Shown: positions 1 through 64,000 of the stretch, piece after piece
How the letters are laid out: each line of letters opens with the position of its first letter
Numbering within the stretch: the first letter of the stretch is position 1
The notes under the pieces: generated by a model
Told to the model about the DNA's origin: nothing
Seen by the model: only the letters and a program-made list of their open reading frames with translations
The model's database searches: none
Translations under genes and position numbers: made by a program
From: Thermococcus gorgonarius
GTDB lineage: Archaea; Methanobacteriota_B; Thermococci; Thermococcales; Thermococcaceae
Reading direction: 5' to 3'
Length of the DNA: 64,000 nucleotides
Assembly (NCBI RefSeq): GCF_002214385.1
Contig: NZ_CP014855.1
Location: forward strand, 1,302,001 to 1,366,000

Positions 1-1105
1 CCGGGGGGTAAGTTGAAGGTTCCTCACGACTTCCTTAACAACTGGATCCGGGATGGCGTATTCGTTTCCCCTCTGTTCAAGGTAGCCGTACTTGAGGAGG
101 TTCTTCAGGAGGATGGAGAACTTCGCGTCGTTTACCGGCCCCATCTTAAACTCAACGTACTCCTTTATGGTGCTCCATCTGGTATTTCCCATGGCGACGG
201 CTTTCAGTATAACTCCATATCTCCTGCTGTTCTGGATAAGGGATGAAAGCTCCTCCCGGATTAACTTTTCTGCCATGTTAAAGAGCTCATCCATGGCCTC
301 AGAGTGGGAAAGTCCTCTAACTCCGCGAAGGTACCCGTACATCGTGAGCCATCCAACTATGCCGTCGAGTCTCTCAACGGCTTCCTCGATCTCTTTTTCA
401 GCAGGTTCGATACCTATCTCTCCAAACCCCTTTCTGAGGAAGTCCACACTCTCCTCCCGTTTGAACCTTTGGAGCACTATCTCCCTCGCATACCTGCCGA
501 AGAGGGGTTTTTTGGGGTCTTCCAGGCCAAGGAAATCTTGGAGCATTCCCACCTCGGATCCCGTGAGTACAAAGGTTATCGCGGGCAGGGTATCCACTGC
601 ATAGGCTATCAGACCGTCGTACCTGATTCCGGAAAGCCTGAGGTATTGGGCCTCGTCAAAGGCAATTATCGCCCTTAGGTTCTCATTTTCGGCCCAGGAG
701 TTTATCTTTTCAAGGATTTCAGCAAGATCCGGTTTTCTCTCGAATTCTACACTCAGGCCTGAGATTCTAAGCCCCCTGATGGAGGACAATGTTTTTTCGA
801 GCCTCAACAGGAGGGATTTGTGTGGCTTAACCGTTGAGAGGAAAGAACTCAAAATTTTCTGTGCCAGAATCTCCTGGGGTATTGAACCGTGGGTGAAATA
901 GAGAGAGCGGACATCTATTTTTGCATAGGGAAATCCCAGCTCAGTGAGGGCGACGTTCAGGAGGGAGCTCTTTCCAAGGCGTCTTATGCCGAGCAGAAGA
1001 ATCAGATTTTCTCCCAAGTTCACTGCACTCCGAAACTCCCTCAGTTCATTCTCCCTATCGTACAGGTCCTCCCGCTTAGTTTTCGGCTGCAGGTCGAACA
1101 GCAAC
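1..1105 (-). CDS. Archaeal AAA ATPase (ATPase_2 plus DUF234 type), partial at window edge, apparent 5' frameshift
   Basis: The minus strand encodes a continuous P-loop ATPase. Near the N-terminus there is a Walker A (GIRRLGKSS), then a Walker B-like IIAFDEAQYL and a LTGSEVGML sensor-like stretch. The C-terminus ends in a winged-helix-like YAIPDPVVKEVVRNL segment, as in archaeal ATPases of the PF01637/PF03008 type. The stop lies beyond base 1. The family-like N-terminus (LLFDLQPK) begins at a TTG at 1105 but is in a different frame from the following TKREDLYDRENEL. A run of five T at 1080-1084 puts them out of frame; four would join them. Either the gene is frameshifted, or translation starts later, for instance at a GTG near 1023 just before the Walker A. 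Function beyond ATP binding is unknown; such genes are common and variable in Thermococcales. Confidence 0.75.
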
Positions 1106-1148
1106 TTACCCCACCGTAAGTTACTTACCCGGGGGTAAGTTATAAGGG
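1104..1148 (-). promoter_or_regulatory. Paired GTAAGTT inverted repeats over the ATPase promoter
   Basis: Two inverted repeats lie side by side: AACTTAC (1104-1110) with GTAAGTT (1117-1123), and ACTTACCC (1124-1131) with GGGTAAGT (1134-1141). On the minus strand a TATA-like CCTTATAACT overlaps the second one, about 30 bases before the TTG at 1105. The placement on the TATA box and start site suggests an operator, perhaps autoregulatory. The related GGGGTAAGTT also occurs at 5-14, inside the 3' end of the same gene. Confidence 0.55.
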
Positions 1149-1221
1149 TTTCGCAGCGATGACACAAAGGTTCAAGAATGAGAATAAAAAGCGAGAGAAG
1201 AAAGAAGAAAGGAAGAAGCAA

Positions 1222-1830
1222 TCAAAGCCCCAGCATCTCCCTCGCGGCCTTAACGCCCAGATCAAAGGCCTTCATGTTTACCTCGACGGTCTTCGGAGGG
1301 ACGCTGACCTTTATGACCTCCCTTACGTGCTCTGCCGAGAGCGGAAAGCCAGGCGTTTGAGTTAAAGCACCGATAAGGACGACGTTGGTTGTAACGATGT
1401 TTCCTGCCTCTATCGCGAGCTTCTCGGCGTCGAAGGCCATGAACTTGCCTCCAAAGTCCTCCTCGATGATCTTCTTCATCTCCTCAAGGGTCGGGTAAGT
1501 GGCGAGCCCCATCGAGACCTGAACCGGCGGAATGGGTCTGGAGTTCGTGAAGACAAGGCCACCCTTCTTGAGGTAGTTGATGTATCTCAAAGCCTCAACC
1601 GGCTCGAAGGAAAGGATAACATCGGCCTTTCCCTCGGGAACCATGGCGCCGTAAACGTCCTCGCCAAAGCGGACGTAGGCGATGACGCTTCCAAAGCGCT
1701 GGCTCATGCCGTGGACCTCGCCAACGCGAACCTTGTAGCCGGCGTGAAGAGCCGCCCAGCCGAGCAGGTTAGCGGCGGTGAGGATTCCCTGGCCGCCGAC
1801 ACCCGTGATAACGATGTTGTACTCCCTCAT
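1222..1830 (-). CDS. iorB: Indolepyruvate:ferredoxin oxidoreductase, beta subunit
   Basis: This is the small subunit (202 aa) of the cytosolic enzyme that oxidatively decarboxylates aryl 2-oxo acids (indolepyruvate, phenylpyruvate) to aryl-CoA with ferredoxin as acceptor. The N-terminus has the family's [20 protein letters not shown] motif, followed by a pyruvate-ferredoxin oxidoreductase gamma-type fold, with [10 protein letters not shown] and the C-terminal [13 protein letters not shown] region. The ATG at 1830 is chosen because a GGAGG-rich site sits just upstream and homologues start with this motif; a longer frame to 1917 only overlaps iorA. iorA ends one base upstream, so the pair is translationally coupled. 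Confidence 0.93.
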
Positions 1831-1831
1831 C

Positions 1832-3775
1832 TCACTCACCCTCCTCCATGGGCTCGAAGGCCCCAAACGGACATACCTGGGCGCAGCCACCGCAGCCCCA
1901 GCACATTGTCGGATCAACCTTGGCCTTCTTGGTCTCTGGATCCCAGTAGATGGCCGGACAGCCGTAGGCGTTGATACATATCTTACAGCCGGTACACTTG
2001 TCCTCGATGACGTGGTAGATCGGCCACTTCTCGCCCCTCCTTCTCATCTGGCCTATCCTGTAGAGTGCACACACCTGTCTCGAAACGATGACGCTCACAC
2101 CGTCGACGGCTAGAGCTTCCTTGATGGCCTTCTCAGTTGCCTTTATGTCATAGGGGTCAACAACCTTGACGAAGTCAGCCCCCATGGCCTTAGCCACGTC
2201 CTCTATTGGAATCCTCTTGCCCACTCCATGGGGTGTCTGGCCTGTGCTCGGATTCGGTTGGTCGCCAGTCATTGCAGTGACGAGGTTGTCAAGGACGACT
2301 ATGACAACGTTGGAGCGGTTGTAGATGGCATTCGCTAAAGCCGGAAGACCGGTGTGGAAGAACGTCGAGTCGCCTATGGTGGCGACTATTATCTTCTTCT
2401 CCTTGCCGGTCTTTCTCTCTTCCTCGCCCGGAACGCCATTCAAAGCGACGTCGAGACCGTGGGCCATGCCTATCGAGCCACCCATCGCTATGGTCGTGTC
2501 AACTGTCCTGAGCGGCGGGAGAACACCGAGGGTGTAACAGCCTATGTCGCTCGGGAATATCGCCCTTGGCGATGCCGCCCTTCTTATGGCGTAGAAGGTG
2601 TTCCTGTGCGGACAGGCCGGACAGAGGCTCGGCGGCCTCGGCGGGACTATAGCCTGAACCTTCTCGTACTTCCTGTCAATCTCCTCGAAGTCTACCGGTG
2701 TTTCCATATCGAGGAACTTCGCTATGGCCTCAACCGCCCTCCTCGTCGTCATCTCGTAAACGCGCGGAACGATGTCTTTTCCGTGAATCGGAATTCTAAG
2801 GCCTTTATCGTAGGCCCACACCTTCACCTGCTCCTCAACGACAGGCTCAAGCTCCTCAACGATGAGGACCTTCTCAAGCCCATCGAAGAACTTCTCAAGA
2901 AGGCCGTAGGGAACTGGATACGGTGTTCCAAGCTTGAGTATCTTCACGTTCTCGACGCCGAGCCATGCTAAAGCCTCCTTCACGTAGGCGTAGCTGAGGC
3001 CTGGAGCGATTATACCGACCTTCGCGTTCTCATCGCCTTCAATCCAGTTGAAGGGGCTCTCGTTGAACTCCTCGCGGAACTTCTCGATAGTTTCGAGCAG
3101 CCAGGGATGCTTCTTCTTCTGGAATGCCGGTATGTCAACGTACCTCTCCGGGTTCTTCTTGAAGTTCCCGAACTTCCTCTTTGCCTGCTTTATCTCCTCC
3201 GGCAGTTCTCCAAGGACGACGTCGCCGCGCATGTGGGAGCTTCTGGTTGTTGTCCTAAGGATTATCATCTGGTTGTACTTCTCGCTTATCTCGAAGGCGT
3301 ACTTTACCATGTCCTTGGCTTCCTGGACGCTTGAAGGCTCCAAAACGGGAATTCCAGCGTTCTTGGCTATCGCCCTTGTGTCCTGCTCGTTCTGGCTGCT
3401 CCACATGCTCGGGTCGTCGGCGACCATAACGATTAGCCCGCCGTCAACTCCCATGTAGCTGGCGGTCATGAAGCTGTCCATGGCAACGTTCAGGCCCACG
3501 TGCTTCATGGCCGTCATGGCCCTTAGGCCGCTCCAAGAAGCAGCTAAAGCCGTCTCAAACGCTACCTTCTCGTTGGTGGAGTACTCCATGTAGACGCCGG
3601 CCCTTTTGGCGACGGCCGCCATCGTGTCGGTAAGTTCAGAACTCGGCGTTCCGGGGTAGGCGGCAAAGACAGCTATATTGCCCTCCAAAGCTCCCCTGGC
3701 TATCGCCTGGTTGCCGAGGAGGAGAACCCTCTCCCCGGGCTTGTCCCACAACACTATGTCGGTAACTTTCGCCAT
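1832..3775 (-). CDS. iorA: Indolepyruvate:ferredoxin oxidoreductase, alpha subunit
   Basis: The large subunit (647 aa) carries the catalytic thiamine diphosphate and iron-sulfur centres. An N-terminal pyrimidine-binding domain holds [13 protein letters not shown] (about 38-50). A CPACPH motif lies near 385-390. The ThDP/Mg motif GDSTFFHTG begins near 469 and ends in VVLDN. Two 4Fe-4S clusters follow, at [13 protein letters not shown] (about 593-605) and [11 protein letters not shown] (about 624-634). The enzyme degrades aromatic amino acids after transamination. Its ATG at 3775 directly abuts the stop of the upstream PIN-domain gene, so the operon runs synthetase alpha, VapB, VapC, iorA, iorB. 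Full length, with no missing motif. Confidence 0.95.
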
Positions 3776-4237
3776 CTAAACCGCACCTCCAGATATCTCA
3801 TTAAGGTATTCATCAAGTTGGGTTTCGTCCAAAACATAAAACGCTCTAATACCCATCTTCCTGGCACGGGCCACCATATCCTTGTCAGATGATATGAGCA
3901 TCGCGTTGAACTTCTTGGCGGTTGCTATGAAGTAGGAATCCGCGGCCCTTGGATGAATCTTCCGGGCTATCGTCTTTGCATCCTCGAAGATCCAGTCTTC
4001 AGAGACCTGGAGAACCTTTGCCTCAAGGTATTCCAGGGTTAAATCAACTGCTTCCTCTTTACTGGTTAGTCTCTTCACTAAGCTTATGGTTTCAACTACT
4101 CCCAGGCGGGGCATTAGTAGGGGAATCCCCCTGGCTTCAGCCGCGGAGATTGCCCTTCTCGCCAGTCTGTTTCTATCTTCTTTACCTTTAACCGGAATGA
4201 TTGAGTCAATGAATGCCGATGTGTCAACCACGAGCAT
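3776..4237 (-). CDS. vapC: PIN-domain ribonuclease, VapC-type toxin
   Basis: A 153-aa PIN-domain protein. The acidic metal-binding positions are visible: VVDTSAFIDS at the start, a glutamate in GVVETISL, ADSYFIATA, and LISSDKDM near the end. Such proteins cleave RNA and act as toxins when paired with a small DNA-binding antitoxin. The ATG at 4237 is chosen because it begins the canonical LVVDTSAF motif; the frame reaches 4282 only through sequence that overlaps the upstream small gene. It overlaps that antitoxin candidate by 14 bases. The target RNA cannot be told from sequence. Confidence 0.85.
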   Translation of the reverse strand: MLVVDTSAFIDSIIPVKGKEDRNRLARRAISAAEARGIPLLMPRLGVVETISLVKRLTSKEEAVDLTLEYLEAKVLQVSEDWIFEDAKTIARKIHPRAADSYFIATAKKFNAMLISSDKDMVARARKMGIRAFYVLDETQLDEYLNEISGGAV

Positions 4238-4385
4238 TTCGCATCTCCCGCAGGATTCTGTGGGGATCCTCCTTAACTTCACCTACCAAGGCCTTCATTC
4301 TCTCGTAAAGGTCGTCTATGGTAATGGGATGAATAGGAGTTTTGGAGACCTCTCTCTTATGAGAATCCGCTTTAGCCTCCACCAT
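4224..4385 (-). CDS. vapB: Small VapB-like antitoxin candidate (53 aa)
   Basis: A short frame starts with ATG at 4385 and stops at 4224: MVEAKADSHKRE near the start, PIHPITIDDLYERMKALVGE in the middle, and ILREMRNARG at the end. It overlaps the PIN gene by 14 bases and begins immediately after the stop of the synthetase gene. Size, helical C-terminal half and exact pairing with a PIN gene fit an antitoxin; no ribbon-helix-helix or AbrB motif is clear, so the call rests mainly on position. Confidence 0.7.
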   Translation of the reverse strand: MVEAKADSHKREVSKTPIHPITIDDLYERMKALVGEVKEDPHRILREMRNARG

Positions 4386-5762
4386 TCACTCCCCCTTCAA
4401 AACCCCAGCGTTCTTCGCCTGCTGGACGAGTGCATATGCGCCAGCGGCGACATCTTCCGGCCTCTCGTAGCTCGGAATTCCGTTCTTCTCAAGCAGTTCC
4501 TTGGCCTTCTCACTCACGTAGCCGGCCATGAAGAGGCCGAGAACTGGCTTGCCATTGTTTACTTCCTTAACTGCCCTGATTACTCCTTCAGCGTGCTCCG
4601 TCGGTGTCATGCCGGCGAAGGTAGGGACGACACATATGGCTATGAGCATGTCAACGTTCTTGTCCTGCAGGAGGGCCTTCGCCGTCCTGTAGTAGTCTTC
4701 TCCTCTCGCGGAGGCTATCATATCAACGGGGTTCTTCACTGCCGCCATCGGCGGGAGGAAGGAGCGCAGCTCTTCTATGGTTTTCTCCTCAAGCTCGGCA
4801 AGCTTGAGTCCGCGCTTGTCAAGCTGATCGGCGGTCAGAACTCCCGGACCGCCTGCGTTGGTCATTATGGCAACGCGCTTGCCCCTGGGCAGGGGCTGTG
4901 TGAAGGCCCTCGCCATGCTGAGCATGTCGTCTATGGTCTCAGCTATGAGAACGCCGCTCTGCTTGAAAGCAGCTTCATAAATCTTCCAGCTTCCCGCCAG
5001 AGAACCGGTGTGGCTTGAAGCAGCTCTTGCACCGCTCTCGCTCCTTCCGGCCTTGAGGGCTATAACGGGCTTCTTCTTGGTGACTCGCTTGGCAACCTCA
5101 ATGAACTTCCTTCCGTCCTTAAGGCCCTCGATGTAGAGGGCTATCGCCTTGTCCTCCTCGGTGTCAGCCAGATACTCCATAAGCTCGGCGAAGTCGAGGT
5201 CTGCCATGTTGCCGACGCTCACGAACTTTGAGAAGCCGATTCCCTCTTTCACCGTCTTGTAGACTATTCCAGCTCCTAAGGCACCGCTCTGGCTGACGAA
5301 GGCTATGTCGCCTTTCTTGGCGTCCATTATGAAGGTCGCGTTCATGTCGTTGTGGGTGTTCATAACGCCGACGCAGTTCGGGCCGATGAGCCTCATGCCG
5401 TACCTGTGGGCAATCTCCACCAGTTCGCGCTCCTCCTTCTTGCCCTCCTCGCCGATTTCACCGAAGCCAGCAGTTATAATGACCGCTCCCTTGACGCCCT
5501 TTTCGCCACAGTCAATAAGCGTCTGCTTTACAAACCTCTTCGGGACGACTATTATTGCCAGATCAACCTCGTCCGGAATGTCCTTCACGTTCTTGTAGGC
5601 CTTAACGCCCTGAACGACCTCGTCCTTGACGTTTACGGGGTAGACCTTCCCGTCTTTGTATTTTTTCAGGTTCTTGAAGACCTCGTAGCCGAGTTTAAGC
5701 GGATCATTTGATGCTCCGATAACAGCTATTGCCCTCGGCTTGAAGAAGTAGTCGAGACTCAT
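4386..5762 (-). CDS. Acyl-CoA synthetase (ADP-forming), alpha subunit
   Basis: A 458-aa alpha chain of the archaeal ADP-forming acetate/aryl-acid CoA ligase. This enzyme turns acyl-CoA, ADP and phosphate into acid, CoA and ATP, the main substrate-level ATP step of Thermococcales. The N-terminal CoA-binding Rossmann domain has FFKPRAIAVIGAS. A SQSGALG stretch and the ASSHTGSLAGS segment carrying the phosphohistidine follow. No beta (ATP-grasp) chain is in the window; it is usually encoded elsewhere. Linkage to iorAB suggests the aryl-CoA-preferring isoform. The ATG at 5762 matches the family start and has GGTGA five bases upstream; a GTG at 5771 with GGAGGT seven bases upstream is an alternative. 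Confidence 0.9.
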   Translation of the reverse strand: MSLDYFFKPRAIAVIGASNDPLKLGYEVFKNLKKYKDGKVYPVNVKDEVVQGVKAYKNVKDIPDEVDLAIIVVPKRFVKQTLIDCGEKGVKGAVIITAGFGEIGEEGKKEERELVEIAHRYGMRLIGPNCVGVMNTHNDMNATFIMDAKKGDIAFVSQSGALGAGIVYKTVKEGIGFSKFVSVGNMADLDFAELMEYLADTEEDKAIALYIEGLKDGRKFIEVAKRVTKKKPVIALKAGRSESGARAASSHTGSLAGSWKIYEAAFKQSGVLIAETIDDMLSMARAFTQPLPRGKRVAIMTNAGGPGVLTADQLDKRGLKLAELEEKTIEELRSFLPPMAAVKNPVDMIASARGEDYYRTAKALLQDKNVDMLIAICVVPTFAGMTPTEHAEGVIRAVKEVNNGKPVLGLFMAGYVSEKAKELLEKNGIPSYERPEDVAAGAYALVQQAKNAGVLKGE

Positions 5763-5785
5763 TAACCTCACCGTTTAAACCTCCA

Positions 5786-5805
5786 CCGAATCGTATATAA
5801 GCTTT
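5786..5805 (-). promoter_or_regulatory. TATA-type promoter of the aryl-acid fermentation operon
   Basis: On the minus strand a clear archaeal TATA element (GCTTATATACG) lies about 35 bases before the synthetase start and is followed by a GGTGGAGGT ribosome site. It is the only strong promoter seen upstream of the five-gene minus-strand operon. Confidence 0.6.
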
Positions 5806-5925
5806 CCCAAAACGGTCATCGGAGAATTATAGAGCACTGTTGGGCCTTTTGAGTCACTGACGAGCCTAATTGGTCATCGAAAGCTTTAAGTAAGCTCGGG
5901 TTATTTTAATTTGGAGGTGGTGGAG

Positions 5926-6603
5926 ATGGTGAAGGTGAAGTTTCTGGGCCACGCTGCATTCTACATCGAAGGGAGCAAGAAAATCCTCATAGACCCGTTC
6001 CTCAGCGGCAACCCGCAGGCGGCAGTCAAGCCGGAGGAGCTTGAGGCCGACCTTATTCTGGTTACCCACGCCCACGGCGACCACATAGGTGATGCCATAG
6101 AGATAGCCAAGAGAACGGGAGCTAAGATAGTAGCAATGTATGATATTGCCAACTACATCAGCCAGCAGGCCAACGGCCAGGTTGAGACGGTAGGGATGAA
6201 CTACGGGCCGACGGAGGTTGACGGCGTTGGCATAATTCAGGTTCCGGCCTGGCACTCCAGCAGCGACGGCGTTCACAGCATAGGCAATGCCTCGGGCTTC
6301 ATAGTCAAGCTCGACGGGAAGACGATCTACCACGCCGGCGACACCTTCGTGTTCTCGGACATGGCCCTGTTCAGCGAGCTCTACGGGCCGATTGACGTTG
6401 CCCTGCTCCCGATAGGAGGCCACTTCACCATGGGGCCAAGGGAAGCTGCCAAGGCCGTCGAGCTGTTGAAGCCGAGGAAGGTCGTGCCGATGCACTACAA
6501 CACCTGGCCGCCGATCGCCCAAGATCCGGAGGAATTCAAGAGACTCGTTGGCAATAAGGCTGAAGTGGTTATTCTCAAGCCGGGCGAGGAGATTGAGGTT
6601 TGA
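5926..6603 (+). CDS. Metallo-beta-lactamase-fold hydrolase, UPF0173 family
   Basis: A 225-aa metal-dependent hydrolase. The zinc-binding motif THAHGDHIGD lies near residue 45, with further ligands in WHSS, IYHAGDT and PMHYNTW. This is the full UPF0173 layout. Substrates of the family are not established. The ATG at 5926 follows GGAGGTGG, a near-perfect ribosome site; the TTG at 5911 lies within that site and is not likely the start. It is divergent from the synthetase operon and stands alone, with a T-rich tract (6618-6624) after it that may act as a terminator. Confidence 0.88.
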   Translation: MVKVKFLGHAAFYIEGSKKILIDPFLSGNPQAAVKPEELEADLILVTHAHGDHIGDAIEIAKRTGAKIVAMYDIANYISQQANGQVETVGMNYGPTEVDGVGIIQVPAWHSSSDGVHSIGNASGFIVKLDGKTIYHAGDTFVFSDMALFSELYGPIDVALLPIGGHFTMGPREAAKAVELLKPRKVVPMHYNTWPPIAQDPEEFKRLVGNKAEVVILKPGEEIEV

Positions 6604-6720
6604 AGAGGTTTCGGTTCTTTTTTTACTTTAAAACATTATTCGATAAGAAAGGGCGCATTCTAGTGTCTTCTGTTGACTATATATGAAAACTCCAAACCAC
6701 GATTTAACTCCAATCACAAA

Positions 6721-6770
6721 ATTTATATATCCACCCCCTTTTAATCAAATGTCATTAAATATCATTAAAG
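6721..6770 (+). promoter_or_regulatory. TATA box and tandem TCATTAAA repeats upstream of the sulfate operon
   Basis: A strong TATA element (TTTATATAT, about 6722-6730) is followed by two direct copies of TCATTAAA at 6752-6759 and 6762-6769. They are spaced ten bases, one helical turn, and sit where transcription should begin. A GGAGGTG ribosome site and the RHH gene follow. Tandem half-sites one turn apart suit ribbon-helix-helix repressors. Confidence 0.55.
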
Positions 6771-6785
6771 CTGGAGGTGTTTAAG

Positions 6786-7013
6786 ATGGCTGAGGAGAAG
6801 AAGTACACGACTGTTTCCATACCAAAGCCGCTCTATGACAAGATAAAGGCCAGGATAGAGGGCACCGGATTCACTTCGGTTTCCGACTACGTGACCTACG
6901 TTCTCCGCGAGGTTCTTGCTAGTTTAGAAGAGGAGGAGAAGGAGGAAGTCTTCACCGAGGAGGAGGAAGAAAAAGTCAAGGAGCGCCTCAGGGCACTCGG
7001 CTACCTCGACTGA
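6786..7013 (+). CDS. Ribbon-helix-helix (CopG-like) protein, candidate regulator
   Basis: A 75-aa protein with an N-terminal ribbon-helix-helix pattern: a beta strand YTTVSIPKPLYDKIK, then GFTSVSDYVTYVLREVL. A very acidic C-terminal tail follows (several EEE runs). RHH proteins bind DNA as dimers through the paired strands. The ATG at 6786 sits eight bases after GGAGG. It is the first gene of the sulfate-activation operon, with sat beginning 22 bases after its stop, so it may repress its own operon through the tandem repeats upstream. The acidic tail could instead mediate protein contacts. Role is inferred from position. Confidence 0.8.
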   Translation: MAEEKKYTTVSIPKPLYDKIKARIEGTGFTSVSDYVTYVLREVLASLEEEEKEEVFTEEEEEKVKERLRALGYLD

Positions 7014-7034
7014 TTTCATTTTTGGGTGATAACA

Positions 7035-8174
7035 ATGGTTTCAAAGCCCCACGGCGGCAAACTGGTCAGGAGGCTCGTTGCCGAGAGAACCCGCGAGAGG
7101 ATCCTGAGCGAGCAGAAAGAGTACCCGCGCGTTAACATCAACCACGGAAGGGCCATAGACCTCGAGAACATCGCCCACGGCGTCTATTCTCCGCTCAAAG
7201 GCTTTCTGACTAGTGACGACTTTCAGAGCGTCCTCGACCACATGCGCCTGAGCGACGACACCCCATGGACGATTCCGATAGTCCTTGACGTGAGGGAGAA
7301 GACCTTCGAGGAGGGAGACGCGGTTCTCCTCTACCACGATGGTTTACCGATAGCCAGGATGCATGTTGAGGAAATATACACCTACGACAAAAAAGAATTC
7401 GCCGTCAAGGTCTTCAAGACCGACGATCCAGCCCATCCAGGAGTGGCCAGGGTAATGGGCATGGGCGACTACCTCGTCGGCGGCGAGATAGAGCTCCTCA
7501 ACGAGCTGCCGAACCCCTTCGCCAAGTACACTCTGAGGCCGGTCGAGACAAGGGTCCTCTTCAAGGAGCTCGGATGGAAGACGATAGTGGCATTCCAGAC
7601 GAGGAACGCCCCCCACGTCGGCCACGAGTACGTCCAGAAAGCGGCCCTTACATTCGTCGACGGCCTCTTCATAAATCCGGTTCTCGGAAGGAAGAAGAAG
7701 GGCGACTACAGGGACGAGGTCATAATCAAGGCCTATGAAGCTTTATTCAAGCACTACTATCCAAAGGACGCCGCGACCCTCGCGACGGTCCGCTACGAGA
7801 TGCGCTACGCTGGCCCAAGGGAGGCGATTCATCACGCCATAATGAGGAAGAACTTCGGTGCGACCCACTTCATCGTCGGAAGGGATCACGCTGGAGTTGG
7901 CGACTACTACGGGCCATATGAAGCATGGGAGATGTTCGACAACTTCCCTGACCTCGGCATAACCCCGATGTTCATCAGGGAGGCCTTCTACTGCAGGAAG
8001 TGCGGTGGCATGGTCAACGCCAAGATATGTCCCCATCCCAAGGAGTTCCACGTCCACATAAGCGGCACCAAGCTCAGGAAGATGATAATGGCCGGCGAGC
8101 AGCCGCCGGAGTACATGATGAGGCCCGAAGTCTACGAGGTCATCCGGAGCTTTGAGAACCCCTTCGTGGAGTGA
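7035..8174 (+). CDS. sat: ATP sulfurylase (sulfate adenylyltransferase)
   Basis: A 379-aa monofunctional ATP sulfurylase making adenylyl sulfate (APS) and pyrophosphate from ATP and sulfate. The N-terminal PUA-like domain contains GVYSPLKGFLTSDDF. The nucleotide-binding site is seen as FQTRNAPHVGHEY and VGRDHAGVGDYYGPYEA. A cysteine-rich CRKCGGMVNAKICPH near the C-terminus matches the zinc-binding insert of thermophilic enzymes. There is no fused APS kinase domain; a separate kinase follows three genes on. The ATG at 7035 follows GGGTGAT; the GTG at 7026 overlaps that site. Confidence 0.96.
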   Translation: MVSKPHGGKLVRRLVAERTRERILSEQKEYPRVNINHGRAIDLENIAHGVYSPLKGFLTSDDFQSVLDHMRLSDDTPWTIPIVLDVREKTFEEGDAVLLYHDGLPIARMHVEEIYTYDKKEFAVKVFKTDDPAHPGVARVMGMGDYLVGGEIELLNELPNPFAKYTLRPVETRVLFKELGWKTIVAFQTRNAPHVGHEYVQKAALTFVDGLFINPVLGRKKKGDYRDEVIIKAYEALFKHYYPKDAATLATVRYEMRYAGPREAIHHAIMRKNFGATHFIVGRDHAGVGDYYGPYEAWEMFDNFPDLGITPMFIREAFYCRKCGGMVNAKICPHPKEFHVHISGTKLRKMIMAGEQPPEYMMRPEVYEVIRSFENPFVE

Positions 8175-8207
8175 TTTCCTCTCAAATTTTTATCCGGAGG
8201 AATGAGC

Positions 8208-9143
8208 ATGCACCTCATAGTTCACCACTGGGACACGGACGGGATAACCTCGGCTGCGCTTCTCGTGAGGGCCCTTGGGCTGGAGGAGTTCACAAACATA
8301 ACCGCCCCAATAGGCGAGTTCAGGTTTGATGAGAGGATATGGAACGCCATTGCAAGAGCGGAGACGCTCTACGTCCTCGACTTCAACGTGCCGAACGAGG
8401 TCGAGAAGGTAAAGATTCCGACCATCTTCATAGACCACCACACCCAGCCGAGAATCAAAAACCCCCTCGTGGAGCAGGTGAACCCCTCGCTGGAAGGCAA
8501 TTATTACCCCTCCAACTCCCTCGTCGTCTCGGAGTACTTTGGAATATGGAACGCGTGGAGCGCCCTCGGCGTCGTTGGCGACATCGGAGAGAAGGCCTTC
8601 GAGCTAGAGACCGTTAACGAACTCCTCCGGAAAGCGAGCCTATCGCGGGCGGAAGCCTTAAGGCTGGTAGAGCTAATCGACTCCAACTACATCGCGATGG
8701 AGAGGGAGGCCGTCGAGGGAGCGGTGACAGTTCTCCTTGAGAGCGAAATCAAAGACCTTCTCGAATACGAACCCTGGATCAAAAAAGCGGATGCGATAAA
8801 GGAGGCCATAGATGGCGCCCTTTCAAGCGTTGAGGAGAAAAACGGCTTTGCCTTCGTGGAGTTCGAGAGCCCGTTCAACATTATCTCCAAGGTCGCGAGA
8901 AAGCTCGTCTGGGAGATGGGCTATAGAGGAGCGGTCGTCGTAAACAGGAACTTCCACGGGAAAGCTCAGGTCTACTTCCGGATCTCCCCTGAGGAGGCGG
9001 AGAGGAGAGACATGGGTAAAGTCATCACTCGCCTTAGGGAGCTTGGAACGAACGCTGGCGGAAAAAGGGAGGTTCTCGGCTGCGTCTGTGAGAGGGATAA
9101 AATCGAAGACGCACTCGCAATCATTGAGGAATACCTGAGGTGA
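8208..9143 (+). CDS. DHH-family phosphoesterase, candidate PAP phosphatase or oligonucleotidase
   Basis: A 311-aa protein of the DHH superfamily. The N-terminal catalytic domain has HHWDTDGITSAAL and the signature IDHHTQPR. The C-terminal DHHA1-type domain has RELGTNAGGKREVLGC. Relatives include NrnA-type enzymes that hydrolyse 3'-phosphoadenosine 5'-phosphate (PAP) and nanoRNA, and archaeal RecJ-like nucleases. Its place between sat and APS kinase favours PAP turnover, since PAP is the by-product of sulfotransfer; that role is inference. Two ATGs compete: GGAGG is seven bases from the one at 8208 and only one base from the one at 8202, so 8208 is preferred. Confidence 0.85.
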   Translation: MHLIVHHWDTDGITSAALLVRALGLEEFTNITAPIGEFRFDERIWNAIARAETLYVLDFNVPNEVEKVKIPTIFIDHHTQPRIKNPLVEQVNPSLEGNYYPSNSLVVSEYFGIWNAWSALGVVGDIGEKAFELETVNELLRKASLSRAEALRLVELIDSNYIAMEREAVEGAVTVLLESEIKDLLEYEPWIKKADAIKEAIDGALSSVEEKNGFAFVEFESPFNIISKVARKLVWEMGYRGAVVVNRNFHGKAQVYFRISPEEAERRDMGKVITRLRELGTNAGGKREVLGCVCERDKIEDALAIIEEYLR

Positions 9144-9148
9144 GAGTT

Positions 9149-10579
9149 ATGGAGTTTGAAAAGAAGGTTAGGGAAGGAATGGAGAACACCAAGCGTGTCT
9201 TCGTCATAGGCCTTGATTCGGCCCCACCGGAGCTTCTGTTCAACCGCTTCATTGACGACATGCCCAACGTCAAGAGGCTCTTAGAGAAGTCCGTTTACGG
9301 CCCTATGCAGACCGGAATTCCTGCGATAACCATCCCGATGTGGATGGTGATGGTCACTGGAAAGACACCGGGCGAGCTCGGCCTCTACGGCTTCAGGCAC
9401 AGAACTGGCTATTCCTACACGGACTACTGGATAGCCCACAGCAGGAAGGTGAAGGAAAAGACACTCTGGGACTACCTCGGCGAGCGCGGGAAGGAGTCGA
9501 TAATAGTCGGCGTCCCGCCGACCTATCCGCCAAAGCCCATTAAGGGCCACCTCGTCAGCTGCTTCATAACCCCCGATGCCAGTGTCGACTACACATATCC
9601 CAAGGAACTCAAGGGCGAGATAGAGCGCCTCGTCGGCGAGTACATATTCGACGTCCCCTTCAGGAAGGAAGCCAAGGACGAGGTGAAAGAGGGCATCTGG
9701 GAGATGACGGAAAAGCGCTTTGAGGTGATAAGGTACCTCCTCCAGGAGAAGGACTGGGACTACTTCCACTTCGTCGAGATAGGCTTGGATAGACTCCACC
9801 ACGCCTTCTGGCGCTACTTCGATGAAAACCACCACCTCTACCCGGGCAAGGGCAACAAGTACGAAAACGTCATCCCTGACTACTACAAGCTTCTCGATAA
9901 GGAGATAGGCGAAACCCTCAAGCTCATAGACCTCGACGAGACGGCCGTCTTCATAGTTTCTGACCACGGAATAAAGGCCATGCACGGCAACTTCGCCGTG
10001 AACCAGTGGCTGGCCGAGGAGGGCCTGCTGAAGGTCAAGAACCCTGAGGTTCTCCACGACGGGAAGGTCAAGCGCTTCGAGCAGATTGAAGTCGACTGGA
10101 AGGAGACCACCGCCTGGGGATGGGGCGGCTACTACTCCCGCGTATTCCTCAACGTCCTCGGAAGGGAGAAGGAAGGGAAGATACCGCTATCGAAGTTCGA
10201 AAAGGTGAGGGATGAGATAGCGGAGCAGATAAAATCCATACGCGGCCCCAACGGAGAGACGTGGGACACAAAGGTGTTCTACCCCGAGGAAATCTATCCT
10301 GAGGCGAGGGGCAGCAAGCCGGACATAATGGTCTACTTCGACAACCTCAACTGGCGCGCGGCCGGAACCGTTGGACATCCAACCAACTACCTGCCGGAGA
10401 ACGACACCGGGCCTGACGATGCGAACCACTCCGAGTTCGGGGTGTTCTCAATGTACTTGCCCGGCTTCGACGAGAGCAGGGCAACTCAGCTAACCATCTA
10501 CGACTTCGCACCGACGATACTCCGGCTCTTTGGAATAGAGGAGCCGATAAAGGATATGCACGGGAGGAGCATCCTCTAA
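9149..10579 (+). CDS. Type I phosphodiesterase/nucleotide pyrophosphatase family protein
   Basis: A 476-aa alkaline-phosphatase-superfamily enzyme without an evident signal peptide, so probably cytosolic. The N-terminal metal site VFVIGLDSAPPELL, the nucleophile region GIPAITIPMWMVMVTGKTPG (a threonine is the expected nucleophile), and metal ligands in IGLDRLHHAFWRYFD, IVSDHGIKAM and a late GHPTNYLPEN region are present. Substrates of such archaeal enzymes include nucleotides and phosphodiesters. It is tightly packed in the sulfate operon (five bases after the DHH gene), so an adenylyl sulfate, PAPS or sulfate/phosphate ester substrate is plausible but unproven. The ATG at 9149 follows GAGGTGA. 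Confidence 0.85.
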   Translation: MEFEKKVREGMENTKRVFVIGLDSAPPELLFNRFIDDMPNVKRLLEKSVYGPMQTGIPAITIPMWMVMVTGKTPGELGLYGFRHRTGYSYTDYWIAHSRKVKEKTLWDYLGERGKESIIVGVPPTYPPKPIKGHLVSCFITPDASVDYTYPKELKGEIERLVGEYIFDVPFRKEAKDEVKEGIWEMTEKRFEVIRYLLQEKDWDYFHFVEIGLDRLHHAFWRYFDENHHLYPGKGNKYENVIPDYYKLLDKEIGETLKLIDLDETAVFIVSDHGIKAMHGNFAVNQWLAEEGLLKVKNPEVLHDGKVKRFEQIEVDWKETTAWGWGGYYSRVFLNVLGREKEGKIPLSKFEKVRDEIAEQIKSIRGPNGETWDTKVFYPEEIYPEARGSKPDIMVYFDNLNWRAAGTVGHPTNYLPENDTGPDDANHSEFGVFSMYLPGFDESRATQLTIYDFAPTILRLFGIEEPIKDMHGRSIL

Positions 10580-10629
10580 GCTTTCGTTTCCCCCATTCCA
10601 TCCAGCCTTTAGAATTGGAGGGAGCTGAA

Positions 10630-11175
10630 ATGACAGGACTCAAAAACCTCGAAAAAGGATTCACAATCTGGCTTACGGGGCCAAGCGGTGCCGGGAAGAC
10701 GACTCTGGCCGTTAAGCTGGCGAAAAGGCTGAGGGAGATGGGCTACCGCGTGGAGATACTCGACGGGGACACGATAAGGAAGACCCTCTATCCGGACCTC
10801 GGCTTCTCAAAGGAAGCGAGGGAGATGCACAACAGGGTTGTAATTCACATGGCCAAGCTCCTCAGCAGGAACGGCGTTATAGCGATAGTTTCCCTGATAT
10901 CACCGTACAGAGCGGTTCGCGAGTACGCTAGGAAGGAGATAGGGGACTTCATCGAGGTCTACGTCTACGCGCCCCTAGAAGTCAGGATCCAGCGCGACCC
11001 CAAGGGGCTCTACGCCAAGGCATTGAGGGGAGAGATAAAGGGCCTTACCGGCTACGACGGGGTCTACGAGGAGCCTGAGAACCCAGAAGTTACGGTGGAC
11101 AGCTCGAAGATGACCCCCGAGGAGGAAGTTGAAGCCGTCATAGCGAAGGCCCGCGAGATGGGCTACCTGCCCTGA
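10630..11175 (+). CDS. cysC: Adenylyl-sulfate (APS) kinase
   Basis: A 181-aa kinase that phosphorylates the 3' hydroxyl of APS to give PAPS, the donor for sulfotransferases. The P-loop GPSGAGKTT spans residues 17-25. LDGDTIRKTLYPDLGFS and the conserved SLISPYRAVREYAR loop match the family, as do YAKALRGEIKGLTGYDG and the C-terminal PENPEVTVDSS. The ATG at 10630 has GGAGGGAG upstream; a TTG at 10615 is less likely. No PAPS reductase or sulfite reductase is nearby, so PAPS is more likely used for sulfation than for sulfur assimilation. Confidence 0.95.
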   Translation: MTGLKNLEKGFTIWLTGPSGAGKTTLAVKLAKRLREMGYRVEILDGDTIRKTLYPDLGFSKEAREMHNRVVIHMAKLLSRNGVIAIVSLISPYRAVREYARKEIGDFIEVYVYAPLEVRIQRDPKGLYAKALRGEIKGLTGYDGVYEEPENPEVTVDSSKMTPEEEVEAVIAKAREMGYLP

Positions 11176-11196
11176 TTTTCAAAGGGAGGGAGGGCG

Positions 11197-11934
11197 TTGG
11201 ATCCAACCTTCATCGGGCTGGGCTTTGTAGTGGGCTTTCTCGTCGGTCTTACGGGAGTTGGTGGTGGGGCGCTGATGACGCCCTCCCTAATATTCCTCGG
11301 CGTTGAGCCGCTGACGGCGGTCGGAACCGACCTCCTTTACGCCACGGTCACGAGGGTCTTCGGCGTCTTCTTCCACGGGAAGAAGGGCAGGATAAGGTAC
11401 GACATAGCACTGAGGCTCTTCGCTGGGAGCGTCCCTGCAATAATCCTCGGGGGAGTGCTCCTCCGCTGGATTAATAAGGAAGTCCTCAACAAGTACCTTA
11501 CCCTGCTCCTCGGTGTTATTCTGATAATGAGTGCAGTCCTGAGCCTTCTCAAGGGTGAAATCCACATTCCGATAAGACCCAGATGGGCCTATGTCTATCT
11601 GCTCGGCTTCGTGGTGGGCCTGACCGTCCAGTTCACCTCCGTTGGGGCAGGCGTTATAGTGAGCTTCACCCTCATGAACGTGGCCAGGCTCGAACCGAAG
11701 GAGGTGGTTGGCGTGACGATAACCTACGGCCTGGCCCTCTCAACTTTCAGCTTCCTGAACTATGCGAGCGTCGGGAGCGTCGATTATGGAATAGCGTCCC
11801 TCCTCATCCTTGGAACGGTTCCCGGAGTTTACCTTGGCACTCACGTGAGTAGAAACGCGGACGGGGCGAAGCTTAAAAAGGCGATAAACATCATAATCCT
11901 GCTGATAGGACTCTTCACACTGATGAGCAGATGA
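11197..11934 (+). CDS. TauE/SafE (TSUP) family permease, candidate sulfate/sulfite transporter
   Basis: A 245-aa integral membrane protein with about eight hydrophobic segments. The TSUP hallmark glycine-rich loops occur twice: GLTGVGGGALMTPSLIFLGVEPLTAVGTDL near the N-terminus (shown here only as the family pattern) and the second-half repeat QFTSVGAGVIVSF. Members move sulfur oxyanions or organosulfonates. It closes the sulfate-activation operon, 21 bases after APS kinase, so sulfate uptake or sulfite export are both reasonable. The start is TTG at 11197 behind a GGGAGGGAGGG ribosome site; no better ATG is near. Confidence 0.85.
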   Translation: MDPTFIGLGFVVGFLVGLTGVGGGALMTPSLIFLGVEPLTAVGTDLLYATVTRVFGVFFHGKKGRIRYDIALRLFAGSVPAIILGGVLLRWINKEVLNKYLTLLLGVILIMSAVLSLLKGEIHIPIRPRWAYVYLLGFVVGLTVQFTSVGAGVIVSFTLMNVARLEPKEVVGVTITYGLALSTFSFLNYASVGSVDYGIASLLILGTVPGVYLGTHVSRNADGAKLKKAINIIILLIGLFTLMSR

Positions 11935-12274
11935 ATGGAATGAGTGGGTATGTGAATTTGTCCGGGGAAGCAAAAGTGCCATTTTGAGAAGGCATACTAT
12001 GGCCTCCTCCCCGCCCTAAAGGGCGAGGCCTGTTGAAAGAAAAACCTCAAAGATTGAAGTCAGAGCACTCCTAAAGCTCAGAGGCTAGAAAACAATAACC
12101 GAGCTCGGCTCATTTACATTTTTCTTCTGAAAGTCTCATCCCAAGGCAAGGAGAAGGCCCAGTGCATTTTTCACTTCGGTTTTACCACTTTTGGAGCGCT
12201 GGGAATAATCTCATCTTTCGACCTGGGCAAACTAGAGGTCTAGGAATTCACGATTCATTTAACTCACTCATTCT
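11935..12274. other. Intergenic region without convincing gene; bulged hairpin at 12001-12030
   Basis: The only clear structure is a hairpin at 12001-12030. GGCCTC, a six-base bulge and GCCC pair with GGGCGAGGCC around a TAAA loop. Similar C-rich/G-rich hairpins occur at the right ends of IS200/IS605 elements, but no tnpA or tnpB is present, so it may be a terminator of the sulfate operon or an insertion-sequence scar. Short open frames here lack starts and recognisable motifs. Confidence 0.4.
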
Positions 12275-12898
12275 TCACTCCTTACCAAGAGTTTTAATGT
12301 TTTTAGATACTTCTAAAATCTCCCTAAACCCCTCACGCTTGAATTTCATACACGCTTCAAGTTCTCTCTTAAGATAGTCTATCATCAAATCTTTCAGCTG
12401 TATTTCCCTTTCAAGGGAAGATATCTGCATCCCCAAGTAGAACATATTCATCCAGCAGTTTGCCTCCCTCTCAAAGAGCTCTCTTTTTCTGGTGAATCGC
12501 CTAAATCCGGGAGAAGAAAATTTCTTCCCCAGCTCCTTCTTGTAAAAATTCCATATACCTCTGGCTTTGTAAGTATCTGGGGCGATAACCATGTTAAGTT
12601 TCATAATGCCAAACCTCATCTCCTCCAAGATTTCTTTGATGTCCTCGAGAACGGTGGGAAATAGAAGGGAATGTTTTTCTTCGTCCTCCATAAGTTGTCT
12701 CAGGTAGCTCCATCCCTGCTTGTTTATGCTGTACATATATTTGTAGCCACAGTTGTATCTCTTTCCCTTCTTGTTTTCACACTCCCTTGGAACCTTCCGA
12801 CGCCTGAGGAAGCCCATCATATATAACCTACGGAGATCGTTGGATATCAGCTTTGGTCTCACCCTCTCAAGGAGCTTTATCAGAGTCTTGAGGGTCAT
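12275..12898 (-). CDS. Winged-helix-like DNA-binding protein, unrecognised family
   Basis: A 207-aa basic protein I do not recognise. The N-terminal 60 residues look like a winged helix: LIKLLERVRPKLISNDLRRLYMMGFLRRRK, then a possible wing containing two cysteines, then YMYSINKQGWSYLRQLM. The C-terminal half is predicted helical and could form a coiled coil (LEREIQLKDLMIDYLKRELEACMKF). The ATG at 12898 is the only good start before an in-frame stop. Upstream sequence carries only remnants. Base composition is poorer in G+C than flanking housekeeping genes, in keeping with an accessory origin. A transcription regulator of a mobile region is one possibility. Confidence 0.6.
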   Translation of the reverse strand: MTLKTLIKLLERVRPKLISNDLRRLYMMGFLRRRKVPRECENKKGKRYNCGYKYMYSINKQGWSYLRQLMEDEEKHSLLFPTVLEDIKEILEEMRFGIMKLNMVIAPDTYKARGIWNFYKKELGKKFSSPGFRRFTRKRELFEREANCWMNMFYLGMQISSLEREIQLKDLMIDYLKRELEACMKFKREGFREILEVSKNIKTLGKE

Positions 12899-13321
12899 CG
12901 AATGAACAGAGTAACGTTATCTACCATGTCTGGATTAGCTTGTCAACTTCACTCAGGATAACATCACTAACACACCAATACCAAGCCGTAGTGCTGCTCC
13001 ACGTGCCGGTAAACATAGAGGCCTTAGTTCAAGTTCAAGAGGACTAATACTCTCAGCATAGATCATCCCGAACAATGGCATGTCTGATTCCGCCTCTTCA
13101 AGGACGAGGACGAAGAACTAGAGCCTCCTCCACCGCGAGACAGGAACTACGACGATACAGACACCAAGAACCTGATCCTCAAAGCAGTAAATGGGAACGA
13201 TACAGCGCTTGAAGCTGAACGTTAAAGTCCGTTGAGAACTTGTGTAACCCTTCTAACTACGTTATAGTTATGTAATAGAATTTAGAATTGCTTATAAACC
13301 TTTGAGTACTATATAACAAGC
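12899..13321. other. Gene-poor stretch with short ORF remnants and the promoter of the next gene
   Basis: No full gene is seen. Two stop-terminated open stretches on the plus strand have coding-like composition but no start codon; the clearer one is listed separately at 13088. Near 13289-13297 a CTTATAAA TATA box lies about 28 bases before the next ATG, implying a leaderless transcript for the gene at 13322. Confidence 0.45.
13088..13225 (+). pseudogene. Probable 3' remnant of an unidentified gene
   Basis: A 45-codon open stretch follows an in-frame stop and has no start codon. It reads FRLFKDEDEELEPPPPRDRN and continues into an acidic-basic helix ending in NGNDTALEAER. Composition is protein-like, but I cannot name the parent. 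It may be the tail of a gene lost by deletion in this island. Confidence 0.3.
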
Positions 13322-14116
13322 ATGAGGGGGGATAAGAGGAAGAAGTCAAAGATAGAAGAGCTCATCAAGAAAGGCCTAGGAACAAGCGAAATAGCCAGGC
13401 AGCTAGGCGTCACTCCGGCTTACGTTTCAAAGGTCAAAAGAGAGATCAGAAATAAACGGATGATTAACGAAGGTGAGCGCGAGGCTGAAGTCTTTAAATT
13501 GTTGAAAGAGGGCAAATCTCCTGTGGACATTGTAATAGAACTCAAACTTCCTGCAGAGGAAGTTAACAGGATATACGAGAAATATCTAGAACTGAATAAC
13601 CTTCCTCCTGTGACACAGCTCGACATTATGGATTATGTTGATGAGAGCTGTGAATCCATTAGAGAGGAGATTCTTGGTGAAATCCGGGAGTACATACAAA
13701 GGGCTATCACAGAGGTTCACAGAAAGCTGAGTAAAGACGTTGAAGAAATCCAGGCTAAAACAGAGGAACTCGGGAAGGAGAAGGATGACATGAAAAAACT
13801 CTTGATCTGGAGTATAGGAGAGCTTAGTAGGATCCTAGCACAGATCTCGATTGAGAGCTTAATAGAGCGTATGATTGTGGTGCAGAGCTTTCCTGAAACG
13901 CTTAGCAAATCACAGCTCTCCATGTACCAAGAGGCCGCTGAGGATGCATGTAAAATGTTCATCCTATCCAATCCAAATCCATCTGAAGTTCAAAAGATTG
14001 TGAGCAAGCTTGAGACATTTAAACAATCCTTTGAGATGTCAGGAGATAAAGAAGCGGTGAACAGGATAAACGTTCTCTTGAAGATACTAACCAAATACCA
14101 AGTTAAAACGGGATGA
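13322..14116 (+). CDS. Helix-turn-helix protein with long coiled coil, unrecognised family
   Basis: A 264-aa protein I cannot assign. Residues 8-40 form a resolvase/Sigma70-like HTH: KIEELIKKGLGTSEIARQLG, then VTPAYVSKVKREIR. A second HTH-like unit follows (VFKLLKEGKSPVDIVIELKL). Residues 100-165 look like a coiled coil (REEILGEIREYIQRAITEVH and on). The tail is helical. DNA-binding plus coiled coil is common among plasmid or virus replication and partition proteins. The ATG at 13322 is probably leaderless given the TATA at about 13290. Dense inverted repeats follow the gene, which could be its sites. Confidence 0.7.
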   Translation: MRGDKRKKSKIEELIKKGLGTSEIARQLGVTPAYVSKVKREIRNKRMINEGEREAEVFKLLKEGKSPVDIVIELKLPAEEVNRIYEKYLELNNLPPVTQLDIMDYVDESCESIREEILGEIREYIQRAITEVHRKLSKDVEEIQAKTEELGKEKDDMKKLLIWSIGELSRILAQISIESLIERMIVVQSFPETLSKSQLSMYQEAAEDACKMFILSNPNPSEVQKIVSKLETFKQSFEMSGDKEAVNRINVLLKILTKYQVKTG

Positions 14117-14214
14117 TATTTAACTTCTGATTAACTCCCAATTTACCTGAATTTACCCAGTTGGTTTATCCTAAAAACACTGGGGAGATGCCCGGTTTAT
14201 TGGGTAGCTTGGTT

Positions 14215-14245
14215 TTTAACTAAAGTTAACTGCCCTTTAGTTAAA
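14215..14245. repeat. Inverted repeat TTTAACTAAAG / CTTTAGTTAAA
   Basis: Two perfect 11-base arms flank a nine-base spacer that itself starts with TTAACT. It lies about 100 bases after the stop of the HTH/coiled-coil gene, in a strongly AT-rich tract with further TTAACT-like words. Confidence 0.6.
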
Positions 14246-14391
14246 TTAAACTTTGTAGCTGAGTTAATAAACTGAGGTGAGATTGCCCTCTGTTTGGTGT
14301 AAACTTTTATGGAGAAGCTGTTTTTGGATCTTTAATTGGTTAACACTTTAGGTTTTTATTGTATGGCAGAGGATCTTTGATTGCAAAGCTT

Positions 14392-14422
14392 TGAAGTTGC
14401 GTGAATTTTTCACGCGACTTCA
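14392..14422. repeat. Long hairpin containing GCGTGAA-TTT-TTCACGC
   Basis: TGAAGT, T and GCGTGAA pair with TTCACGC, G and ACTTCA around a three-base loop. This gives a 14-position stem with one T-G wobble. The core is repeated in reverse orientation at 14585-14603. Confidence 0.65.
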
Positions 14423-14584
14423 GCAGGGATCATCAGTTAAGACATGATCTTTTTGAGGGGCTGAGCGGCCAATAACCAGTTGGTGTGGGTCACCAGCTTT
14501 CTCTTTAGGCTCACGGTTTCATCACAAAACAAAAATGTCTTATTAGCATTTGGAAGTGAGTTTAACTGGCCTATCTTGGGATCA

Positions 14585-14603
14585 CGCGTGAAAAATTCAC
14601 GCG
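14585..14603. repeat. Palindrome CGCGTGAA-AAA-TTCACGCG
   Basis: Eight-base perfect arms surround AAA. It is the reverse complement of the core of the hairpin at 14392-14422, so the two copies face each other across about 165 bases. Confidence 0.65.
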
Positions 14604-14687
14604 GGCTACAGCGGTTCGAAAAGCAAATCAATGACGTGGCGGAAACATTGAGACAAAACTTTGACTAAAAAGCATCAAGACCCAGAC

Positions 14688-14969
14688 TTACTTTTGTGGT
14701 TTGTAATGCGAGAGCAGGAGAACCTCTATCACGTCCCCGGGTTTTATCCCCATAACTTCTCTTAAGGGCTTGGGGATGAATATAGAGCCCTGTTCACCAA
14801 CACGGGCCATAAAAGTGCCCTCCTTTGGCCTTTTATCACTTTCATATTTCAGTATCTTAACCTCGACGAAATCACCGCGCTCTATACCGTAGAACTTTCT
14901 CGTGCCAGCTGGGATTATTATCCTGCCGATTTTGTGGACAATCACGTGAAACTTCGCCAGGACTTCCAT
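14688..14969 (-). CDS. AbrB/SpoVT-type DNA-binding protein with two swapped-hairpin units
   Basis: A 93-aa protein with two AbrB-like halves: FHVIVHKIGRIIIPAGTRKFYGIERGD (residues about 7-33) and ARVGEQGSIFIPKPLREVMGIKPGDVIEV (about 55-83), given here as the family pattern. Each has the beta-hairpin and the hydrophobic I-P-x-x-x-R core. AbrB proteins act as transition-state regulators or antitoxins. No toxin lies beside it. The ATG at 14969 follows GGGGATT, and a TATA-like GCATATTAAA lies about 35 bases upstream on the minus strand. It is divergent from the small gene at 15081. Confidence 0.8.
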   Translation of the reverse strand: MEVLAKFHVIVHKIGRIIIPAGTRKFYGIERGDFVEVKILKYESDKRPKEGTFMARVGEQGSIFIPKPLREVMGIKPGDVIEVLLLSHYKPQK

Positions 14970-15026
14970 GCTAATCCCCTAACAACTTCCTCATTTTGTT
15001 TTTAATATGCTTTTGGGTGTCCAAAA

Positions 15027-15069
15027 ACTTTAAATATCATTTTATGTGATTTTACATCAGAAAATGATG
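15027..15069 (+). promoter_or_regulatory. Promoter with nested inverted repeats upstream of the small gene at 15081
   Basis: A TATA-like TTTAAATA (about 15029-15036) is followed by ATCATTTT and its complement AAAATGAT 17 bases apart, with an inner ATGT/ACAT pair. The arrangement spans the expected transcription start and looks like an operator, possibly for the neighbouring AbrB protein. Confidence 0.45.
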
Positions 15070-15080
15070 TGGTGATTGAA

Positions 15081-15389
15081 ATGCTGAACCTTGACGAGGC
15101 TGAGGAAATCCTCGAAAAGATGAAGCTCAGGTTCCTCATCCAGGAGAAGGCCAAGATTGTTGGGGCCGAGGTGCTGGATTCAGTAGCCATTCTAAGAGGT
15201 GACCGCCTCTTAGTTCTCTTGCTCTTTGATAAGAGACCAAAGACTGTTAAGTTCCGTAACTCTGATGTAGAATTCTGGCTCGTCTGGAGAAGTGGGAAGA
15301 AGGTATACGCCCAGAATGTGAAGGATGAAGAGGTTATTCCTCTTGAGGTTGGAGAAGTTGATGCTTTCATAGACTTGATGCTTCAATGA
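15081..15389 (+). CDS. Small conserved-looking protein of unknown function
   Basis: A 102-aa protein I do not recognise. It has an alpha/beta pattern: a first helix (LDEAEEILEKMKLRFLIQEK), a strand-turn-strand (VAILRGDRLLVLLLFDKRPK), a polar strand (VEFWLVWRSGKKVYAQNVK) and a final helix. There is no signal peptide or membrane segment. The ATG at 15081 has GGTGAT four bases upstream; the GTG at 15069 is less likely. Lies between the AbrB gene and the polysaccharide locus, and belongs compositionally to the latter. Confidence 0.65.
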   Translation: MLNLDEAEEILEKMKLRFLIQEKAKIVGAEVLDSVAILRGDRLLVLLLFDKRPKTVKFRNSDVEFWLVWRSGKKVYAQNVKDEEVIPLEVGEVDAFIDLMLQ

Positions 15390-15479
15390 GTTCTTTGCTA
15401 TTTTTACAAAAACCATCGCCCTTCAGGAGATAGGCAAAACTTTTAAGATAGCTCATCTTTGCCATAAACGGAGAAACCT

Positions 15480-17009
15480 ATGAGCGAGGCAAGCGAAGCT
15501 CTGCAGAAGATTGCAAGGGGGACCGGAATAGTTTTTGCCGGGACGGTTATCTCGATGTTCTTTGGATTTCTGAGCAGGGCGGTTATAGCGAGGTACTTCT
15601 CGACTGCAGAGTATGGAGTGTTTAATTTAGCTCTGACTGTTTTGAGCATCGCCCTTGTCCTTGCTACACTTGGCTTTCAGAACGGCCTGCCGAGGGAAGT
15701 TGCATTTTATAGAGAGAAAAAGCCTTCGAGGGTTAGAGATTTAATTTCGACAGCCTTGGTGATTGTTGCCGTGAACAGTTTTGCAATCATGATGCTCCTG
15801 ATTTTTGGTTCGGGCCTCATAGCTCAAGTGTTTAATGAAGAGAGACTAGTCTATTCTCTAAAAGTGATGGCTTTTGCCCTGCCGTTTTCGGCTTTAATTA
15901 GCGTGATGATTTCAATTTCCCGAGGCTTTGGGAGAGTAAGGGAGAAAGTATACTTTCAAAACGTAGTTTATCCTGTAATATGGCTGGTGTTAGTCATCTC
16001 ACTTGCTCTCCTTGACCTCCCATTCGCTTCCTTGTTCTGGGCATACGTCATCGCCCAGTTCTTGACATTCCTCACATTGATCTTTGAAACCTACAGGATT
16101 GAACTCTTTGGGTTCAGACCTTCTCTCGACGCTGGACTCGGGCGGAAGTTAGTTGCATTCTCCCTTCCTCTGATGTTTGTTGGAATACTGAACTTTCTGA
16201 TGACATGGACTGACACATTGATGCTTGGTTACTATAAAGGTTCCGAGGTCGTGGGGCTGTACAACGCTGCAACACCGCTGGCCAAACTGATTCCGACGTT
16301 TTTGAATTCTGCGGCTGTTATTTACTCCCCCATAGTCACCTCACTGTATGCTCAGGGGAAAATGGTAGAAATGAAAAGGGTCTACCAGGTGCTAACGAAG
16401 TGGGTATTTCTGCTGACTCTCCCGCTGTTTGCCCTCATGTTCCTCTTCCCGGAGGCCACGATATCGTTCATTTTTGGAGAGAAATATGTATCGGCAGCAC
16501 TCGCACTTCAGGTTCTTTCCCTGGGCTTTATGTTTCACACGTTTCTGGGGCTAAACGGCATGACGCTGATAGTTATCGGTAAGCCGAAGCTCAACATGAT
16601 CGGGGACACTTTTGCTGTGGTCTCGAACATTGCTTTGAACCTCGCTCTAATTCCCTCATATGGAATGGTTGGTGCTGCCGTTGCCACAGCAGTCTCTTAT
16701 TTTATCGCCAACGTGTTCAGGTCGTACTGGCTCTATAGGATGACAGGTATCCACCCATTTAGCTGGAGCTATGTGAAGCCCCTAGCTATAGGATTTGTTT
16801 TACTCGGAGCTATTAAGTGGCTGAGTCCCAATGTTCCCAATATATGGTACGCCTTCCTGGTTCTTCTGGTCTTTATGGGGGTTTATGCTGTTCTCGTCCT
16901 TCTCAGCAGGAGCATTGATAAAGAAGATATCGAGCTGTTGCTGGCTGTTGAAAAGAAGCTGGGGATTGATTTAGGAGTGATAAAGAGATTTTTGAAGAGG
17001 TTCGTTTAG
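15480..17009 (+). CDS. Polysaccharide/lipid-linked oligosaccharide flippase (Wzx/MATE-like)
   Basis: A 509-aa membrane protein with about 14 transmembrane helices, of the MOP flippase superfamily. It opens with KIARGTGIVFAGTVISMFFG, then SRAVIARYFSTAEYGVFNLA, the pattern typical of RfbX/Wzx proteins that move lipid-linked glycan units across the membrane. Charged loops such as REVAFYREKKPSRVRD separate the helices. It is the only plus-strand gene at the left edge of the polysaccharide locus and converges with the minus-strand glycan genes, whose last gene overlaps its end by four bases. Confidence 0.9.
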   Translation: MSEASEALQKIARGTGIVFAGTVISMFFGFLSRAVIARYFSTAEYGVFNLALTVLSIALVLATLGFQNGLPREVAFYREKKPSRVRDLISTALVIVAVNSFAIMMLLIFGSGLIAQVFNEERLVYSLKVMAFALPFSALISVMISISRGFGRVREKVYFQNVVYPVIWLVLVISLALLDLPFASLFWAYVIAQFLTFLTLIFETYRIELFGFRPSLDAGLGRKLVAFSLPLMFVGILNFLMTWTDTLMLGYYKGSEVVGLYNAATPLAKLIPTFLNSAAVIYSPIVTSLYAQGKMVEMKRVYQVLTKWVFLLTLPLFALMFLFPEATISFIFGEKYVSAALALQVLSLGFMFHTFLGLNGMTLIVIGKPKLNMIGDTFAVVSNIALNLALIPSYGMVGAAVATAVSYFIANVFRSYWLYRMTGIHPFSWSYVKPLAIGFVLLGAIKWLSPNVPNIWYAFLVLLVFMGVYAVLVLLSRSIDKEDIELLLAVEKKLGIDLGVIKRFLKRFV

Positions 17010-18349
17010 ACTTTGATTTTCGGGACTTTGGCAATGGTGGCTGTTTTCAGGAACTTCATGACTTCCTTTTTCAAATGCTTTACAACATCTTCTGTGACTT
17101 CTATGCCAGGATCGTATGAGATCACTTCATCAAACTTCCAGTCTGTGACGTTGAAAATGCCCTTGAAGTTCTTGTAGTAGACAGCTATGCGGTATTTTTC
17201 AAGCTCTCTTATTTTTTCAAGTTCTTCATGAGATAAATTCATCCTAGAATAATCTATATGAGTTCCATATACCTCTGAAAAAACAGTAGAAGAGTATAAT
17301 TTTTTATCATTGTAATACCTGCCCTCAGCCACATCTATTATCAGATCTCTGATCTTTGTGAGGCTTATATATCCATTTGAGCATTTCACAGGTTCAGATT
17401 CCCATGGATATTTTATCCATAGTGGAACCTGGATTAGCTCATCATACAAAAATGTGCCATGGTTTATCTTACCATGTTCCCCTAAGAGCTGGCCATGATC
17501 GCTAAGTATTATAACCAAGGAGTTGTCAAAGAGGCCCTTCTTCTTCAAAGCATTTAGCAATTTTGGTAGATTTTCAGAAAGGTATTTAATTTCCATCTCG
17601 TAACCTTTCTTATATCCAGTCACTATTTTCTCAGAGGGTTTTCCAACCCAACTTTTTACAGTCTGATAGTTTATCACTGAACTCTTAGGAAGTGTAGGAT
17701 AAGGTTCATGCATCTCCATCAAATTTATTGTCATAAACATTGGTGACTTAAATTTAAAAGAAGATATCCACTGTGTAAATTCTGATAATCCAAGATCAAG
17801 TGGCCATTTTCTTAATTTACCATATACCTTTAATGTGAGATAATTATCGAGAATTACTTTTTGTATGCTAGCTTTTAAGAGCAACAGAAACTCTCCATGT
17901 TCCAATAATTTGAAAGCTGTCTGAATTGAATTCGTAGATGAATATCGCTGGAGTTTTTTCGATTCACGCTTTGAAAGGATACGAGGAAATTTTTTAGTAG
18001 GAACTACTACCTTATCGAATCCTACAAATCCAAAGTATGGTGTTACAAACATATTTGCTGATAGTAAATAGTTAGAGTACCCCAAAAGTTTTAACTCCCT
18101 AGTGAGAATATTATTATGCAGTAATTTTACTTTATCACTCTTATACTTTTTTGTCTCATGTGCACCATGAAGTGCAGGATATAGACCAGTAAATATTGAT
18201 GCATGAGATGGTGTTGTCCACGGCGCGGGAGCTATTGTATTAGAATAATAATTGAATCCATACTTTTTCAATATGGGGTGTAGATATTTTTCCCCGTAGT
18301 CTTTGCGAAGTGTATCCAGGACTATTAAAATAATATTAGTGGCCTCCAT
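17006..18349 (-). CDS. Sulfatase-like protein of the alkaline-phosphatase superfamily
   Basis: A 447-aa enzyme with the sulfatase layout: an N-terminal metal site NIILIVLDTLRKDY, the nucleophile region APWTTPSHASIFTGLYPALHG, and C-terminal ligands LSDHGQLLGEHGKINHG. The sulfatase CxPxR formylglycine motif is absent; TTPSHAS occupies the site, so a threonine or serine nucleophile and a phospho- or phosphoglycerol-transfer role are possible as well as sulfate-ester hydrolysis. No clear signal peptide. The ATG at 18349 sits behind a G-rich ribosome site and overlaps the upstream glycosyltransferase gene by 14 bases, showing operon coupling. Confidence 0.82.
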   Translation of the reverse strand: MEATNIILIVLDTLRKDYGEKYLHPILKKYGFNYYSNTIAPAPWTTPSHASIFTGLYPALHGAHETKKYKSDKVKLLHNNILTRELKLLGYSNYLLSANMFVTPYFGFVGFDKVVVPTKKFPRILSKRESKKLQRYSSTNSIQTAFKLLEHGEFLLLLKASIQKVILDNYLTLKVYGKLRKWPLDLGLSEFTQWISSFKFKSPMFMTINLMEMHEPYPTLPKSSVINYQTVKSWVGKPSEKIVTGYKKGYEMEIKYLSENLPKLLNALKKKGLFDNSLVIILSDHGQLLGEHGKINHGTFLYDELIQVPLWIKYPWESEPVKCSNGYISLTKIRDLIIDVAEGRYYNDKKLYSSTVFSEVYGTHIDYSRMNLSHEELEKIRELEKYRIAVYYKNFKGIFNVTDWKFDEVISYDPGIEVTEDVVKHLKKEVMKFLKTATIAKVPKIKV

Positions 18350-19367
18350 CACAATTCCCCCCTAGTCTACCTCGAAGTTTTAAGTAAGTTTGATATAATG
18401 GAAGTAATAAGGGATAATAAAGAAATACTTTTGAAAGTAGCCATGATGAAATAGAGATAGCGGTTTTTAGATGAACTTTTTTTAGCATAGAACGTATTTT
18501 GGGATTTTTTAGGAGCTTATTGAAATATTGCAGATTACCATCGCAGCTACTAGCTATATATACCCTCCTAAGAATTCCAACTAACATATTTGGGATAAGT
18601 ATATTCCGAAGAATATCGAGTATATCCCCTGGAGCATTATGCTTTACCAGATAATGATAAACACGTTTTTGTGCAGATATCCATTCAAAATCTTTGACAC
18701 TATACGTATGGCTTAGTGAATTCCCCCGAACCCGGTAGAACGCCAAAACTTCGGAAACACAATCCACAATTTCAGCATGAAATAGCGCTTTGGATATAAA
18801 TTCAAAATCTTCCCCCCGAGAAATACCTTCAGGGAATTTTATTCTGTTTGATGTTATCAACTTTCTTTTATATATCGCTGAGTGAGTCCATATTCTGAGT
18901 TCTCTTTTTAGGAATTTCCTTAGTGCAGTAATCCCAGTAGATGGAGACAATGAGCATAAAGAGTGGGGCTTGTAACTCTTGAGAATCCCCTTTTCTGCAA
19001 CAATAGCGTATCCAAACAGTACTATATCAGCATTAGAGGAAACAGCCTGATTATAAGCTTTTTCTAGGCAGGTAGGGGTGATGTAATCGTCACCATCTAA
19101 AAAGTATAAATATTCTCCATTTGACAAACTGACACCTAAATTTCTAGCAGCACTGACTCCCGCATTAGGAGAGATAATAAGTTTCCATTCAAATGGGGCG
19201 TCTACTAGTCTTTCTTTTATTATCTCAACGGTACCATCAGTTGAACCTCCATCTATAAAAATTACCTCAAAGTTTCTAAAAGTCTGGTTCATTAGACTGT
19301 CAATAGTGTCCATTATGTACCTTTTGACATTTAAGGTTGGAATGACCACGCTAATTTTTGGTTTCAT
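18336..19367 (-). CDS. Family 2 glycosyltransferase
   Basis: A 343-aa GT-A fold enzyme. The N-terminus has ISVVIPTLNVKRYIMDTIDS, then FIDGGSTDGT, AARNLGVSLSNGEYLYFLDGDDYITP (family pattern, with DGDD as the nucleotide-sugar metal site). A helix-rich C-terminal half probably contacts the acceptor or membrane. It would add one sugar, identity unknown, to the lipid-linked glycan. It overlaps both neighbours (18336-18349 and 19364-19367), so it is part of the minus-strand operon. Confidence 0.88.
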   Translation of the reverse strand: MKPKISVVIPTLNVKRYIMDTIDSLMNQTFRNFEVIFIDGGSTDGTVEIIKERLVDAPFEWKLIISPNAGVSAARNLGVSLSNGEYLYFLDGDDYITPTCLEKAYNQAVSSNADIVLFGYAIVAEKGILKSYKPHSLCSLSPSTGITALRKFLKRELRIWTHSAIYKRKLITSNRIKFPEGISRGEDFEFISKALFHAEIVDCVSEVLAFYRVRGNSLSHTYSVKDFEWISAQKRVYHYLVKHNAPGDILDILRNILIPNMLVGILRRVYIASSCDGNLQYFNKLLKNPKIRSMLKKVHLKTAISISSWLLSKVFLYYPLLLPLYQTYLKLRGRLGGNCDGGH

Positions 19368-21046
19368 GGCAAAATCACCCCCACAGTACTACTTGTGTAA
19401 ACTTGTGTATATTTTACTTTGATTAGGGCAATATTGGAATAAGGCTGCAAGCCATAGTATTCAGAAGCGTGTTTAAATTTTGTTCCATAATATAGGTAGT
19501 TCCAATGTAGTCTTGGATACTGCAATACACCACCAGGAAATGAGAATTTACGGATATTTGTAGGATACTCCGAAGGATAAAGCTCTCTTGCGACTACAAC
19601 CTTGGAATAACCAGGTAATTTTTCGTTTCCAAAATATCCAGCAACCAAGAGTTGTTCGTCTTGAACGAAAAGTTGAGGCCCTACAGTCAGATTAGTCAGC
19701 TGATTGTAAGTATACATCACAGGAGCTATTATCAGGATAAGAACAGTAATTATTGAAATCCACCTATTTGATTTACTAGATAATACATACCTCGAAAACG
19801 GCATAAAAACTACCTGAAATACCCTCTGCCCAAGGAAGTTTGTGACCAATCCAACAACAAACAACGCCCCACTACTCACCAAGATGGAGATGTCAAATAT
19901 CAATTGGTATGGCAACTGTCCTTTCTCAATAGAGCGCTTAAGATACACGATAAATCCATACGTTGCAATTAACAGCAGGCTTATCAGGATGATCCTTAAA
20001 ATCCATGCCTGAAGTTCTACGATCCATTTAGGCACAAGCTCATAGTGTGGGTGAGGGGTGTATTTTATGGGGCCAAATGCTCCAGACTTCCGAAGAAATC
20101 TACCGAATATCCACCACGTCTCCCCTTCAACCTCACCCCATCTCTCGATGAGCGCTTTTAACGGAATAGAGAGGAGATTGTAGAATAACCATGTAAATCC
20201 CAACCCCCAAATTGACACAAGAAGACCGATAGTGGATGTCCTTAGATTTTTTTTATGGGGGGAGTAGTGGTTATACAGAACGATACCTCCAACAGGTAGG
20301 ATATAAAACAGGAACATAAATGGGTGAGTAAATACGAGGGCAAACCAGAACATCGCTAGAATCAGAAACTTCTTCAAATTCTGACCGTGATCTATAAAGT
20401 CGAAAGTGACCTTATACAGATATGGTAAAAATACAAGGGCAAGAGTTTGTGGAGCAACTTGATCGTTGATGACATAGAAAGATAGCATCATGTAGGTCAT
20501 AAGTGATATTACTGCGAACTTGATATCCCTTCCAAGTTTGCTGTAGTAGTATATCAAACCAACGTACAGTGCACTCATAAAAACAAATAGACCCACGGTG
20601 TATATGCTAATTTTTCCTATTCCACCGACTAATATAATTGAGGTTTCAAGGATGAACGAGATTGGATAGGAGAGGTATGAAAGAGAATAGGTAGCGAGTG
20701 CATCATGGGTTATTTTTCCTGTGGAGAGCATGAATTCTATTATATTAGACGGAAATATGTTTTCAACTTGTTCATAAGGAATTATAAAATACAAATTTGT
20801 CAAATAAAACAAAAGGCCATACATCAGCCCTAAAAGACTTACAGCGTACTTGCTGGTGTTTATGTAATATATTATTATCACTACGAGAACAACTGAATTT
20901 ACTAAGAGAAGAACCCAGTGCACCAATGGAATCGCGCTCAAAACATTGTCCCCCTTAGAGTACGAAAAGTGAGGTTGATTAATTATGTAGATTAGGATGA
21001 TTATGTATACAAATAATGAAAACAGTACTAATTGTATTTTTTTCAT
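19364..21046 (-). CDS. Large multi-spanning membrane protein, candidate glycan polymerase or lipid-linked glycosyltransferase
   Basis: A 560-aa membrane protein with about 12 hydrophobic segments starting at VLFSLFVYIIILIYIINQ. Extended loops include RWGEVEGETWWIFGRFLR and a C-terminal soluble part (YFGNEKLPGYSKVVVARELY). The topology resembles Wzy polymerases or GT-C enzymes such as oligosaccharyl or mannosyl transferases, but no STT3 WWDYG or DxD motif is clear. Its place between two glycosyltransferases supports glycan assembly at the membrane. The exact reaction is unknown. Confidence 0.7.
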   Translation of the reverse strand: MKKIQLVLFSLFVYIIILIYIINQPHFSYSKGDNVLSAIPLVHWVLLLVNSVVLVVIIIYYINTSKYAVSLLGLMYGLLFYLTNLYFIIPYEQVENIFPSNIIEFMLSTGKITHDALATYSLSYLSYPISFILETSIILVGGIGKISIYTVGLFVFMSALYVGLIYYYSKLGRDIKFAVISLMTYMMLSFYVINDQVAPQTLALVFLPYLYKVTFDFIDHGQNLKKFLILAMFWFALVFTHPFMFLFYILPVGGIVLYNHYSPHKKNLRTSTIGLLVSIWGLGFTWLFYNLLSIPLKALIERWGEVEGETWWIFGRFLRKSGAFGPIKYTPHPHYELVPKWIVELQAWILRIILISLLLIATYGFIVYLKRSIEKGQLPYQLIFDISILVSSGALFVVGLVTNFLGQRVFQVVFMPFSRYVLSSKSNRWISIITVLILIIAPVMYTYNQLTNLTVGPQLFVQDEQLLVAGYFGNEKLPGYSKVVVARELYPSEYPTNIRKFSFPGGVLQYPRLHWNYLYYGTKFKHASEYYGLQPYSNIALIKVKYTQVYTSSTVGVILP

Positions 21047-21061
21047 ATTACAGACCCCCAG

Positions 21062-21937
21062 TTAACGTGGCCAACGTTCTTCAATTTTCATCATGTACGG
21101 CAATAGTGGGAAAGGAGCATGCTTCTTCGCCCAGAGCCACAGAGCGCTTTTTAAGGACAAATTTTGGAGGAGAAAGTCCATTTGGATATTAATTACTCCT
21201 TTGAGTCCCCATTTCTTCAGGAAGTACTCCTTTGAGCGTCTGTATCTCTCTTTACTAAACCGAAACTTTTTGTATGTTTTATTGCCACCGGGATAATGTT
21301 TAAACACCACGGCAGGAGTTACTGCAAATTTCCACTTGCCAAGTTGTTTATGTCCCCAGTAGAAATCAAGATGTTCAAAATTTATAACATAATTCTCATC
21401 CCATGTGTAATCTTTCAGAGCCTTCATTCTAAACAATGCAGAATTAGCAATAAAATCAAAATATATGTATGGAATTTCCCCGACAACTTCAAGTTTTTCT
21501 GGGACATATCGGATGAGATATCCGTTTTTATAAAACAAATTATGTCCTCCTCCACTTTTGATTTTTCCATACTCGTTCCAAATACCGGATACTCCTCCAA
21601 GCTTCTTATCTTTTTTTAGAATTTCCTTCAATAAAAACACGTTCTTGGGAACCACCATATCATCGTCTATAATTAGTAAATATTTTGTTCTACATCTTTC
21701 GACTATTCTGGCTCTTCCATATCCCAGCCCTGCATCATATGGAAGCTTTAGAACTTCTAACGGCAATAGCTCACTCATTGTTTCATAAATCTTTTCTTTT
21801 TGAGGGTCTTCCGGACCATCGTCTGCCACAATCACCTTTTTTACACCAAGTCCCACCAAAGATCTCAGGGTCATCTCAAGTTTTTCTGGTCGATAAAATG
21901 TCTTAAGCCCTACGGTAACATCATTGAGGTCTTTCAC
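21062..21937 (-). CDS. Family 2 glycosyltransferase, GT-A fold
   Basis: A 291-aa soluble transferase. DVTVGLKTFYRPEKLEMTLRSL opens the nucleotide-binding half (family pattern), followed by KVIVADDGP, and a strong metal motif LLIIDDDMVVPKN near residue 95. NFEHLDFYWGHKQLGKW resembles the catalytic acid region seen in GalNAc-transferase-like members. The C-terminus is basic and aromatic. Same orientation and operon as the flanking glycan genes, 15 bases before the membrane protein. Sugar specificity cannot be read. Confidence 0.85.
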   Translation of the reverse strand: MKDLNDVTVGLKTFYRPEKLEMTLRSLVGLGVKKVIVADDGPEDPQKEKIYETMSELLPLEVLKLPYDAGLGYGRARIVERCRTKYLLIIDDDMVVPKNVFLLKEILKKDKKLGGVSGIWNEYGKIKSGGGHNLFYKNGYLIRYVPEKLEVVGEIPYIYFDFIANSALFRMKALKDYTWDENYVINFEHLDFYWGHKQLGKWKFAVTPAVVFKHYPGGNKTYKKFRFSKERYRRSKEYFLKKWGLKGVINIQMDFLLQNLSLKSALWLWAKKHAPFPLLPYMMKIEERWPR

Positions 21938-21967
21938 GTGGTTTCCCTCCTCCTAAGTTTTGTATTT

Positions 21968-23320
21968 TTAATCCATTGGAATCCTTTTAGACATACTTAA
22001 AGCGAATTCTGAGTTCTCCTCGAAGATCTCCCTCAACACTCTCCCATCTGTATCATTTGGAATTGGCAACCCAAATACGTGAAGGACTGTTGGGACTATA
22101 TCGTAAACCCTCGGAAGCTTCTCGAACTTTATGTCTTCCTTTATGTGTTTACCATAAGCTGAAAAGACACCGTGAATCTCATGATCTCCCTTGTAAGTTT
22201 TCTCCATAGGCCCTTTTCCCAGTTCATGGGAAAACTCAACCCCTTTCTCGGGAATTACGATGAGCTCGGGCATATTTTTCAAGTATGGGCCTTTGTGGAC
22301 CATGCCAAATTCAAGGACATCAAACACCTCTTCATACTCGCTTAGAGCCTTCATTATCTCCTTCTTTTTGCCCATGTTCCTCACATAAACCCCCCAGGTT
22401 GCTGGTTCTACCATAAACGCACTGGCATTTTGTGCTACATAATTCACAGCGCTTGATGATATCTTTGTTTTCTCTGTTATCCTGTTTAATATTTTTTTGG
22501 GTAGAGTTCTCTTAGCAATTTTAACTAACTTGGCCTTAGATTTCCTGTATTTTATAAATCCCTTTTCAGATAGAGCTTCATTTACGTAGAAGATTTTATT
22601 TTTCACTTCAAAGCCATGATCACTGACGATAAACATGACGTCGGAGACTGCCTGTGCAGTTTCTATGAACTTTTTAATAAGTCTAAAAGTAGGAGCGACA
22701 ATGTGGGTATCATTACCCTCCAAGATCTGGGGAAAGATATGAGAGAACCAGTCTATCTCGCTGAAGACTATAAAATACAGATTCCAATCCTGACGCTCCA
22801 GTAAATCGTAGTATAGACCCATCCTAGTTTCGGTATATTCCTTAACACGCTTCGGATACTCGCTCTTTTTGTGTTTTGACCACTCGTGAGGAGGGTCAAT
22901 TAAATACTCTGAATATTTTTTCTCAAGCTCTTCTGGATATATGGCCTGTTTTGGAGCAGCCCAATCAGAAACTATAATTGTGTTCTCTTTTTTTCGTATT
23001 CCATTAAATGGGTACGTCATTGGCAGGTTTATTAGAATGCTCTTTAAATTGGCTTCCTCAAGAATCTCTGTGAGTCGGGGATATTTCACGTCCCGCGAGG
23101 TTGCTAAACTTACTTTCCCACTTAACTTAGATACCTTCTGCCACCCTATTATTCCATGTTTTGCTGGATTGACTCCTGTTAGAATGGATGTCCATGATGG
23201 TGGTGTATACGGTGGGATTGTTGAAATAAAATCATGAAGTTGAGTGTCTACTCCAACTAACTTTGCGGTTGTTTTGTTTGCACCATCGAGGCCTATTACA
23301 ACTACTTTTTTGTTTTTCAT
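21968..23320 (-). CDS. Type I phosphodiesterase/nucleotide pyrophosphatase-like protein
   Basis: A 450-aa alkaline-phosphatase-superfamily enzyme: KVVVIGLDGANKTTAKL (first metal site), PPYTPPSWTSILTGVNPAKHG (nucleophile threonine or serine), FSEIDWFSHIFPQ, MFIVSDHGFEVKNKIF and a late DHEIHGVFSAYGK (histidine metal ligand). It resembles the phosphodiesterase in the sulfate operon more than true sulfatases and lacks a formylglycine motif. Being inside the polysaccharide locus it may remove or transfer a phospho or sulfo group on a glycan or nucleotide sugar. No signal peptide is evident. Confidence 0.82.
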   Translation of the reverse strand: MKNKKVVVIGLDGANKTTAKLVGVDTQLHDFISTIPPYTPPSWTSILTGVNPAKHGIIGWQKVSKLSGKVSLATSRDVKYPRLTEILEEANLKSILINLPMTYPFNGIRKKENTIIVSDWAAPKQAIYPEELEKKYSEYLIDPPHEWSKHKKSEYPKRVKEYTETRMGLYYDLLERQDWNLYFIVFSEIDWFSHIFPQILEGNDTHIVAPTFRLIKKFIETAQAVSDVMFIVSDHGFEVKNKIFYVNEALSEKGFIKYRKSKAKLVKIAKRTLPKKILNRITEKTKISSSAVNYVAQNASAFMVEPATWGVYVRNMGKKKEIMKALSEYEEVFDVLEFGMVHKGPYLKNMPELIVIPEKGVEFSHELGKGPMEKTYKGDHEIHGVFSAYGKHIKEDIKFEKLPRVYDIVPTVLHVFGLPIPNDTDGRVLREIFEENSEFALSMSKRIPMD

Positions 23321-23336
23321 AGCTCTTCCTCCTTAT

Positions 23337-23512
23337 TTAGCACCTTCATATAAATTCCAAGGCTCTTTTTTGCAATATTTTCTCAAGTAAACTGCTCCGC
23401 GTACTTCCTTATCTTCTTTCTGTCTCACTCATTCTCAAGGGTTATTAAAATTTTCTCCGCGAGACACACTCTGGATCAGTGGGAGGACACAGCAAACCGT
23501 ATTAAGCTTTCT
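23337..23512 (-). pseudogene. Decayed C-terminal fragment of a family 4 glycosyltransferase
   Basis: The minus strand closely matches the 3' end of the intact glycosyltransferase gene at 24604-25815. LLCPPTDPECV aligns with LLCPPADPECL, then after a frameshift KILITLENE-stop-DRKKIRKYAEQFT-stop aligns with the intact KILIALEKEWDREKIRTYAEQFKW. Both tryptophan codons have become TGA. No upstream part of the gene remains. It is either a partial duplicate or the scar of a related gene, between the phosphodiesterase and the sulfotransferase. Confidence 0.8.
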
Positions 23513-23576
23513 CAACGTTATACGTCATTTGCATTATTAGCTATTACTCTGTACTGATGCCTCAATTATCCTAACA

Positions 23577-24602
23577 TTATAGATATCCATATAACTCCAT
23601 GAACTCATTCAGTGTCCTTTCAACAAATTTAGCTTCCTCATCTGTAAGATCTCTTTTCCATCTTCCTAAATTACTCCTACTTAAATCTACCTTGAGCATG
23701 TTTTCATCAAATTCAATATTTAAGAATTCCGAGAGTTTACTCAGAGTTTTTTCCTTATTTTGTACTAACTCTTCCAAGGAGATCTCTAGATATTTATCAG
23801 TGTCTAACTTTTGTTTTTCTTCTTCCCATTTTTCAAGGATGAATTTTATGGTATGTGTCGCGTCTTCAACAGTGTTGCCTCCCCAATGTTTCGTCAAGTA
23901 AGAGGCAACAACATCCCGGAGATCACGATGAATATGGATGATCTTACAATCAGGGAACATTTCACAGAGCAATGATGCATGGAGAATATTTGTTGGAGTG
24001 TGATCAGCCCATATTTTCTTATTATACTTTCTAAGAATAGGCTGAAATAAAGAATTTACATAATTCCTTGAAATTCTAAATATCTCATCTCTTTTGAACC
24101 TCTTGGTCACGTATATCCTAGGCCTGAACCTAAATGAGGGAGTACCCAACCAAAATCCCTCAAATTCCCTAACTATTAAAGTATTGATAAATTCGTCTAA
24201 ACGTCTAAAATATTCAGTTCTAGATATGAATGGAGAAAACGGTGCACGGGCATAACTAAAAAATTCTTCTCCCCTCCATTGGCGAGCCATCGCATAAGTA
24301 TACTCAGGCGGGGAAATATGTAATTTGGGTAATATGAGGTATAGTCCTAGTCGGAGCTTATAATTAACTGAGCTCGGATAAAGTTTACTCATCAGTTGTC
24401 TAAACCTCTTTATAGCCAAATCAGACTTGTATTGGTCCCAGTACTCAGAAAGCGAAAGAGCCAGAGTTATAAGCCCATCTGGGTCCACAATAAACCTCGT
24501 CTCAAAGGGAAATACAAAAATATCTTTATGATATGATAGTATTCGTCCTAGTATCGTTGTTCCACTTCGCCCAGTTCCACCAATGAAGATCTGTTCGACC
24601 AT
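23577..24602 (-). CDS. PAPS-dependent sulfotransferase
   Basis: A 341-aa sulfotransferase of the Sulfotransfer_1/3 type, which moves sulfate from PAPS to an acceptor, here probably a sugar hydroxyl. The 5'-phosphosulfate loop GGTGRSGTTILG is at residues 8-19. The 3'-phosphate-binding motif IHRDLRDVVASYL lies near residue 225. The tail is helical (LSEFLNIEFDENMLKVDLS). The start at 24602 is preferred because GGAGGATGG lies just before it; the frame extends to 24617. It starts one base after the stop of a glycosyltransferase. It is the only candidate user of PAPS in the window. Confidence 0.9.
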   Translation of the reverse strand: MVEQIFIGGTGRSGTTILGRILSYHKDIFVFPFETRFIVDPDGLITLALSLSEYWDQYKSDLAIKRFRQLMSKLYPSSVNYKLRLGLYLILPKLHISPPEYTYAMARQWRGEEFFSYARAPFSPFISRTEYFRRLDEFINTLIVREFEGFWLGTPSFRFRPRIYVTKRFKRDEIFRISRNYVNSLFQPILRKYNKKIWADHTPTNILHASLLCEMFPDCKIIHIHRDLRDVVASYLTKHWGGNTVEDATHTIKFILEKWEEEKQKLDTDKYLEISLEELVQNKEKTLSKLSEFLNIEFDENMLKVDLSRSNLGRWKRDLTDEEAKFVERTLNEFMELYGYL

Positions 24603-24603
24603 G

Positions 24604-25815
24604 TTACCATCCTCCATACTGAGTTAGCACCTTATAATACAACTCAACGTACTTCTTACTAATATGTTGCCATTTGAATTGTTCCGCATATGTCCTTATC
24701 TTCTCCCTGTCCCATTCCTTTTCAAGGGCTATTAAAATTTTTTTGGCTAGACATTCTGGGTCAGCAGGTGGGCACAGTAAGCCATAGTCTTCTGAAGTTA
24801 TTATCTCGGGAACTCCCCCCACAGCAGTGCCAACGAAAGGCAAGCCAACACCTAACGCTTCAAACATCACTGTGGGATTGCCCTCACTCAAACTCGGCAG
24901 GACGAAAATATCAGCGGCATTCATCCAGTAGTTTACTTGATCTCCGGGCACGTATCCAAGAAGTCTAATATGATCACCAAGATTCTGCTTATTGATTTTC
25001 TTTTCCAATTCTCCCTTTAAAGGACCTGTCCCTCCAACGTAACAATATACATCCTGCCTCTTCTTGAGTACTAATGACATAGCGTCAATGAGATATTTAT
25101 GGCCCTTCTCCGGATACAGCCTAGCAAGGTTAAAGATAATCTTGGCGTTCTTTTCGAGTTGTAACTTTTCTCTTGCTGTTTCGCTGGGGATAAGATAATA
25201 CTTCTCTGGATTATAACCATTTGGAATGTTGATGATTTTACTTGGATCTGCACCATATTGAATGAAGAGGGGAATATCACGTTTAGTTACGCGGACAAGT
25301 TTGTCTGCATTTTTCCATGTGTAAATAGCCTTATCCTTTAGGTTACTAAGGATAGAGTTCAAGTGAGGACCATTCTCGTGGAGGGTTATAATCACGGGTA
25401 CATTGAATTTCTGGCCAAGCTTCACTGCTGCATACCCCTGAGGATAAGTGAAATGGGCATGTATTATGTCAAATTGTATCTTATTCTTTACAATATATTC
25501 TTCGAATTTCTTAGCTAATTTATCGCCCAACTCTTTGTTTCTTCCATCTGGTAACAGATAAATAACCGGTATTAGGTGAACTCTAACATTTGGAGGTCTC
25601 CTTTTAGTATTAACTAAGTTCTGCTTTGTAAATCTCTTCAGGTGTTCAAAATACAAAATACCACTAAAATAATTAGAGATTTCCGAAAGAGGGTTATAGT
25701 GGATTAAAACATCCACTCTAGCTACATATCTGCTTGTGACATCCACAAGTTCTTTTATAAATGCATCATACCGATGGGCGATTACCAAGACATTTAGGTC
25801 TTTTTGTACCTGCAT
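24604..25815 (-). CDS. Family 4 glycosyltransferase
   Basis: A 403-aa GT-B fold retaining transferase. The N-terminal domain ends with the FDIIHAHFTYPQGYAAVKLG pattern. The C-terminal domain has NLARLYPEKGHKYLIDAM, the nucleotide-sugar region YVGGTGPLKGELE, LGYVPGDQV and the catalytic FVLPSLSEGNPTVMFEALG with VGTAVGGVPEII. It probably adds a hexose to the growing glycan. The start codon overlaps the upstream GT4 gene by 22 bases. A decayed copy of its 3' end lies at 23337-23512. Confidence 0.92.
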   Translation of the reverse strand: MQVQKDLNVLVIAHRYDAFIKELVDVTSRYVARVDVLIHYNPLSEISNYFSGILYFEHLKRFTKQNLVNTKRRPPNVRVHLIPVIYLLPDGRNKELGDKLAKKFEEYIVKNKIQFDIIHAHFTYPQGYAAVKLGQKFNVPVIITLHENGPHLNSILSNLKDKAIYTWKNADKLVRVTKRDIPLFIQYGADPSKIINIPNGYNPEKYYLIPSETAREKLQLEKNAKIIFNLARLYPEKGHKYLIDAMSLVLKKRQDVYCYVGGTGPLKGELEKKINKQNLGDHIRLLGYVPGDQVNYWMNAADIFVLPSLSEGNPTVMFEALGVGLPFVGTAVGGVPEIITSEDYGLLCPPADPECLAKKILIALEKEWDREKIRTYAEQFKWQHISKKYVELYYKVLTQYGGW

Positions 25816-26996
25816 AATACTTCTCCCTCCTCATGCACCCTTATAAATTCTTTTTCTTGTCTCTCCCAAGTAAATACCTTGGGATCTATGTTATGTCTAT
25901 AATAATTATTAGTACTATTACCTAGTTCTTCAAATAAATCTGCCAAGTGCAGAGGATCAAAATTTTTAATAATAATCCCTGTCCCAATCTTCCTAAGAAG
26001 TTTCGCAGCATAAGTACCCTCATTGACAATAGGAATAGCACCACATGCAAGGCTTTCTGAGAGTTTCCATGGGGTTGCAATTTTCATATTCTCTCCTTGG
26101 AGAATTATGTAAGAATAATCAGACGCCTTAAGATACATAAAGATTTCCTCTCTAGGGATCATGCTTTTAAACGTTGTTATATCCTCCAAGTTATTTTCTT
26201 TAATGAATTTTTTAACAAAATTGCTTAATGGGCCATGACCAATTATGACAAAATGTAACTTCTTTTTAAGCTTTCTTTTTTTAATAAGCCTAATTGCTTC
26301 TAAAAATTCCTCCAAGGCGATTCCAACCCTCATACTACCCACATAAGTGATTATGACCTTATCTCTTGGCAGGTTTAAAAATGCTCTTGCTTGTTGCTTA
26401 CTTACTGAAGGTATTAGTTTAGAACTTGGAAAATTGTAAAGATGAATTATAGGCTTATCGTTTGAGATAATTTCAAAATAAACCCCTACCGGGTAACTTG
26501 GGACTAGTATGTAATCCACATACCTCACGAGTTTTGTTTCAACTCCATACACAAGCTTTCCAAGGTTCTCTGAATACCAATCAGAGTACACAAAAGGTGT
26601 TAGCTCATATGCATCATAGATCAGCATAATATTATTGGGGAAAACCTTTTTTAGGAGGTAAGCCCCAAATAGTGTGTTGAAATCATTTGCATGGACGATT
26701 AAACATCCATACTTTTTAACAAGATATGCCCCATATAAAAATTCAATAACCTGAAACAAGACAGCGTTTAAAGCATATTTTATTTTACCAAAACTTCTAG
26801 AGCGTAATAAAGTTATATTCCTAACAAACACTCGATTTAAGACATTCAAATTATCAAATCTGCCCTCTCGATCTAATTGTAACACGTACACTTTAAAGCC
26901 TCGTTGTACTAAGCTTTGAATTTTCTGTTTTGTTCTACTCTCAGGATACAAAGCCTTAGAAAGGAACATCAGCACAGGAGGTTTTTTATCATGCAT
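25794..26996 (-). CDS. Family 4 glycosyltransferase, second copy type
   Basis: A 400-aa GT-B protein. The N-terminal half has LSKALYPESRTKQKIQSLVQ and IVHANDFNTLFGAYLLKK. The C-terminal half shows VIITYVGSMRVGIALEEFLEA, VIIGHGPLSNFVK and KLSESLACGAIPIVNEG, where the ESLACG segment holds the expected nucleotide-sugar glutamate. It is lower in G+C than most genes in the window. It overlaps the next GT4 gene by 22 bases, which shows coupled translation. Donor and acceptor are unknown. Confidence 0.88.
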   Translation of the reverse strand: MHDKKPPVLMFLSKALYPESRTKQKIQSLVQRGFKVYVLQLDREGRFDNLNVLNRVFVRNITLLRSRSFGKIKYALNAVLFQVIEFLYGAYLVKKYGCLIVHANDFNTLFGAYLLKKVFPNNIMLIYDAYELTPFVYSDWYSENLGKLVYGVETKLVRYVDYILVPSYPVGVYFEIISNDKPIIHLYNFPSSKLIPSVSKQQARAFLNLPRDKVIITYVGSMRVGIALEEFLEAIRLIKKRKLKKKLHFVIIGHGPLSNFVKKFIKENNLEDITTFKSMIPREEIFMYLKASDYSYIILQGENMKIATPWKLSESLACGAIPIVNEGTYAAKLLRKIGTGIIIKNFDPLHLADLFEELGNSTNNYYRHNIDPKVFTWERQEKEFIRVHEEGEVLCRYKKT

Positions 26997-27031
26997 TTTT
27001 CAACACCTCTCAAGAATAAAATACAAAAATA

Positions 27032-27571
27032 TCATGGCCATGGCCACTCACTGTCTTCTCCTTTTAGCTCTCCAGGGCCGTTCTCCAAGAACTCCTTAAC
27101 TTTCTTTTTAAATCTCTCGTCTGTTACATAACCGACAATTCTGGCTGGATTACCGACAACTATCGCATAGTCGGGAACATCCCTTGTGACAACACTCCCT
27201 GCGCCAACCAGAGCGTATTTGCCAATGGTAACCCCAGGGCCAATGACAGCCCCTGCCCCAATGCTCGCACCTTTCTTCACCACTGTCTTCAGCTCCCTCC
27301 ATTTTCCTCTGACTCTCGGATACTTGTCGTTAGTGAAAACGACGTTCGGGCCTATAAAGACATCGTCTTCAATCTTAACCCCCGAGGGAATGAAAGTAAA
27401 GGGTCTCACCTTCACGTTATCCCCTATTTCAACCCCCTCTTCAATATAAACGAAGGCGTCTATCTTAGTATTCTTGCCGATCTTGCACTTATATAGGTTT
27501 ACTTGATCGTATATTCTTGACCCTTCTCCTCTCTCAACGTCCTTAATGATAGCATATCTTGGCTCCTTCAT
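27032..27571 (-). CDS. Left-handed beta-helix acetyltransferase, WbpD-like
   Basis: A 179-aa hexapeptide-repeat acyltransferase. Imperfect hexapeptides run from IGKNTKIDAFVYIEEGVEIG through VIGPGVTIGKYALVGAGSVV, and the ending VPDYAIVVGNPARIVGYV is typical of sugar N- or O-acetyltransferases. With the aminotransferase and oxidoreductase just upstream it matches WbpD of the UDP-diacetamido-uronic acid route, which acetylates the 3-amino group of a UDP-uronic sugar. GGTGA lies six bases before the ATG. The specific reaction is inferred from context. Confidence 0.87.
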   Translation of the reverse strand: MKEPRYAIIKDVERGEGSRIYDQVNLYKCKIGKNTKIDAFVYIEEGVEIGDNVKVRPFTFIPSGVKIEDDVFIGPNVVFTNDKYPRVRGKWRELKTVVKKGASIGAGAVIGPGVTIGKYALVGAGSVVTRDVPDYAIVVGNPARIVGYVTDERFKKKVKEFLENGPGELKGEDSEWPWP

Positions 27572-27577
27572 TCCATT

Positions 27578-28561
27578 TCACCCCTTGAATATCTCCACGG
27601 TCTGCCCAGTCTCTAAACTCTCTCTAATTTTCTCTAAAACAAAGACTGTCATGGCCCCAACGGTTGCGCTGTTTAATGGTGGCTCATTGTTCAATACCCT
27701 ATCGGCGAAGTGATATATCATGTCTCTGATCGTGTTGTTGGGGATTACGGGAATTTCCCCTTCTTGGGAATCCGAGTATATTTTCACAGTCTGGGCTAAG
27801 GTGTCGATTACCAGAGTTCCCTTTTCAGTTACAATGTTTACAGCTCTGGTCTTCTTTCCATAGTCAATCCAGCTCAACTCAATGTTGACCAAAACATCAT
27901 CGGGAAGCTCTGCGATTATGAAGGCCATTTCCTCAAGGCCGGCTTTGCCCCTGATGTAGCTCTTTCCGTTTCCATACACCCTAGCTGGCCACTCTTCCGT
28001 CAGGTAGTTAACGATGTCAATTGGGTGTGGTGCCAAATCAAAGATTATGTCCCTGTTTTTTGGGGGTTCGAGATAAGCACTCCATTTCAGGGTCATATAG
28101 TAGAGATTTCCAAACTCCCCCCGTTCGAGGAGTTCCTTTGTTACCTTTAGGGCATTGTTAAACCGGAATATATGATCCACTAGCAAGATCACGTTATTTT
28201 TCTCAGCTTCCCTCACAAGTCTAAAAGCCCTTCTGCTTGATAAAGCCATTGGCTTCTCCAGCACAATGTGCTTGTGGGCGTTTATTGCCCGTATTGCCAA
28301 TTCATAATGAGTTTCGTTGGGAGTGGCTATGTGGACTGCGTTGATGTCATCCCTATCCAGGATGTCCTCATAACTCGTCGTGAGCATGCTCTCTGGGAGC
28401 GAGAGCTCTTTTGCCAGGGTTTTTAGTCTGTTGAAGTCCACGTCATAAATTGTCTTCAGGTTTATATCTTCCCTCTCCTCGGAAGCCGCTAGGTATTCCC
28501 TTACAAGCTTCGTTCCCCAGTATCCAGTACCTATAACTGCTACATTAAGTGCTTTATCCAT
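27578..28561 (-). CDS. Gfo/Idh/MocA-family sugar oxidoreductase, WbpB-like
   Basis: A 327-aa NAD(P)-dependent oxidoreductase. The Rossmann loop VAVIGTGYWGTKLVREYL opens the protein. VHIATPNETHYELAIRAI and the catalytic EKPMAL motif follow, then LAPHPIDIVNYL in the C-terminal substrate domain. In the WbpB/E/D pathway this enzyme oxidises the C3 hydroxyl of a UDP-N-acetyl-hexosaminuronic acid, preparing it for transamination. It overlaps the aminotransferase upstream by 22 bases and precedes the acetyltransferase by six, an order expected for that pathway. Confidence 0.9.
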   Translation of the reverse strand: MDKALNVAVIGTGYWGTKLVREYLAASEEREDINLKTIYDVDFNRLKTLAKELSLPESMLTTSYEDILDRDDINAVHIATPNETHYELAIRAINAHKHIVLEKPMALSSRRAFRLVREAEKNNVILLVDHIFRFNNALKVTKELLERGEFGNLYYMTLKWSAYLEPPKNRDIIFDLAPHPIDIVNYLTEEWPARVYGNGKSYIRGKAGLEEMAFIIAELPDDVLVNIELSWIDYGKKTRAVNIVTEKGTLVIDTLAQTVKIYSDSQEGEIPVIPNNTIRDMIYHFADRVLNNEPPLNSATVGAMTVFVLEKIRESLETGQTVEIFKG

Positions 28562-29703
28562 TGTTCCGCCTCCCTCTTAAGTTCTCCGTTGTTTTCATAA
28601 ACCCTCTTATCGAAGAATTCGTATATCTTTTCTCCCACGTATTCAGCCTGTTCCTTTGTCATTTCAACGAACATGGGAATCGTAAGAACGGTCTTTGACC
28701 ATTTTTCAGTTAGGGGAAGGTCCCCCTCTTTATATCCGAATTGGGCATACGCAGGCTGTAGATGAACGGGTATCGGATAGTGGATTGCCGTCTGGATGCC
28801 GTTCTTTTCAAGCCATGCTCCCAGGAGATTCCTTTTATCTTCAGGAACCTGTATAACGTAAAGATGATAGACCGGCTTTACAGAGGGCGAAGGCTTCGGA
28901 GGCGTGATAACCTCATCAAGGTCTCCCAGTATCTTGTCGTATATTGAGGCTATCTTCCTTCTCTTTTCATTCCATCTGTCGAGGTACTTCAACTGCACTC
29001 TTCCAATCGCGGCGTTCACAGTGTTGAGCCTCGCAGTATAGCCAATGACGTCGTGGGTGTTCTTGCTCCTTCTTCCATTGTCTCTAAGTTTTCTAACGAG
29101 CTCTGCAATCTCCTCGTTGTTGGTTATTACCATCCCACCGTCTCCGCCCACGGTCATGTTCTTTGTTGGATAAAAGCTGAATATCGCAACTTCCCCGAAG
29201 GTTCCAACTTTTTTGCCCTTGTATTCAGCACCGTGGGCTTGGGCACAGTCCTCTAGTATTGGAATCCCAGTTTCTTCGGAGATTTCCATGAGCCTTTCCA
29301 TATCCGCAGGGTACCCATAGAGGTGAACAGGAACGATGGCCTTGGTCTTCTCAGTAATCTTCCTTTTGACGTCCTCCGGATCGATGGTATAGGTAGTAGT
29401 GTCGATTTCTGCGAAGATAGGCTTGGCTCCAAGCAGAACGGCCCCGTTCATCGTCGCAATGAAAGTCGCTGAAGGTCCGATCACTTCTGAAGTGCTGTTC
29501 ACGCCCAAAGCCTGAAATGAAAACAGCAAAGCCGTATTCCCCGAGTTTACTGATACAGCGTACTTCACTCCAAAATACTTTGCAAATTCTTCCTCGAATT
29601 TAAAGACGCTCTCTCCGAGCACCAGCTTCTCATTCTGTAGGGCATTAACTGCGGCTTCAATCATCTCTTCGTTCATAACAGGCCAAGCAAGGGGTATCTT
29701 CAT
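28540..29703 (-). CDS. DegT/DnrJ/EryC1-family sugar aminotransferase, WbpE-like
   Basis: A 387-aa PLP enzyme. SVNSGNTALLFSFQALGV forms the cofactor pocket, PILEDCAQAHGAEYKGKKVG follows (family pattern), and FSFYPTKNMTVGGDGGMVIT contains the Schiff-base lysine in the YPTKNM segment. YTARLNTVNAAIGRVQL and the C-terminal IQTAIHYPIPVHLQPAY are typical. It would transfer an amino group to a 3-keto UDP-sugar made by the neighbouring oxidoreductase. Start at 29703 overlaps the small membrane-protein gene by four bases. Confidence 0.92.
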   Translation of the reverse strand: MKIPLAWPVMNEEMIEAAVNALQNEKLVLGESVFKFEEEFAKYFGVKYAVSVNSGNTALLFSFQALGVNSTSEVIGPSATFIATMNGAVLLGAKPIFAEIDTTTYTIDPEDVKRKITEKTKAIVPVHLYGYPADMERLMEISEETGIPILEDCAQAHGAEYKGKKVGTFGEVAIFSFYPTKNMTVGGDGGMVITNNEEIAELVRKLRDNGRRSKNTHDVIGYTARLNTVNAAIGRVQLKYLDRWNEKRRKIASIYDKILGDLDEVITPPKPSPSVKPVYHLYVIQVPEDKRNLLGAWLEKNGIQTAIHYPIPVHLQPAYAQFGYKEGDLPLTEKWSKTVLTIPMFVEMTKEQAEYVGEKIYEFFDKRVYENNGELKREAEQWIKHLM

Positions 29704-29960
29704 TCATCTTCACCTCCGAATATCTCTTTCTCAATCTCTGATTTAACCTGTTCTAATGGCACCTTATTGGAAGCCTCAACCATAGAGAGGCCAACCCATG
29801 CTAAAATCCCAAAGGCAAGGGTCACGAGTAAAAATAGGGTTATTTTTGAAACCAAAACCCAATAGCTGGTGAAAAACAACAAATAACCATAAGTTATGAT
29901 AAAGCCAATCGAGAGCATAAATAGAGATACTCCAAACAACTGACCTTTCTTTTCGCTCAT
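29700..29960 (-). CDS. Small two-helix membrane protein, unknown function
   Basis: An 86-aa protein with two hydrophobic helices (LFGVSLFMLSIGFIITYGYL and ITLFLLVTLAFGILAWVGL) and a charged C-terminal tail ending in EKEIFGGEDE, probably cytoplasmic. No family is recognised. It overlaps the aminotransferase start by four bases and is likely co-translated with it. It may anchor or partner a glycan-synthesis enzyme; that is conjecture. Confidence 0.65.
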   Translation of the reverse strand: MSEKKGQLFGVSLFMLSIGFIITYGYLLFFTSYWVLVSKITLFLLVTLAFGILAWVGLSMVEASNKVPLEQVKSEIEKEIFGGEDE

Positions 29961-29964
29961 TTAC

Positions 29965-30242
29965 TCAACCCCCTTTTCGTTTATAGTTTGTGTTAATTTC
30001 AATTTTTCGTAATTCCCTCTTTATCTCCACCGAAGTTTTGAACAGATAACTCATTACGAATCCTATCGCAAGGAACTGTATTCCGCCAAGCACGAGGATG
30101 GCGGTGACGACGGCCAGCAAATCATGAGGTACGTGCCTGAACCATTCCACAACATCACGTCAACGACCTCATATCCTGCAGACGCAAACAATACTGCCCC
30201 CGTTGGAAGACCCATATTTAACCCTAAGACTGAGATCTTCAT
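29965..30242 (-). pseudogene. Composite remnant: start of a UDP-sugar dehydrogenase joined to a membrane tail of a glycosyltransferase
   Basis: An ATG at 30242, two bases after the upstream glycosyltransferase stop, begins MKISVLGLNMGLPTGAVLFA, then SAGYEVVDV. This is the start of a UDP-glucose/UDP-ManNAc dehydrogenase (normally with a GxGxxG loop), here with the loop damaged. The similarity fades by about 30140. From 30150 another frame runs HVPHDLLAVVTAILVLGGIQ, then FLAIGFVMSYLFKTSVEIKR, like the C-terminal membrane helix and tail of dolichyl-phosphate GT2 enzymes. A deletion probably fused the ends of two genes. The 61-aa tail (29965-30150) could still be translated as a small membrane protein. 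Confidence 0.65.
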
Positions 30243-30243
30243 T

Positions 30244-31137
30244 TCACTCCCTCCTAACCATCCTCGCCAGTACGTTCAACATCAGCCCTGCAACGAACAG
30301 CTGAATCCCAATAACCACAAAAATCCCAGCCCCAATCAGTTGGGTCAAGTACACTCTCTCACCCCGGTAATAGGGACTGAGACCCCAATATGCCAATCCG
30401 GCGGCAATGATGAAAGAGACCAAACTTAAAACCCCAAACAACAGCAACGGCCTTTTGTACCCTATCAATCCGATTAGTCCCGCAAGCACCTCGAATCCGT
30501 GCCTCACAGGGTTCTTCTTGTGCTTGTTAGGAACATCATAACGGACGTCTATCGAAACCTCTCTTATCCTGAAGCCCTTCTCTGAAAGGTGCACCAGCAT
30601 ATCGCTCTCAACCTTGTAGCCTTCACTGTTAACCCGCAGTATCTCTCCGAGCACCTTCCTGTTCATCGCTCTGAAGCCAGATTGAGAGTCAGTTATCTTA
30701 AGACCATCTCCAAGGTTCATGTTCGTAGTGAAGTTCAGAACCCATAAACCCAGCCTGCGGTAGAGGGGTATGTTTTTCTTGGCACCGTTGAGAAACCTCG
30801 AGCCTATCACTAAATCCGCTTCTCCTCTAAGCAGAGGTTCCAGGAGGGCCGGAATCTCATCAGGATCGTGCTGTCCATCGGCATCTATCGTCACGACGAA
30901 GTCATATCCATTGGAGAACGCGTACTCAAAGCCCGTCCTCAGTGCTTTTCCCTTGCCCCCGTTAACTTCATGCCGTATAACCACTGCCCCGCTCTCTCTG
31001 GCAATTTCGGAAGTTCTGTCCTTAGAGCCATCATCAACTACCAGCACATCACCATACTTCCTGGCCAAAGTCACCACTGAGCCAATAGTTAGTTCTTCGT
31101 TGTAGGCGGGAATTATTATCAGCGTCTTCAATTTCAC
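30244..31137 (-). CDS. Dolichyl-phosphate-sugar synthase-like family 2 glycosyltransferase
   Basis: A 297-aa GT2 enzyme with C-terminal membrane helices. LIIIPAYNEELTIGSVV, VVDDGSKDRT, GGKGKALRTGFEYA and the catalytic TIDADGQHDPDEIP motif are all present, as is the SGFRAMNRKVL region. Two hydrophobic segments follow (LLLFGVLSLVSFIIAAGLAY and LIGAGIFVVIGIQLFVAGL). Such proteins charge dolichyl phosphate with a sugar or start lipid-linked glycans. It is the first intact gene of the minus-strand glycan operon, with about 290 bases of upstream space. Confidence 0.9.
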   Translation of the reverse strand: MKLKTLIIIPAYNEELTIGSVVTLARKYGDVLVVDDGSKDRTSEIARESGAVVIRHEVNGGKGKALRTGFEYAFSNGYDFVVTIDADGQHDPDEIPALLEPLLRGEADLVIGSRFLNGAKKNIPLYRRLGLWVLNFTTNMNLGDGLKITDSQSGFRAMNRKVLGEILRVNSEGYKVESDMLVHLSEKGFRIREVSIDVRYDVPNKHKKNPVRHGFEVLAGLIGLIGYKRPLLLFGVLSLVSFIIAAGLAYWGLSPYYRGERVYLTQLIGAGIFVVIGIQLFVAGLMLNVLARMVRRE

Positions 31138-31423
31138 TTCCCCCAGATCACTGCAATTTCAAGTTGTCTCCGAGACATTGAATATTAGAGGATAGGTTCC
31201 AATAGCAAATATCACCAAACTGACAACTTTCCAAGTGCTAATAAGCTTTTCGTCACTTCAAAGTGCTAGGATTTTTAAGTCCCACCGACAATATAGCCGG
31301 AACACAGCAGAGAATAAGGGCACCTCTCATTTAAAGGGGTAGAGTAAAAAAACCAAGTCACTGTCCAACCTTGATGTTCAGCTTCCGGCTCTGTTGATAA
31401 AATAACCAAAGACGGGAGAAAAC

Positions 31424-32377
31424 TCAAGCCGTCCCAAGGAGCTCCCGAACGGTTCTCCGGACTGCCTCGTAACTGTTCAGCTTTGGCTGCCAGCCGGTTT
31501 TCTTGGCCTTTTCTATGCTTAGGCGCATGAACTTGACGTCACCCTTCCATCCGCGGCCGCCATCAACACCGCCGGTGAAGACGAACCTCGGCCTGAGACC
31601 CATCTCTTCGCTAACTATCTCCGCTATCTCCTTCACCGTTATCCAGTCGTCGTTGCCGATGTTGTAGAAGTCGATTGTTTTGTTTTCCTTTTTGAAGTGC
31701 TCGAAGATGTGGAGCATGCCCTCAACCGTGTCGCTCACGTGTAGGTAGCTCTTCTTCTGCGTCCCATCCCCCAGGATTTCAAGTTCTTCCGGGTTCTTTT
31801 TCAGCTTGTTGATGAAGTCGTAGATGACGCCGTGGTTGGAGCGCTCGCCTATGATATTAGCAAGGCGGAAGACTAAGGCCCTGAATTCAAAGGTGTGAGC
31901 GTAGCCACTAATTAAAGCCTCGGCCGCCAACTTCGCCCCGCCGTAGACGCTTATCGGCTCCAGCGGGGCGTAGTCTTCAGGAGTGGGGATTACTTTCGCA
32001 TCGCCGTAGACAGTTGAGGAGCTCGTGAAGACGAGGTACTCAACGTTTGAGTCCCTCATAGCATTCAGAAGATTGTAGGTTATGAGGACGTTGGTCTCGT
32101 AGAGCAGTTCGGGGCTCTGGGCACCGATTCTAACCTCCGGGTTTGCCGCGAGATGGAAGACGACGTCAACGCCCTCAACGGCCCTTTCAACGATCTCAGG
32201 GTTTCTCATGTCGCCCTTTATGAACTCAAAGCGCTCGTTCTCGAGCCAGTGCTTGATGTTGTCGATGCTTCCCGCACTCAGGTCGTCGAGGACGCGAACC
32301 TCGTTCCCCGATTCCATAAGCCTGTCCACGAGGTGAGAGCCTATGAAGCCAGCACCGCCCGTTACAAGGGCTTTCAT
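31424..32377 (-). CDS. galE: NAD-dependent nucleotide-sugar epimerase (UDP-glucose 4-epimerase type)
   Basis: A 317-aa extended short-chain dehydrogenase. The Rossmann motif TGGAGFIGSHLVDRL is at the N-terminus, FHLAANPEVR follows, FTSSSTVYGD carries the catalytic serine, and YGGAKLAAEALI has the YxxxK pair. It probably interconverts UDP-glucose and UDP-galactose or the N-acetyl forms for surface glycans. The ATG at 32377 follows GGTGGT; the frame reaches 32401 without a better start. It stands apart from the glycan operon and is divergent from a nucleotidyltransferase gene. The exact sugar is not readable. Confidence 0.9.
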   Translation of the reverse strand: MKALVTGGAGFIGSHLVDRLMESGNEVRVLDDLSAGSIDNIKHWLENERFEFIKGDMRNPEIVERAVEGVDVVFHLAANPEVRIGAQSPELLYETNVLITYNLLNAMRDSNVEYLVFTSSSTVYGDAKVIPTPEDYAPLEPISVYGGAKLAAEALISGYAHTFEFRALVFRLANIIGERSNHGVIYDFINKLKKNPEELEILGDGTQKKSYLHVSDTVEGMLHIFEHFKKENKTIDFYNIGNDDWITVKEIAEIVSEEMGLRPRFVFTGGVDGGRGWKGDVKFMRLSIEKAKKTGWQPKLNSYEAVRRTVRELLGTA

Positions 32378-32413
32378 AAGTACCACCAGAGCCTTATACA
32401 TACTGTTATTATT

Positions 32414-32431
32414 AACTTTTTGGAAAAAGTT
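32414..32431. promoter_or_regulatory. Perfect palindrome AACTTTTT-GG-AAAAAGTT between divergent genes
   Basis: Eight-base perfect arms surround GG in the 82-base gap between the epimerase (minus) and nucleotidyltransferase (plus). It could be a shared operator. AT-rich tracts beside it may also serve as TATA boxes for both genes. Confidence 0.5.
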
Positions 32432-32459
32432 TTTTATTCCCTACACAGGATTTTGAATC

Positions 32460-32888
32460 ATGATGAGAATCTTCACGCTCCCGAAAAAGGAGAAGGAGAG
32501 AATAGTCAAAGAACTCCGGGAAGCTTTGATGAAAAGGAGGGAAATCCTATTCGCTTACCTTCACGGTTCGTTCCTCGAGGAGGGACCGTTCAGGGATATC
32601 GATGTGGGGATTTACATAAGGGGAACCGTTAACAGGTTCTATGAAATGGAACTAGAGGAAGAGCTTAGCAGGCTTGTGAAATTCCCCGTCGATGTAAGGA
32701 TTTTAAACGACGCTCCGGTAGCGTTTAGGTTTCGGGCCATAGGTGGCAAACTCCTTTTCTCGAGGGATGAAAGGGCAAGGTGCAGATTTGAGGAGATAAC
32801 AATGGCGGAGTACCATGACTATTCTTATTACCTTGAACTTTACAGGAGGGAGGCCCTTGGAATTCCTCAAGAAGACCTGCAGTCATGA
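32460..32888 (+). CDS. MNT-type minimal nucleotidyltransferase
   Basis: A 142-aa protein with the polymerase-beta-like nucleotidyltransferase core: AYLHGSFLEEGPFRDIDVGI, where GSF and DID form the active site, and a third acidic residue in PVDVRIL. MNT proteins usually pair with HEPN proteins as antitoxins that modify the toxin with AMP. No HEPN gene is beside it, so it may be an orphan or act with a distant partner. The C-terminal helix YSYYLELYRREALGIPQ might replace part of a HEPN contact. GT starts seven bases before the sugar nucleotidyltransferase ribosome site, 39 bases on. Confidence 0.82.
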   Translation: MMRIFTLPKKEKERIVKELREALMKRREILFAYLHGSFLEEGPFRDIDVGIYIRGTVNRFYEMELEEELSRLVKFPVDVRILNDAPVAFRFRAIGGKLLFSRDERARCRFEEITMAEYHDYSYYLELYRREALGIPQEDLQS

Positions 32889-32927
32889 TTTGTATCATTC
32901 CCGTAAAAATCTCAGAGGGGTGATCGA

Positions 32928-33923
32928 ATGAAAGTCCTCATAATGGCCGGTGGCTACGCGACGAGGCTCTGGCCCATAACGAAAGACAACCCAAAGGCCC
33001 TGCTCCCTGTTGGAGAGAAGACTATACTCGACTACATAATGGAGAAGGTAAGCGAGCTGGGCTTAGAGACCTACATCTCGACCAACCGCTTCTTTGAGAT
33101 GCACTTCAGGCCCTACGCGGAGAAGTACGGGGTTGGATTAATCGTGGAAGAGACCCTCCATGAAGAAGAGAAGCTCGGCACCATAGGGGCGATGAAGAGA
33201 GCGGTTGATGAGCTTGGTCTTGACGACTACCTCGTCATAGCGGGCGACAACCTCTTCTCGTTTTCTCTTCGGGACTTTCTGAGAGCCTACGACGGCAAAA
33301 CACTGATAGCGGTCTACGATATAGGCGACCTTGAGCTGGCAAAGCGCTACGGTGTGGTCGTCCTTGAGGAGGATAGGGTTGTTTCATTCCAGGAGAAACC
33401 AGCCCAGCCTCAGTCCACGCTCATAAGCACCGGCGTTTACGTCTTTCCAAAGAGGGTTATGGAGCGCATAGATGAGTACCTATCAAACGGGAACAGGGAT
33501 TCGCCGGGCTATTTCATTCAGTGGCTTTTGGAGAAGGGGGAACCGATAAAGGCTTACCGCTTCTCGGACTACTGGTACGACATAGGAAGCGCAGACAGCT
33601 ATCTTGAAGCACTTAAAACCCTCCTTAAGGAGAGTCACATCGAGGAAATTCAAATAAGCCCGTACTCTAAGATAATTCCGCCGGTGGTTATAAAGAAAGG
33701 CACCAAAATCCTCGGCCGCTCGATAATTGGGCCCTACGCGTACATCGGCGAGGAGTGCGTCATTGAGAACTCCGACGTCAGCGACTCAATAATCTTCAGG
33801 AAGACCGTGATAAGGAACTCGACTATATGGCGCTCCATCATCGACGAGAAATGTGAGATAAGGAACCTTGAGCTGAGGAAAAGCCTCGTCGGCGGGCACG
33901 CTAAGATACAGAGGGGAGAATGA
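32928..33923 (+). CDS. Sugar-phosphate nucleotidyltransferase with beta-helix tail
   Basis: A 331-aa NDP-sugar pyrophosphorylase. LIMAGGYATRLWPITKDNPKALLPVG matches the NTP-transferase signature (family pattern). DYLVIAGDNLF and FQEKPAQPQ follow, then DIGSADSYLEAL. The C-terminal 80 residues carry hexapeptide repeats (ISPYSKIIPPVVIKKGTKIL and on), typical of glucose-1-phosphate thymidylyl- or mannose-1-phosphate guanylyltransferases. It would supply activated sugar to the adjacent glycan locus. The base (UTP, dTTP or GTP) is not certain. Ribosome site GGGGTGAT lies before the ATG. Confidence 0.92.
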   Translation: MKVLIMAGGYATRLWPITKDNPKALLPVGEKTILDYIMEKVSELGLETYISTNRFFEMHFRPYAEKYGVGLIVEETLHEEEKLGTIGAMKRAVDELGLDDYLVIAGDNLFSFSLRDFLRAYDGKTLIAVYDIGDLELAKRYGVVVLEEDRVVSFQEKPAQPQSTLISTGVYVFPKRVMERIDEYLSNGNRDSPGYFIQWLLEKGEPIKAYRFSDYWYDIGSADSYLEALKTLLKESHIEEIQISPYSKIIPPVVIKKGTKILGRSIIGPYAYIGEECVIENSDVSDSIIFRKTVIRNSTIWRSIIDEKCEIRNLELRKSLVGGHAKIQRGE

Positions 33924-34059
33924 GGGAAAGGGGAGACAGACACCGTGCTGAAAAAGCGGAAGTGAAAACTACTTACGGGAGTTTAAAGCCGAGAAAGTCA
34001 AAGCTCCACTGCCAGTGAGCTTTTAAAACCTGAGTCCCTTCCATCTCCTGGTGCGGAAA

Positions 34060-34866
34060 ATGATCGGACTGATCTTTGACATGGACGGTGTGATCTACCG
34101 AGGGAACAAACCCGTGGAAGGTGCGAGAGAGTTAATGGAATTCCTGAAGAGGAGGGGGATTCCCTTCATATTCCTCACCAACAACTCAACCAAAGACCCG
34201 GCCATGTACCGGGAAAAGCTCCTCTCAATGGGAATAGATGTTCCCGAAGACAGGATCGTAACCTCGGGACTCGCCACCAGGCTCTACATGGAGAAGCACT
34301 TCAGGCCCGGAAAAGTTTTTGTTATAGGTGGAAAGGGCCTGCTGAGGGAGATGGAACGCCTAGGCTGGGGAGTTATCGACGTAGAAAAAGCCAGAAAAGG
34401 TGAGTGGAAGGAAATAGAATACGTCGTTGTTGGCCTCGACCCGGATTTGACCTACGAAAAGCTCAAGTACGCCACACTGGCCATAAGAAACGGGGCGAAG
34501 TTCATAGGAACGAACCCGGACACAACTTATCCAGCGGAAGAAGGCCTATATCCCGGGGCAGGGGCGATAATAGCCGCAATAAAGGCCGCAACCGACATGG
34601 AACCTCTGATAGTAGGCAAACCCAACGAGCCGGTTTATGAGGTGGCCAGGGACAAGCTGAAGGGCGTCGATGAGATCTGGATGTTAGGGGACAGACTCGA
34701 TACCGACGTGGCCTTTGCAAAGCGCTTCGGCATGAAGGCCGTGATGGTTCTTACCGGAGTGAGCACGTTGGAAGATATCGAGAGGAGCGATATGAAACCC
34801 GACCTAGTCCTTCCGAACGTCGGGGAACTGATTAAATACCTTGAGGTAGTGGAGGAAGAGGAATGA
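34060..34866 (+). CDS. HAD-superfamily phosphatase, NagD/4-nitrophenylphosphatase-like
   Basis: A 268-aa HAD hydrolase of the NagD type. The nucleophile motif LIFDMDGVIYRG is at the N-terminus, FLTNNSTKDP forms motif II, and the C-terminal WMLGDRLDTDVAFAKRFG carries motifs III-IV. A C2-type cap lies between (YVVVGLDPDLTYEKL, GTNPDTTYP). Members dephosphorylate small sugar or nucleotide phosphates. A TATA-like TTTTAAAA at about 34021-34028 implies a very short leader. Either the ATG at 34060 or a GTG at 34051 may start; the ATG is preferred because the family begins near the DMDG motif. Confidence 0.88.
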   Translation: MIGLIFDMDGVIYRGNKPVEGARELMEFLKRRGIPFIFLTNNSTKDPAMYREKLLSMGIDVPEDRIVTSGLATRLYMEKHFRPGKVFVIGGKGLLREMERLGWGVIDVEKARKGEWKEIEYVVVGLDPDLTYEKLKYATLAIRNGAKFIGTNPDTTYPAEEGLYPGAGAIIAAIKAATDMEPLIVGKPNEPVYEVARDKLKGVDEIWMLGDRLDTDVAFAKRFGMKAVMVLTGVSTLEDIERSDMKPDLVLPNVGELIKYLEVVEEEE

Positions 34867-35297
34867 AGCTGGAGGAACTCCTCAAGAGGGTGATATGGCA
34901 GGAAAACGAGATGTACAACCTGTACAAACTCGGGGAAACGTTCGCAACCTACGAGAGGCCCGAGCTTGTTGAAGTCTTTAGGCTTTTGGCCGAGGAAGAA
35001 CTGAGACACAGAAAAACCTTCGAAGGGTTGCTAAAAGGGAAAAGTCTGGAGGAGACGCAGGTAATTGACTACCTGGAAGCCCTCTCCCTGGAGCCGATGC
35101 TTGAAGACGAAAGGTCAGAGCCCTCCTCCCTGGAGGAACTCATCGAAGATGCCATAATAAGGGAGAAACACGCCTACGAGTTTTATTCAAAGCTCTCAGA
35201 AATCCTTGAGGGCTCACTGGCCCAGATAATGAGGATGATGGCCGGGGAAGAGCTCAAGCACGCCTACCGGCTGAGGTTTATATACGAGGGGCTCTGA
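34863..35297 (+). CDS. Ferritin-like (rubrerythrin-type) di-iron protein
   Basis: A 144-aa four-helix-bundle protein with iron ligands placed as in rubrerythrin: IWQENEMYNLYKL, LLAEEELRHRKTF (E-x-x-H), IIREKHAYEFYSK and MAGEELKHAYRL (E-x-x-H). The rubredoxin domain is absent, so electrons would come from another protein. It is likely to handle iron or peroxide in this anaerobe. It overlaps the HAD gene by four bases and is therefore probably co-expressed. Specific substrate unproven. Confidence 0.85.
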   Translation: MKLEELLKRVIWQENEMYNLYKLGETFATYERPELVEVFRLLAEEELRHRKTFEGLLKGKSLEETQVIDYLEALSLEPMLEDERSEPSSLEELIEDAIIREKHAYEFYSKLSEILEGSLAQIMRMMAGEELKHAYRLRFIYEGL

Positions 35298-35482
35298 GAG
35301 AGCAGGATTTTTTATCCAATTATTGAACTCCCGCCTTTTTAACTCAGTGGCCCAATCTACAAAACACCAAGACTCTTTTCGTCACCATGGCAAAATCAGA
35401 TAGGGCAAGATATATCTACCTCAACTTACAATCATCCTGTGCTGTTCCTTCTACTAAAAAACCCAGAAATGGGCAATAATAA

Positions 35483-38227
<2,745 letters not shown>

Positions 38228-38373
38228 CTTCTCTTCTTCCATTTCTATGCTTTCCCAGAAATTGACATTTCTCTGTCAAAGCATCCTTTTTAAGGGCCAC
38301 GTTTTAACTTTTGCCACTCAGAGGAAAGCCTTAAGTGAACCGGCCCTAACTTTGGGTATTCGGGGGTGTTGAC

Positions 38374-38838
38374 ATGGACAAGGTCTATCTCACCTGGTGG
38401 CAGGTTGATAGGGCGATATTTGCACTAGCCGAGGAGCTAAGGAAAAATTTCATGCCGGACGTGATAGTCGGAGTTGCGAGAGGCGGACTCATTCCAGCCG
38501 TGAGGCTCAGCCACATCCTCGGCGACGTCGAGGTCAAGGTTATCGACGTTAAGTTCTACAAGGACATAAACGAGAGGATGGAGAAGCCCGTGATAACGAT
38601 TCCGCTTCACGGCTCGCTGGAGGGTAAGAAGGTCGTCATAGTGGACGACGTCAGTGACACCGGGAAGACTCTTGAGGTCGTCATTGACGAGGTCAGGAAG
38701 GCTGGAGCGAGCGAGGTTAAAGTTGCATGCCTCAGCATGAAGCCCTGGACGAAGGTTGTTCCTGACTTCTACGTCTTCAGGACTGACAAGTGGATAGTCT
38801 TCCCCTGGGAGGAGTTCCCTGTCGTTGTGAGGGAGTAA
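38374..38838 (+). CDS. Purine phosphoribosyltransferase-type protein
   Basis: A 154-aa type I phosphoribosyltransferase. The PRPP loop VVIVDDVSDTGKTLEVV is at about residue 88; DVIVGVARGGLIPAVRL forms the pyrophosphate loop. Size and the WKVVPDFYVFRTDKWIVFPW-like ending match archaeal xanthine/guanine or hypoxanthine salvage enzymes. It would convert a free purine base and PRPP into a nucleotide. The base cannot be fixed from sequence. A GGGGGTG ribosome site precedes the ATG. Confidence 0.87.
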   Translation: MDKVYLTWWQVDRAIFALAEELRKNFMPDVIVGVARGGLIPAVRLSHILGDVEVKVIDVKFYKDINERMEKPVITIPLHGSLEGKKVVIVDDVSDTGKTLEVVIDEVRKAGASEVKVACLSMKPWTKVVPDFYVFRTDKWIVFPWEEFPVVVRE

Positions 38839-38877
38839 TCCCTTTAACCCATTTCTCCAACTTTTCTCGGTGGTGCT

Positions 38878-39432
38878 ATGAGGGCGTTCATAGCGATTGA
38901 CGTCAGCGACGAAGTTAGGGACAATCTCCTAAAGGCCCAGAAAAGGATAGGGAGTAAAGCGGCAAAAATAAAGTTCGTTGAGCGCGAGAACTTTCACGTA
39001 ACGCTCAAGTTCCTCGGTGAGATAGACGAAGCAACCGCTAAAGAAGTCAAGAAGGTTCTAGCGGAGATAGCTAAGAAGCATAAAAAGCACCGCGTCCGCG
39101 TTAAGGGCATCGGCGTCTTCCCGAACCCCAACTACGTGAGGGTAATCTGGGCGGGCATAGAAAACGACGAGGGGCTTAAGGCGATAGCTCAGGATGTTGA
39201 GAAGGAGATGCGTCGCTTGGGCTTCAAGAAAGAGAAAGACTTCGTTGCACACATCACAATTGGCCGCGTCAAGTTCGTGAAGGACAAGCTTGAGCTGGCG
39301 ATGGCGCTGAAAGACCTCGCCAACGAGGACTTTGGTGAGTTCGAGGTTAGCGCGATAGAGCTCAAAAAGAGCACGCTGACGCCTAAGGGGCCGATCTACG
39401 AGACGGTGGCGAGGTTCGAGCTGGCGGAGTGA
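38878..39432 (+). CDS. thpR: RNA 2',3'-cyclic phosphodiesterase (2'-5' RNA ligase family)
   Basis: A 184-aa 2H-phosphoesterase. The two H-x-T motifs that define the family are [10 protein letters not shown] (residue about 40) and [10 protein letters not shown] (about 125). ThpR opens 2',3'-cyclic phosphate ends of RNA, and can join tRNA halves in vitro. The protein begins [20 protein letters not shown], the normal family start. It is ten bases upstream of the CCA-adding enzyme gene and both act on tRNA ends, which supports a shared operon. Confidence 0.93.
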
Positions 39433-39441
39433 GGTGTCAAC

Positions 39442-40809
39442 ATGACCATCGAGGCCGTCATCGCGGAAGTCCTCCGACAAATCAGGCCAACAGAAGAAGA
39501 GAGGACCTTCGTCAAAAGGCTGATGGGGGAACTTAAAGAGCTTGCCGTGGAGACCGTTGAGGAGCTCGGCCTCGACGTTAAGCCCCACTTCGTCGGCTCC
39601 CTCGCGAAGGACACCTATTTAGCTGGAGACCACGACGTTGACCTCTTCTTGGCTTTTCCCCTCGAAACCCCCCTGCAAGAGCTCAGGGAAAAAGGCCTGG
39701 AGCTCGGGAAGGTCATAGCGAGGAAACTCGACTCCTATGAGATTGCCTACGCGGAACATCCGTATGTAAGGGCAAGCTATAAGGGGGTGAGCGTTGACAT
39801 CGTTCCCTGCTACGACGTTAATAGCTGGAGAGACGTCAGAACCGCCGTCGACCGCTCGATTCTCCACACGCGGTGGGTGAACGAGAACATCAAAGGCAAA
39901 AACGATGAAGTCCGCCTCCTCAAGCGCTTTTTGAAGGGTATTAACGCTTACGGGAGTGAAATTTACGTGCGCGGTTTCTCGGGCTACCTTGCCGAGATTC
40001 TGGTCATAAAGTACGGCTCGTTCCTCGACGTCCTGAAGAAAGCGGACTTCATGCTGAGGCAGAAGATAATCGACCCCAAAAACTGGTTGAGAAGAGAGCC
40101 AGAGATAGCGATGAGGACCGTGAAGAGGGAAGTTGAGTTGGACAGGCCTTTGATAGTTCTCGATCCCGTTGACCCAAGGAGGAACGTTGCCGCGAACTTA
40201 AGCTGGGAGCGCTATGGAGTTTTCTATTTCAATGCTATTAAGTTCCTCAAGGAGCCCTCAACGAAGTTCTTCTTCCCGGAGAAATCGAGGGCAGGGAACT
40301 ACCTGGATGAGCTCAGAAGGAAGGGAACCCACTTGGTGACGCTGATTTTTGGAAAGCAGGACTTAGTAGACGACCTCCTTCTACCCCAGCTTGAAAGGAG
40401 CGCGCGGGGTTTCGAGAAGGCCCTGGAACGGGAAGGCTTCAGAGTCTTTGGCTGGGACTACGGGTACTCAGGCGATAAAGCATTCATAATGCTTGAAGTT
40501 GATAGAGCTGAGAGGCCATCGGTAAGAATACACCCCGGCCCGGAGTTTTTCACCGAGAGAGGCAGGGACTTCTACAGGAAAAACGAAAGAGTCTGGTTGA
40601 GGGGCAAGAGACTCTACGCGGAGAAGAGCGTGAAAGAGAACATTCTCGATGTTATTTCCGAACTTCTGGAGAAGAACCAGGTCTCACTCGGAAAGAACCT
40701 AAGGGAAGCGGTAAAAGATGCCGACTTTCTCGTGGACTACGTTCCGGGTGATCTGGAGGGAGAAGCCTACCTTTTCCTGAGCAGAAAGAAGGAGGGCCTG
40801 AAGGGCTAA
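39442..40809 (+). CDS. cca: CCA-adding enzyme, archaeal class I
   Basis: A 455-aa tRNA nucleotidyltransferase that builds or repairs the 3' CCA. The active site GSLAKDTYLAGDHDVDLFLA has the paired aspartates of class I enzymes near residue 57, with a third acidic residue in VDIVPCYD. The middle part (KGINAYGSEIYVRGFSGYLA) and the C-terminal RNA-binding domain (FFTERGRDFYRKNERVWLRG) are complete. The two tRNA genes in the window already encode CCA. The stop overlaps the convergent GH57 gene by four bases. Confidence 0.95.
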   Translation: MTIEAVIAEVLRQIRPTEEERTFVKRLMGELKELAVETVEELGLDVKPHFVGSLAKDTYLAGDHDVDLFLAFPLETPLQELREKGLELGKVIARKLDSYEIAYAEHPYVRASYKGVSVDIVPCYDVNSWRDVRTAVDRSILHTRWVNENIKGKNDEVRLLKRFLKGINAYGSEIYVRGFSGYLAEILVIKYGSFLDVLKKADFMLRQKIIDPKNWLRREPEIAMRTVKREVELDRPLIVLDPVDPRRNVAANLSWERYGVFYFNAIKFLKEPSTKFFFPEKSRAGNYLDELRRKGTHLVTLIFGKQDLVDDLLLPQLERSARGFEKALEREGFRVFGWDYGYSGDKAFIMLEVDRAERPSVRIHPGPEFFTERGRDFYRKNERVWLRGKRLYAEKSVKENILDVISELLEKNQVSLGKNLREAVKDADFLVDYVPGDLEGEAYLFLSRKKEGLKG

Positions 40810-42599
40810 GCCCTGTGCTCGCACCACTCCCTGTTCTCCCACTGGCCGTGAACCTCCCCGGGGATGTGGCCGGTGTCGGCAACTGCTCCACTGAAGTCAT
40901 AGAGCACTTCAAGAGCCTTTCTTATCTCATCCGGAAGTGCTTCTTTGCCCGTGTAGAGCGCCGCCCTTGTGACGACGTTGTAGGGACTGTTGGGGACTTC
41001 ACTTTCAAGGGACTCAAACCAGGCTTTTTCGGTTGTCTCCCAGCCCTCGAGACCGGGGAGCTTATAGAGATCATAGTCGTAGTAGAGCTGCGGGAAAGCC
41101 AGGAGCTTCATGTATTCCAAGAGAAGGAAGTTTGCCCTCTCCTCAAGGCCTTCCTTTAGGTAGACTTCCATGAGCTCAATCAAAGCCTTACTTATGACGG
41201 CAACGTTTCCAAAGGTCACCCTCGTGTCGATGTTCTCCCAAAAGCGCGGGCAGGAGTGGTTCGAAAGCAGCATCAGGTAGTAGATCCTACCAAGCTTCAT
41301 GGCCAGGGCTGGATCAACATCCTCTATGGGTTCCATCACGTAATCAACACCGGTCTCCAGACCAAAGTACTCGTAGTGCTCGCGGAAGAAGACCCTCGAA
41401 TACCTGACGAGAAACTCCCGGATGTTTTCCCTGCCAATCCCCGGATTTTCTCTGGTTATCAGATCAATGACCTCAAAGCGCACTGCCCGGTTAAGCTCGC
41501 GGAAGAGCTTGGTGAATGCATACTTCCACAGCTGGGAAACTTTTTTACCCTTATATATGCGGTTAACCACCTTGCCATCCTCCCTCCTCACACCGAGCCA
41601 CCTAATGTCTCCCGTTCTCCCATCGACGCTGAGATCGTAGTAATCGCTCCAGCTCGAGTAATCCTTTATGTTTATCCTGAAGTGCTCGCTGCACTCGCCG
41701 GGCAGACACTTGTAGATGCCTTTCTTTTTCCTCCTCACGAATTCGACTGCATTAACTCCCTCAACCCCTCTTTCATCAAGACCGGCCATCCATCTAAGGA
41801 ACCTGTCAAGCTGTTGAGGATTGGCAAGAAGCGCCTCAAGGTCGCTGGCAAGATGAACCAAGTACGGAACTCCTTCTTTTTCTTTGAAAGCGTCGACTCT
41901 ATCCTCAGCAACCGCCTTAATGAGCCCCTCAACGTCCAGGGTGTTGAAAGCGAAGGCATCACTGAGCTGGTGATCTCTCCCAAAGGCGTAGGAAATCCTG
42001 CCATCGCAACGGTAGGTGTTGCACGAATACTTCGCCTGAGGTGGATTAAGGCCAACAAACTGCCTCTCATCAAGGAGGAAAACGACTTCAGCACTGGTCG
42101 AATTGGCGACTATCCCCGCGGTTTCCCGGGTTATAACTCCCTCCGGAAGCCAGTAACCGACTATGTCTTTCCCTCCAATAAACGGGGTGTAGAAATCAAA
42201 CGACATCCTGGAGAGAACTTCCTGTTCAAATACCCCAAGATGCGGCATTATAGGGTGGAAAGGAGCGGTTGGAACCGCTTCAACATGATCACTGAGAAGA
42301 TCGACGATCTCTCCATATATCTTGGGCTTGTACTTCAGCACCATATAAAGAGTGAAGGGCTCAAAATCCAGGCTAACGCTCTTTTCAGGAAGTTTTTCAA
42401 GAAGGTCAGAAGTGTATTCATAAGCCTTTATCACAGCCCTCGTCCAGTTTCTGCCCTTAACTTCAATATCCCTTATCTTCAGGGACACCGGACTCAGCCG
42501 CTCAGAGTATTTTATGGGATCCCACCCAGAGCCATCGTGAACGTACACTATATCACCCGGCTGATAGGCGTGGAAATGATAGGAGCGCTTCATCATCAT
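40806..42599 (-). CDS. Glycoside hydrolase family 57-like protein
   Basis: A 597-aa protein with GH57 traits: region 1 SYHFHAYQPGDIVY near the start, where the usual H-Q-P is replaced by Y-Q-P; region 3 IVGYWLPEGVITRETAG with a glutamate at the nucleophile position; and AFAFNTLD with a later RVDAFKEKEG. Family members cleave or transfer alpha-glucans. Cysteines in YSCNTYRCDG and YKCLPGECSEHF are unusual for the family. No signal peptide is seen, so a cytosolic glucan is expected. The ATG at 42599 (first of three) has GGAGGTG six bases upstream; the frame extends to 42671 without merit. Activity unproven. Confidence 0.78.
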   Translation of the reverse strand: MMMKRSYHFHAYQPGDIVYVHDGSGWDPIKYSERLSPVSLKIRDIEVKGRNWTRAVIKAYEYTSDLLEKLPEKSVSLDFEPFTLYMVLKYKPKIYGEIVDLLSDHVEAVPTAPFHPIMPHLGVFEQEVLSRMSFDFYTPFIGGKDIVGYWLPEGVITRETAGIVANSTSAEVVFLLDERQFVGLNPPQAKYSCNTYRCDGRISYAFGRDHQLSDAFAFNTLDVEGLIKAVAEDRVDAFKEKEGVPYLVHLASDLEALLANPQQLDRFLRWMAGLDERGVEGVNAVEFVRRKKKGIYKCLPGECSEHFRINIKDYSSWSDYYDLSVDGRTGDIRWLGVRREDGKVVNRIYKGKKVSQLWKYAFTKLFRELNRAVRFEVIDLITRENPGIGRENIREFLVRYSRVFFREHYEYFGLETGVDYVMEPIEDVDPALAMKLGRIYYLMLLSNHSCPRFWENIDTRVTFGNVAVISKALIELMEVYLKEGLEERANFLLLEYMKLLAFPQLYYDYDLYKLPGLEGWETTEKAWFESLESEVPNSPYNVVTRAALYTGKEALPDEIRKALEVLYDFSGAVADTGHIPGEVHGQWENREWCEHRA

Positions 42600-42723
42600 T
42601 GCCAACACCTCCGGAGAAACTACGAATTCCCCTTTATTGAGGTTTCGATAGGGAAGCACGCCACTACCCAAAGTTGCCCGACAATCTAATAAAGAAGTAC
42701 ATCAAAAAACGATCGGTGAGAGG

Positions 42724-43032
42724 ATGAAAAAGAAATTGAGAGAAATCTTTGGTGATGACCTTACCAACTATCTGGAGCTTCTAAGGGCCAAGTTGGCCTT
42801 TGCGGAGGAGATATACGGCGTCAAGATGAACTACATCCCCCTGATTATCGAAGAGCCGATAGTGATCCTAGACAAAAGAGACGGAAAGATAAAATGGCTC
42901 AAAAACAAAAAAGAGCTGACAGAAGAAGAACTTCAGAAACTGTCTGAGAAGATGAAAAGAAACCTAGAATCAGGTTTCGTTGAGGCACTTCTTGCCATGA
43001 ATATGTCCTGCATCAACGGTCCTGGCGAATAA
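42724..43032 (+). CDS. Small protein of unknown function
   Basis: A 102-aa protein I do not recognise. The sequence is helical and charged (FGDDLTNYLELLRAKLAFAE), with a central strand pair (YIPLIIEEPIVILDKRDGKI) and a C-terminal helix ending in ALLAMNMSCING. No membrane segment or metal motif is evident. GGTGAG lies just before the ATG, and it is divergent from the GH57 gene. Confidence 0.6.
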   Translation: MKKKLREIFGDDLTNYLELLRAKLAFAEEIYGVKMNYIPLIIEEPIVILDKRDGKIKWLKNKKELTEEELQKLSEKMKRNLESGFVEALLAMNMSCINGPGE

Positions 43033-43063
43033 ATTTTTAAGACCAGAAAAACTGCCTTATTTC

Positions 43064-43915
43064 ATGAAGCGCGCGGAGCTAATACTCCTACTTGTAACCG
43101 TGTTCTGGGGTTTAACTTTTCCCGTAATGAAGATAAGTATATCCTACATGCCCCCGCTCCTCTTTCTGGCCTATAGATTTGGCATAGCCTCCGCATTGAT
43201 GCTTCTTATTTTCAGATCGAAGGCCGTAAAAAAGGAAACGGTATTTGAGGGGTTCATACTTGGCATAACGCTGTTCTCAGGACACGCCTTCCAGATAATC
43301 GGCCTTAAATACACAACTCCCTCGAACTCGGCGTTCATTACATCACTTTACGTTGTATTCACCCCCTTCATCGCTTATTTCCTCCTGAGAGATAAAATAA
43401 AGAAAAAAGATGTAGTGTCCCTGCTCATAGCCATTGCTGGCCTGTACCTGATATCAGGTGCTGGAAAAGACCTGAACCACGGGGATATCCTTACAGTATT
43501 CTGCGCCATCAGCTTTGCCTTTCAGATAGTGCTAGTCCACAAGTTTCAGGGATCAGATTATATCAGCCTCTCGTTCTGGCAGATAGTCTGGAACTTCCTG
43601 TTCTCTCTCGTTAGCTCATCACTGATAGAAAAGCCCATTTTGCCGACTACACCAGCCTCTTGGCTTGGTATTATCTACACATCACTCTTTGCCACGGTGG
43701 TTGCATTTACAGCCCAAATAAAGTACCAGGGTGAAACTACAGCGTATAGGGCAGCCCTCATATACTCAACAGAACCGTTGTTTGGAACCCTGGGAACCGT
43801 GATTATAATGAGAACGATTCCATCAGTACGAGAACTCATAGGTGCGGGGCTGATAATGATGGCCGTATGGATGGCCATTAAAGAAGATGATGTTGAGGCA
43901 CCGCTTTCCTTATAA
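43064..43915 (+). CDS. EamA/DMT-family transporter
   Basis: A 283-aa membrane protein with ten predicted helices in two EamA repeats. Each repeat has the family pattern, e.g. LLVTVFWGLTFPVMKISISY and YTTPSNSAFITSLYVVFTPF, then LIAIAGLYLISGAG. DMT transporters export amino acids or other metabolites. A TATA-like TTTTTAAG lies about 28 bases upstream, so a nearly leaderless mRNA is likely. The gene is followed by an unknown helical protein on the same strand. Substrate unknown. Confidence 0.88.
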   Translation: MKRAELILLLVTVFWGLTFPVMKISISYMPPLLFLAYRFGIASALMLLIFRSKAVKKETVFEGFILGITLFSGHAFQIIGLKYTTPSNSAFITSLYVVFTPFIAYFLLRDKIKKKDVVSLLIAIAGLYLISGAGKDLNHGDILTVFCAISFAFQIVLVHKFQGSDYISLSFWQIVWNFLFSLVSSSLIEKPILPTTPASWLGIIYTSLFATVVAFTAQIKYQGETTAYRAALIYSTEPLFGTLGTVIIMRTIPSVRELIGAGLIMMAVWMAIKEDDVEAPLSL

Positions 43916-43948
43916 CCTCAAAAAATTGTACATATCAAGGAGATGCCC

Positions 43949-44761
43949 ATGAAGTTCGAAGTTGTTGATAAAGATACCATGAACAAGCTCTCCAGGGAAC
44001 TCAGCAGAGCAGGGATTATGAACAGAAAATACGAATCAGTCGACTATGATATCGATCACTACTTAATGATAAGGGAAAAGTACTCAGAGCTCCTCAAAAA
44101 ATCCGGTGAAATCGACATCATAGAGGACACGCTTTCAAATCTCAGGCAGCTCTACGATGAGCTCATCGAGAAGGTTCAAGATACAATGGAACTGAGCATT
44201 GAAGAATTCCTTGGAGATGGAGAATCAGAGAGGTTAATTCTTCTAACGGCACTAATAGAGGACAAAATCGCAGAAGAAAGAGACGGAAAAATTGTTTTTA
44301 AAAAAATTGTCCCATTGGAAGATCTAACTATTGAACTCAGGTTTTCGTTAGATGAAGTCGAAGAATGGCTTGAAGAAATAGAAAAAAGGTTCAAGACGAC
44401 TATGACAACTGAGGTCTCTATAGTTAAGCGCTACTACGTTGAAGTCATTGAAGTCGATAGAGAGCTGATAAACCTGGCCTTAAAGATAGCGGAGGAATAT
44501 TCAACCGAAGAGAGCTACTTAAAAGCCATGTTCACAGGAATAGCAAGGGCCATGCTTGCAGAGACGGTGCTCCAAACAGCGGAAAAAGTCCGGAAAAAAG
44601 ATAAGCTCATAGAGAGCCTCCTAGAGAGAGAACCAATAGTTCTAGAAAACGAAGGCGAGAAGGTCTACGTTTACTTCGACGAGGAATCACTGGAGAGCTT
44701 TTTAAAGGAACTGCAGACCCTTGGCTATCTCAAGATCAAAGGGAACAGGATATGGGTATGA
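43949..44761 (+). CDS. Acidic helical protein of unknown function
   Basis: A 270-aa, strongly acidic protein that I cannot assign. Long amphipathic helices (REKYSELLKKSGEIDIIEDT, then DELIEKVQDTMELSIEEFLG) suggest a helical bundle or coiled coil. The C-terminal 60 residues look like a winged domain (YFDEESLESFLKELQTLGYL, then KIKGNRIWV). AAGGAG lies six bases before the ATG at 43949; the ATG at 43943 is too close. A small zinc-finger gene follows 58 bases on. Confidence 0.65.
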   Translation: MKFEVVDKDTMNKLSRELSRAGIMNRKYESVDYDIDHYLMIREKYSELLKKSGEIDIIEDTLSNLRQLYDELIEKVQDTMELSIEEFLGDGESERLILLTALIEDKIAEERDGKIVFKKIVPLEDLTIELRFSLDEVEEWLEEIEKRFKTTMTTEVSIVKRYYVEVIEVDRELINLALKIAEEYSTEESYLKAMFTGIARAMLAETVLQTAEKVRKKDKLIESLLEREPIVLENEGEKVYVYFDEESLESFLKELQTLGYLKIKGNRIWV

Positions 44762-44819
44762 AACGAAGAAGAAAATTTTAAAAATCCGAAAAAGAGTGAA
44801 TGCCGGGGGTGAAGAAGCG

Positions 44820-45029
44820 ATGGTAGGGCTTAAGGCGGTAGTCTTCTTCGACAGAGACGGAGAACCCTACTATCGCTGTCCAAAATGCGGAATGGTCTTC
44901 AAGAAGAGCAAGGATTACATAAAGCATGTCAACAAGTCCCATGGATGGATGTTTGGCAGGGGTAAGGTCAGAGGCAAAAGACTCCTCAAGAAGGTAAAGA
45001 ACCGGAATGAGGAAAAGCTAGGACGCTGA
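44820..45029 (+). CDS. Small C2H2-type zinc-finger protein
   Basis: A 69-aa basic protein. YRCPKCGMVFKKSKDYIKHV followed by NKSH gives a classic C-x2-C-x12-H-x4-H finger. A very basic tail (GRGKVRGKRLLKKVKNR) could bind nucleic acid. The ATG at 44820 follows GGGGGTGAAG; an overlapping longer frame from 44721 is rejected. Such proteins in Thermococcales are thought to bind DNA or RNA, without a known role. A T-rich tract (about 45067-45080) may end the transcript. Confidence 0.85.
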   Translation: MVGLKAVVFFDRDGEPYYRCPKCGMVFKKSKDYIKHVNKSHGWMFGRGKVRGKRLLKKVKNRNEEKLGR

Positions 45030-45167
45030 GCTGTGATGAGCGGTAGGGCTTTCTGACCGTAAAATCTTTTATTTTTTGTCCTGTTCTAGAAAACTTCTGA
45101 GAAACCCAAAACACATGGTTCTTGAACAAAACCTAAATTTAAAGGAAGAAAAGGAGGAAAAGGTTTT

Positions 45168-47681
45168 TCACTTCCTCCTCCTGAGGAGGAGCGGGATTAC
45201 TGCCAAGCCGATTATGGCAGCTGGACCGCAGAGTCCTCCATTGTCCTCGCTGGTAGTAGTGGTCGTGGTCTCGCTCGTGGTTGTCGGCTTGTTGGTGGTT
45301 GTCGTGGTAGTTGTTGTAGTGGTTGGCTTTGTAACGGTTACCTGGACCGGGCTGAGGCCTCCGATAGCAACGTTGTAAGTTCCGGGCTTGACAAAGGTGT
45401 ACTGGAACTCAACCTTCTGGCTCTGACCGCCGTTGAGTTCAACATCAACCCACTGGACAGTCTTGCCATCGACCTTGAGCTCAACCCTGTACTTGCCGCT
45501 CATCTCTCCGGTGTTCTTAACGACAGCGCTGACGGTTACAGTAAGCGGGGCCTCACCGCTTGTTGTATCAACGCTGAGGTCGCTGAGCTCGAACTTGGCG
45601 GGCATCTTGCCAACGACCTTGACATCTGCAGTTGCGGTAGCGCCTATCGGGATAGTGAAGTTCCAGCTGTAGCCCTCGGCACCGTCCTTTGTGGCATAGG
45701 CCCTGAAGAGCTCACTTTCGGTTGTCGGAACGTCGTCGAAGGCGTAGTGTCCGTCCTCGCTGGAGGTAACTTCAAGCGGCCTGCCACATATGTCCTCTGC
45801 CTCAACCCACTTGCCAGTGGTGTTGTCCCAGACCTCGAGGATCACAGTGGCACCTGCAACCTGCTCGCCGAAGTGGTTGGTTACGTCACCGGAAACGTGG
45901 CCGACGCCGACGAACTTAAGGAGGGTGTAGTTGCTCAGGTTGTACACAATCCTCTGGAGCCTCTGTCCGGGCTCTATCTCAAGGGTGCCAGTTAGATTTG
46001 TCTCCGTAGTATTCTGAGCGGTGTAGTTGTATATGTAAACCATAGCATTGCTCGGAGCGTTGATGTTCCAGTACTCAGGAACCTTAGCCGTTGGTTCGGG
46101 CTCAACCTCGCTGGTAAAGCTAACATCGACCTTGAAGACGTTCGAGACGTTAGCGATTCCGATGTTTATGTGCCTGGCAACCTCTCCCGCGGAGACTGTT
46201 GACCAGACCCTGAACTTGGCAGTTCCGGTGTCTGGGTTGACTGGAACCAATATACTGCTTCCGTTCTCCGACTCATACTCAAGGATTCCGAGGTTCGGAT
46301 CGTCGATTGTTACGTTGATAGTCAAATTCTCAAACTGTATGCCTTCCTCCTCAGCCTTGGCGAAGTTGTAGGGGTTGCCCTGGTCGTCGGTTATGGTAAC
46401 TTCGACCTCAAACCACTTTCCGCTGGCTGCAGGAAGCATCGGAGCATTGGTGGGATCGTGTGCAGCATTCTCCTGAACAGACTGGCCATCACACGGGCTT
46501 ATGTAGGAAACCTTGTCAACTTTGACGTGCGGAAGGGTAACGTTGATTTCCCTAACAGTCTCAATGATAGCCGGAGCGTTGGCCTGGACACTGGTTGTAC
46601 CGGGCATTATTTCCACATATCCAGGAAGAGCGCTGCGGTAGGCACTAGCTTCAGGAATAGTGAACCTCTGCCTCTCTATAACTTTAACGTAGGTTCCATC
46701 CTGAACAACGGTAACATTCTCTGCATCGGGTTTGTAAGCTAGGATGAATACCTTGTATGTCTGATTGGATTCAGGTAACGTGAGTGGGAAAGTGTACTCA
46801 CCGGGGAATCTCGAATCGGTGCTTGACACGTCCACTAGTATGTAGGGGCTGCTTTCGTTCTGGAGATTTACAGTTTCGATCTTTGCAAAGATGTAAGCAC
46901 CAGGAACCCTCTCAAGAGTTCCCTCATAGTATTCCTGTCCAGTAAAGTCATAGTACTTAATGAATTTGCGAGCCCATCCATAAACCTGGACTCTCTTCGA
47001 AGGTGGTGCTGGGATTACTTCAATAGTCTCGTGCTTTTCAGCTCCCCTGTAGCTGACGGTGACCTGGAGGAAATCTAACGTGGGAGTCCACAGGGTTATG
47101 ATTGAAGTACCCGACGAATTCGTTGAAGAGACATATGAGTAAGGTTCAATAGTACCATTCTCAGTGAGGTACTTTAGAGTCTTGGAGCTTATGGAAACAT
47201 CAGCTCCCTGAATTGGAATACCTCCGGCAGTTACGTTTACTGTGACAACAACAACCTGTCCCTGGTAGATCCTTCCAGGAGTTACTGTAACCTCAAGTGG
47301 AACAACATTCAGAGTAACTCCTGTGTCTGTACCGTTGACAAAGACGTAGAGAGTTCCGGCTTTCGTCGGCTTTAGGTTGTCAAAAGTAACGGAGCCATTA
47401 ACTGTCGTGTTCTGAACAAAGACATCGGTGTTGTTGCTGTCCCAGGCGAGGGTGACGTTGACACCATCAGCGATTGGTTCACCATTTTCAGTTATACTGA
47501 GTTTTAGTGTGTGAGTTGCATTAACTACCAAAGTTGCATTATCCACTAACACGCTGGGCTCTCCTTCAAGTTGGACCTCATAAACCGACTGGGCCTTAGC
47601 GGGGAGTAAGAACCCTGGAGTCACTGATGCTAGTAGCATTAGTATAAGGCCCACGACTTTTATCTTATTTTGCCAGCCCAT
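45168..47681 (-). CDS. Large cell-surface protein with CGP-CTERM anchor signal
   Basis: An 837-aa secreted protein. A signal peptide (KVVGLILMLLASVTPGFLLP, cleavage near AKA-QS) is followed by several beta-rich domains with Ig-like character (VTVTPGRIYQGQVVVVTVNV). Many N-x-S/T sites suit N-glycosylation. A long threonine-rich linker precedes the ending GLCGPAAIIGLAVIPLLLRR, the CGP-CTERM sorting tail characteristic of Thermococcales. A carboxypeptidase-regulatory-like segment (GHVSGDVTNHFGEQVAGATV) lies near residue 620. It is likely a glycosylated surface protein. A minus-strand TATA box (GTTTATATTT) lies near 47765. Confidence 0.88.
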   Translation of the reverse strand: MGWQNKIKVVGLILMLLASVTPGFLLPAKAQSVYEVQLEGEPSVLVDNATLVVNATHTLKLSITENGEPIADGVNVTLAWDSNNTDVFVQNTTVNGSVTFDNLKPTKAGTLYVFVNGTDTGVTLNVVPLEVTVTPGRIYQGQVVVVTVNVTAGGIPIQGADVSISSKTLKYLTENGTIEPYSYVSSTNSSGTSIITLWTPTLDFLQVTVSYRGAEKHETIEVIPAPPSKRVQVYGWARKFIKYYDFTGQEYYEGTLERVPGAYIFAKIETVNLQNESSPYILVDVSSTDSRFPGEYTFPLTLPESNQTYKVFILAYKPDAENVTVVQDGTYVKVIERQRFTIPEASAYRSALPGYVEIMPGTTSVQANAPAIIETVREINVTLPHVKVDKVSYISPCDGQSVQENAAHDPTNAPMLPAASGKWFEVEVTITDDQGNPYNFAKAEEEGIQFENLTINVTIDDPNLGILEYESENGSSILVPVNPDTGTAKFRVWSTVSAGEVARHINIGIANVSNVFKVDVSFTSEVEPEPTAKVPEYWNINAPSNAMVYIYNYTAQNTTETNLTGTLEIEPGQRLQRIVYNLSNYTLLKFVGVGHVSGDVTNHFGEQVAGATVILEVWDNTTGKWVEAEDICGRPLEVTSSEDGHYAFDDVPTTESELFRAYATKDGAEGYSWNFTIPIGATATADVKVVGKMPAKFELSDLSVDTTSGEAPLTVTVSAVVKNTGEMSGKYRVELKVDGKTVQWVDVELNGGQSQKVEFQYTFVKPGTYNVAIGGLSPVQVTVTKPTTTTTTTTTTNKPTTTSETTTTTTSEDNGGLCGPAAIIGLAVIPLLLRRRK

Positions 47682-47895
47682 ATTCCTTCACCTACCTTCC
47701 TTTTTTGTTTGCCACTCTTTGAGGCCGGCCTCATGGAAGGCCAATAGAATATAGTTAGCCAACCAAATATAAACCTTTCGCAGAATTATCGAGGATTATT
47801 CAATAAATTAAAGCATTAGACCACAAAAATTAAAAAGAGGATGTTCGGCCGGTTCTGTTTCTACCGATAAAGATTTCTGCGTCCGTCGTAATATT

Positions 47896-48579
47896 TCAGC
47901 CCAGAGAGGCCTGAATTGCCTTTAGCGTCTCGATCAGCTGGTCTATTAAAGAGTCTAGTCCCAGCTGTTTGGGGGTAAGTTTCACTGTATAATCCGTAGA
48001 AATCGGAACTTCCAGAGTACCATCCGTTATTCCAAGAATCTCGTCAAGCCTGACCTCAAAAGAGCCCTGGACAGGGACGTCAATAGTGTCCTCAAAGTGT
48101 GTTGTTGTGCTGATATCGATAGGGACAGTAACGGTAGTACTAATCGGGACGTCTACCCAGGTATCCAGTGGAACAGTTATCGTAACCTGATTCCCGTTCT
48201 CATCGTATCCAGTTGTTGTTATGTTCTGTACGATGTGAACCCTAGTCAAAACGTTAACCGGCACAGAAACTTCATAATCGTGTATTTCTATAGGAATATC
48301 CTTACTTACGTGAACTTTAACTGTCTTATCAAAAGAAACTGTTACAGGTTTTGAGAGGTTCTTAACTGGTATCTTTAGAGTATCATTGAACGGTATCGAG
48401 AATTCGATTTCCTTGTTCTTCTGCTCTTCGAGCTGTGTAACAACTTGATCCAGTGAGGAAGCGGCCCTATTCTTTACCTTCATAAGGGCCACAACTGCGG
48501 CGATGTCAACTACCAGAAGGAAGATAACAACTGCCGTTAATACTCCAACCCAGATCTTAAGTTTTCTCTCGTCCACCAT
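47896..48579 (-). CDS. Membrane-anchored beta-rich surface protein, unknown function
   Basis: A 227-aa protein with one N-terminal membrane helix (KIWVGVLTAVVIFLLVVDIA) and a short coiled part, then strands rich in the pattern V-P-I/V (IPIEIHDYEVSVPVNVLTRV, VTITVPLDTWVDVPISTTVT). The repeated V-P-I hairpins suggest a tube- or fibre-like beta domain outside the cell. The C-terminal helix (GLDSLIDQLIETLKAIQASL) may oligomerise. The ATG at 48579 follows GGGGGTG. No family is recognised. It precedes the CGP-CTERM protein gene with about 210 bases between, so co-expression is possible. Confidence 0.68.
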   Translation of the reverse strand: MVDERKLKIWVGVLTAVVIFLLVVDIAAVVALMKVKNRAASSLDQVVTQLEEQKNKEIEFSIPFNDTLKIPVKNLSKPVTVSFDKTVKVHVSKDIPIEIHDYEVSVPVNVLTRVHIVQNITTTGYDENGNQVTITVPLDTWVDVPISTTVTVPIDISTTTHFEDTIDVPVQGSFEVRLDEILGITDGTLEVPISTDYTVKLTPKQLGLDSLIDQLIETLKAIQASLG

Positions 48580-48721
48580 TAACACCCCCAATCAAAAGTT
48601 TTGTGATAATATTCCGAATCACAAGCAAAATAAACCTTTCTACCAAACCCGGCTAATAGCGTAGCGGGCAAGGAACAACCAAAAACTTTTTAAACCCTCT
48701 ATCAGTCCTAATCCCGGAAGC

Positions 48722-48799
48722 GCCCCGGTGGTGTAGCCCGGTCAATCATGCGGGACTCTCGATCCCGCGACCCGGGTTCAAATCCCGGCCGGGGCACCA
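48722..48799 (+). tRNA. tRNA-Glu (CUC anticodon)
   Basis: The acceptor stem GCCCCGG pairs with CCGGGGC, discriminator A, and CCA is encoded. The anticodon stem CGGGA/TCCCG has the seven-base loop CTCTCGA, giving anticodon CTC. GGGTTCAAATCCC forms the T arm. A TATA-like CTTTTTAAACC lies about 30 bases upstream (48686-48696). Confidence 0.95.
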
Positions 48800-48809
48800 G
48801 AATTCTCCT

Positions 48810-48887
48810 GGGCCCGTGGCTCAGCCTGGTCAGAGCGCCCGCCTGATAAGCGGGAGGTCCGGGGTTCGAAGCCCCGCGGGCCCACCA
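48810..48887 (+). tRNA. tRNA-Ile (GAU anticodon)
   Basis: The acceptor GGGCCCG pairs with CGGGCCC, discriminator A, with CCA encoded. The anticodon stem CCCGC/GCGGG has loop CTGATAA, giving anticodon GAT, which reads isoleucine AUC/AUU. The T arm has GGGGTTCGAAGCCCC. It lies ten bases after tRNA-Glu and probably shares its promoter. No intron is seen. Confidence 0.95.
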
Positions 48888-48908
48888 ACACAAACTTCGC
48901 CTTCGCGA

Positions 48909-48948
48909 CGTTGAAGCGAAGCTTCAATGCACGGGACAATAGTCCCGT
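48909..48948 (+). repeat. Two tandem hairpins downstream of tRNA-Ile
   Basis: TTGAAGC-GAA-GCTTCAA (48911-48927, extendable by one G-T and one C-G pair) is followed three bases later by ACGGGAC-AATA-GTCCCGT (48931-48948). Both stems are perfect. They may stop or process the tRNA transcript, or form part of a small RNA. Nothing else is seen between the tRNA and the gene at 49093. Confidence 0.55.
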
Positions 48949-49092
48949 TGAGTTTGATTAAGATTTGCACTTCTTTTCCCCAAAATTCTGGCTTTGAGAG
49001 GGCGTGTTCATCCATGGTCAACTTTTAAAGCGTTTAGCTCCAAAACACCCCAGAAAGTAGACTAAAGTCGAAATCTCAATAAAAAGAATCCC

Positions 49093-49923
49093 TTAGCCTC
49101 TCTTCCCAACTATTATACCACCGACTATCATCGCAAGCCCGAGAACGGTAGCGGGCGCTATGTTCTCACCGACGATAACCGAGATGAAGAAGAGGCTCAG
49201 GAAGGGCACGAGATAAGCCAAATTTGACGCGAACTCCATCTCGTCCTCAATAGCCCGATACCAGATGAGAAAGGTAACACCCATCTCAAAGAGGCCGACG
49301 TAAACCGCCCCAGCGAGACCTTTAAGGGGCGGAAGGGTAAGCCCGCCCGACAGCACAAGAACCACCGAAACGTAAGTGAACCCGAAGAGAAAGTTCCAGA
49401 ACATTTTCTCGAGAAGTGGCCTATCATCCCTCAGGTTCAAAAGCCAGTAGGAGGCCCATATCACCGCGCTACCGATGCCGAGGGCGACACCAACCGGGTC
49501 GGAGAAGTTCAGGCCGGTTAGGTTTCCCTTTGTGGCCACGACCAGCGCGCCAAGGAAGCCGATGGAGAGCCCCAGCACAGTCCTTGCCCCGGGCCTCTTT
49601 CCTAGGAGTGGAATCGAGAGGAGGACTAGCATCAGCGGCCAGGTGTAGTTCAGGGCCTGGGCCTCCTGGGCCGGAAGCCTGTCGTAGGCCGAGAAGAGGA
49701 CTATGTAATAGAGGAGGGGGTTTATCAACCCAAGGTATGAGGAGCGTAGGTTCTCCCGCCTCAGCGAGAACTCGCGCGAGTAGAGGGCGCCGAAAACGAT
49801 TAGGGAGGTCAGAGAGGCATAAAAGAGCAACTGGAGTGGCGTTAAATACCTCAGCGAGAGCTTGAAGGCACTGGCGACTGTTGACCAGAGGAGTACCGCA
49901 AGGAGGGCGTGCCTTTTGGACAT
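49093..49923 (-). CDS. EamA/DMT-family transporter
   Basis: A 276-aa membrane protein with ten predicted helices and two EamA repeats (HALLAVLLWSTVASAFKLSL, LNYTWPLMLVLLSIPLLGKR). The ATG at 49923 has no ribosome site, but a TATA-like TTTTTTAAAT lies about 25 bases upstream, so the mRNA is probably leaderless. The frame reaching 50007 overlaps the promoter and is rejected. Substrate unknown; it is one of four DMT transporters in the right half of the window. Confidence 0.88.
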   Translation of the reverse strand: MSKRHALLAVLLWSTVASAFKLSLRYLTPLQLLFYASLTSLIVFGALYSREFSLRRENLRSSYLGLINPLLYYIVLFSAYDRLPAQEAQALNYTWPLMLVLLSIPLLGKRPGARTVLGLSIGFLGALVVATKGNLTGLNFSDPVGVALGIGSAVIWASYWLLNLRDDRPLLEKMFWNFLFGFTYVSVVLVLSGGLTLPPLKGLAGAVYVGLFEMGVTFLIWYRAIEDEMEFASNLAYLVPFLSLFFISVIVGENIAPATVLGLAMIVGGIIVGKRG

Positions 49924-49954
49924 GGAAAAAGAAGGGAGAGGAGATTTAAAAAAT

Positions 49955-51151
49955 TCACTCCTCCCTGAAGGCGCCATACTTCTTGGGGTCGTAGAAGGGT
50001 GGTGCAACGGTTACCGCCTTCTTGGGCTTGCCCCTTATCTCGACCTCGATTTCCACGCCCGGTTGGGCATACTCCGGCTTCACGAAGGCTATTCCAATCC
50101 CTATGCCGAGAAGCGGTGAGAGTGTTCCACTGGTAACCTCGCCGATGGGCTCACCGTTCGCGTAAACCTTGTAGCCCTCTCTCGGGATGCCCTTGTCGAC
50201 CATCTTGAAGTGCACCATCTTGCTCGGAAGGCCTCTCTCCTTCTGCTTCAGCAGGGCTTCCTTCCCTATGAACTCCTTATCCCAGAAGATTGCGAACTCA
50301 AGGTTGGCCTGGAGGGGAGTTACCTCGTCGATGTCGGTGCTGAGGAGCTGCTTCTCCTTCGTCTCGTTGCCGTAGAGGGTGTAGCCTGCCTCAAGGCGGA
50401 GCGTGTCCCTCGCGCCCAGTCCAGCTGGCTTTATGCCGTACTGCTCTCCCGCCTCAAGGATTGTCTTCCAGACGTGGAGTGCCTTCTCCGGCCCGCCCCT
50501 CTTAGACGGGTCTGGATGATAAGGGTTGGCGTCCTCGAAGTAGACCTCGAAGCCGTTCTCGCCCGTGTAGCCGCTCCTCGAGAGGAGCATCTTGATGCCG
50601 TCCAGCTCGACCTCCTTCGCCTGGAACCACCAGAGCTCGTTGATGTCTATGCCGAAGAGGTCTTTGGCGAGGTCCCTAGCCTTGGGCCCCTGTATCGAGA
50701 ACATCGCCATGTCGTAGGTCTTGTTCTCTATCTCAAGGTCTATATCGCCGAACTTCTCGATTCCGCGCTTTATGGCGTTGAACCACGCGTCGAGCTTCTC
50801 GAATGCATCGCTGTCGCAGACCATCATGTAGGTGTCGTTTCCGAGGTTAAAGACAAGTGTTTCGTCCTTAACGGCACCGCGCTCGTTAAGAACCAGGGTG
50901 TACGTTCCACTTATCGCGGGAGGCTTGCTTATATCGTTGGTTGTGGCGTACTGGAGGAACTCAAGGGCATCCTTACCGCGGAAGAATATCTCCCCCATGT
51001 GCGAGACGTCGAAGATTCCAACTCCGTTCCTAACGGCGAGGTGCTCGTCCTTTATGCTCGAATACCAGATGGGCATCTCCCAGCCGGCGAACTCCTCAAC
51101 CTTCTTCGCGTGCTCCTTATGCCAGTCGAAAATGTGAACCCTCTTGACCAT
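49955..51151 (-). CDS. gcvT: Aminomethyltransferase, glycine cleavage T protein
   Basis: A 398-aa T protein that moves the aminomethyl carbon of glycine to a pterin cofactor, releasing ammonia. [20 protein letters not shown] and [12 protein letters not shown] open the protein, and [32 protein letters not shown] and [15 protein letters not shown] hold the folate/pterin-binding features; the catalytic aspartate is expected in ARDTLRLE. H and P proteins are not in the window. The ATG at 51151 follows GGTGAT. Full length. Confidence 0.94.
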
Positions 51152-51253
51152 AGCTATCACCGTTCAAACTTGGGTCTGGGCGTTATAATCCTTTCCAATA
51201 CATGGGCAACTGTAATAAGCATTGAAGTACAAAGAAATACTGAGGTGGACAGG

Positions 51254-52093
51254 ATGTTCGAGAAAGTTTTGTACCCAACTGACTTTTCGGAGGTTTCCCT
51301 AAAAGTCCTTCGAGAGTGCCTCCCAGAATTGAAAACCCTCGGAGCGAAGGAGTTCCACATTCTTCACATTGTGGACATAACCCTCACAGAGTTTGAAGCC
51401 TTCACCCTTCAGGAAATATACAGGGAAAAAATCAAAGATCTAAAGAAGGAACTGGAGGAAAAGGGGCTGAAGGTGAGGACAGAGGTTAAGATTGGAATAC
51501 CTTCAGTGGAGATAGCCGAGTACGCCGAGAAAGAAGGCGTTGATCTCATAATCACACCGAGCGTAGGCCAGAACATCTGGAGAAGAATGTTCGTGGGCAG
51601 CACTGCCTCCAATCTCGCCAGAACAACCAGGAGACCGGTGCTTGTACTCAAGTACGTCCAGGAGGACGAGGAGTATAAGCCAACGTTTGACTCATGTTTG
51701 AAGATATTCCTAAGACCTCTGGTTGCAATAGACTTTTCTAGGTGCTCTCTCAGGATCGTGGAGACTGTAAAGAAGTTTGAAGAGCTAACAGAAAAGATTA
51801 TCCTGCTCCACTCGGTCGATTATGGAAGTATAGACGAGATAGAGACTAACATCAAGCTAGCCGAGAAAAACCTCGAAAAAACTTCCAAGGCATTTAAACG
51901 GCCCGTGGAGAAAGAGGTAATGGTCGGAACAGCCAGTCAGGCCATAATAGGGACTTCAATAGCAAAGAGGGCAACCCTTGTTGTTATCGGCAAAAAGGGC
52001 AGGAGCTTTCTAAAGGATCTCCTTCTCGGCAGTACAGCAGAGAGAGTTCTCCGGGACTCAAAACTGCCAGTACTGCTGGTTCCCTGTGAATGA
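51254..52093 (+). CDS. Tandem universal stress protein (UspA family)
   Basis: A 279-aa protein with two UspA domains. The first starts KVLYPTDFSEVSLKVLRECL and ends with the region VGSTASNLARTTRRPVLVLK. The second starts LRPLVAIDFSRCSLRIVETV and ends VVIGKKGRSFLKDLLLGSTAERVL (family pattern with the G-x9-G-S/T nucleotide loop). UspA proteins bind ATP or AMP and act in stress. A much longer open frame exists upstream but is antisense to gcvT; the ATG at 51254 after GAGGTGGACAGG is the true start. Confidence 0.9.
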   Translation: MFEKVLYPTDFSEVSLKVLRECLPELKTLGAKEFHILHIVDITLTEFEAFTLQEIYREKIKDLKKELEEKGLKVRTEVKIGIPSVEIAEYAEKEGVDLIITPSVGQNIWRRMFVGSTASNLARTTRRPVLVLKYVQEDEEYKPTFDSCLKIFLRPLVAIDFSRCSLRIVETVKKFEELTEKIILLHSVDYGSIDEIETNIKLAEKNLEKTSKAFKRPVEKEVMVGTASQAIIGTSIAKRATLVVIGKKGRSFLKDLLLGSTAERVLRDSKLPVLLVPCE

Positions 52094-52184
52094 CCTCAGA
52101 CTGGAACGGCTTCCACATCAGGATTCGGCAGCTACCCTGTTGCCATCATCGGTCGTTTCCTTCTTTTCCAGCTGGCTTATAAAC

Positions 52185-52772
52185 CTACTCCCTTTTGCTC
52201 TCGCCAGTCATGACCGCACTGGCAATCATGTGGGCCAGTCTAAGGGGTTCCGGGGTCAGACCTGTTTTAGTCGTAACCTCGACCACCTCACTGGCAGTTT
52301 TAAAAGGAAGACCGACTGTCTGGATGTAGAGCTTTCCGGGGATGAGTTCCATCAATGGGGGGGCTCTTCTCAGAAGGCGGATTCTCTCCTCAGCATCGGA
52401 AAAATGCTTTCTAAGCGCCTCTTCCATGGCTTTCAGATCGGGCTTCTTTCGTATGACTACAATAACCGGCAGACCGGTTTCTCGATACAGCTTTTCAAGA
52501 TCAACAACGTTGAATCCCGCGTAGGTTATGCCCTTCAGCATTATCACTCGAAGGTCCTTGAAGCGGGAGGAGTTCACCGCATCGATAATTGCATCCGTGG
52601 CATCGGTTCCATCAACAGTGATCCAGCGGGAAAGAACGCCCACCACTTCGGAGGAACCCTTCATAACAACGCCGATCAAAACGGTCTTTTCTCTTCGGAG
52701 TTTGGAAGAAAAGGAAAAAGTCCCGTCATCGAATCCGACCACGCGGATCTGGGGCTTTACTTTCCGTATCAT
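52185..52772 (-). CDS. DUF99-family protein, endonuclease V-like fold
   Basis: A 195-aa DUF99 protein. [14 protein letters not shown] holds the conserved aspartates of an RNase H/endonuclease V-like core; [20 protein letters not shown] and [20 protein letters not shown] follow, and [18 protein letters not shown] closes it. The family is found across archaea, with a nuclease or DNA-repair function suspected but unproven. The ATG overlaps the cutA stop as ATGA, so translation is coupled. The family starts at [10 protein letters not shown], supporting the 52772 start. Confidence 0.88.
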
Positions 52773-53083
52773 CCAAAGAGCACCCTGGCCATCCATTCGG
52801 AGTACTCTCTATTCAGCTTATCGAGGTCTATCCTGGCTATGAGGGGTACTTCGTAGGGGTGAAGCTCCCTAAGGGTATCCCTAACTTCCTTCCACTTGCT
52901 TATCTCCGTCTTGTAGATGGCACCGACCTCCTTTCCCTCCTCAATCTTCCCCTCCCACCAGTACATGGCCTCGTGCTCGCGAAGGTTGGCACAGACTATG
53001 AGCTTCATTTCCAGCAGTTTTCTCGTGATCTCCTTTGCAGTGTCCCAATCAGGAAAGGTCGTGTAAACCATAACCATCTCCAT
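52769..53083 (-). CDS. cutA: CutA1 divalent-ion tolerance protein
   Basis: A 104-aa CutA protein, a ferredoxin-like trimer linked with copper and other divalent metal tolerance. [40 protein letters not shown] and [19 protein letters not shown] are all typical. The ATG at 53083 follows GGTGG; the GTG at 53092 lies in that site. It is coupled to DUF99 downstream through an ATGA overlap. The molecular role of the family remains open, though highly thermostable trimers are known. Confidence 0.94.
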
Positions 53084-53153
53084 GGTTTCCACCGGAGGTT
53101 TTTTGGACGAATAAGCTTAAATCGGTTACGGGGTAATCCAGAAGGGATGGTTC

Positions 53154-53429
53154 ATGGTGAGGGTTAGAGCCCACCTCAGGATATATGGAAGAGTCCAGGG
53201 AGTCGGCTTCAGGTGGAGCATGAGCAGAGAAGCCAGAAAACTAGGTGTGGCAGGCTGGGTGAGAAACCTACCAGATGGAAGCGTTGAAGCAGTTATAGAG
53301 GGAGAACCCGAAAGGGTTGAGGCTCTAATCGGCTGGGCTCACCAGGGGCCTCCTATGGCCAGGGTAACAAGGGTGGAGGTAAAATGGGAAGAACCAGAGG
53401 GACTGGAAGGCTTCAGGATCACTGGATAG
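53154..53429 (+). CDS. acyP: Acylphosphatase
   Basis: A 91-aa acylphosphatase that hydrolyses acyl phosphates. The active site is [16 protein letters not shown], with the catalytic arginine in VGFR, and the asparagine is in [20 protein letters not shown] (family pattern). Size and ending [12 protein letters not shown] match the family. The ATG at 53154 is 71 bases from the divergent cutA start. It ends by overlapping the convergent ACT-domain gene by 11 bases. Confidence 0.95.
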
Positions 53430-54009
53430 CCATGCGCTCGAGGAGGACTCTCTTTGGGCAGTACTTGACTTCACAGTAGTTGCACACGAACTTCTCCTTA
53501 TCCCTTTCTGGAGTGTGAATTATGAGCTTCCTGAAACCCGGGATGTCCTTAATTTTTACGAAAACCTCAACAGGGAGGGTGCCGTCGATAACTATGTAGA
53601 GTTTAGCCGGCTCTTCCCTCAGATTTCTGCTGAAAGTTTCCATGACTGCTATATTGTTTTCGTGAAGAAGTCTAAATACTTCCGATGACGCCTTAAGATA
53701 AGCATTCTTTTCCAGCTCTATCTCCAGAACCTCCCAGCCCATAAGGGGGGCCACATCGATGAGGCTGGGAAGTGGGTTAAGCCTCTCAAAGATAAGTTTG
53801 AGGGGATATGTCTTTTCAATGTAGTCGATGGTATGGTAGATTATCTTCCTGTTGACACCTATGACCCTAGCAAGTTCACTTATTGGAATTTCGACGTTTT
53901 GGAGGTAGATTTTACCGTTTTTCACGCTGAGCCCGTTCTCGAAAAGGAATTCAGCAACCTTCCTTCTCGCGGGGTAGTTCTTAAAGTACTCCTCTAGTAT
54001 TAGCATCAT
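53419..54009 (-). CDS. ACT-domain regulator of amino acid metabolism (predicted)
   Basis: A 196-aa protein of the archaeal COG2150 type. An N-terminal HTH-like part ([20 protein letters not shown]) is followed by an ACT-like domain ([20 protein letters not shown] and [20 protein letters not shown]). The C-terminus has a small cysteine cluster ([14 protein letters not shown]). ACT domains bind amino acids, so a ligand-sensing transcription role is expected but not shown here. The start could be either of two ATGs (54009 or 54006). Confidence 0.8.
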
Positions 54010-54111
54010 TTTTGTTCACCTCTTGCCCATATATGAGTAGAAGTGAATATTTAAGCTTTTCCCCGAAAGGGTTTTATCCGAACAAACCCCATCCACTACA
54101 GGTGCAATCAC

Positions 54112-55305
54112 ATGCTTGACCCATTCGGTCAAGAGGCCAGGAAAATAATCCAGGACTTCGGTGGGATCGAAGAGTTTCTTGAAAAGATTCCGCGTTACGT
54201 TGAAATAAGCGACGTCATGAGCAGAGTTACATGGGAAGGGAATATCCCCAATGAGCTTGTTTCAATGGAGGGCTGGAAAGACTTAATGGAATTTTACGCT
54301 CTTCTAGGGGCTCTCGCTCACTCCCCTTACGGCTTCGAAATGGAGCTCGTAAAGGAGAAGAACATGGCCATATACCTAAAAAGGATTGAGGGGAGTCAGA
54401 GCCTGGAAAAACTCTCCCTCCCAATAAGGATAGTCAGAGAAGGCGAGGTCCCAGAAAAAGACCGCCTAATCCTGGAAAAGCTCCGACACAGGGAAATAGC
54501 GGAGGAAGAAAGGAGAAAGCTGAGGATAGAGTACAAAATATGGCTGAGGCACTTCCTCCCACTGTGGAATGGAAGCCTGAAGGACTTGTATATACGGAAC
54601 AGCTGGGTGTACCTGAAAAGGAGCGACGTGATAGACCTGTGGAAGAAGCACTTCGAGAGAAACCTTGAAAGAGCCGTTAACTTGCTCTATGAGATAAGGG
54701 ACGACCTCCCCGAGTTCTACACCGAAGTATATGAAAAGCTGAGGGAACTTGCCCAAGAAAGATTCAAGGAAAGAATTGAGAAGATGGGTTCAGTTGGAGC
54801 CCAGCCACTGCGCTTTGATCTCTTTCCACCGTGTATTAAAAAGGCCCTCTCCGGAGTGGGAAGCGGAATGAGAAACTACGCTATAACAGTCCTACTAACG
54901 AGCTTCCTGAGCTACGCCCGAATCTGTCCAAACCCCCCGAGGAGAGACATCAGGATCAAAGACTGCGTAAAGGACATGGGGGTCATAGAAAAAGAGATAC
55001 TGCCCATCATAATAGAGGCGGGAAATCGCTGCAAGCCACCCCTGTTCGAGGATCAGCCGAACGAGGTAAAGAACATCTGGTACCATCTCGGCTTCGGTTA
55101 CACCGACAGTCCATCCCTGGAGGACAGCGGCAACTCCACTTGGTACTTCCCGCCGAACTGCGATAAGATCCGGGCAAACGCCCCAGAGCTCTGCAAGCCG
55201 GACAGATACTGCCGGGGGATAAAGAATCCGCTGACCTACTACCTAAGGAGACTTTACTACGAGAGGAAAAAGGGAGAAGGTGAGGAAGGTGAGCGAGCTC
55301 TTTAG
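54112..55305 (+). CDS. priL: DNA primase, large (regulatory) subunit
   Basis: A 397-aa large subunit of the archaeal/eukaryotic primase, which regulates RNA primer synthesis by PriS. The C-terminal iron-sulfur domain shows the four cysteines: PPCIKKALSG, ARICPNPPRRD, RYCRGIKNPLTYYLR and the nearby CKPD/CKPP elements. The N-terminal half is helical (EFYALLGALAHSPYGFEMEL). It overlaps priS by 26 bases, so the two chains are made together. Start ATG at 54112 is weakly supported by a ribosome site. Confidence 0.93.
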   Translation: MLDPFGQEARKIIQDFGGIEEFLEKIPRYVEISDVMSRVTWEGNIPNELVSMEGWKDLMEFYALLGALAHSPYGFEMELVKEKNMAIYLKRIEGSQSLEKLSLPIRIVREGEVPEKDRLILEKLRHREIAEEERRKLRIEYKIWLRHFLPLWNGSLKDLYIRNSWVYLKRSDVIDLWKKHFERNLERAVNLLYEIRDDLPEFYTEVYEKLRELAQERFKERIEKMGSVGAQPLRFDLFPPCIKKALSGVGSGMRNYAITVLLTSFLSYARICPNPPRRDIRIKDCVKDMGVIEKEILPIIIEAGNRCKPPLFEDQPNEVKNIWYHLGFGYTDSPSLEDSGNSTWYFPPNCDKIRANAPELCKPDRYCRGIKNPLTYYLRRLYYERKKGEGEEGERAL

Positions 55306-56329
55306 GGAAGCAACGCCGGAGGAGAGAAGAGAGTACTACACGAAAGAATGGAGCGCAAAGAAACTGCCAGACTTTATTGTGGAGACCCTAGAGGAGAGAG
55401 AGTTCGGTTTTGATCACACCGGTGAGGGGCCGAACGACAGGAAAAACGCCTTTTCAGACATAAGGGATCTGGAGGATTACGTCAAAGCAACGTCCCCCTA
55501 CGCCATCTTCTCCAGTGTTGCCTTGTACGAGGATCCACGGGAAATGGAGGGCTGGATTGGGGCGGAATTGGTATTCGACATAGATGCAAAAGACCTTCCC
55601 CTGAGGAGGTGCCTGCACATTCACCCCTCGGGCCAGGTTTGTCCGTTGTGTCTTGAAGACGCCAAAGAGCTGGCAAGGGACACACTGGTAATCCTGAAGG
55701 AGGACTTCGGATTCGAGGAGGTTCACGTTGTCTACTCGGGGAGGGGGTATCACATCCGCATTCTGGATGACTGGGCCCTGGATCTGGACCACAAGGCAAG
55801 GGAGAAAATTCTTACGTACGTTAGCGCCGCCGAAGAGATAACCTTTGAGGATCTTCAAAGCAGGAGAATAATGCTCTCAAGCGGCTATTTTAGGGTGTTT
55901 CGACTGAGGTTTGGGTATTTTATAAGAAGGATAAACGAAAACCACCTGAGAAACATCGGCCTCAGAAAAAACCAAATTGAGAGCCTCCTAGAAAAAAGAG
56001 AAGAGTTATACGAAGGGTTCGTTAAAAATGCCTTTCTCACGGCTTTTCCACAGGGGATAGGGCAGAAGGGGATTCTAAAACTCTTCGCGCTGTCAAGCAC
56101 CTTTTCAAAGGCATACTTTGATGGAAAGGTAACAATAGACGTAAAGAGAATTCTAAGGGTTCCATCCAGTCTTCACTCAAAAGTCGGCTTCGTGACTACA
56201 TACATAGGTCAAGAGGAGGATAAACTGGAAAAGTTCGACCCGTTTAAAGATGCCGTTCCTGAGTTCAGGCGGGGGGAAGTAAGGGAAGCTTACCGGCAAT
56301 GGACAGAAGAACACGGGGAGAGCATATGA
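55280..56329 (+). CDS. priS: DNA primase, small (catalytic) subunit
   Basis: A 349-aa catalytic primase. EFGFDHTGEGPNDRKNAF, the metal-binding aspartates in ELVFDIDAKDLPLRRCLHIH, the zinc-knuckle cysteine/histidine group with SGQVCPLCLEDAKEL, and the nucleotide-binding YSGRGYHIRILDDWALD are all present. The C-terminus (SSLHSKVGFVTTYIG) is typical. The start is GTG, either at 55280 or at 55289; both follow GGGAG/GGTGAG sites within priL. The final stop overlaps the start of a DMT transporter as ATGA. Confidence 0.94.
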   Translation: MRKVSELFREATPEERREYYTKEWSAKKLPDFIVETLEEREFGFDHTGEGPNDRKNAFSDIRDLEDYVKATSPYAIFSSVALYEDPREMEGWIGAELVFDIDAKDLPLRRCLHIHPSGQVCPLCLEDAKELARDTLVILKEDFGFEEVHVVYSGRGYHIRILDDWALDLDHKAREKILTYVSAAEEITFEDLQSRRIMLSSGYFRVFRLRFGYFIRRINENHLRNIGLRKNQIESLLEKREELYEGFVKNAFLTAFPQGIGQKGILKLFALSSTFSKAYFDGKVTIDVKRILRVPSSLHSKVGFVTTYIGQEEDKLEKFDPFKDAVPEFRRGEVREAYRQWTEEHGESI

Positions 56330-57177
56330 ACGGAGAGATTAAAATAGCCGCTTCCATGCTCATCTGGGGGAGTGTTGGTATATTCGCGCGTTTTTCGACC
56401 CTAGATGGGCTCAGCCTGGCCTTCATGAGGGTGCTTATGGGGAGTGCCATTTTCCTCGTCGGCTACTCCCTGATGGTGCGCGGATGGCTGAGCAAAGCGT
56501 TTTCAAGCGTAAGACCAAAACTTGGTTTCGTTTTTCTCCTCGGGCTGGCACTGGCACTGAACTGGGTTTTCTTCTTCTCGGCGATACTGCACACAACGAT
56601 AGCCAAGGCCACGCTGATATACTACCTCGCCCCGATCATCGTCGTCCTTTTTGCAGGCATTTTCCTCGGGGAGGACATTAAGGGAAGGCTCCCCTACGTG
56701 GGGATGGCCTTCCTCGGGGCCCTCATGATAGGTCTCCAAGAGAAGCCTTCGCTCTCCAGTGGGGACTTCTTCGGAATACTCTTCGCCCTTGCGGGGGCCT
56801 TCTTCTACGCCCTGGTCACCCTCCTGGGCAGGCACCTGAGGGACGTGGAAAGCGATGCCCTTACTTTCTTCCAGCTCTTCTTCGCCACTCTAGTGCTGGC
56901 CCCGCTTGTTGCATTGAGGGGCCTCTCGCTAACCCCCCGCGCACTCGGAGTTGTGAGTATAATCGCACTGGTGCACACGTTTCTAGCTCTCCTCCTCTAC
57001 ATGGAAGGGCTGAAAGAAGTCGAGGCCGGAGAAGCAGCACTGCTCAGCTACCTTGACCCTCTGAGTGCAGTCATTTACGCCTTCATTATCTTCGGTGAGG
57101 TTCCCGGGGTAACAACGGCAATAGGGGGCGCCCTCATACTCCTCGCCTCTGCTTTGGACATTTTGAGTAGAAGGTGA
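56326..57177 (+). CDS. EamA/DMT-family transporter
   Basis: A 283-aa membrane protein with ten helices and two EamA repeats (IAASMLIWGSVGIFARFSTL and ATLIYYLAPIIVVLFAGIFL; second half TFFQLFFATLVLAPLVALRG). The ATG at 56326 overlaps the priS stop and follows GGGGAG. The stop lies directly against RNase P RNA on the other strand. Most similar in style to the transporter at 59795 in this window. Substrate unknown, perhaps amino acids or nucleobase-like compounds. Confidence 0.87.
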   Translation: MNGEIKIAASMLIWGSVGIFARFSTLDGLSLAFMRVLMGSAIFLVGYSLMVRGWLSKAFSSVRPKLGFVFLLGLALALNWVFFFSAILHTTIAKATLIYYLAPIIVVLFAGIFLGEDIKGRLPYVGMAFLGALMIGLQEKPSLSSGDFFGILFALAGAFFYALVTLLGRHLRDVESDALTFFQLFFATLVLAPLVALRGLSLTPRALGVVSIIALVHTFLALLLYMEGLKEVEAGEAALLSYLDPLSAVIYAFIIFGEVPGVTTAIGGALILLASALDILSRR

Positions 57178-57503
57178 GGCGAGGGGGCCGTAGCCCGCCT
57201 TCTGTATCAAGGGGGCATTCGACTGAGCGGCCTACCACGGGGCTCACACCGGGAACTCATCGCCCCTCTCTCGGCCTTGCACCCCGCGGGACGGCCGTTT
57301 CACCGCATCCTCCGGGATAGTCCGCGGGTTAGCTCGGGCACCGTCGCCGGGCCCTTCGCACGCGTCATCCACATCCCCCGGAGGCCGTGTCGTTTCTGCG
57401 CCGTTGCCCGGCCTCTCGGCCGGTGCCTTGCGGCACCGCGGCCCCGGTGCGGTGGGCGGAACTTCCTCGGGAGCACCCCGAGAGCCCCCGACCCCCTCGC
57501 CCA
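57178..57503 (-). ncRNA. rnpB: RNase P RNA
   Basis: The minus strand carries archaeal type A RNase P RNA. The conserved GAGGAAGTTCCGCCCACC element near the 5' end and ACAGAAGGCGGGCTACGGCC near the 3' end are present, and the ends pair as P1 (GGCGAGGGGG with CCCCCTCGCC). The very high G+C and many hairpins fit a structured RNA in a hyperthermophile. It cuts the 5' leader of tRNA precursors with its protein partners. A TATA-like TTTTTATC lies near 57525-57535 upstream on the minus strand. The open frame at 57277 on the other strand is an artefact. Confidence 0.95.
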
Positions 57504-57546
57504 GTGGAATTAAGTTAAAGGCCCGATAAAAACCTTTGGTTCCCCC

Positions 57547-57840
57547 TCAGCCCGAAGAAAACAGGTTAATACTGAGGGCAACCAAGTAAATCCCGGTTAT
57601 CAAAAGAACAACTGAAAAGGCCAAGCCAAAACGGTACAGGGGGTTGGACTTGAAGTGAGGATAGACAACCAGATGAATTACGGTGAGCATAATCCCGTAG
57701 ATCACGGAGAAGAGTCCGAGGACCAACTCCACCTTCAGCCCGAGGATGAAAAGTATTCCTAGAATTGCACCGGCGAACACTGAAACCTGAGGTATCGTGA
57801 ACACGTAGTAGTCCCTGAGCACTTTTTTCTCGTCCACCAT
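57547..57840 (-). CDS. Small membrane protein, unknown function
   Basis: A 97-aa protein with three hydrophobic helices (SVFAGAILGILFILGLKVEL, LGLFSVIYGIMLTVIHLVVY, FGLAFSVVLLITGIYLVALS). No family is recognised. GTGATA lies just before the ATG at 57840. It begins after the DUF61 gene, whose stop overlaps the longer frame, so the two are probably co-transcribed. Confidence 0.65.
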   Translation of the reverse strand: MVDEKKVLRDYYVFTIPQVSVFAGAILGILFILGLKVELVLGLFSVIYGIMLTVIHLVVYPHFKSNPLYRFGLAFSVVLLITGIYLVALSINLFSSG

Positions 57841-57845
57841 ACCTA

Positions 57846-58256
57846 TCACGGCTCCGCTATAAAGGCGTAGGTTGTTGTGGTGGGAAGAACTTTTCTTATT
57901 TTCGGAAGAAGGTAGCGGGGGTACCTCCCTTCAGTTTTCTCATCCATGGGATCAAACTGACCCAAAACAACCTCAATGACCTTTACTTCAACCTTCCCTC
58001 TGACCCGGAAATAGCCTCTGTCCACGGTGTTGATCTCGAGGATTATCGGGAGCCGTAGGGACATTTTCTCCTTCTCATCCAGTATACCGGAGAGGTACTC
58101 CAGCTCGGATTCTCTAAAGTAGTGTTTACTCCCATCCCTCAGCACAACGTGGTCGATGCCCCTTTCCAAGAGGTCGTAGAGACTCACCCTGCGCCTTGGA
58201 AGGTGGAGGTTTATCCTCACTATTTCTTTCTTCAACAAGTCTTCTGCGGTTGGCAT
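57846..58256 (-). CDS. DUF61/UPF0216-family protein
   Basis: A 136-aa archaeal protein of unknown function. PTAEDLLKKEIVRINLHLPR followed by RRVSLYDLLE is the family start, then VVLRDGSKHYFRESELEYLS and LRLPIILEINTVDRGYFRVR. The start at 58256 is chosen because homologues begin MPTAEDLL; a 14-residue extension is less likely. No metal or catalytic motif is obvious. It is co-directional with the small membrane protein that follows. Confidence 0.85.
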   Translation of the reverse strand: MPTAEDLLKKEIVRINLHLPRRRVSLYDLLERGIDHVVLRDGSKHYFRESELEYLSGILDEKEKMSLRLPIILEINTVDRGYFRVRGKVEVKVIEVVLGQFDPMDEKTEGRYPRYLLPKIRKVLPTTTTYAFIAEP

Positions 58257-58343
58257 GTTTAAACCTACACGCCCCACCTGAAAAACGTTGGTAGGCAAGT
58301 TGGTGTTAAGTCTAATAAAAAATACCAGGCCATTTTACATTTT

Positions 58344-58380
58344 TGACTAAATCTCTCTCAACCCGTGGCCTGTTTAGTCA
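58344..58380. promoter_or_regulatory. Inverted repeat TGACTAAA / TTTAGTCA upstream of glnA
   Basis: Perfect eight-base arms (58344-58351 and 58373-58380) lie 21 bases apart in the 219-base gap between DUF61 and glnA. A nearby TTTTGAC repeats the left flank at 58381-58387. It may be a nitrogen-response operator serving either divergent gene. Confidence 0.45.
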
Positions 58381-58475
58381 TTTTGACAAAAAATTAAGAG
58401 AAAGAGTTAAATTTGAAAATCCATGCACTAAACACCGTTAATATTCAATGGATATACAAAATAGGTGATGAAAAA

Positions 58476-59798
58476 ATGAACGAAAGTGCAAAACTCGTCG
58501 GGGTTGGCACGAAGGGCCTCCGGTTCCTCCAGCTCATATTCGTGGATATAAACGGCGTTCCAAAGGGGATGGAGGTTCCAATAGGAAGGTATGAAGAAGC
58601 CGTTGAAGACGGTATTCCCTTTGACGGTTCCTCCATACCCGGTTTCCAGGGGATAGAGGACAGCGATCTCATTTTCAAAGCCGATCCCAGCACGTACGCA
58701 GAGGTCCCCTGGGAAGGGATAGCAAGGGTCTACGGCTACATCTACAAGGACGAAAAACCCTACTGGGCTGACCCCAGGGGGATTTTAAAGAAAACCCTTG
58801 AAAAACTTGAGAAGGAGGGCTTCAAAGCTTACATAGGGCCCGAGCCGGAATTCTACCTTTTCAAGAAAAACGGAACCTGGGAGCTCCACCTCCCGGACAG
58901 CGGTGGCTACTTCGACATAGTTACGCTCGACAAGGCCAGGGAATTGAGGCGGGAGATAGCACTTTACATGCCATCCTTTGGCCTCGTTCCAGAAGTGCTC
59001 CACCACGAGGTAGGCAGGGCCCAGCACGAGATCGACTTCCGCTATGACGAGGCCCTTAGGACAGCTGATAATGTAGTGAGCTTCAAGTACATCGTCAAGT
59101 CCATAGCGGAGATGCGTGGGTTTCACGCCACCTTTATGCCAAAACCCCTCTACGGATTTCCGGGCAACGGAATGCACCTCCACATAAGCCTCTGGAAGGG
59201 CGGGGAGAACGCGTTCATCGGGGAAGAAGGGCTTAGCGAGACGGCGTTGCACTTCATGGCGGGAATCCTGAAACATGCGAAGGCTTTAACAGCGCTCACA
59301 AACCCGACTGTGAACAGCTACAAGCGCCTCGTTCCAGGTTACGAGGCACCGGTCTACATAAGCTGGGGCTACAGGAACAGGAGTGCACTGATTCGCATCC
59401 CGGCTTTCCGTGGCAATGGAGCGAGAATAGAGTATCGCTGTCCGGACCCGAGTGCCAACCCATACCTCGCTTTCTCGGCCATACTGATGGCGGGACTCGA
59501 CGGAATAAAGAGAAAACTAGAGCCGGAAGCATACGTAGAAACCAACGTCTACGAAATGAGTGAGGAAGATAGGGAAAAGCTCGGCATCGAGACCCTTCCA
59601 GGAAGCCTTGGAGAAGCACTTGAAGAGCTGAAAAAGGACAAAGTCGTTAAGACAGCCCTCGGAGACGCCTACCAGAACTTCATGAAGTACAAGGAGGCCG
59701 AGTGGGAGGCCTACACGGAGTACCTTGAATCCAAGGGTCTGCCGGAAGATACGAAAAATGTGACCGAGTGGGAGCTTGAGAGGTATTTCTACGTCTAA
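58476..59798 (+). CDS. glnA: Glutamine synthetase, type I
   Basis: A 440-aa enzyme making glutamine from glutamate, ammonia and ATP. The DGSSIPGF region near residue 56, the substrate-site EVGRAQHEIDFR, GNGMHLHIS and the NSYKRLVPGYEAPVYISWGY motif (family pattern) are present, with RIEYRCPDPSANPYL closing the site. The adenylylation-type tyrosine region is not evident. The ATG at 58476 follows AGGTGATG; the GTG/ATG extension from 58413 is unlike the family. It converges with a DMT gene, overlapping by four bases. Confidence 0.95.
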   Translation: MNESAKLVGVGTKGLRFLQLIFVDINGVPKGMEVPIGRYEEAVEDGIPFDGSSIPGFQGIEDSDLIFKADPSTYAEVPWEGIARVYGYIYKDEKPYWADPRGILKKTLEKLEKEGFKAYIGPEPEFYLFKKNGTWELHLPDSGGYFDIVTLDKARELRREIALYMPSFGLVPEVLHHEVGRAQHEIDFRYDEALRTADNVVSFKYIVKSIAEMRGFHATFMPKPLYGFPGNGMHLHISLWKGGENAFIGEEGLSETALHFMAGILKHAKALTALTNPTVNSYKRLVPGYEAPVYISWGYRNRSALIRIPAFRGNGARIEYRCPDPSANPYLAFSAILMAGLDGIKRKLEPEAYVETNVYEMSEEDREKLGIETLPGSLGEALEELKKDKVVKTALGDAYQNFMKYKEAEWEAYTEYLESKGLPEDTKNVTEWELERYFYV

Positions 59799-60667
59799 TG
59801 GGTCTCTTCAAGGGCCGCTTCTTCCGGCCCCTCTTTCTCCCTGGCATGGACTATTATGGAACCACCGATTATGAGGGCCGCACCGAGTATCTGCCTGGGA
59901 CTCAGCGTCTCCCTAAAGAGGAGGAACGCGAGTGTTATCGCCACGACAGGCTCAACGGTTGCTATTATGCTCGCCCTGCTGATCTCGACCTCTTTCAGGG
60001 CATGGTTGTAGAGGATGTAGCCGAGGAACGTCGGGAAGAAGGCCAGTGCGAAGAGGTAGGGAACCGCCCCCGCGGGAACGTTGAAGTCCGTGAAGGGGAG
60101 CAGGAAAAAGAGGCCGAAGAGGAGCGTGTAGAAGAGGGCCTTCTCAGGCTCCTCGTTCCTCACCGCAAATTTGGCGAGGACGCCGTAAAGGGCATAAGTG
60201 AAACCGGTCAGGAGGCCGAAGAGGAGGGCCTTAGTCGAGAAGCCGCCGTTCACTCCATTGACGAGAACGACGCCCGTCATCACAAGGAACAGCGCGAGAA
60301 CCTTTTCTCCAGTCAGTTTTTCTCCGAAGATCAACTTCCCCAGGACTATCGAGTAGATCGGCGCCGTGTAGAGCAAGAGGACGGCAAACGAGACGGAAGA
60401 TATTGTGACCGTGTAGAAGTAGAGGGTGTAGAATAAGAATATGCTGAAGAAGCCGTAGAGAGCATAGAACCTCAGCCTGGAGCGCTCGATGGAGAAACCG
60501 ATGCCTCTGAGCCGGAGGTACACCGCCAGAATGGAGACAGCAAAGAGGACCCTGTAGAAGACCATAGTGAAGGTGCTCAGGCCAAAGCCATCGAGATACT
60601 TGGCGAATATTCCGAGGGTTCCCCACATGCTTGCGGCCAGAAAAACAAAAAGGTAGCCGCGTCTCAT
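59795..60667 (-). CDS. EamA/DMT-family transporter
   Basis: A 290-aa membrane protein with ten helices (YLFVFLAASMWGTLGIFAKY and LLLYTAPIYSIVLGKLIFGE; second repeat RASIIATVEPVVAITLAFLL). AGGTGATC lies just before the ATG. The C-terminal tail is acidic. It is ten bases downstream of nadE on the same strand and may be co-transcribed. Substrate unknown. Confidence 0.88.
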   Translation of the reverse strand: MRRGYLFVFLAASMWGTLGIFAKYLDGFGLSTFTMVFYRVLFAVSILAVYLRLRGIGFSIERSRLRFYALYGFFSIFLFYTLYFYTVTISSVSFAVLLLYTAPIYSIVLGKLIFGEKLTGEKVLALFLVMTGVVLVNGVNGGFSTKALLFGLLTGFTYALYGVLAKFAVRNEEPEKALFYTLLFGLFFLLPFTDFNVPAGAVPYLFALAFFPTFLGYILYNHALKEVEISRASIIATVEPVVAITLAFLLFRETLSPRQILGAALIIGGSIIVHAREKEGPEEAALEETH

Positions 60668-60676
60668 CAGATCACC

Positions 60677-61441
60677 TCAGAAGGTCGGCCCGAGGGGCAG
60701 GTGGCGTTTGTGCTCGCTTTTCTTTACCAGGCTTTCAACGTACTCGACCCTCTCAAGTGGAACCCCAAGTTCCCTGGCGATTTCCTCCTTGGGCATCTTT
60801 AAGTCAACGAGTCTCCAAAGTATCTCGTCCAGCAGGCGGTAGCTTATTCCCAGCTCGTCCTCGTCTGTCTGGCCCTCCCAGAGACCGGCAGTTGGCTTCT
60901 TCTCGATTATCCTCTGAGGGACGCCTAAGAGCTTTGCAATCCCCCATACCTCAGTCTTGTAGAGGTTTATCAGTGGAGCGTAGTCGCTGGCACCGTCGCC
61001 CCATTTGGTGAAGTAACCTGTTAAGAACTCACTCCTGTTGCTCGTTCCGAGGACGAGGCGGTTTAGCTGGTTGGCGTGGGCATACAGCAGAACCATTCTC
61101 GTTCTCGACATTATGTTGCCGAGGGAGCGCTTGTCGGGCTGGAAATCGAGGTGAGAAACAAAGGAGTCAACGATGGGTTTTATGTTTATTTCTCTGCACT
61201 CGATTCCAAGGGAAGAGCACACAAGCCTTGCATCCTCAACATCCCTGTTGTGGTAGTAGGGCATTATCAGGCCAAGAACCCGCTCCTTCCCCAAGGCTTT
61301 TACTGCCAGATAGGCCGTTGTTGCACTGTCTATGCCGCCGCTGATACCGAGTACAACCCCTGAAGCATTGGCCTCACTCACTCTTTTTTCAATAAAGTTA
61401 ATGAGGGTCTGAAGCACCGAGTTGTAGTCGAGACTCCTCAA
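60677..61441 (-). CDS. nadE: NAD synthetase (ammonia-dependent)
   Basis: A 254-aa enzyme making NAD from deamido-NAD, ATP and ammonia. The ATP-pyrophosphatase loop [15 protein letters not shown] lies at about residue 32; [20 protein letters not shown] and [20 protein letters not shown] are conserved substrate regions. No glutaminase domain is present, so ammonia is the nitrogen source. The start is TTG at 61441 with GGAGGG six bases upstream; no ATG fits as well. It is followed closely by a DMT transporter. Confidence 0.95.
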
Positions 61442-61442
61442 A

Positions 61443-61907
61443 TCAATCCCTCCTCGAGTTAAGGCTTACGTACCCTGCGATTATTAAGGATGTCCCAGCA
61501 ATCATAAAGATAAACCCCGGAATAGCAAGATTCGAATAGGGGTAACTAATTGCCTTGGCCTTATAGGTGTAGTTCAGCTCCCCGTAAAAGACCTCAATGG
61601 AAGGACGTCCCCTGAGGTTCAGCGTGACGGTGGATGTTACGTTTATATCCTGAGTCGGCACGTCGTTCTCGATAACAACCACCGATGCGTTGTTAGATGA
61701 CAGAATGAGGGTACGGTTGTAGCCAAGATAACTGTTCTCAAAGGAAGAATCTCCAAGCGTATAGTTTCCTGGCCCGAGAGAATCGGAGTGGGTGTACTCA
61801 ACAACAGAACTATGAAGGCCAATAAGTGACATTATCAACGCCACGAAAAGAAAAACTAGGCCAATTATTACCGGCTTGTAAAAGAGTATCTTTTTGGCAC
61901 TCTTCAT
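61443..61907 (-). CDS. Membrane protein with extracellular domain, unknown function
   Basis: A 154-aa protein with an N-terminal helix ([19 protein letters not shown]), a polar beta-rich middle with several N-x-S/T sites ([20 protein letters not shown]), and a C-terminal helix ([20 protein letters not shown]). It probably spans the membrane twice with a glycosylated outer loop. No family is recognised. GGTGG lies before the ATG at 61907. Its stop is one base from the nadE start region. Confidence 0.62.
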
Positions 61908-61937
61908 GGCAACCACCAAGAATAAATGAGAAAAAGG

Positions 61938-62945
61938 TCAGAATTTGCCAACAAGGTGGCATTCAGCGAAGTGGTTGTGCTCGTACTCTATCAGTCTGGG
62001 CTGTTCCACGTCACAGAGTCCCTTCTGAGCATAGATGCATCTCGGGTGGAAGCGACATCCTGATGGGATGTTGACAGCACTCGGAACCTCACCTTTGATC
62101 GGAAGTTCTTTGATAACGTTCCTCCTCTCAGGCTTCGGCTCTGGAACGGCCGCCAGGAGAGCTCTGGTGTAGGGGTGAAGCGGGTTGTCGATAACGCGCT
62201 TCGCTGGGCCCATCTCGACTATTCTTCCTAGGTACATGACCGCCATCCAGTCGGCGAAGTACCTCGCGGTGGACATGTCGTGGGTGATGTAGAGGTACGT
62301 AACGCCCATCTTCTCCTTCAGCTCTTTCATGAGCTCGAGAATCTCAGCGCGGATTGACACGTCAAGCATCGAAACCGGCTCGTCTGCGACGATGAAGGTT
62401 GGGTTGAGGATAAGGGCTCTTGCTATAGCGACACGCTGTCTCTGACCACCGGAGAGCATGTGCGGGAATCTGCTGACGTAGTCTTCAGGCGGAGTTATCT
62501 TGACCATCTCAAGGGCCTTGTAGATGAGCTCCTCACGCTCTGCCCTTGTCTCACCGATGCCGTGAATGAGAAGCGGCTCCTCAAGTATGTCAAACACTCT
62601 GAAGCGTGGATTAAGTGAGGCGAAGGGATCCTGGAATATCATCTGAACTTTCCTTCTGTAGGCCAGTATCTCCTCCTTGGTTGTTATCTGGGTAACATCC
62701 TGACCCTCAAGGTATATCTTTCCATCGGTCGGTTCAAGCAACTTGACTATTAGTCTTCCAGTTGTGGACTTACCGCAACCGCTTTCACCCACTAGGGCAA
62801 AGACCTGCTGCTTGTAGACCTCAAAGCTCACACCGTCGACTGCATGGACGAATCTCTGAGGTTCTCCTCTAAGAGCAGATAGGAGACCTCTCTTAAGCGG
62901 AAAGTACTTCTTAAGGTTCTCAACTTTAAGTATCGGCTCGGCCAT
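61938..62945 (-). CDS. Oligopeptide/dipeptide ABC transporter ATPase, OppF/DppF type
   Basis: A 335-aa ABC ATPase. Walker A GESGCGKSTTGRL (about residue 55), the signature LSGGQRQRVAIARAL, Walker B FIVADEPVSMLD and the H-loop YITHDMS are intact. The C-terminal oligopeptide-binding extension has the cysteine motif GCRFHPRCIYAQKGLCDVEQ, as in OppD/OppF proteins with an iron-sulfur site. It drives peptide (or possibly oligosaccharide) import with the OppD partner upstream. It starts 10 bases after that gene. Confidence 0.93.
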   Translation of the reverse strand: MAEPILKVENLKKYFPLKRGLLSALRGEPQRFVHAVDGVSFEVYKQQVFALVGESGCGKSTTGRLIVKLLEPTDGKIYLEGQDVTQITTKEEILAYRRKVQMIFQDPFASLNPRFRVFDILEEPLLIHGIGETRAEREELIYKALEMVKITPPEDYVSRFPHMLSGGQRQRVAIARALILNPTFIVADEPVSMLDVSIRAEILELMKELKEKMGVTYLYITHDMSTARYFADWMAVMYLGRIVEMGPAKRVIDNPLHPYTRALLAAVPEPKPERRNVIKELPIKGEVPSAVNIPSGCRFHPRCIYAQKGLCDVEQPRLIEYEHNHFAECHLVGKF

Positions 62946-62955
62946 CTCTCACACC

Positions 62956-63915
62956 TCACAGCAGCCAACATGCAGCGTAGTGGTCTTTATCAATTTCCTT
63001 CAGCTCGGGTTCCTGCTGGCGGCAAATGTCCATAGCATATGAACACCTCGGGTGGAAGCGGCATCCCTTCGGCGGGTTAATGAGGTTGGGTGGCTGTCCA
63101 GGGATGAACTCCAGCTTCTCAACGTCCTCATGAAGCCTGGGTATGGCTGCTAGGAGCTTCTGGGTGTACGGATGAGCCGGCTCATAGTAGACCTTCTCAC
63201 TGTCTCCTATCTCAACGATCTTACCTGCATACATGATAGCCACTCTGTCACTTATCTCAGCGAGGATGCTGAGGTCGTGGGTGATGAAGATCATCGAGAG
63301 GTTAAGCTTCTTTTTAAGGCGCTTCATCAGGTTAATGATCTGAGCCTGGACGACGACATCAAGGGCAGTGGTAGGCTCGTCAGCTATGACGACGCTGGGT
63401 TCCATAAGCAGAGCCATTGCTATAACGACACGCTGCTTCATTCCACCGCTCAGTTCATGGGGATATCGGTAAACTATCTCGGGGTCAAGACCAACGAGCT
63501 CGAGGTACTTCTGAGCCCTGTCGAGGGCCTCCTCCTTGCTCATATCCGTGTGGTACAGAAGAGGCTCTATCATCTGATAGCCGACGGTATAAACCGGGTT
63601 GAGGACGTTCATTGCACCCTGGAATATCATCGATATCTTCTGCCAGCGGATTTCCCTTCTAAGAACGTCTTCCGGGAGACCTACTATCTCCCTTCCCTCA
63701 ATTTTTATGCTGCCATCAACGATCTTTCCTGGGGGAGTCGGCATGCCCAAAAGGGTAAAGCCAAGGGAGGACTTGCCGCAACCGCTCTCACCGGCAAGTC
63801 CGAGGACTTCGCCCTTCTTGAGGTTAAACGTGATGTTGTCGACGGCCTTAACAGCTCCCTTGTTGGTGAAGTAATACATCTTGAGGTCTTTAACTTCGAG
63901 CACGTTTCTAGCCAT
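62956..63915 (-). CDS. Oligopeptide/dipeptide ABC transporter ATPase, OppD/DppD type
   Basis: A 319-aa ABC ATPase. Walker A GESGCGKSSLGFT, signature LSGGMKQRVVIAMAL, Walker B VVIADEPTTALD and the H-loop FITHDLS are complete. The C-terminus has GCRFHPRCSYAMDICRQQEP, the OppD-type cysteine cluster. The ATG at 63915 follows AGGTGGTAG; the frame runs on to 63972 but homologues start at ARNVLEVKDL. It follows the tail of a permease gene by ten bases. Confidence 0.93.
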   Translation of the reverse strand: MARNVLEVKDLKMYYFTNKGAVKAVDNITFNLKKGEVLGLAGESGCGKSSLGFTLLGMPTPPGKIVDGSIKIEGREIVGLPEDVLRREIRWQKISMIFQGAMNVLNPVYTVGYQMIEPLLYHTDMSKEEALDRAQKYLELVGLDPEIVYRYPHELSGGMKQRVVIAMALLMEPSVVIADEPTTALDVVVQAQIINLMKRLKKKLNLSMIFITHDLSILAEISDRVAIMYAGKIVEIGDSEKVYYEPAHPYTQKLLAAIPRLHEDVEKLEFIPGQPPNLINPPKGCRFHPRCSYAMDICRQQEPELKEIDKDHYAACWLL

Positions 63916-63925
63916 TTCTACCACC

Positions 63926-64000
63926 TCAAATCCTCCTAAGCCTCGGGTTGAGTACCTTGTCAAGCGCCACACCGATAAGGACGAACGTTAGACCAACGAG
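63926..64000 (-). CDS. Oligopeptide ABC transporter permease, C-terminal end only
   Basis: The last 24 residues of a gene that continues past the window: LVGLTFVLIGVALDKVLNPR then LRRI and TGA. The hydrophobic helix followed by a D-x-x-x-N/D-P-R-L-R-R ending is the typical end of OppC/DppC-type permeases. It lies just upstream of the OppD-type ATPase on the same strand, completing the expected order. Confidence 0.8.
   Translation of the reverse strand, partial: LVGLTFVLIGVALDKVLNPRLRRI

Follow-up and report, generated by a model that had tools for sequence, protein, structure and literature searches.

A VapBC-like toxin-antitoxin candidate at the acs-iorA joint of Thermococcus genomes

Between the gene for an acyl-CoA synthetase subunit (acs) and that for an indolepyruvate:ferredoxin oxidoreductase subunit (iorA), the genome of Thermococcus gorgonarius carries a short antitoxin candidate (AT) and a PIN-domain toxin candidate (PIN). 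We consider it probable that the two genes form a site-bound VapBC-like type II toxin-antitoxin (TA) cassette with a stripped AF2212-type antitoxin, which is read from the acs promoter, spreads by allele replacement, and decays toxin first. PIN would act as a ribonuclease toxin, and AT, a toxin-binding remnant without the N-terminal AbrB-like half, would neutralise the toxin but control no promoter. Transcription of the pair would start at the acs promoter, and the abutting and overlapping frames would hold AT in its place before PIN. Transfer among Thermococcus species would occur by allele replacement over short homologies in the conserved tail of acs and head of iorA; in decay the toxin would be lost while the AT frame stays open.

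Are chromosomal TA pairs selfish, regulatory or useful? The dispute is an old one, and a single slot that has three natural states in related species (pair, antitoxin-only, empty), with its flanks adjacent, amounts to a natural experiment on TA pair function. T. kodakarensis is described as naturally competent (PMC5988781), so that the three alleles could be swapped and competed in one strain. A reduced antitoxin of this kind further suggests that autoregulation can be dispensed with once a TA pair relies on a host promoter.

Gene order and expression of the locus

We analyzed a window of 64,000 nucleotides of the T. gorgonarius genome. Open reading frames and tblastn give the order acs, AT, PIN, iorA, iorB on the minus strand (Table 1). 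An initial annotation of this DNA had described a 53-residue antitoxin candidate directly after the acs stop, a 14-base overlap with PIN, and a PIN stop abutting iorA, and our coordinates and frames agree: the acs stop (4386-4388) abuts the AT start codon (4383-4385), and the PIN stop (3776-3778) abuts the iorA start codon (3773-3775). A ribosome-binding-like GGAGGTG lies just upstream of iorA, within the PIN 3′ end, and acs has an alternative start, a GTG at 5771. As in VapBC systems, the antitoxin gene is upstream of the toxin gene on the same strand and overlaps it; the 14-base overlap recurs in all 12 loci with both ends readable, namely the 11 full pairs and G015.

Table 1. Features of the acs-ior locus in the window.
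Feature	Coordinates	Strand	Basis
acs, NDP-forming acyl-CoA synthetase alpha subunit	4386..5762	-	Pfam Succ_CoA_lig, CoA_binding_2, CoA_binding, Ligase_CoA_2 above cut-off
AT, antitoxin candidate, 53 aa	4224..4385	-	frame; profile matches; tail like AF2212-type antitoxin; model
PIN-domain (VapC-like) toxin candidate, 153 aa	3776..4237	-	PF01850; acidic residues; model; Foldseek
AT end/PIN start overlap, 14 bases	4224..4237	-	frames
iorA, indolepyruvate:ferredoxin oxidoreductase alpha	1832..3775	-	frame, Pfam
iorB, indolepyruvate:ferredoxin oxidoreductase beta	1222..1830	-	frame and tblastn place
archaeal-promoter-like BRE/TATA site GGGAAAGCTTATATA, upstream of acs	5794..5808	-	score 12.7

Beside iorB, window positions 1-1221 hold a long open frame that by eye looks like an ATPase; repeats resembling CCCGGGGGTAAGTT lie around 1-14 and 1127-1141.

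The minus strand of positions 1000-6000 was scanned for promoters with a hand-made, uncalibrated archaeal BRE/TATA matrix. The top site (12.7, at 5808) is upstream of acs, and weaker sites lie inside acs (9.8 at 5541, 8.7 at 5667, and 7.9 at 4786); the top score is 2.5 in the 300 bp upstream of AT and 4.9 inside PIN. Because 0.14% of window positions score 8 or more, the acs site is the only one that we regard as conspicuous. No terminator-like sites are listed on the minus strand from 5762 to 3775. Thus, a promoter and terminator isolating the pair, which the initial annotation had put forward as an argument against its own proposal, were not found. A sigma-70-type promoter and terminator scan gave results near the shuffle mean, and we discarded it as directed at the wrong promoter type.

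In P. furiosus, the ACS2-alpha gene is reported to be in an operon with IOR genes that is up-regulated on peptides (PMC3942289), which makes co-regulation plausible here. The locus was not found by searching for terms in the main text of a T. kodakarensis start-site paper (PMC4247193). Co-transcription of the pair with the acs-ior genes is likely, and the pair probably leans on the acs promoter. The initial annotation saw here a possible tie between toxin dose and peptide metabolism, which we treat as a hypothesis.

The two proteins and their relatives

PIN matches PF01850 with a Pfam E-value of 9.8e-13. Residues D5, E49, D100, and D118, which we take to be the catalytic positions of the PIN fold, are unchanged in 15 aligned PINs, and their loss, the other argument that had been raised against the pair, is not seen. 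Outside those 15, the G058 PIN has a Gly at position 49, so full-length toxins need not all be active. The predicted structure has a mean pLDDT of 94.9, and a Foldseek search with it returns 21 PDB chains at an E-value of 0.001 or better, including PAE0151, VapC15, and VapC4; PIN models as a VapC-type fold. The initial description of a VapBC-like pair inside a fermentation gene row holds up, with a PIN-domain protein whose acidic residues are intact, as in VapBC toxins, and a co-oriented AT upstream of it, between acs and iorA. From its sequence, we infer that PIN may be a ribonuclease toxin.

AT matches nothing in Pfam above cut-off (the top weak match is KNTase_C, E-value 0.19) and nothing in NCBIfam, and PADLOC likewise gives it no useful name. 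Its model has a mean pLDDT of 70.9, with values below 50 at residues 1-3 and 5-13 (a predicted disordered start), helices at 23-34 and 41-51, and no strands. The VapBC antitoxin is described as having a DNA-binding domain (PMC3834315). Pfam, NCBIfam, and the model reveal no such domain in AT, although it could bind in some unfamiliar mode.

The nearest PIN returned from outside Thermococcales, 47% identical, is at locus L199 (3919-4562 of an Archaeoglobales MAG). There the gene before PIN encodes an antitoxin of 71 residues that is a full-length member of PF01954 (E-value 4.6e-19). Scored with the AT profile, this antitoxin reaches 19.7 bits, compared with 9.1 for the best of 2000 shuffles, and profile positions 12-49 align on its residues 30-69, the L199 tail EIKEDPLQVLLEMRD aligning with AT EVKEDPHRILREMRN. 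In pairwise comparisons with 1000 shuffles of the L199 antitoxin each, the score against L199 was reached by 0-9 shuffles for 11 of the 12 ATs, and by 86 for the antitoxin-only G048. The tail shared with L199 is not seen with the seven Thermococcales AF2212 antitoxins tried, for which the AT profile stays at noise level (1.9 bits or less); hhalign, a weak comparison here, gives a probability of 15% for AT against Thermococcales AF2212 antitoxins, and the AF2212 model (PF01954) itself is absent among AT matches at an E-value of 1 or less. We also inspected 20 Thermococcales PIN paralogue loci, where the small protein upstream can be read in 19 cases, and all three of those tested match PF01954 (AF2212-like); in the window genome, a third AF2212 match is not among the matches listed. 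According to Makarova and co-workers, COG2880/DUF104 proteins are AbrB-like and associated with PIN proteins (PMC2701414).

Because AT aligns with the second half of the L199 antitoxin, it lacks the N-terminal half. AT thus appears to be the second half of an AF2212-type (AbrB-like) antitoxin, a good link that depends on one Archaeoglobales sequence. It would be an antitoxin that has lost the part recognisable as DNA-binding, and hence we call the pair VapBC-like.

How does the pair compare with known systems? It shares with type II VapBC the small antitoxin gene first and PIN second, the overlapping frames, and a fold near VapC structures, but it has no recognisable DNA-binding domain in its antitoxin and no promoter-like site just upstream, and it sits in a row of core metabolic genes. 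Membership in VapBC proper would fail on the DNA-binding antitoxin. The L199 pair, AF2212-like (PF01954, COG2880/DUF104) plus PIN, resembles ours in PIN and in the antitoxin tail, but its antitoxin is full length and its gene context is different. VapBC4 of Sulfolobus acidocaldarius is likewise archaeal, with a reported RNase toxin and a neutralising antitoxin; it is described as bicistronic and linked to heat stress, however, and not as part of a fermentation operon (PMC11633383). In Thermus thermophilus HB8, though not in HB27, the lysine operon is reported to contain an MNT-HEPN module, likewise a TA-like pair in a metabolic operon of some strains (PMC2701414), but it belongs to other families and is described as one insertion, whereas here several alleles occupy one slot in many species, with antitoxin-only states. 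Orphan antitoxins reported in Klebsiella pneumoniae likewise lack a working toxin, and some of them lie within the context of the pair (PMC7192599), whereas those described below look like products of deletion at a single syntenic joint and have breakpoints in common. TK0136 has been named as the IOR alpha gene (PMC12016516). In the literature searched, mostly open-access main texts, we found no paper that deals with TK0137/TK0138 or describes TA genes inside the acs-ior operon, and no experiment on the AT/PIN pair.

Occurrence and decay at the acs-iorA joint

Our sample is 94 Thermococcales genomes, with iorA matched in 88. We fetched 83 junctions (all but those of G003, G052, G061, and G082), which with the window's own makes 84, and we left out G067 (gap) and G072 (deletion across the joint) to obtain 82 scorable ones. 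The initial annotation had pointed to this junction across Thermococcales as the place to look, and the adjacency proves general while the pair does not: iorA comes next after acs, or after the cassette, at all 82. The full pair is present at 11 junctions; 7 have lost the toxin by deletion but keep AT open, and 64 have neither. With 64 of the 82 junctions empty, the pair is an optional guest and no settled part of the operon.

The AT profile matches 18 of the 94 genomes at an E-value of 7.4e-9 or better, all 18 at the acs-iorA joint; the remaining matches (up to an E-value of 0.1) are at 0.0197 or worse and located elsewhere. Since AT is found at the same junction in 18 genomes, this is not a chance pair of open reading frames. 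PIN homologs at least 69% identical, together with a remnant in G015, are found in the 94 genomes solely at this joint, and other PIN matches at an E-value of 1e-5 or better have identities of 42% or less. Among the 18 cassette genomes, 8 are draft assemblies in roughly 30 contigs or more.

We also searched 115 genomes of the phylum and observed matches at an E-value of 1e-20 in 38, in 3 of 12 genera. A contig scan with two short peptide patterns produced 47 stretches, of which 4 were confirmed (two Thermococcaceae MAGs, one Archaeoglobales MAG, and one Geoglobus MAG); the scan missed most of the 11 known Thermococcales pairs, so that absence elsewhere is not proven by it. Plasmid and phage collections gave no cassette match, and none was confirmed in IMG/VR contigs. 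The cassette consists of AT and PIN alone, always at the same joint, without the machinery, such as a transposase or integrase, of a mobile element that performs its own transposition or integration, and by eye its edges are such that a short spacer has been replaced. On six 54-genome trees, parsimony gives 11-13 changes between cassette and empty junctions, near the shuffles (means 14.6-14.7, minima 9-10). The state is thus almost as patchy as random, and gain and loss are not separable by these counts.

In the seven antitoxin-only loci, G015 has a toxin with an in-frame internal deletion and an open AT, and G041 has an open AT and the final 24 toxin codons. G055, G048, G062, G020, and G018 retain only the last toxin codons, which hold the ribosome-binding-like site of iorA. 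Breakpoint sharing suggests four distinct toxin deletions (G055 and G048; G062, G020, and G018; G041; G015), the four joints having been compared by eye. No toxin is kept beside a broken AT at any of the 82 scorable junctions. The cassette appears to decay by toxin loss while the AT frame stays open.

Selection can be compared between these states. In 13 within-allele pairs, dN/dS is 0.04-0.23 for PIN and 0.04-0.27 for AT. Between antitoxin-only loci, AT has a dN/dS of 0.44-0.59, in four comparisons that have few sites and are not independent; between a toxin-deleted locus and an intact relative it is 0.12 (G041/G029) and 0.08 (G015/G014). The constraint on AT looks relaxed in antitoxin-only loci. 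This pattern fits an antitoxin that is needed only while the toxin is present, and it speaks against strong selection for antitoxin-only alleles.

Some junctions have peculiarities of their own. In G072, the nearest to the window genome on the rpo tree, acs residue ~425 runs into iorA residue ~67 (L067, ~3585-3590 of the oriented locus), so that the acs tail, the joint, and the iorA head are gone, either by a real deletion or by an assembly error. In G031 (L114), iorA is in two frames, split near codon 344. The empty joints of G060, G050, G057, G056, G019, G043, G021, G024, and G065 have in common a T-rich spacer of 37-40 bases (CTTTCATTTTTCATC-like), and they span lineages that the rpo tree sets apart.

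Exchange of the cassette and alternative readings

The PINs of the 11 pair genomes fall into allele I (G000, G049, G058, G059), allele II (G023, G027, G068, G029), and allele III (G014, G071); G032 stands by itself. Of the 13 pairs of genomes that have the same allele, 10 show a PIN dS below that of rpo, acs, and iorA, and G029 is a member of each of the three that do not. Between alleles, PIN dS is saturated or at least 1.7, so PIN is not merely slow at silent sites. In AU tests with the 11 genomes, the PIN data reject the trees of rpo (p 4.4e-8), acs (1.7e-45), and iorA (about 2.3e-7), and with the 7 genomes of 1-2 contigs they still do (5.8e-12, 2.0e-11, and about 4.2e-4, respectively). With 11 genomes, however, each gene rejects the trees of all the others, acs and iorA included, which means that recombination affects the operon in its entirety and that the signal is in part not specific to the cassette; with 7 genomes, rpo does not reject the acs tree.

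The cleanest case of cassette exchange is that of G071, G014, and G070, all single-contig genomes. The cassettes of G071 and G014 are 92.1% identical in nucleotides. The G071 flanks are closer to those of G070, which is empty (acs 91.7%, iorA 96.3%), than to those of G014 (86.6% and 82.0%), and the G071 cassette is at the exact place of an 11-base spacer in G070. The nearest rpo neighbors of pair genomes are often empty (G070 for G071, G057 for G049), in a list that counts G067 and G072 as empty. Antitoxin-only alleles seem to be exchanged as well: G018 and G020 differ at 3 of 177 bases in the junction, at 9% in the acs 3′ end, and at 6% in iorA (Fisher p 0.0004 and 0.005). Base composition was rejected as a mark of foreign origin; the cassette G+C (46-50%) is below that of the flanks and equal to that of the whole window (48.4%).

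Based on PIN dS and tree rejection, the pair appears to move horizontally, with this slot apparently its only target. Short-homology replacement is a plausible route, since 40-nt flanks are reported to be enough for marker replacement in P. furiosus COM1 (PMC3462420).

These data bear on several other readings of the locus. If the pair were a conventional VapBC locus that the Thermococcus ancestor already had and that was since inherited vertically, with many losses and no horizontal exchange, we would understand why every copy found is at one syntenic site and why several decayed forms point to frequent loss; but the low PIN dS in 10 of 13 within-allele pairs, the saturated or high values between alleles, and the rejection of the rpo tree by PIN make this quite improbable. 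Alternatively, the pair could be a domesticated regulator, in which PIN cleaves the acs-ior mRNA and AT sets the extent, so that peptide fermentation is tuned. The place between two enzymes with abutting frames, the operon reported as peptide-responsive in P. furiosus (PMC3942289), and purifying selection on both PIN and AT all agree with such a role. We still find it unlikely, as the pair is absent at most scorable junctions with acs and iorA still adjacent, the nearest rpo neighbors of pair genomes (such as G070 and G057) often do without it, and the toxin has been deleted in at least four ways. Finally, AT could be a leader peptide or a translational coupler, and PIN a housekeeping RNase or an inert passenger. 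AT is indeed very short, of no known family, and predicted to be disordered at its start, but its tail is like that of the AF2212 antitoxin beside the nearest outside PIN, its frame is open in 7 of 7 toxin-deleted loci, and its constraint looks relaxed in comparisons between antitoxin-only loci (0.44-0.59 vs. 0.04-0.27), which leaves this reading with very little probability.

The cassette proposed at the outset could also take part in an allelic addiction cycle, an idea that we regard as doubtful. Pair, antitoxin-only, and empty alleles, swapped by homologous recombination, would behave as killer, immune, and sensitive, with an antitoxin that has no promoter of its own. An empty allele replacing the pair would remove AT while PIN persists, and the pair allele would spread; an antitoxin-only allele could safely replace the pair, and an empty one could replace the antitoxin-only allele when the toxin is rare. 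The seeming movement of antitoxin-only alleles (G018/G020) favors the cycle, but those alleles look relaxed, as mere decay predicts.

A further observation concerns iorB. In the 11 pair loci its sequences form two diverged classes, with identities of ~73-81% from one class to the other and at least 87% inside a class, and the classes do not follow species boundaries. Despite a common cassette and similar acs, G014 and G071 belong to different iorB classes.

What the first reader, a model, noticed from the sequence alone, without database searches (positions are those of the whole stretch)
6786..24602. Sulfate activation without reduction, linked to a sulfotransferase in the surface-glycan locus
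The sequence shows Sat, APS kinase, a DHH phosphoesterase, a phosphodiesterase and a TSUP permease in one operon (6.8-11.9 kb), with no APS/PAPS or sulfite reductase. About 12 kb away a sulfotransferase with intact PAPS-binding motifs sits among glycosyltransferases. Known chemistry says sulfotransfer consumes PAPS and releases PAP, and some DHH proteins degrade PAP. The inference is a dedicated archaeal pathway for sulfated surface glycans: activation, transfer and by-product removal. This is the best candidate here for a poorly described system.
Basis: partly seen in the sequence, partly recalled or inferred. Interest (0 to 1): 0.78.

Follow-up and report, generated by a model that had tools for sequence, protein, structure and literature searches.

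The report
Sulfate activation feeding surface-glycan sulfation
A heat-loving archaeon carries, side by side, a known gene set that activates sulfate and a surface-sugar factory with candidate sulfate-attaching enzymes, and across 74 related genomes the two sets come and go together, so these archaea probably decorate their surface sugars with sulfate.

Summary
The operon is a 75-aa RHH-like gene, then Sat, DHH phosphoesterase, PF01663 enzyme, APS kinase and TauE/TSUP. A lone PF13469 sulfotransferase with intact PAPS-site motifs lies about 12 kb away in a glycan locus.

What I add is the link to glycans. In 12 of 33 operon loci (32 relatives plus the window) a polysaccharide flippase starts inside the TSUP stop codon (4-nt overlap), and several carry sulfotransferases within 4 kb. 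Sulfite reductase (PF01077) is absent from 93 of 94 Thermococcaceae. PF01507 "PAPS reductase" proteins are in all 94 genomes, 35 of which lack a Sat match.

The locus also holds sulfatase-fold proteins with Thr in place of the sulfatase Cys/Ser. They occur in 37 of 53 Sat+ and 0 of 21 Sat- good genomes; with PAPS sulfotransferases, 45/53 versus 0/21. The association survives phylogenetic pairing (p about 0.008). In Halobacterium salinarum two alkaline-phosphatase-superfamily proteins sulfate the N-glycan.

Best reading: a dedicated PAPS-for-glycan-sulfation unit with two candidate sulfotransferase classes. No glycan chemistry was tested.

The parts
6786..7013 (+). 75-aa ribbon-helix-helix-like putative regulator at the head of the operon (the position of copG/PYCH_17520 in P. 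yayanosii)
   Evidence: Sequence and position; no Pfam or NCBIfam match; cluster described in PMC8268124
7026..8174 (+). Sat, ATP sulfurylase (makes APS and PPi)
   Evidence: PF01747 5.5e-93, PF14306; TIGR00339 and NF003166 above cut-off
8202..9143 (+). DHH-family PAP phosphatase (PAP to AMP and Pi)
   Evidence: PF01368; full-length match to the solved M. thermolithotrophicus PAP phosphatase 8A8K, E 3.2e-118, with HHWDTDG, IDHH and VGDIG conserved; activity of orthologues in PMC8268124 and PMC10322725
9140..10579 (+). PF01663 alkaline-phosphatase-superfamily protein, most likely the inorganic pyrophosphatase (TON_1705 / PYCH_17550 orthologue)
   Evidence: PF01663 1.9e-49; recurs in the operon loci; pyrophosphatase assignment cited in PMC4463584
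10615..11175 (+). APS kinase (makes PAPS)
   Evidence: PF01583 1.4e-59; TIGR00455 above cut-off
11197..11934 (+). TauE/SafE (TSUP) permease, probable sulfate or other sulfur-oxyanion transporter
   Evidence: PF01925 3.4e-44; in 33 loci
15480..17009 (+). Wzx/MATE-like polysaccharide flippase; last gene of the sat operon in many relatives
   Evidence: PF01943 1.9e-30, PF13440; 4-nt overlap with TSUP in 12 of 33 operon loci; here separated from TSUP by 3.5 kb of extra ORFs
17006..18352 (-). Sulfatase-fold protein with no evident membrane anchor, Thr at the nucleophile position (WTTPSH); candidate second class of sulfotransferase
   Evidence: PF00884 1.7e-19; D13, T46, H50, D285, H286, H298 invariant in 13 sequences; all 40 genomes with a match are Sat+
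18336..19367 (-). Family 2 glycosyltransferase
   Evidence: PF00535 3.1e-31
19364..21046 (-). 560-aa multi-span membrane protein, possible polymerase or GT-C-like enzyme
   Evidence: No Pfam match; hydrophobic sequence
21062..21937 (-). Family 2 glycosyltransferase
   Evidence: PF00535 3e-11
21968..23320 (-). Second alkaline-phosphatase-superfamily protein of the glycan locus; candidate sulfo- or phosphotransferase
   Evidence: PF01663 4.9e-22; close relatives (57-73% identity) found only in Sat+ genomes
23577..24617 (-). PAPS-dependent sulfotransferase; its start overlaps the end of the upstream glycosyltransferase
   Evidence: PF13469 2.3e-27, PF00685 2.4e-11; PAPS motifs; only one in the genome
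24604..26996 (-). Two family 1/4 glycosyltransferases (24604-25815 and 25794-26996)
   Evidence: PF00534, PF13692
27032..29703 (-). Sugar-nucleotide genes: hexapeptide acyltransferase, GFO/IDH/MocA oxidoreductase, DegT aminotransferase (an acetamido-sugar pathway, inferred)
   Evidence: PF00132, PF01408, PF01041
30244..32401 (-). Family 2 glycosyltransferase and NAD-dependent sugar epimerase/dehydratase closing the locus
   Evidence: PF00535 1.9e-30; PF01370 1.5e-57

Best explanation
This is one functional unit for sulfating a surface glycan. TSUP probably imports sulfate. Sat makes APS and the PF01663 enzyme destroys the PPi; APS kinase makes PAPS. Transferases in the cytosol move the sulfo group to the lipid-linked glycan being built by the glycosyltransferases: the PF13469 sulfotransferase (23577-24617) and, probably, the Thr-nucleophile sulfatase-fold protein (17006-18352). 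The DHH enzyme removes PAP. The Wzx-like flippase (15480-17009) exports the sulfated glycan. Shown: gene content, catalytic motifs, synteny, phyletic co-occurrence, absence of sulfite reductase. Shown by others on orthologues: PAP phosphatase and pyrophosphatase. Inferred: sulfate import, the sulfo acceptor, sulfation by the sulfatase-fold protein, cytosolic order of events, and whether the product is an N-glycan, lipid glycan or exopolysaccharide.
For: Sat, DHH, PF01663, APSK and TSUP families each occur in 33 loci (relatives plus the window). The flippase overlaps the TSUP stop by 4 nt in 12 of 33 operon loci, and several carry sulfotransferases 1.5-3.6 kb from the operon. Sat: 59/94 Thermococcaceae, 53/74 good genomes. 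Sulfotransferase profile A1: 22/22 matching good genomes are Sat+. Sulfatase-fold profile A2: 37/37 are Sat+, 0/21 Sat- genomes match. Either: 45/53 vs 0/21, Fisher 2.8e-12. Independent pairs on a 74-genome tree: same direction in 7.7 of 9, opposite in 0, median p 0.0078. Within flippase-bearing genomes: 42/47 vs 0/7, p 4.5e-6. PF01077 in 1/94. PF01507 in 94/94 whether or not Sat is present. DHH matches a proven PAP phosphatase, 3.2e-118.
Against: No glycan from this organism has been examined. Eight good Sat+ genomes have neither transferase class. The flippase is itself commoner in Sat+ genomes (47/53 vs 7/21), so part of the co-occurrence is joint gain or loss of one locus. The PAPS sulfotransferase taken alone is not significant on the tree (median p 0.25). 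A few of the counted matches are fragments or weak. The acceptor could be a lipid, protein or small molecule. The held paper on archaeal alkaline-phosphatase-superfamily sulfotransferases does not establish their sulfo donor.
Confidence: 0.8

Rival explanations
1. Assimilatory sulfate reduction: PAPS made here is reduced to sulfite and sulfide for cysteine, as proposed for T. onnurineus, with a PF01507 protein as PAPS reductase.
For: The published label of the cluster is assimilatory sulfate reduction; PF01507 proteins are present (5 matches in this genome); DHH PAP phosphatases do serve a reductive pathway in M. thermolithotrophicus.
Against: Sulfite reductase domain PF01077 is absent here and in 93 of 94 Thermococcaceae, while it rings in 11 of 14 control genomes. 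PF01507 proteins are in all 94 genomes, 35 of which have no Sat match, so they are independent of PAPS supply. The putative T. onnurineus reductases were not seen in its proteome. Sat tracks glycan-locus transferases instead.
Confidence: 0.08
2. PAPS is used for sulfation of something other than a surface glycan (lipid, protein tyrosine, small metabolite), and proximity to the glycan locus is incidental.
For: The acceptor is untested. The weak PDB matches of the window sulfotransferase are mainly protein-tyrosine sulfotransferases, E 0.003-0.006, short segments only.
Against: The sulfotransferase overlaps a glycosyltransferase gene; the operon is coupled to a polysaccharide flippase in many genomes; relatives' sulfotransferases sit in glycan loci.
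Confidence: 0.1
3. The sulfatase-fold proteins are glycan phosphotransferases or hydrolases that work on the same glycan but do not transfer sulfate; only the PF13469 enzymes do.
For: A Thr nucleophile is typical of phosphodiesterases and LtaS-type phosphotransferases (established knowledge); weak LtaS match.
Against: Complete restriction to Sat+ genomes (40/40), including genomes with no PF13469 gene; no strong PF00884 match in any Sat- genome; H. salinarum Agl30 and Agl31, of the same superfamily, are needed for N-glycan sulfation and confer it on Hfx. volcanii.
Confidence: 0.4
4. Co-occurrence reflects only physical linkage: one hypervariable surface locus is gained and lost as a block.
For: 15 of 19 genomes with measurable distance have the sulfatase-fold gene within 20 kb of sat; the flippase also tracks Sat.
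Against: In four of these genomes the gene is 154-302 kb from sat. Seven Sat- genomes keep a strong flippase relative yet have none of the transferases, 0/7 against 42/47.
Confidence: 0.15

Closest known systems
Thermococcales sulfate-assimilation cluster (P. yayanosii PYCH_17520-17560, PMC8268124; T. onnurineus TON_1704-1707, Lee 2009 as cited in PMC4463584)
   Same: Same gene content and order: RHH/copG-like gene, sat, DHH PAP phosphatase, PF01663 pyrophosphatase, apsK, adjacent TauE. PMC8268124 remarks that other archaea have a sulfotransferase gene next to it.
   Different: Those papers read it as sulfate assimilation or reduction and found no sulfotransferase in P. yayanosii. The passages read do not describe the flippase coupling, the glycan locus, the sulfatase-fold genes or family-wide co-occurrence.
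Halobacterium salinarum Agl30/Agl31 (VNG1056C/VNG1057C), N-glycan sulfotransferases of the alkaline-phosphatase superfamily (PMC11980604)
   Same: Archaeal glycan-locus proteins of the same superfamily as window 17006-18352; one of the two is soluble, as this one appears to be.
   Different: Direct homology was not tested (their sequences were not to hand). The sulfo donor is not addressed in that paper. No sat operon link is described. H. salinarum is a halophile with a defined tetrasaccharide.
PAPS-dependent carbohydrate sulfotransferases (PF13469/PF00685)
   Same: Window 23577-24617 has the family's profile match and both PAPS-binding motifs.
   Different: Archaeal hyperthermophile member in a glycan locus; acceptor unknown.
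Archaeoglobus fulgidus lipid-linked oligosaccharide with 0 or 1 sulfate group (PMC8342417)
   Same: Precedent for a sulfated lipid-linked oligosaccharide in another hyperthermophilic euryarchaeon.
   Different: That paper concerns the oligosaccharyltransferase structure, not the sulfation genes; the Thermococcus glycan is unknown.

Membership tests
Published Thermococcales sat/pApase/PPase/apsK cluster | sat, DHH, PF01663 and apsK genes adjacent, same strand | tested here: met
   each family in 33 loci
Published Thermococcales sat/pApase/PPase/apsK cluster | Adjacent TauE gene | tested here: met
   PF01925 3.4e-44
Published Thermococcales sat/pApase/PPase/apsK cluster | Leading copG-like gene | tested here: inconclusive
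   RHH-like 75-aa ORF at 6786-7013 by sequence and position only, no HMM match
DHH-family archaeal PAP phosphatase (MtPAPP, PyapApase) | Full-length similarity with the metal-binding motifs DTD, DHH and the distal Asp | tested here: met
   8A8K 3.2e-118 over residues 3-310; HHWDTDG, IDHH, VGDIG conserved
DHH-family archaeal PAP phosphatase (MtPAPP, PyapApase) | Hydrolysis of PAP to AMP and Pi | not testable with these tools
   Shown for orthologues (PMC8268124, PMC10322725)
PAPS-dependent sulfotransferase (PF13469/PF00685) | Profile match above curated cut-off | tested here: met
   97.1 bits vs 27; 43.9 vs 22
PAPS-dependent sulfotransferase (PF13469/PF00685) | 5'-PSB loop and 3'-phosphate-binding Arg/Ser | tested here: met
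   GTGRSGTT; R231 and S239 invariant in 19 sequences
PAPS-dependent sulfotransferase (PF13469/PF00685) | Sulfo transfer from PAPS to an acceptor | not testable with these tools
   Needs an enzyme assay
Classical formylglycine sulfatase (S1, PF00884) | C/S-x-P-x-R nucleophile motif | tested here: not met
   Thr in place of Cys/Ser and His in place of Arg in window 17006-18352; T46, P48 and H50 invariant in 13 sequences
Agl30/Agl31-type alkaline-phosphatase-superfamily sulfotransferase | AP-superfamily fold and metal ligands in a glycan-locus protein | tested here: met
   PF00884 match; D13, D285, H286, H298 invariant
Agl30/Agl31-type alkaline-phosphatase-superfamily sulfotransferase | Homology to Agl30/Agl31 beyond the superfamily | not tested
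Agl30/Agl31-type alkaline-phosphatase-superfamily sulfotransferase | Required for glycan sulfation | not testable with these tools
   Only phyletic linkage to Sat shown
Assimilatory sulfate reduction pathway | Sulfite reductase in the genome | tested here: not met
   PF01077 0 matches in this complete genome, 1/94 in the family

The most novel reading that the evidence does not exclude
Thermococcales make sulfated surface glycans with two unrelated classes of cytosolic sulfotransferase fed by one PAPS operon. The commoner class is a Thr-nucleophile, sulfatase-fold (alkaline-phosphatase-superfamily) enzyme that runs sulfatase-like chemistry in the synthetic direction from PAPS or APS, similar in kind to Halobacterium Agl30/Agl31 and so possibly a widespread archaeal mode of sulfation.
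Probability: 0.45. Interest if true: 0.75.

Novelty: new variant of a known kind. Interest (0 to 1): 0.58.

Why it matters
For over 15 years this operon has been read in Thermococcales as assimilatory sulfate reduction, although the last step is missing. The evidence here redirects it to glycan sulfation and names testable transferases. If the sulfatase-fold proteins do transfer sulfate, it would extend the 2025 Halobacterium result to hyperthermophiles, tie it to a PAPS source, and warn that archaeal genes annotated "sulfatase" in glycan loci may be sulfotransferases. Sulfated surface glycans would also bear on how hyperthermophiles keep charged, stable surfaces.

Tried and rejected
Sulfate reduction to sulfide: rejected on PF01077 absence and PF01507 universality. 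A lone accidental sulfotransferase: rejected, because relatives carry sulfotransferases next to the operon. Classical formylglycine sulfatase for 17006-18352: rejected on motif. Lee 2009 and a paper on archaeal lipid-linked oligosaccharides are not held; they are cited only through PMC4463584 and PMC8342417. Paper searches for an existing Thermococcales glycan-sulfation link found none; that library is limited to open-access papers. A first tree had one wrongly chosen ORF (G020) and was redone.
Full report
OBSERVATION. The window is bases 1302001-1366000 of a complete, 1.674 Mb genome of the Thermococcaceae (family identified from the named relatives). The operon is real. A 75-aa ribbon-helix-helix-like ORF (6786-7013) is followed by Sat (7026-8174), a DHH protein (8202-9143), a PF01663 protein (9140-10579), APS kinase (10615-11175) and a TauE/TSUP permease (11197-11934), all on the + strand with short gaps or overlaps. 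The sulfotransferase at 23577-24617 matches PF13469 at 2.3e-27 and PF00685 at 2.4e-11. It carries GTGRSGTT, and its R231 and S239 are invariant in an alignment of 19 Thermococcaceae sequences. It is the only gene of either family in the genome.

A Wzx-like flippase (15480-17009, PF01943) ends where the glycan operon of the opposite strand ends. That glycan operon holds two alkaline-phosphatase-superfamily genes: 17006-18352 (PF00884 Sulfatase) and 21968-23320 (PF01663). The rest is glycosyltransferases, a multi-span membrane protein and sugar-nucleotide genes.

WHAT IS ALREADY KNOWN. The operon is published. In P. yayanosii it is copG, sat, pApase, PF01663, apsK with a neighbouring TauE gene; the DHH protein was crystallised and shown to hydrolyse PAP (PMC8268124). 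In T. onnurineus the PF01663 protein (TON_1705) is called pyrophosphatase and the DHH protein (TON_1706) PAP phosphatase, after Lee 2009 (PMC4463584; the original is not held). The window DHH protein matches the solved Methanothermococcus PAP phosphatase 8A8K at 3.2e-118 with its metal-binding motifs intact. Both papers frame the cluster as sulfate assimilation; PMC8268124 notes that other archaea have a sulfotransferase next to it but that none was found in P. yayanosii.

WHY NOT REDUCTION. Over 94 Thermococcaceae genomes the sulfite/nitrite reductase domain PF01077 occurs in one, not this one, while it rings in 11 of 14 control genomes. PF01507 "PAPS reductase" proteins are in all 94 genomes, including the 35 with no Sat match, so they are not linked to PAPS supply. 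The missing last step and the untied reductase argue against sulfide production.

LINK TO THE GLYCAN LOCUS. I read 40 loci from relatives and called and clustered their ORFs. Sat, DHH, PF01663, APSK and TSUP families each occur in 33 loci, counting the window. The flippase begins within the last four bases of the TSUP gene in 12 of 33 operon loci; in this window the two are separated by 3.5 kb of extra ORFs. Several relatives have a PF13469-type sulfotransferase within 4 kb of the operon. A Thorarchaeota contig (L107) also has sat, apsK and a sulfotransferase in a row.

CO-OCCURRENCE. Among 74 genomes at least 90% complete and at most 5% contaminated, 53 have Sat. A profile of 19 sulfotransferases matches 22, all Sat+. 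A profile of 13 proteins like 17006-18352 matches 37, all Sat+; none of the 21 Sat- genomes has one. Matches were counted at E 0.001 or better, so a few are fragments or distant. All strong PF00884 matches are also in Sat+ genomes; the weak ones in Sat- genomes mostly coincide with a PF01663 protein that the whole family shares. Either class: 45/53 against 0/21, Fisher 2.8e-12. Because genomes are related, I built a tree on a protein found in all of them and compared independent pairs that differ in Sat: transferase presence goes the same way in 7.7 of 9 pairs and never the other way, median p 0.0078. The sulfatase-fold class alone gives p 0.016; the PAPS sulfotransferase class alone is not significant (p 0.25). 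This is a quick one-gene tree. As a control, the flippase also tracks Sat (47/53 vs 7/21), so part of the signal is joint inheritance of the locus; but among flippase-bearing genomes the contrast stays 42/47 vs 0/7, p 4.5e-6, and in four genomes the sulfatase-fold gene lies 154-302 kb from sat.

THE SULFATASE-FOLD PROTEINS. They keep the superfamily's metal ligands but have Thr where sulfatases need Cys or Ser for formylglycine, and His for the following Arg (WTxPSH in this window). No membrane anchor is evident in the sequence. In H. salinarum, two proteins of this superfamily, annotated as sulfatase-like, are the N-glycan sulfotransferases: deletion affects sulfation of specific sugars and expression in Hfx. 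volcanii leads to sulfation of its glycan (PMC11980604). By analogy, not by tested homology, the Thermococcus proteins are candidate sulfotransferases. This would explain many Sat+ genomes that lack a PF13469 enzyme. Of the eight good Sat+ genomes with neither class, two (G034, G074) have a close relative of the second alkaline-phosphatase-superfamily gene, 21968-23320.

MECHANISM. Sulfate enters (TSUP, inferred); Sat makes APS and PPi; PPi is removed; APS kinase makes PAPS; cytosolic transferases sulfate the growing lipid-linked glycan; PAP is removed by the DHH enzyme; the flippase exports the glycan. A sulfated lipid-linked oligosaccharide is documented in Archaeoglobus fulgidus (PMC8342417). 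Glycan type, sulfated sugar and transferase roles are inferred.

VERDICT. New here, as far as the held literature shows, are the operon-flippase-transferase neighbourhood, the family-wide co-occurrence and the sulfatase-fold candidates. Confidence 0.8 for PAPS feeding glycan sulfation; about 0.45 that the sulfatase-fold proteins are the commoner sulfotransferases.

Noticed in passing
L107:2852-5722: A Candidatus Thorarchaeota contig carries sat, apsK and a sulfotransferase (profile E 9e-20) in a row.
   Followed up: partly
L105:478-4580 onward: A Methanocaldococcaceae MAG contig carries the whole sat, DHH, PF01663, apsK, TSUP set at 52-83% identity to the window.
   Followed up: no
G009, loci L079 and L080: This genome has two APS kinase copies in two clusters about 27 kb apart; the second cluster keeps TSUP, apsK and PF01663 only, next to a flippase relic and sulfatase-fold genes.
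   Followed up: no
G000:C1:1223120-1223650 and equivalents: A roughly 640-aa PF01507 (PAPS_reduct) protein occurs in nearly every Thermococcaceae genome, Sat+ or Sat-; its function is unlikely to depend on this PAPS supply.
   Followed up: partly
G093:C38:1712-2884: The only Thermococcaceae genome of 94 with a sulfite/nitrite reductase gene (569-aa frame, two PF01077 domains).
   Followed up: no
window 12275-15370: Extra ORFs (one with a weak helix-turn-helix match) separate TSUP from the flippase here but not in many relatives; likely an insertion.
   Followed up: partly
cluster 14, e.g. L094:3493-4359 and L057:6099-6965: A third, short (about 288 aa) alkaline-phosphatase-like protein with SDHGMEP...GGDHSDHGFF recurs in 12 of the sat-linked or glycan loci; function unknown.
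   Followed up: no
G078:C1:1824240-1824368: A Sat- genome holds a truncated APS kinase remnant with an internal stop, suggesting decay of the operon.
   Followed up: no
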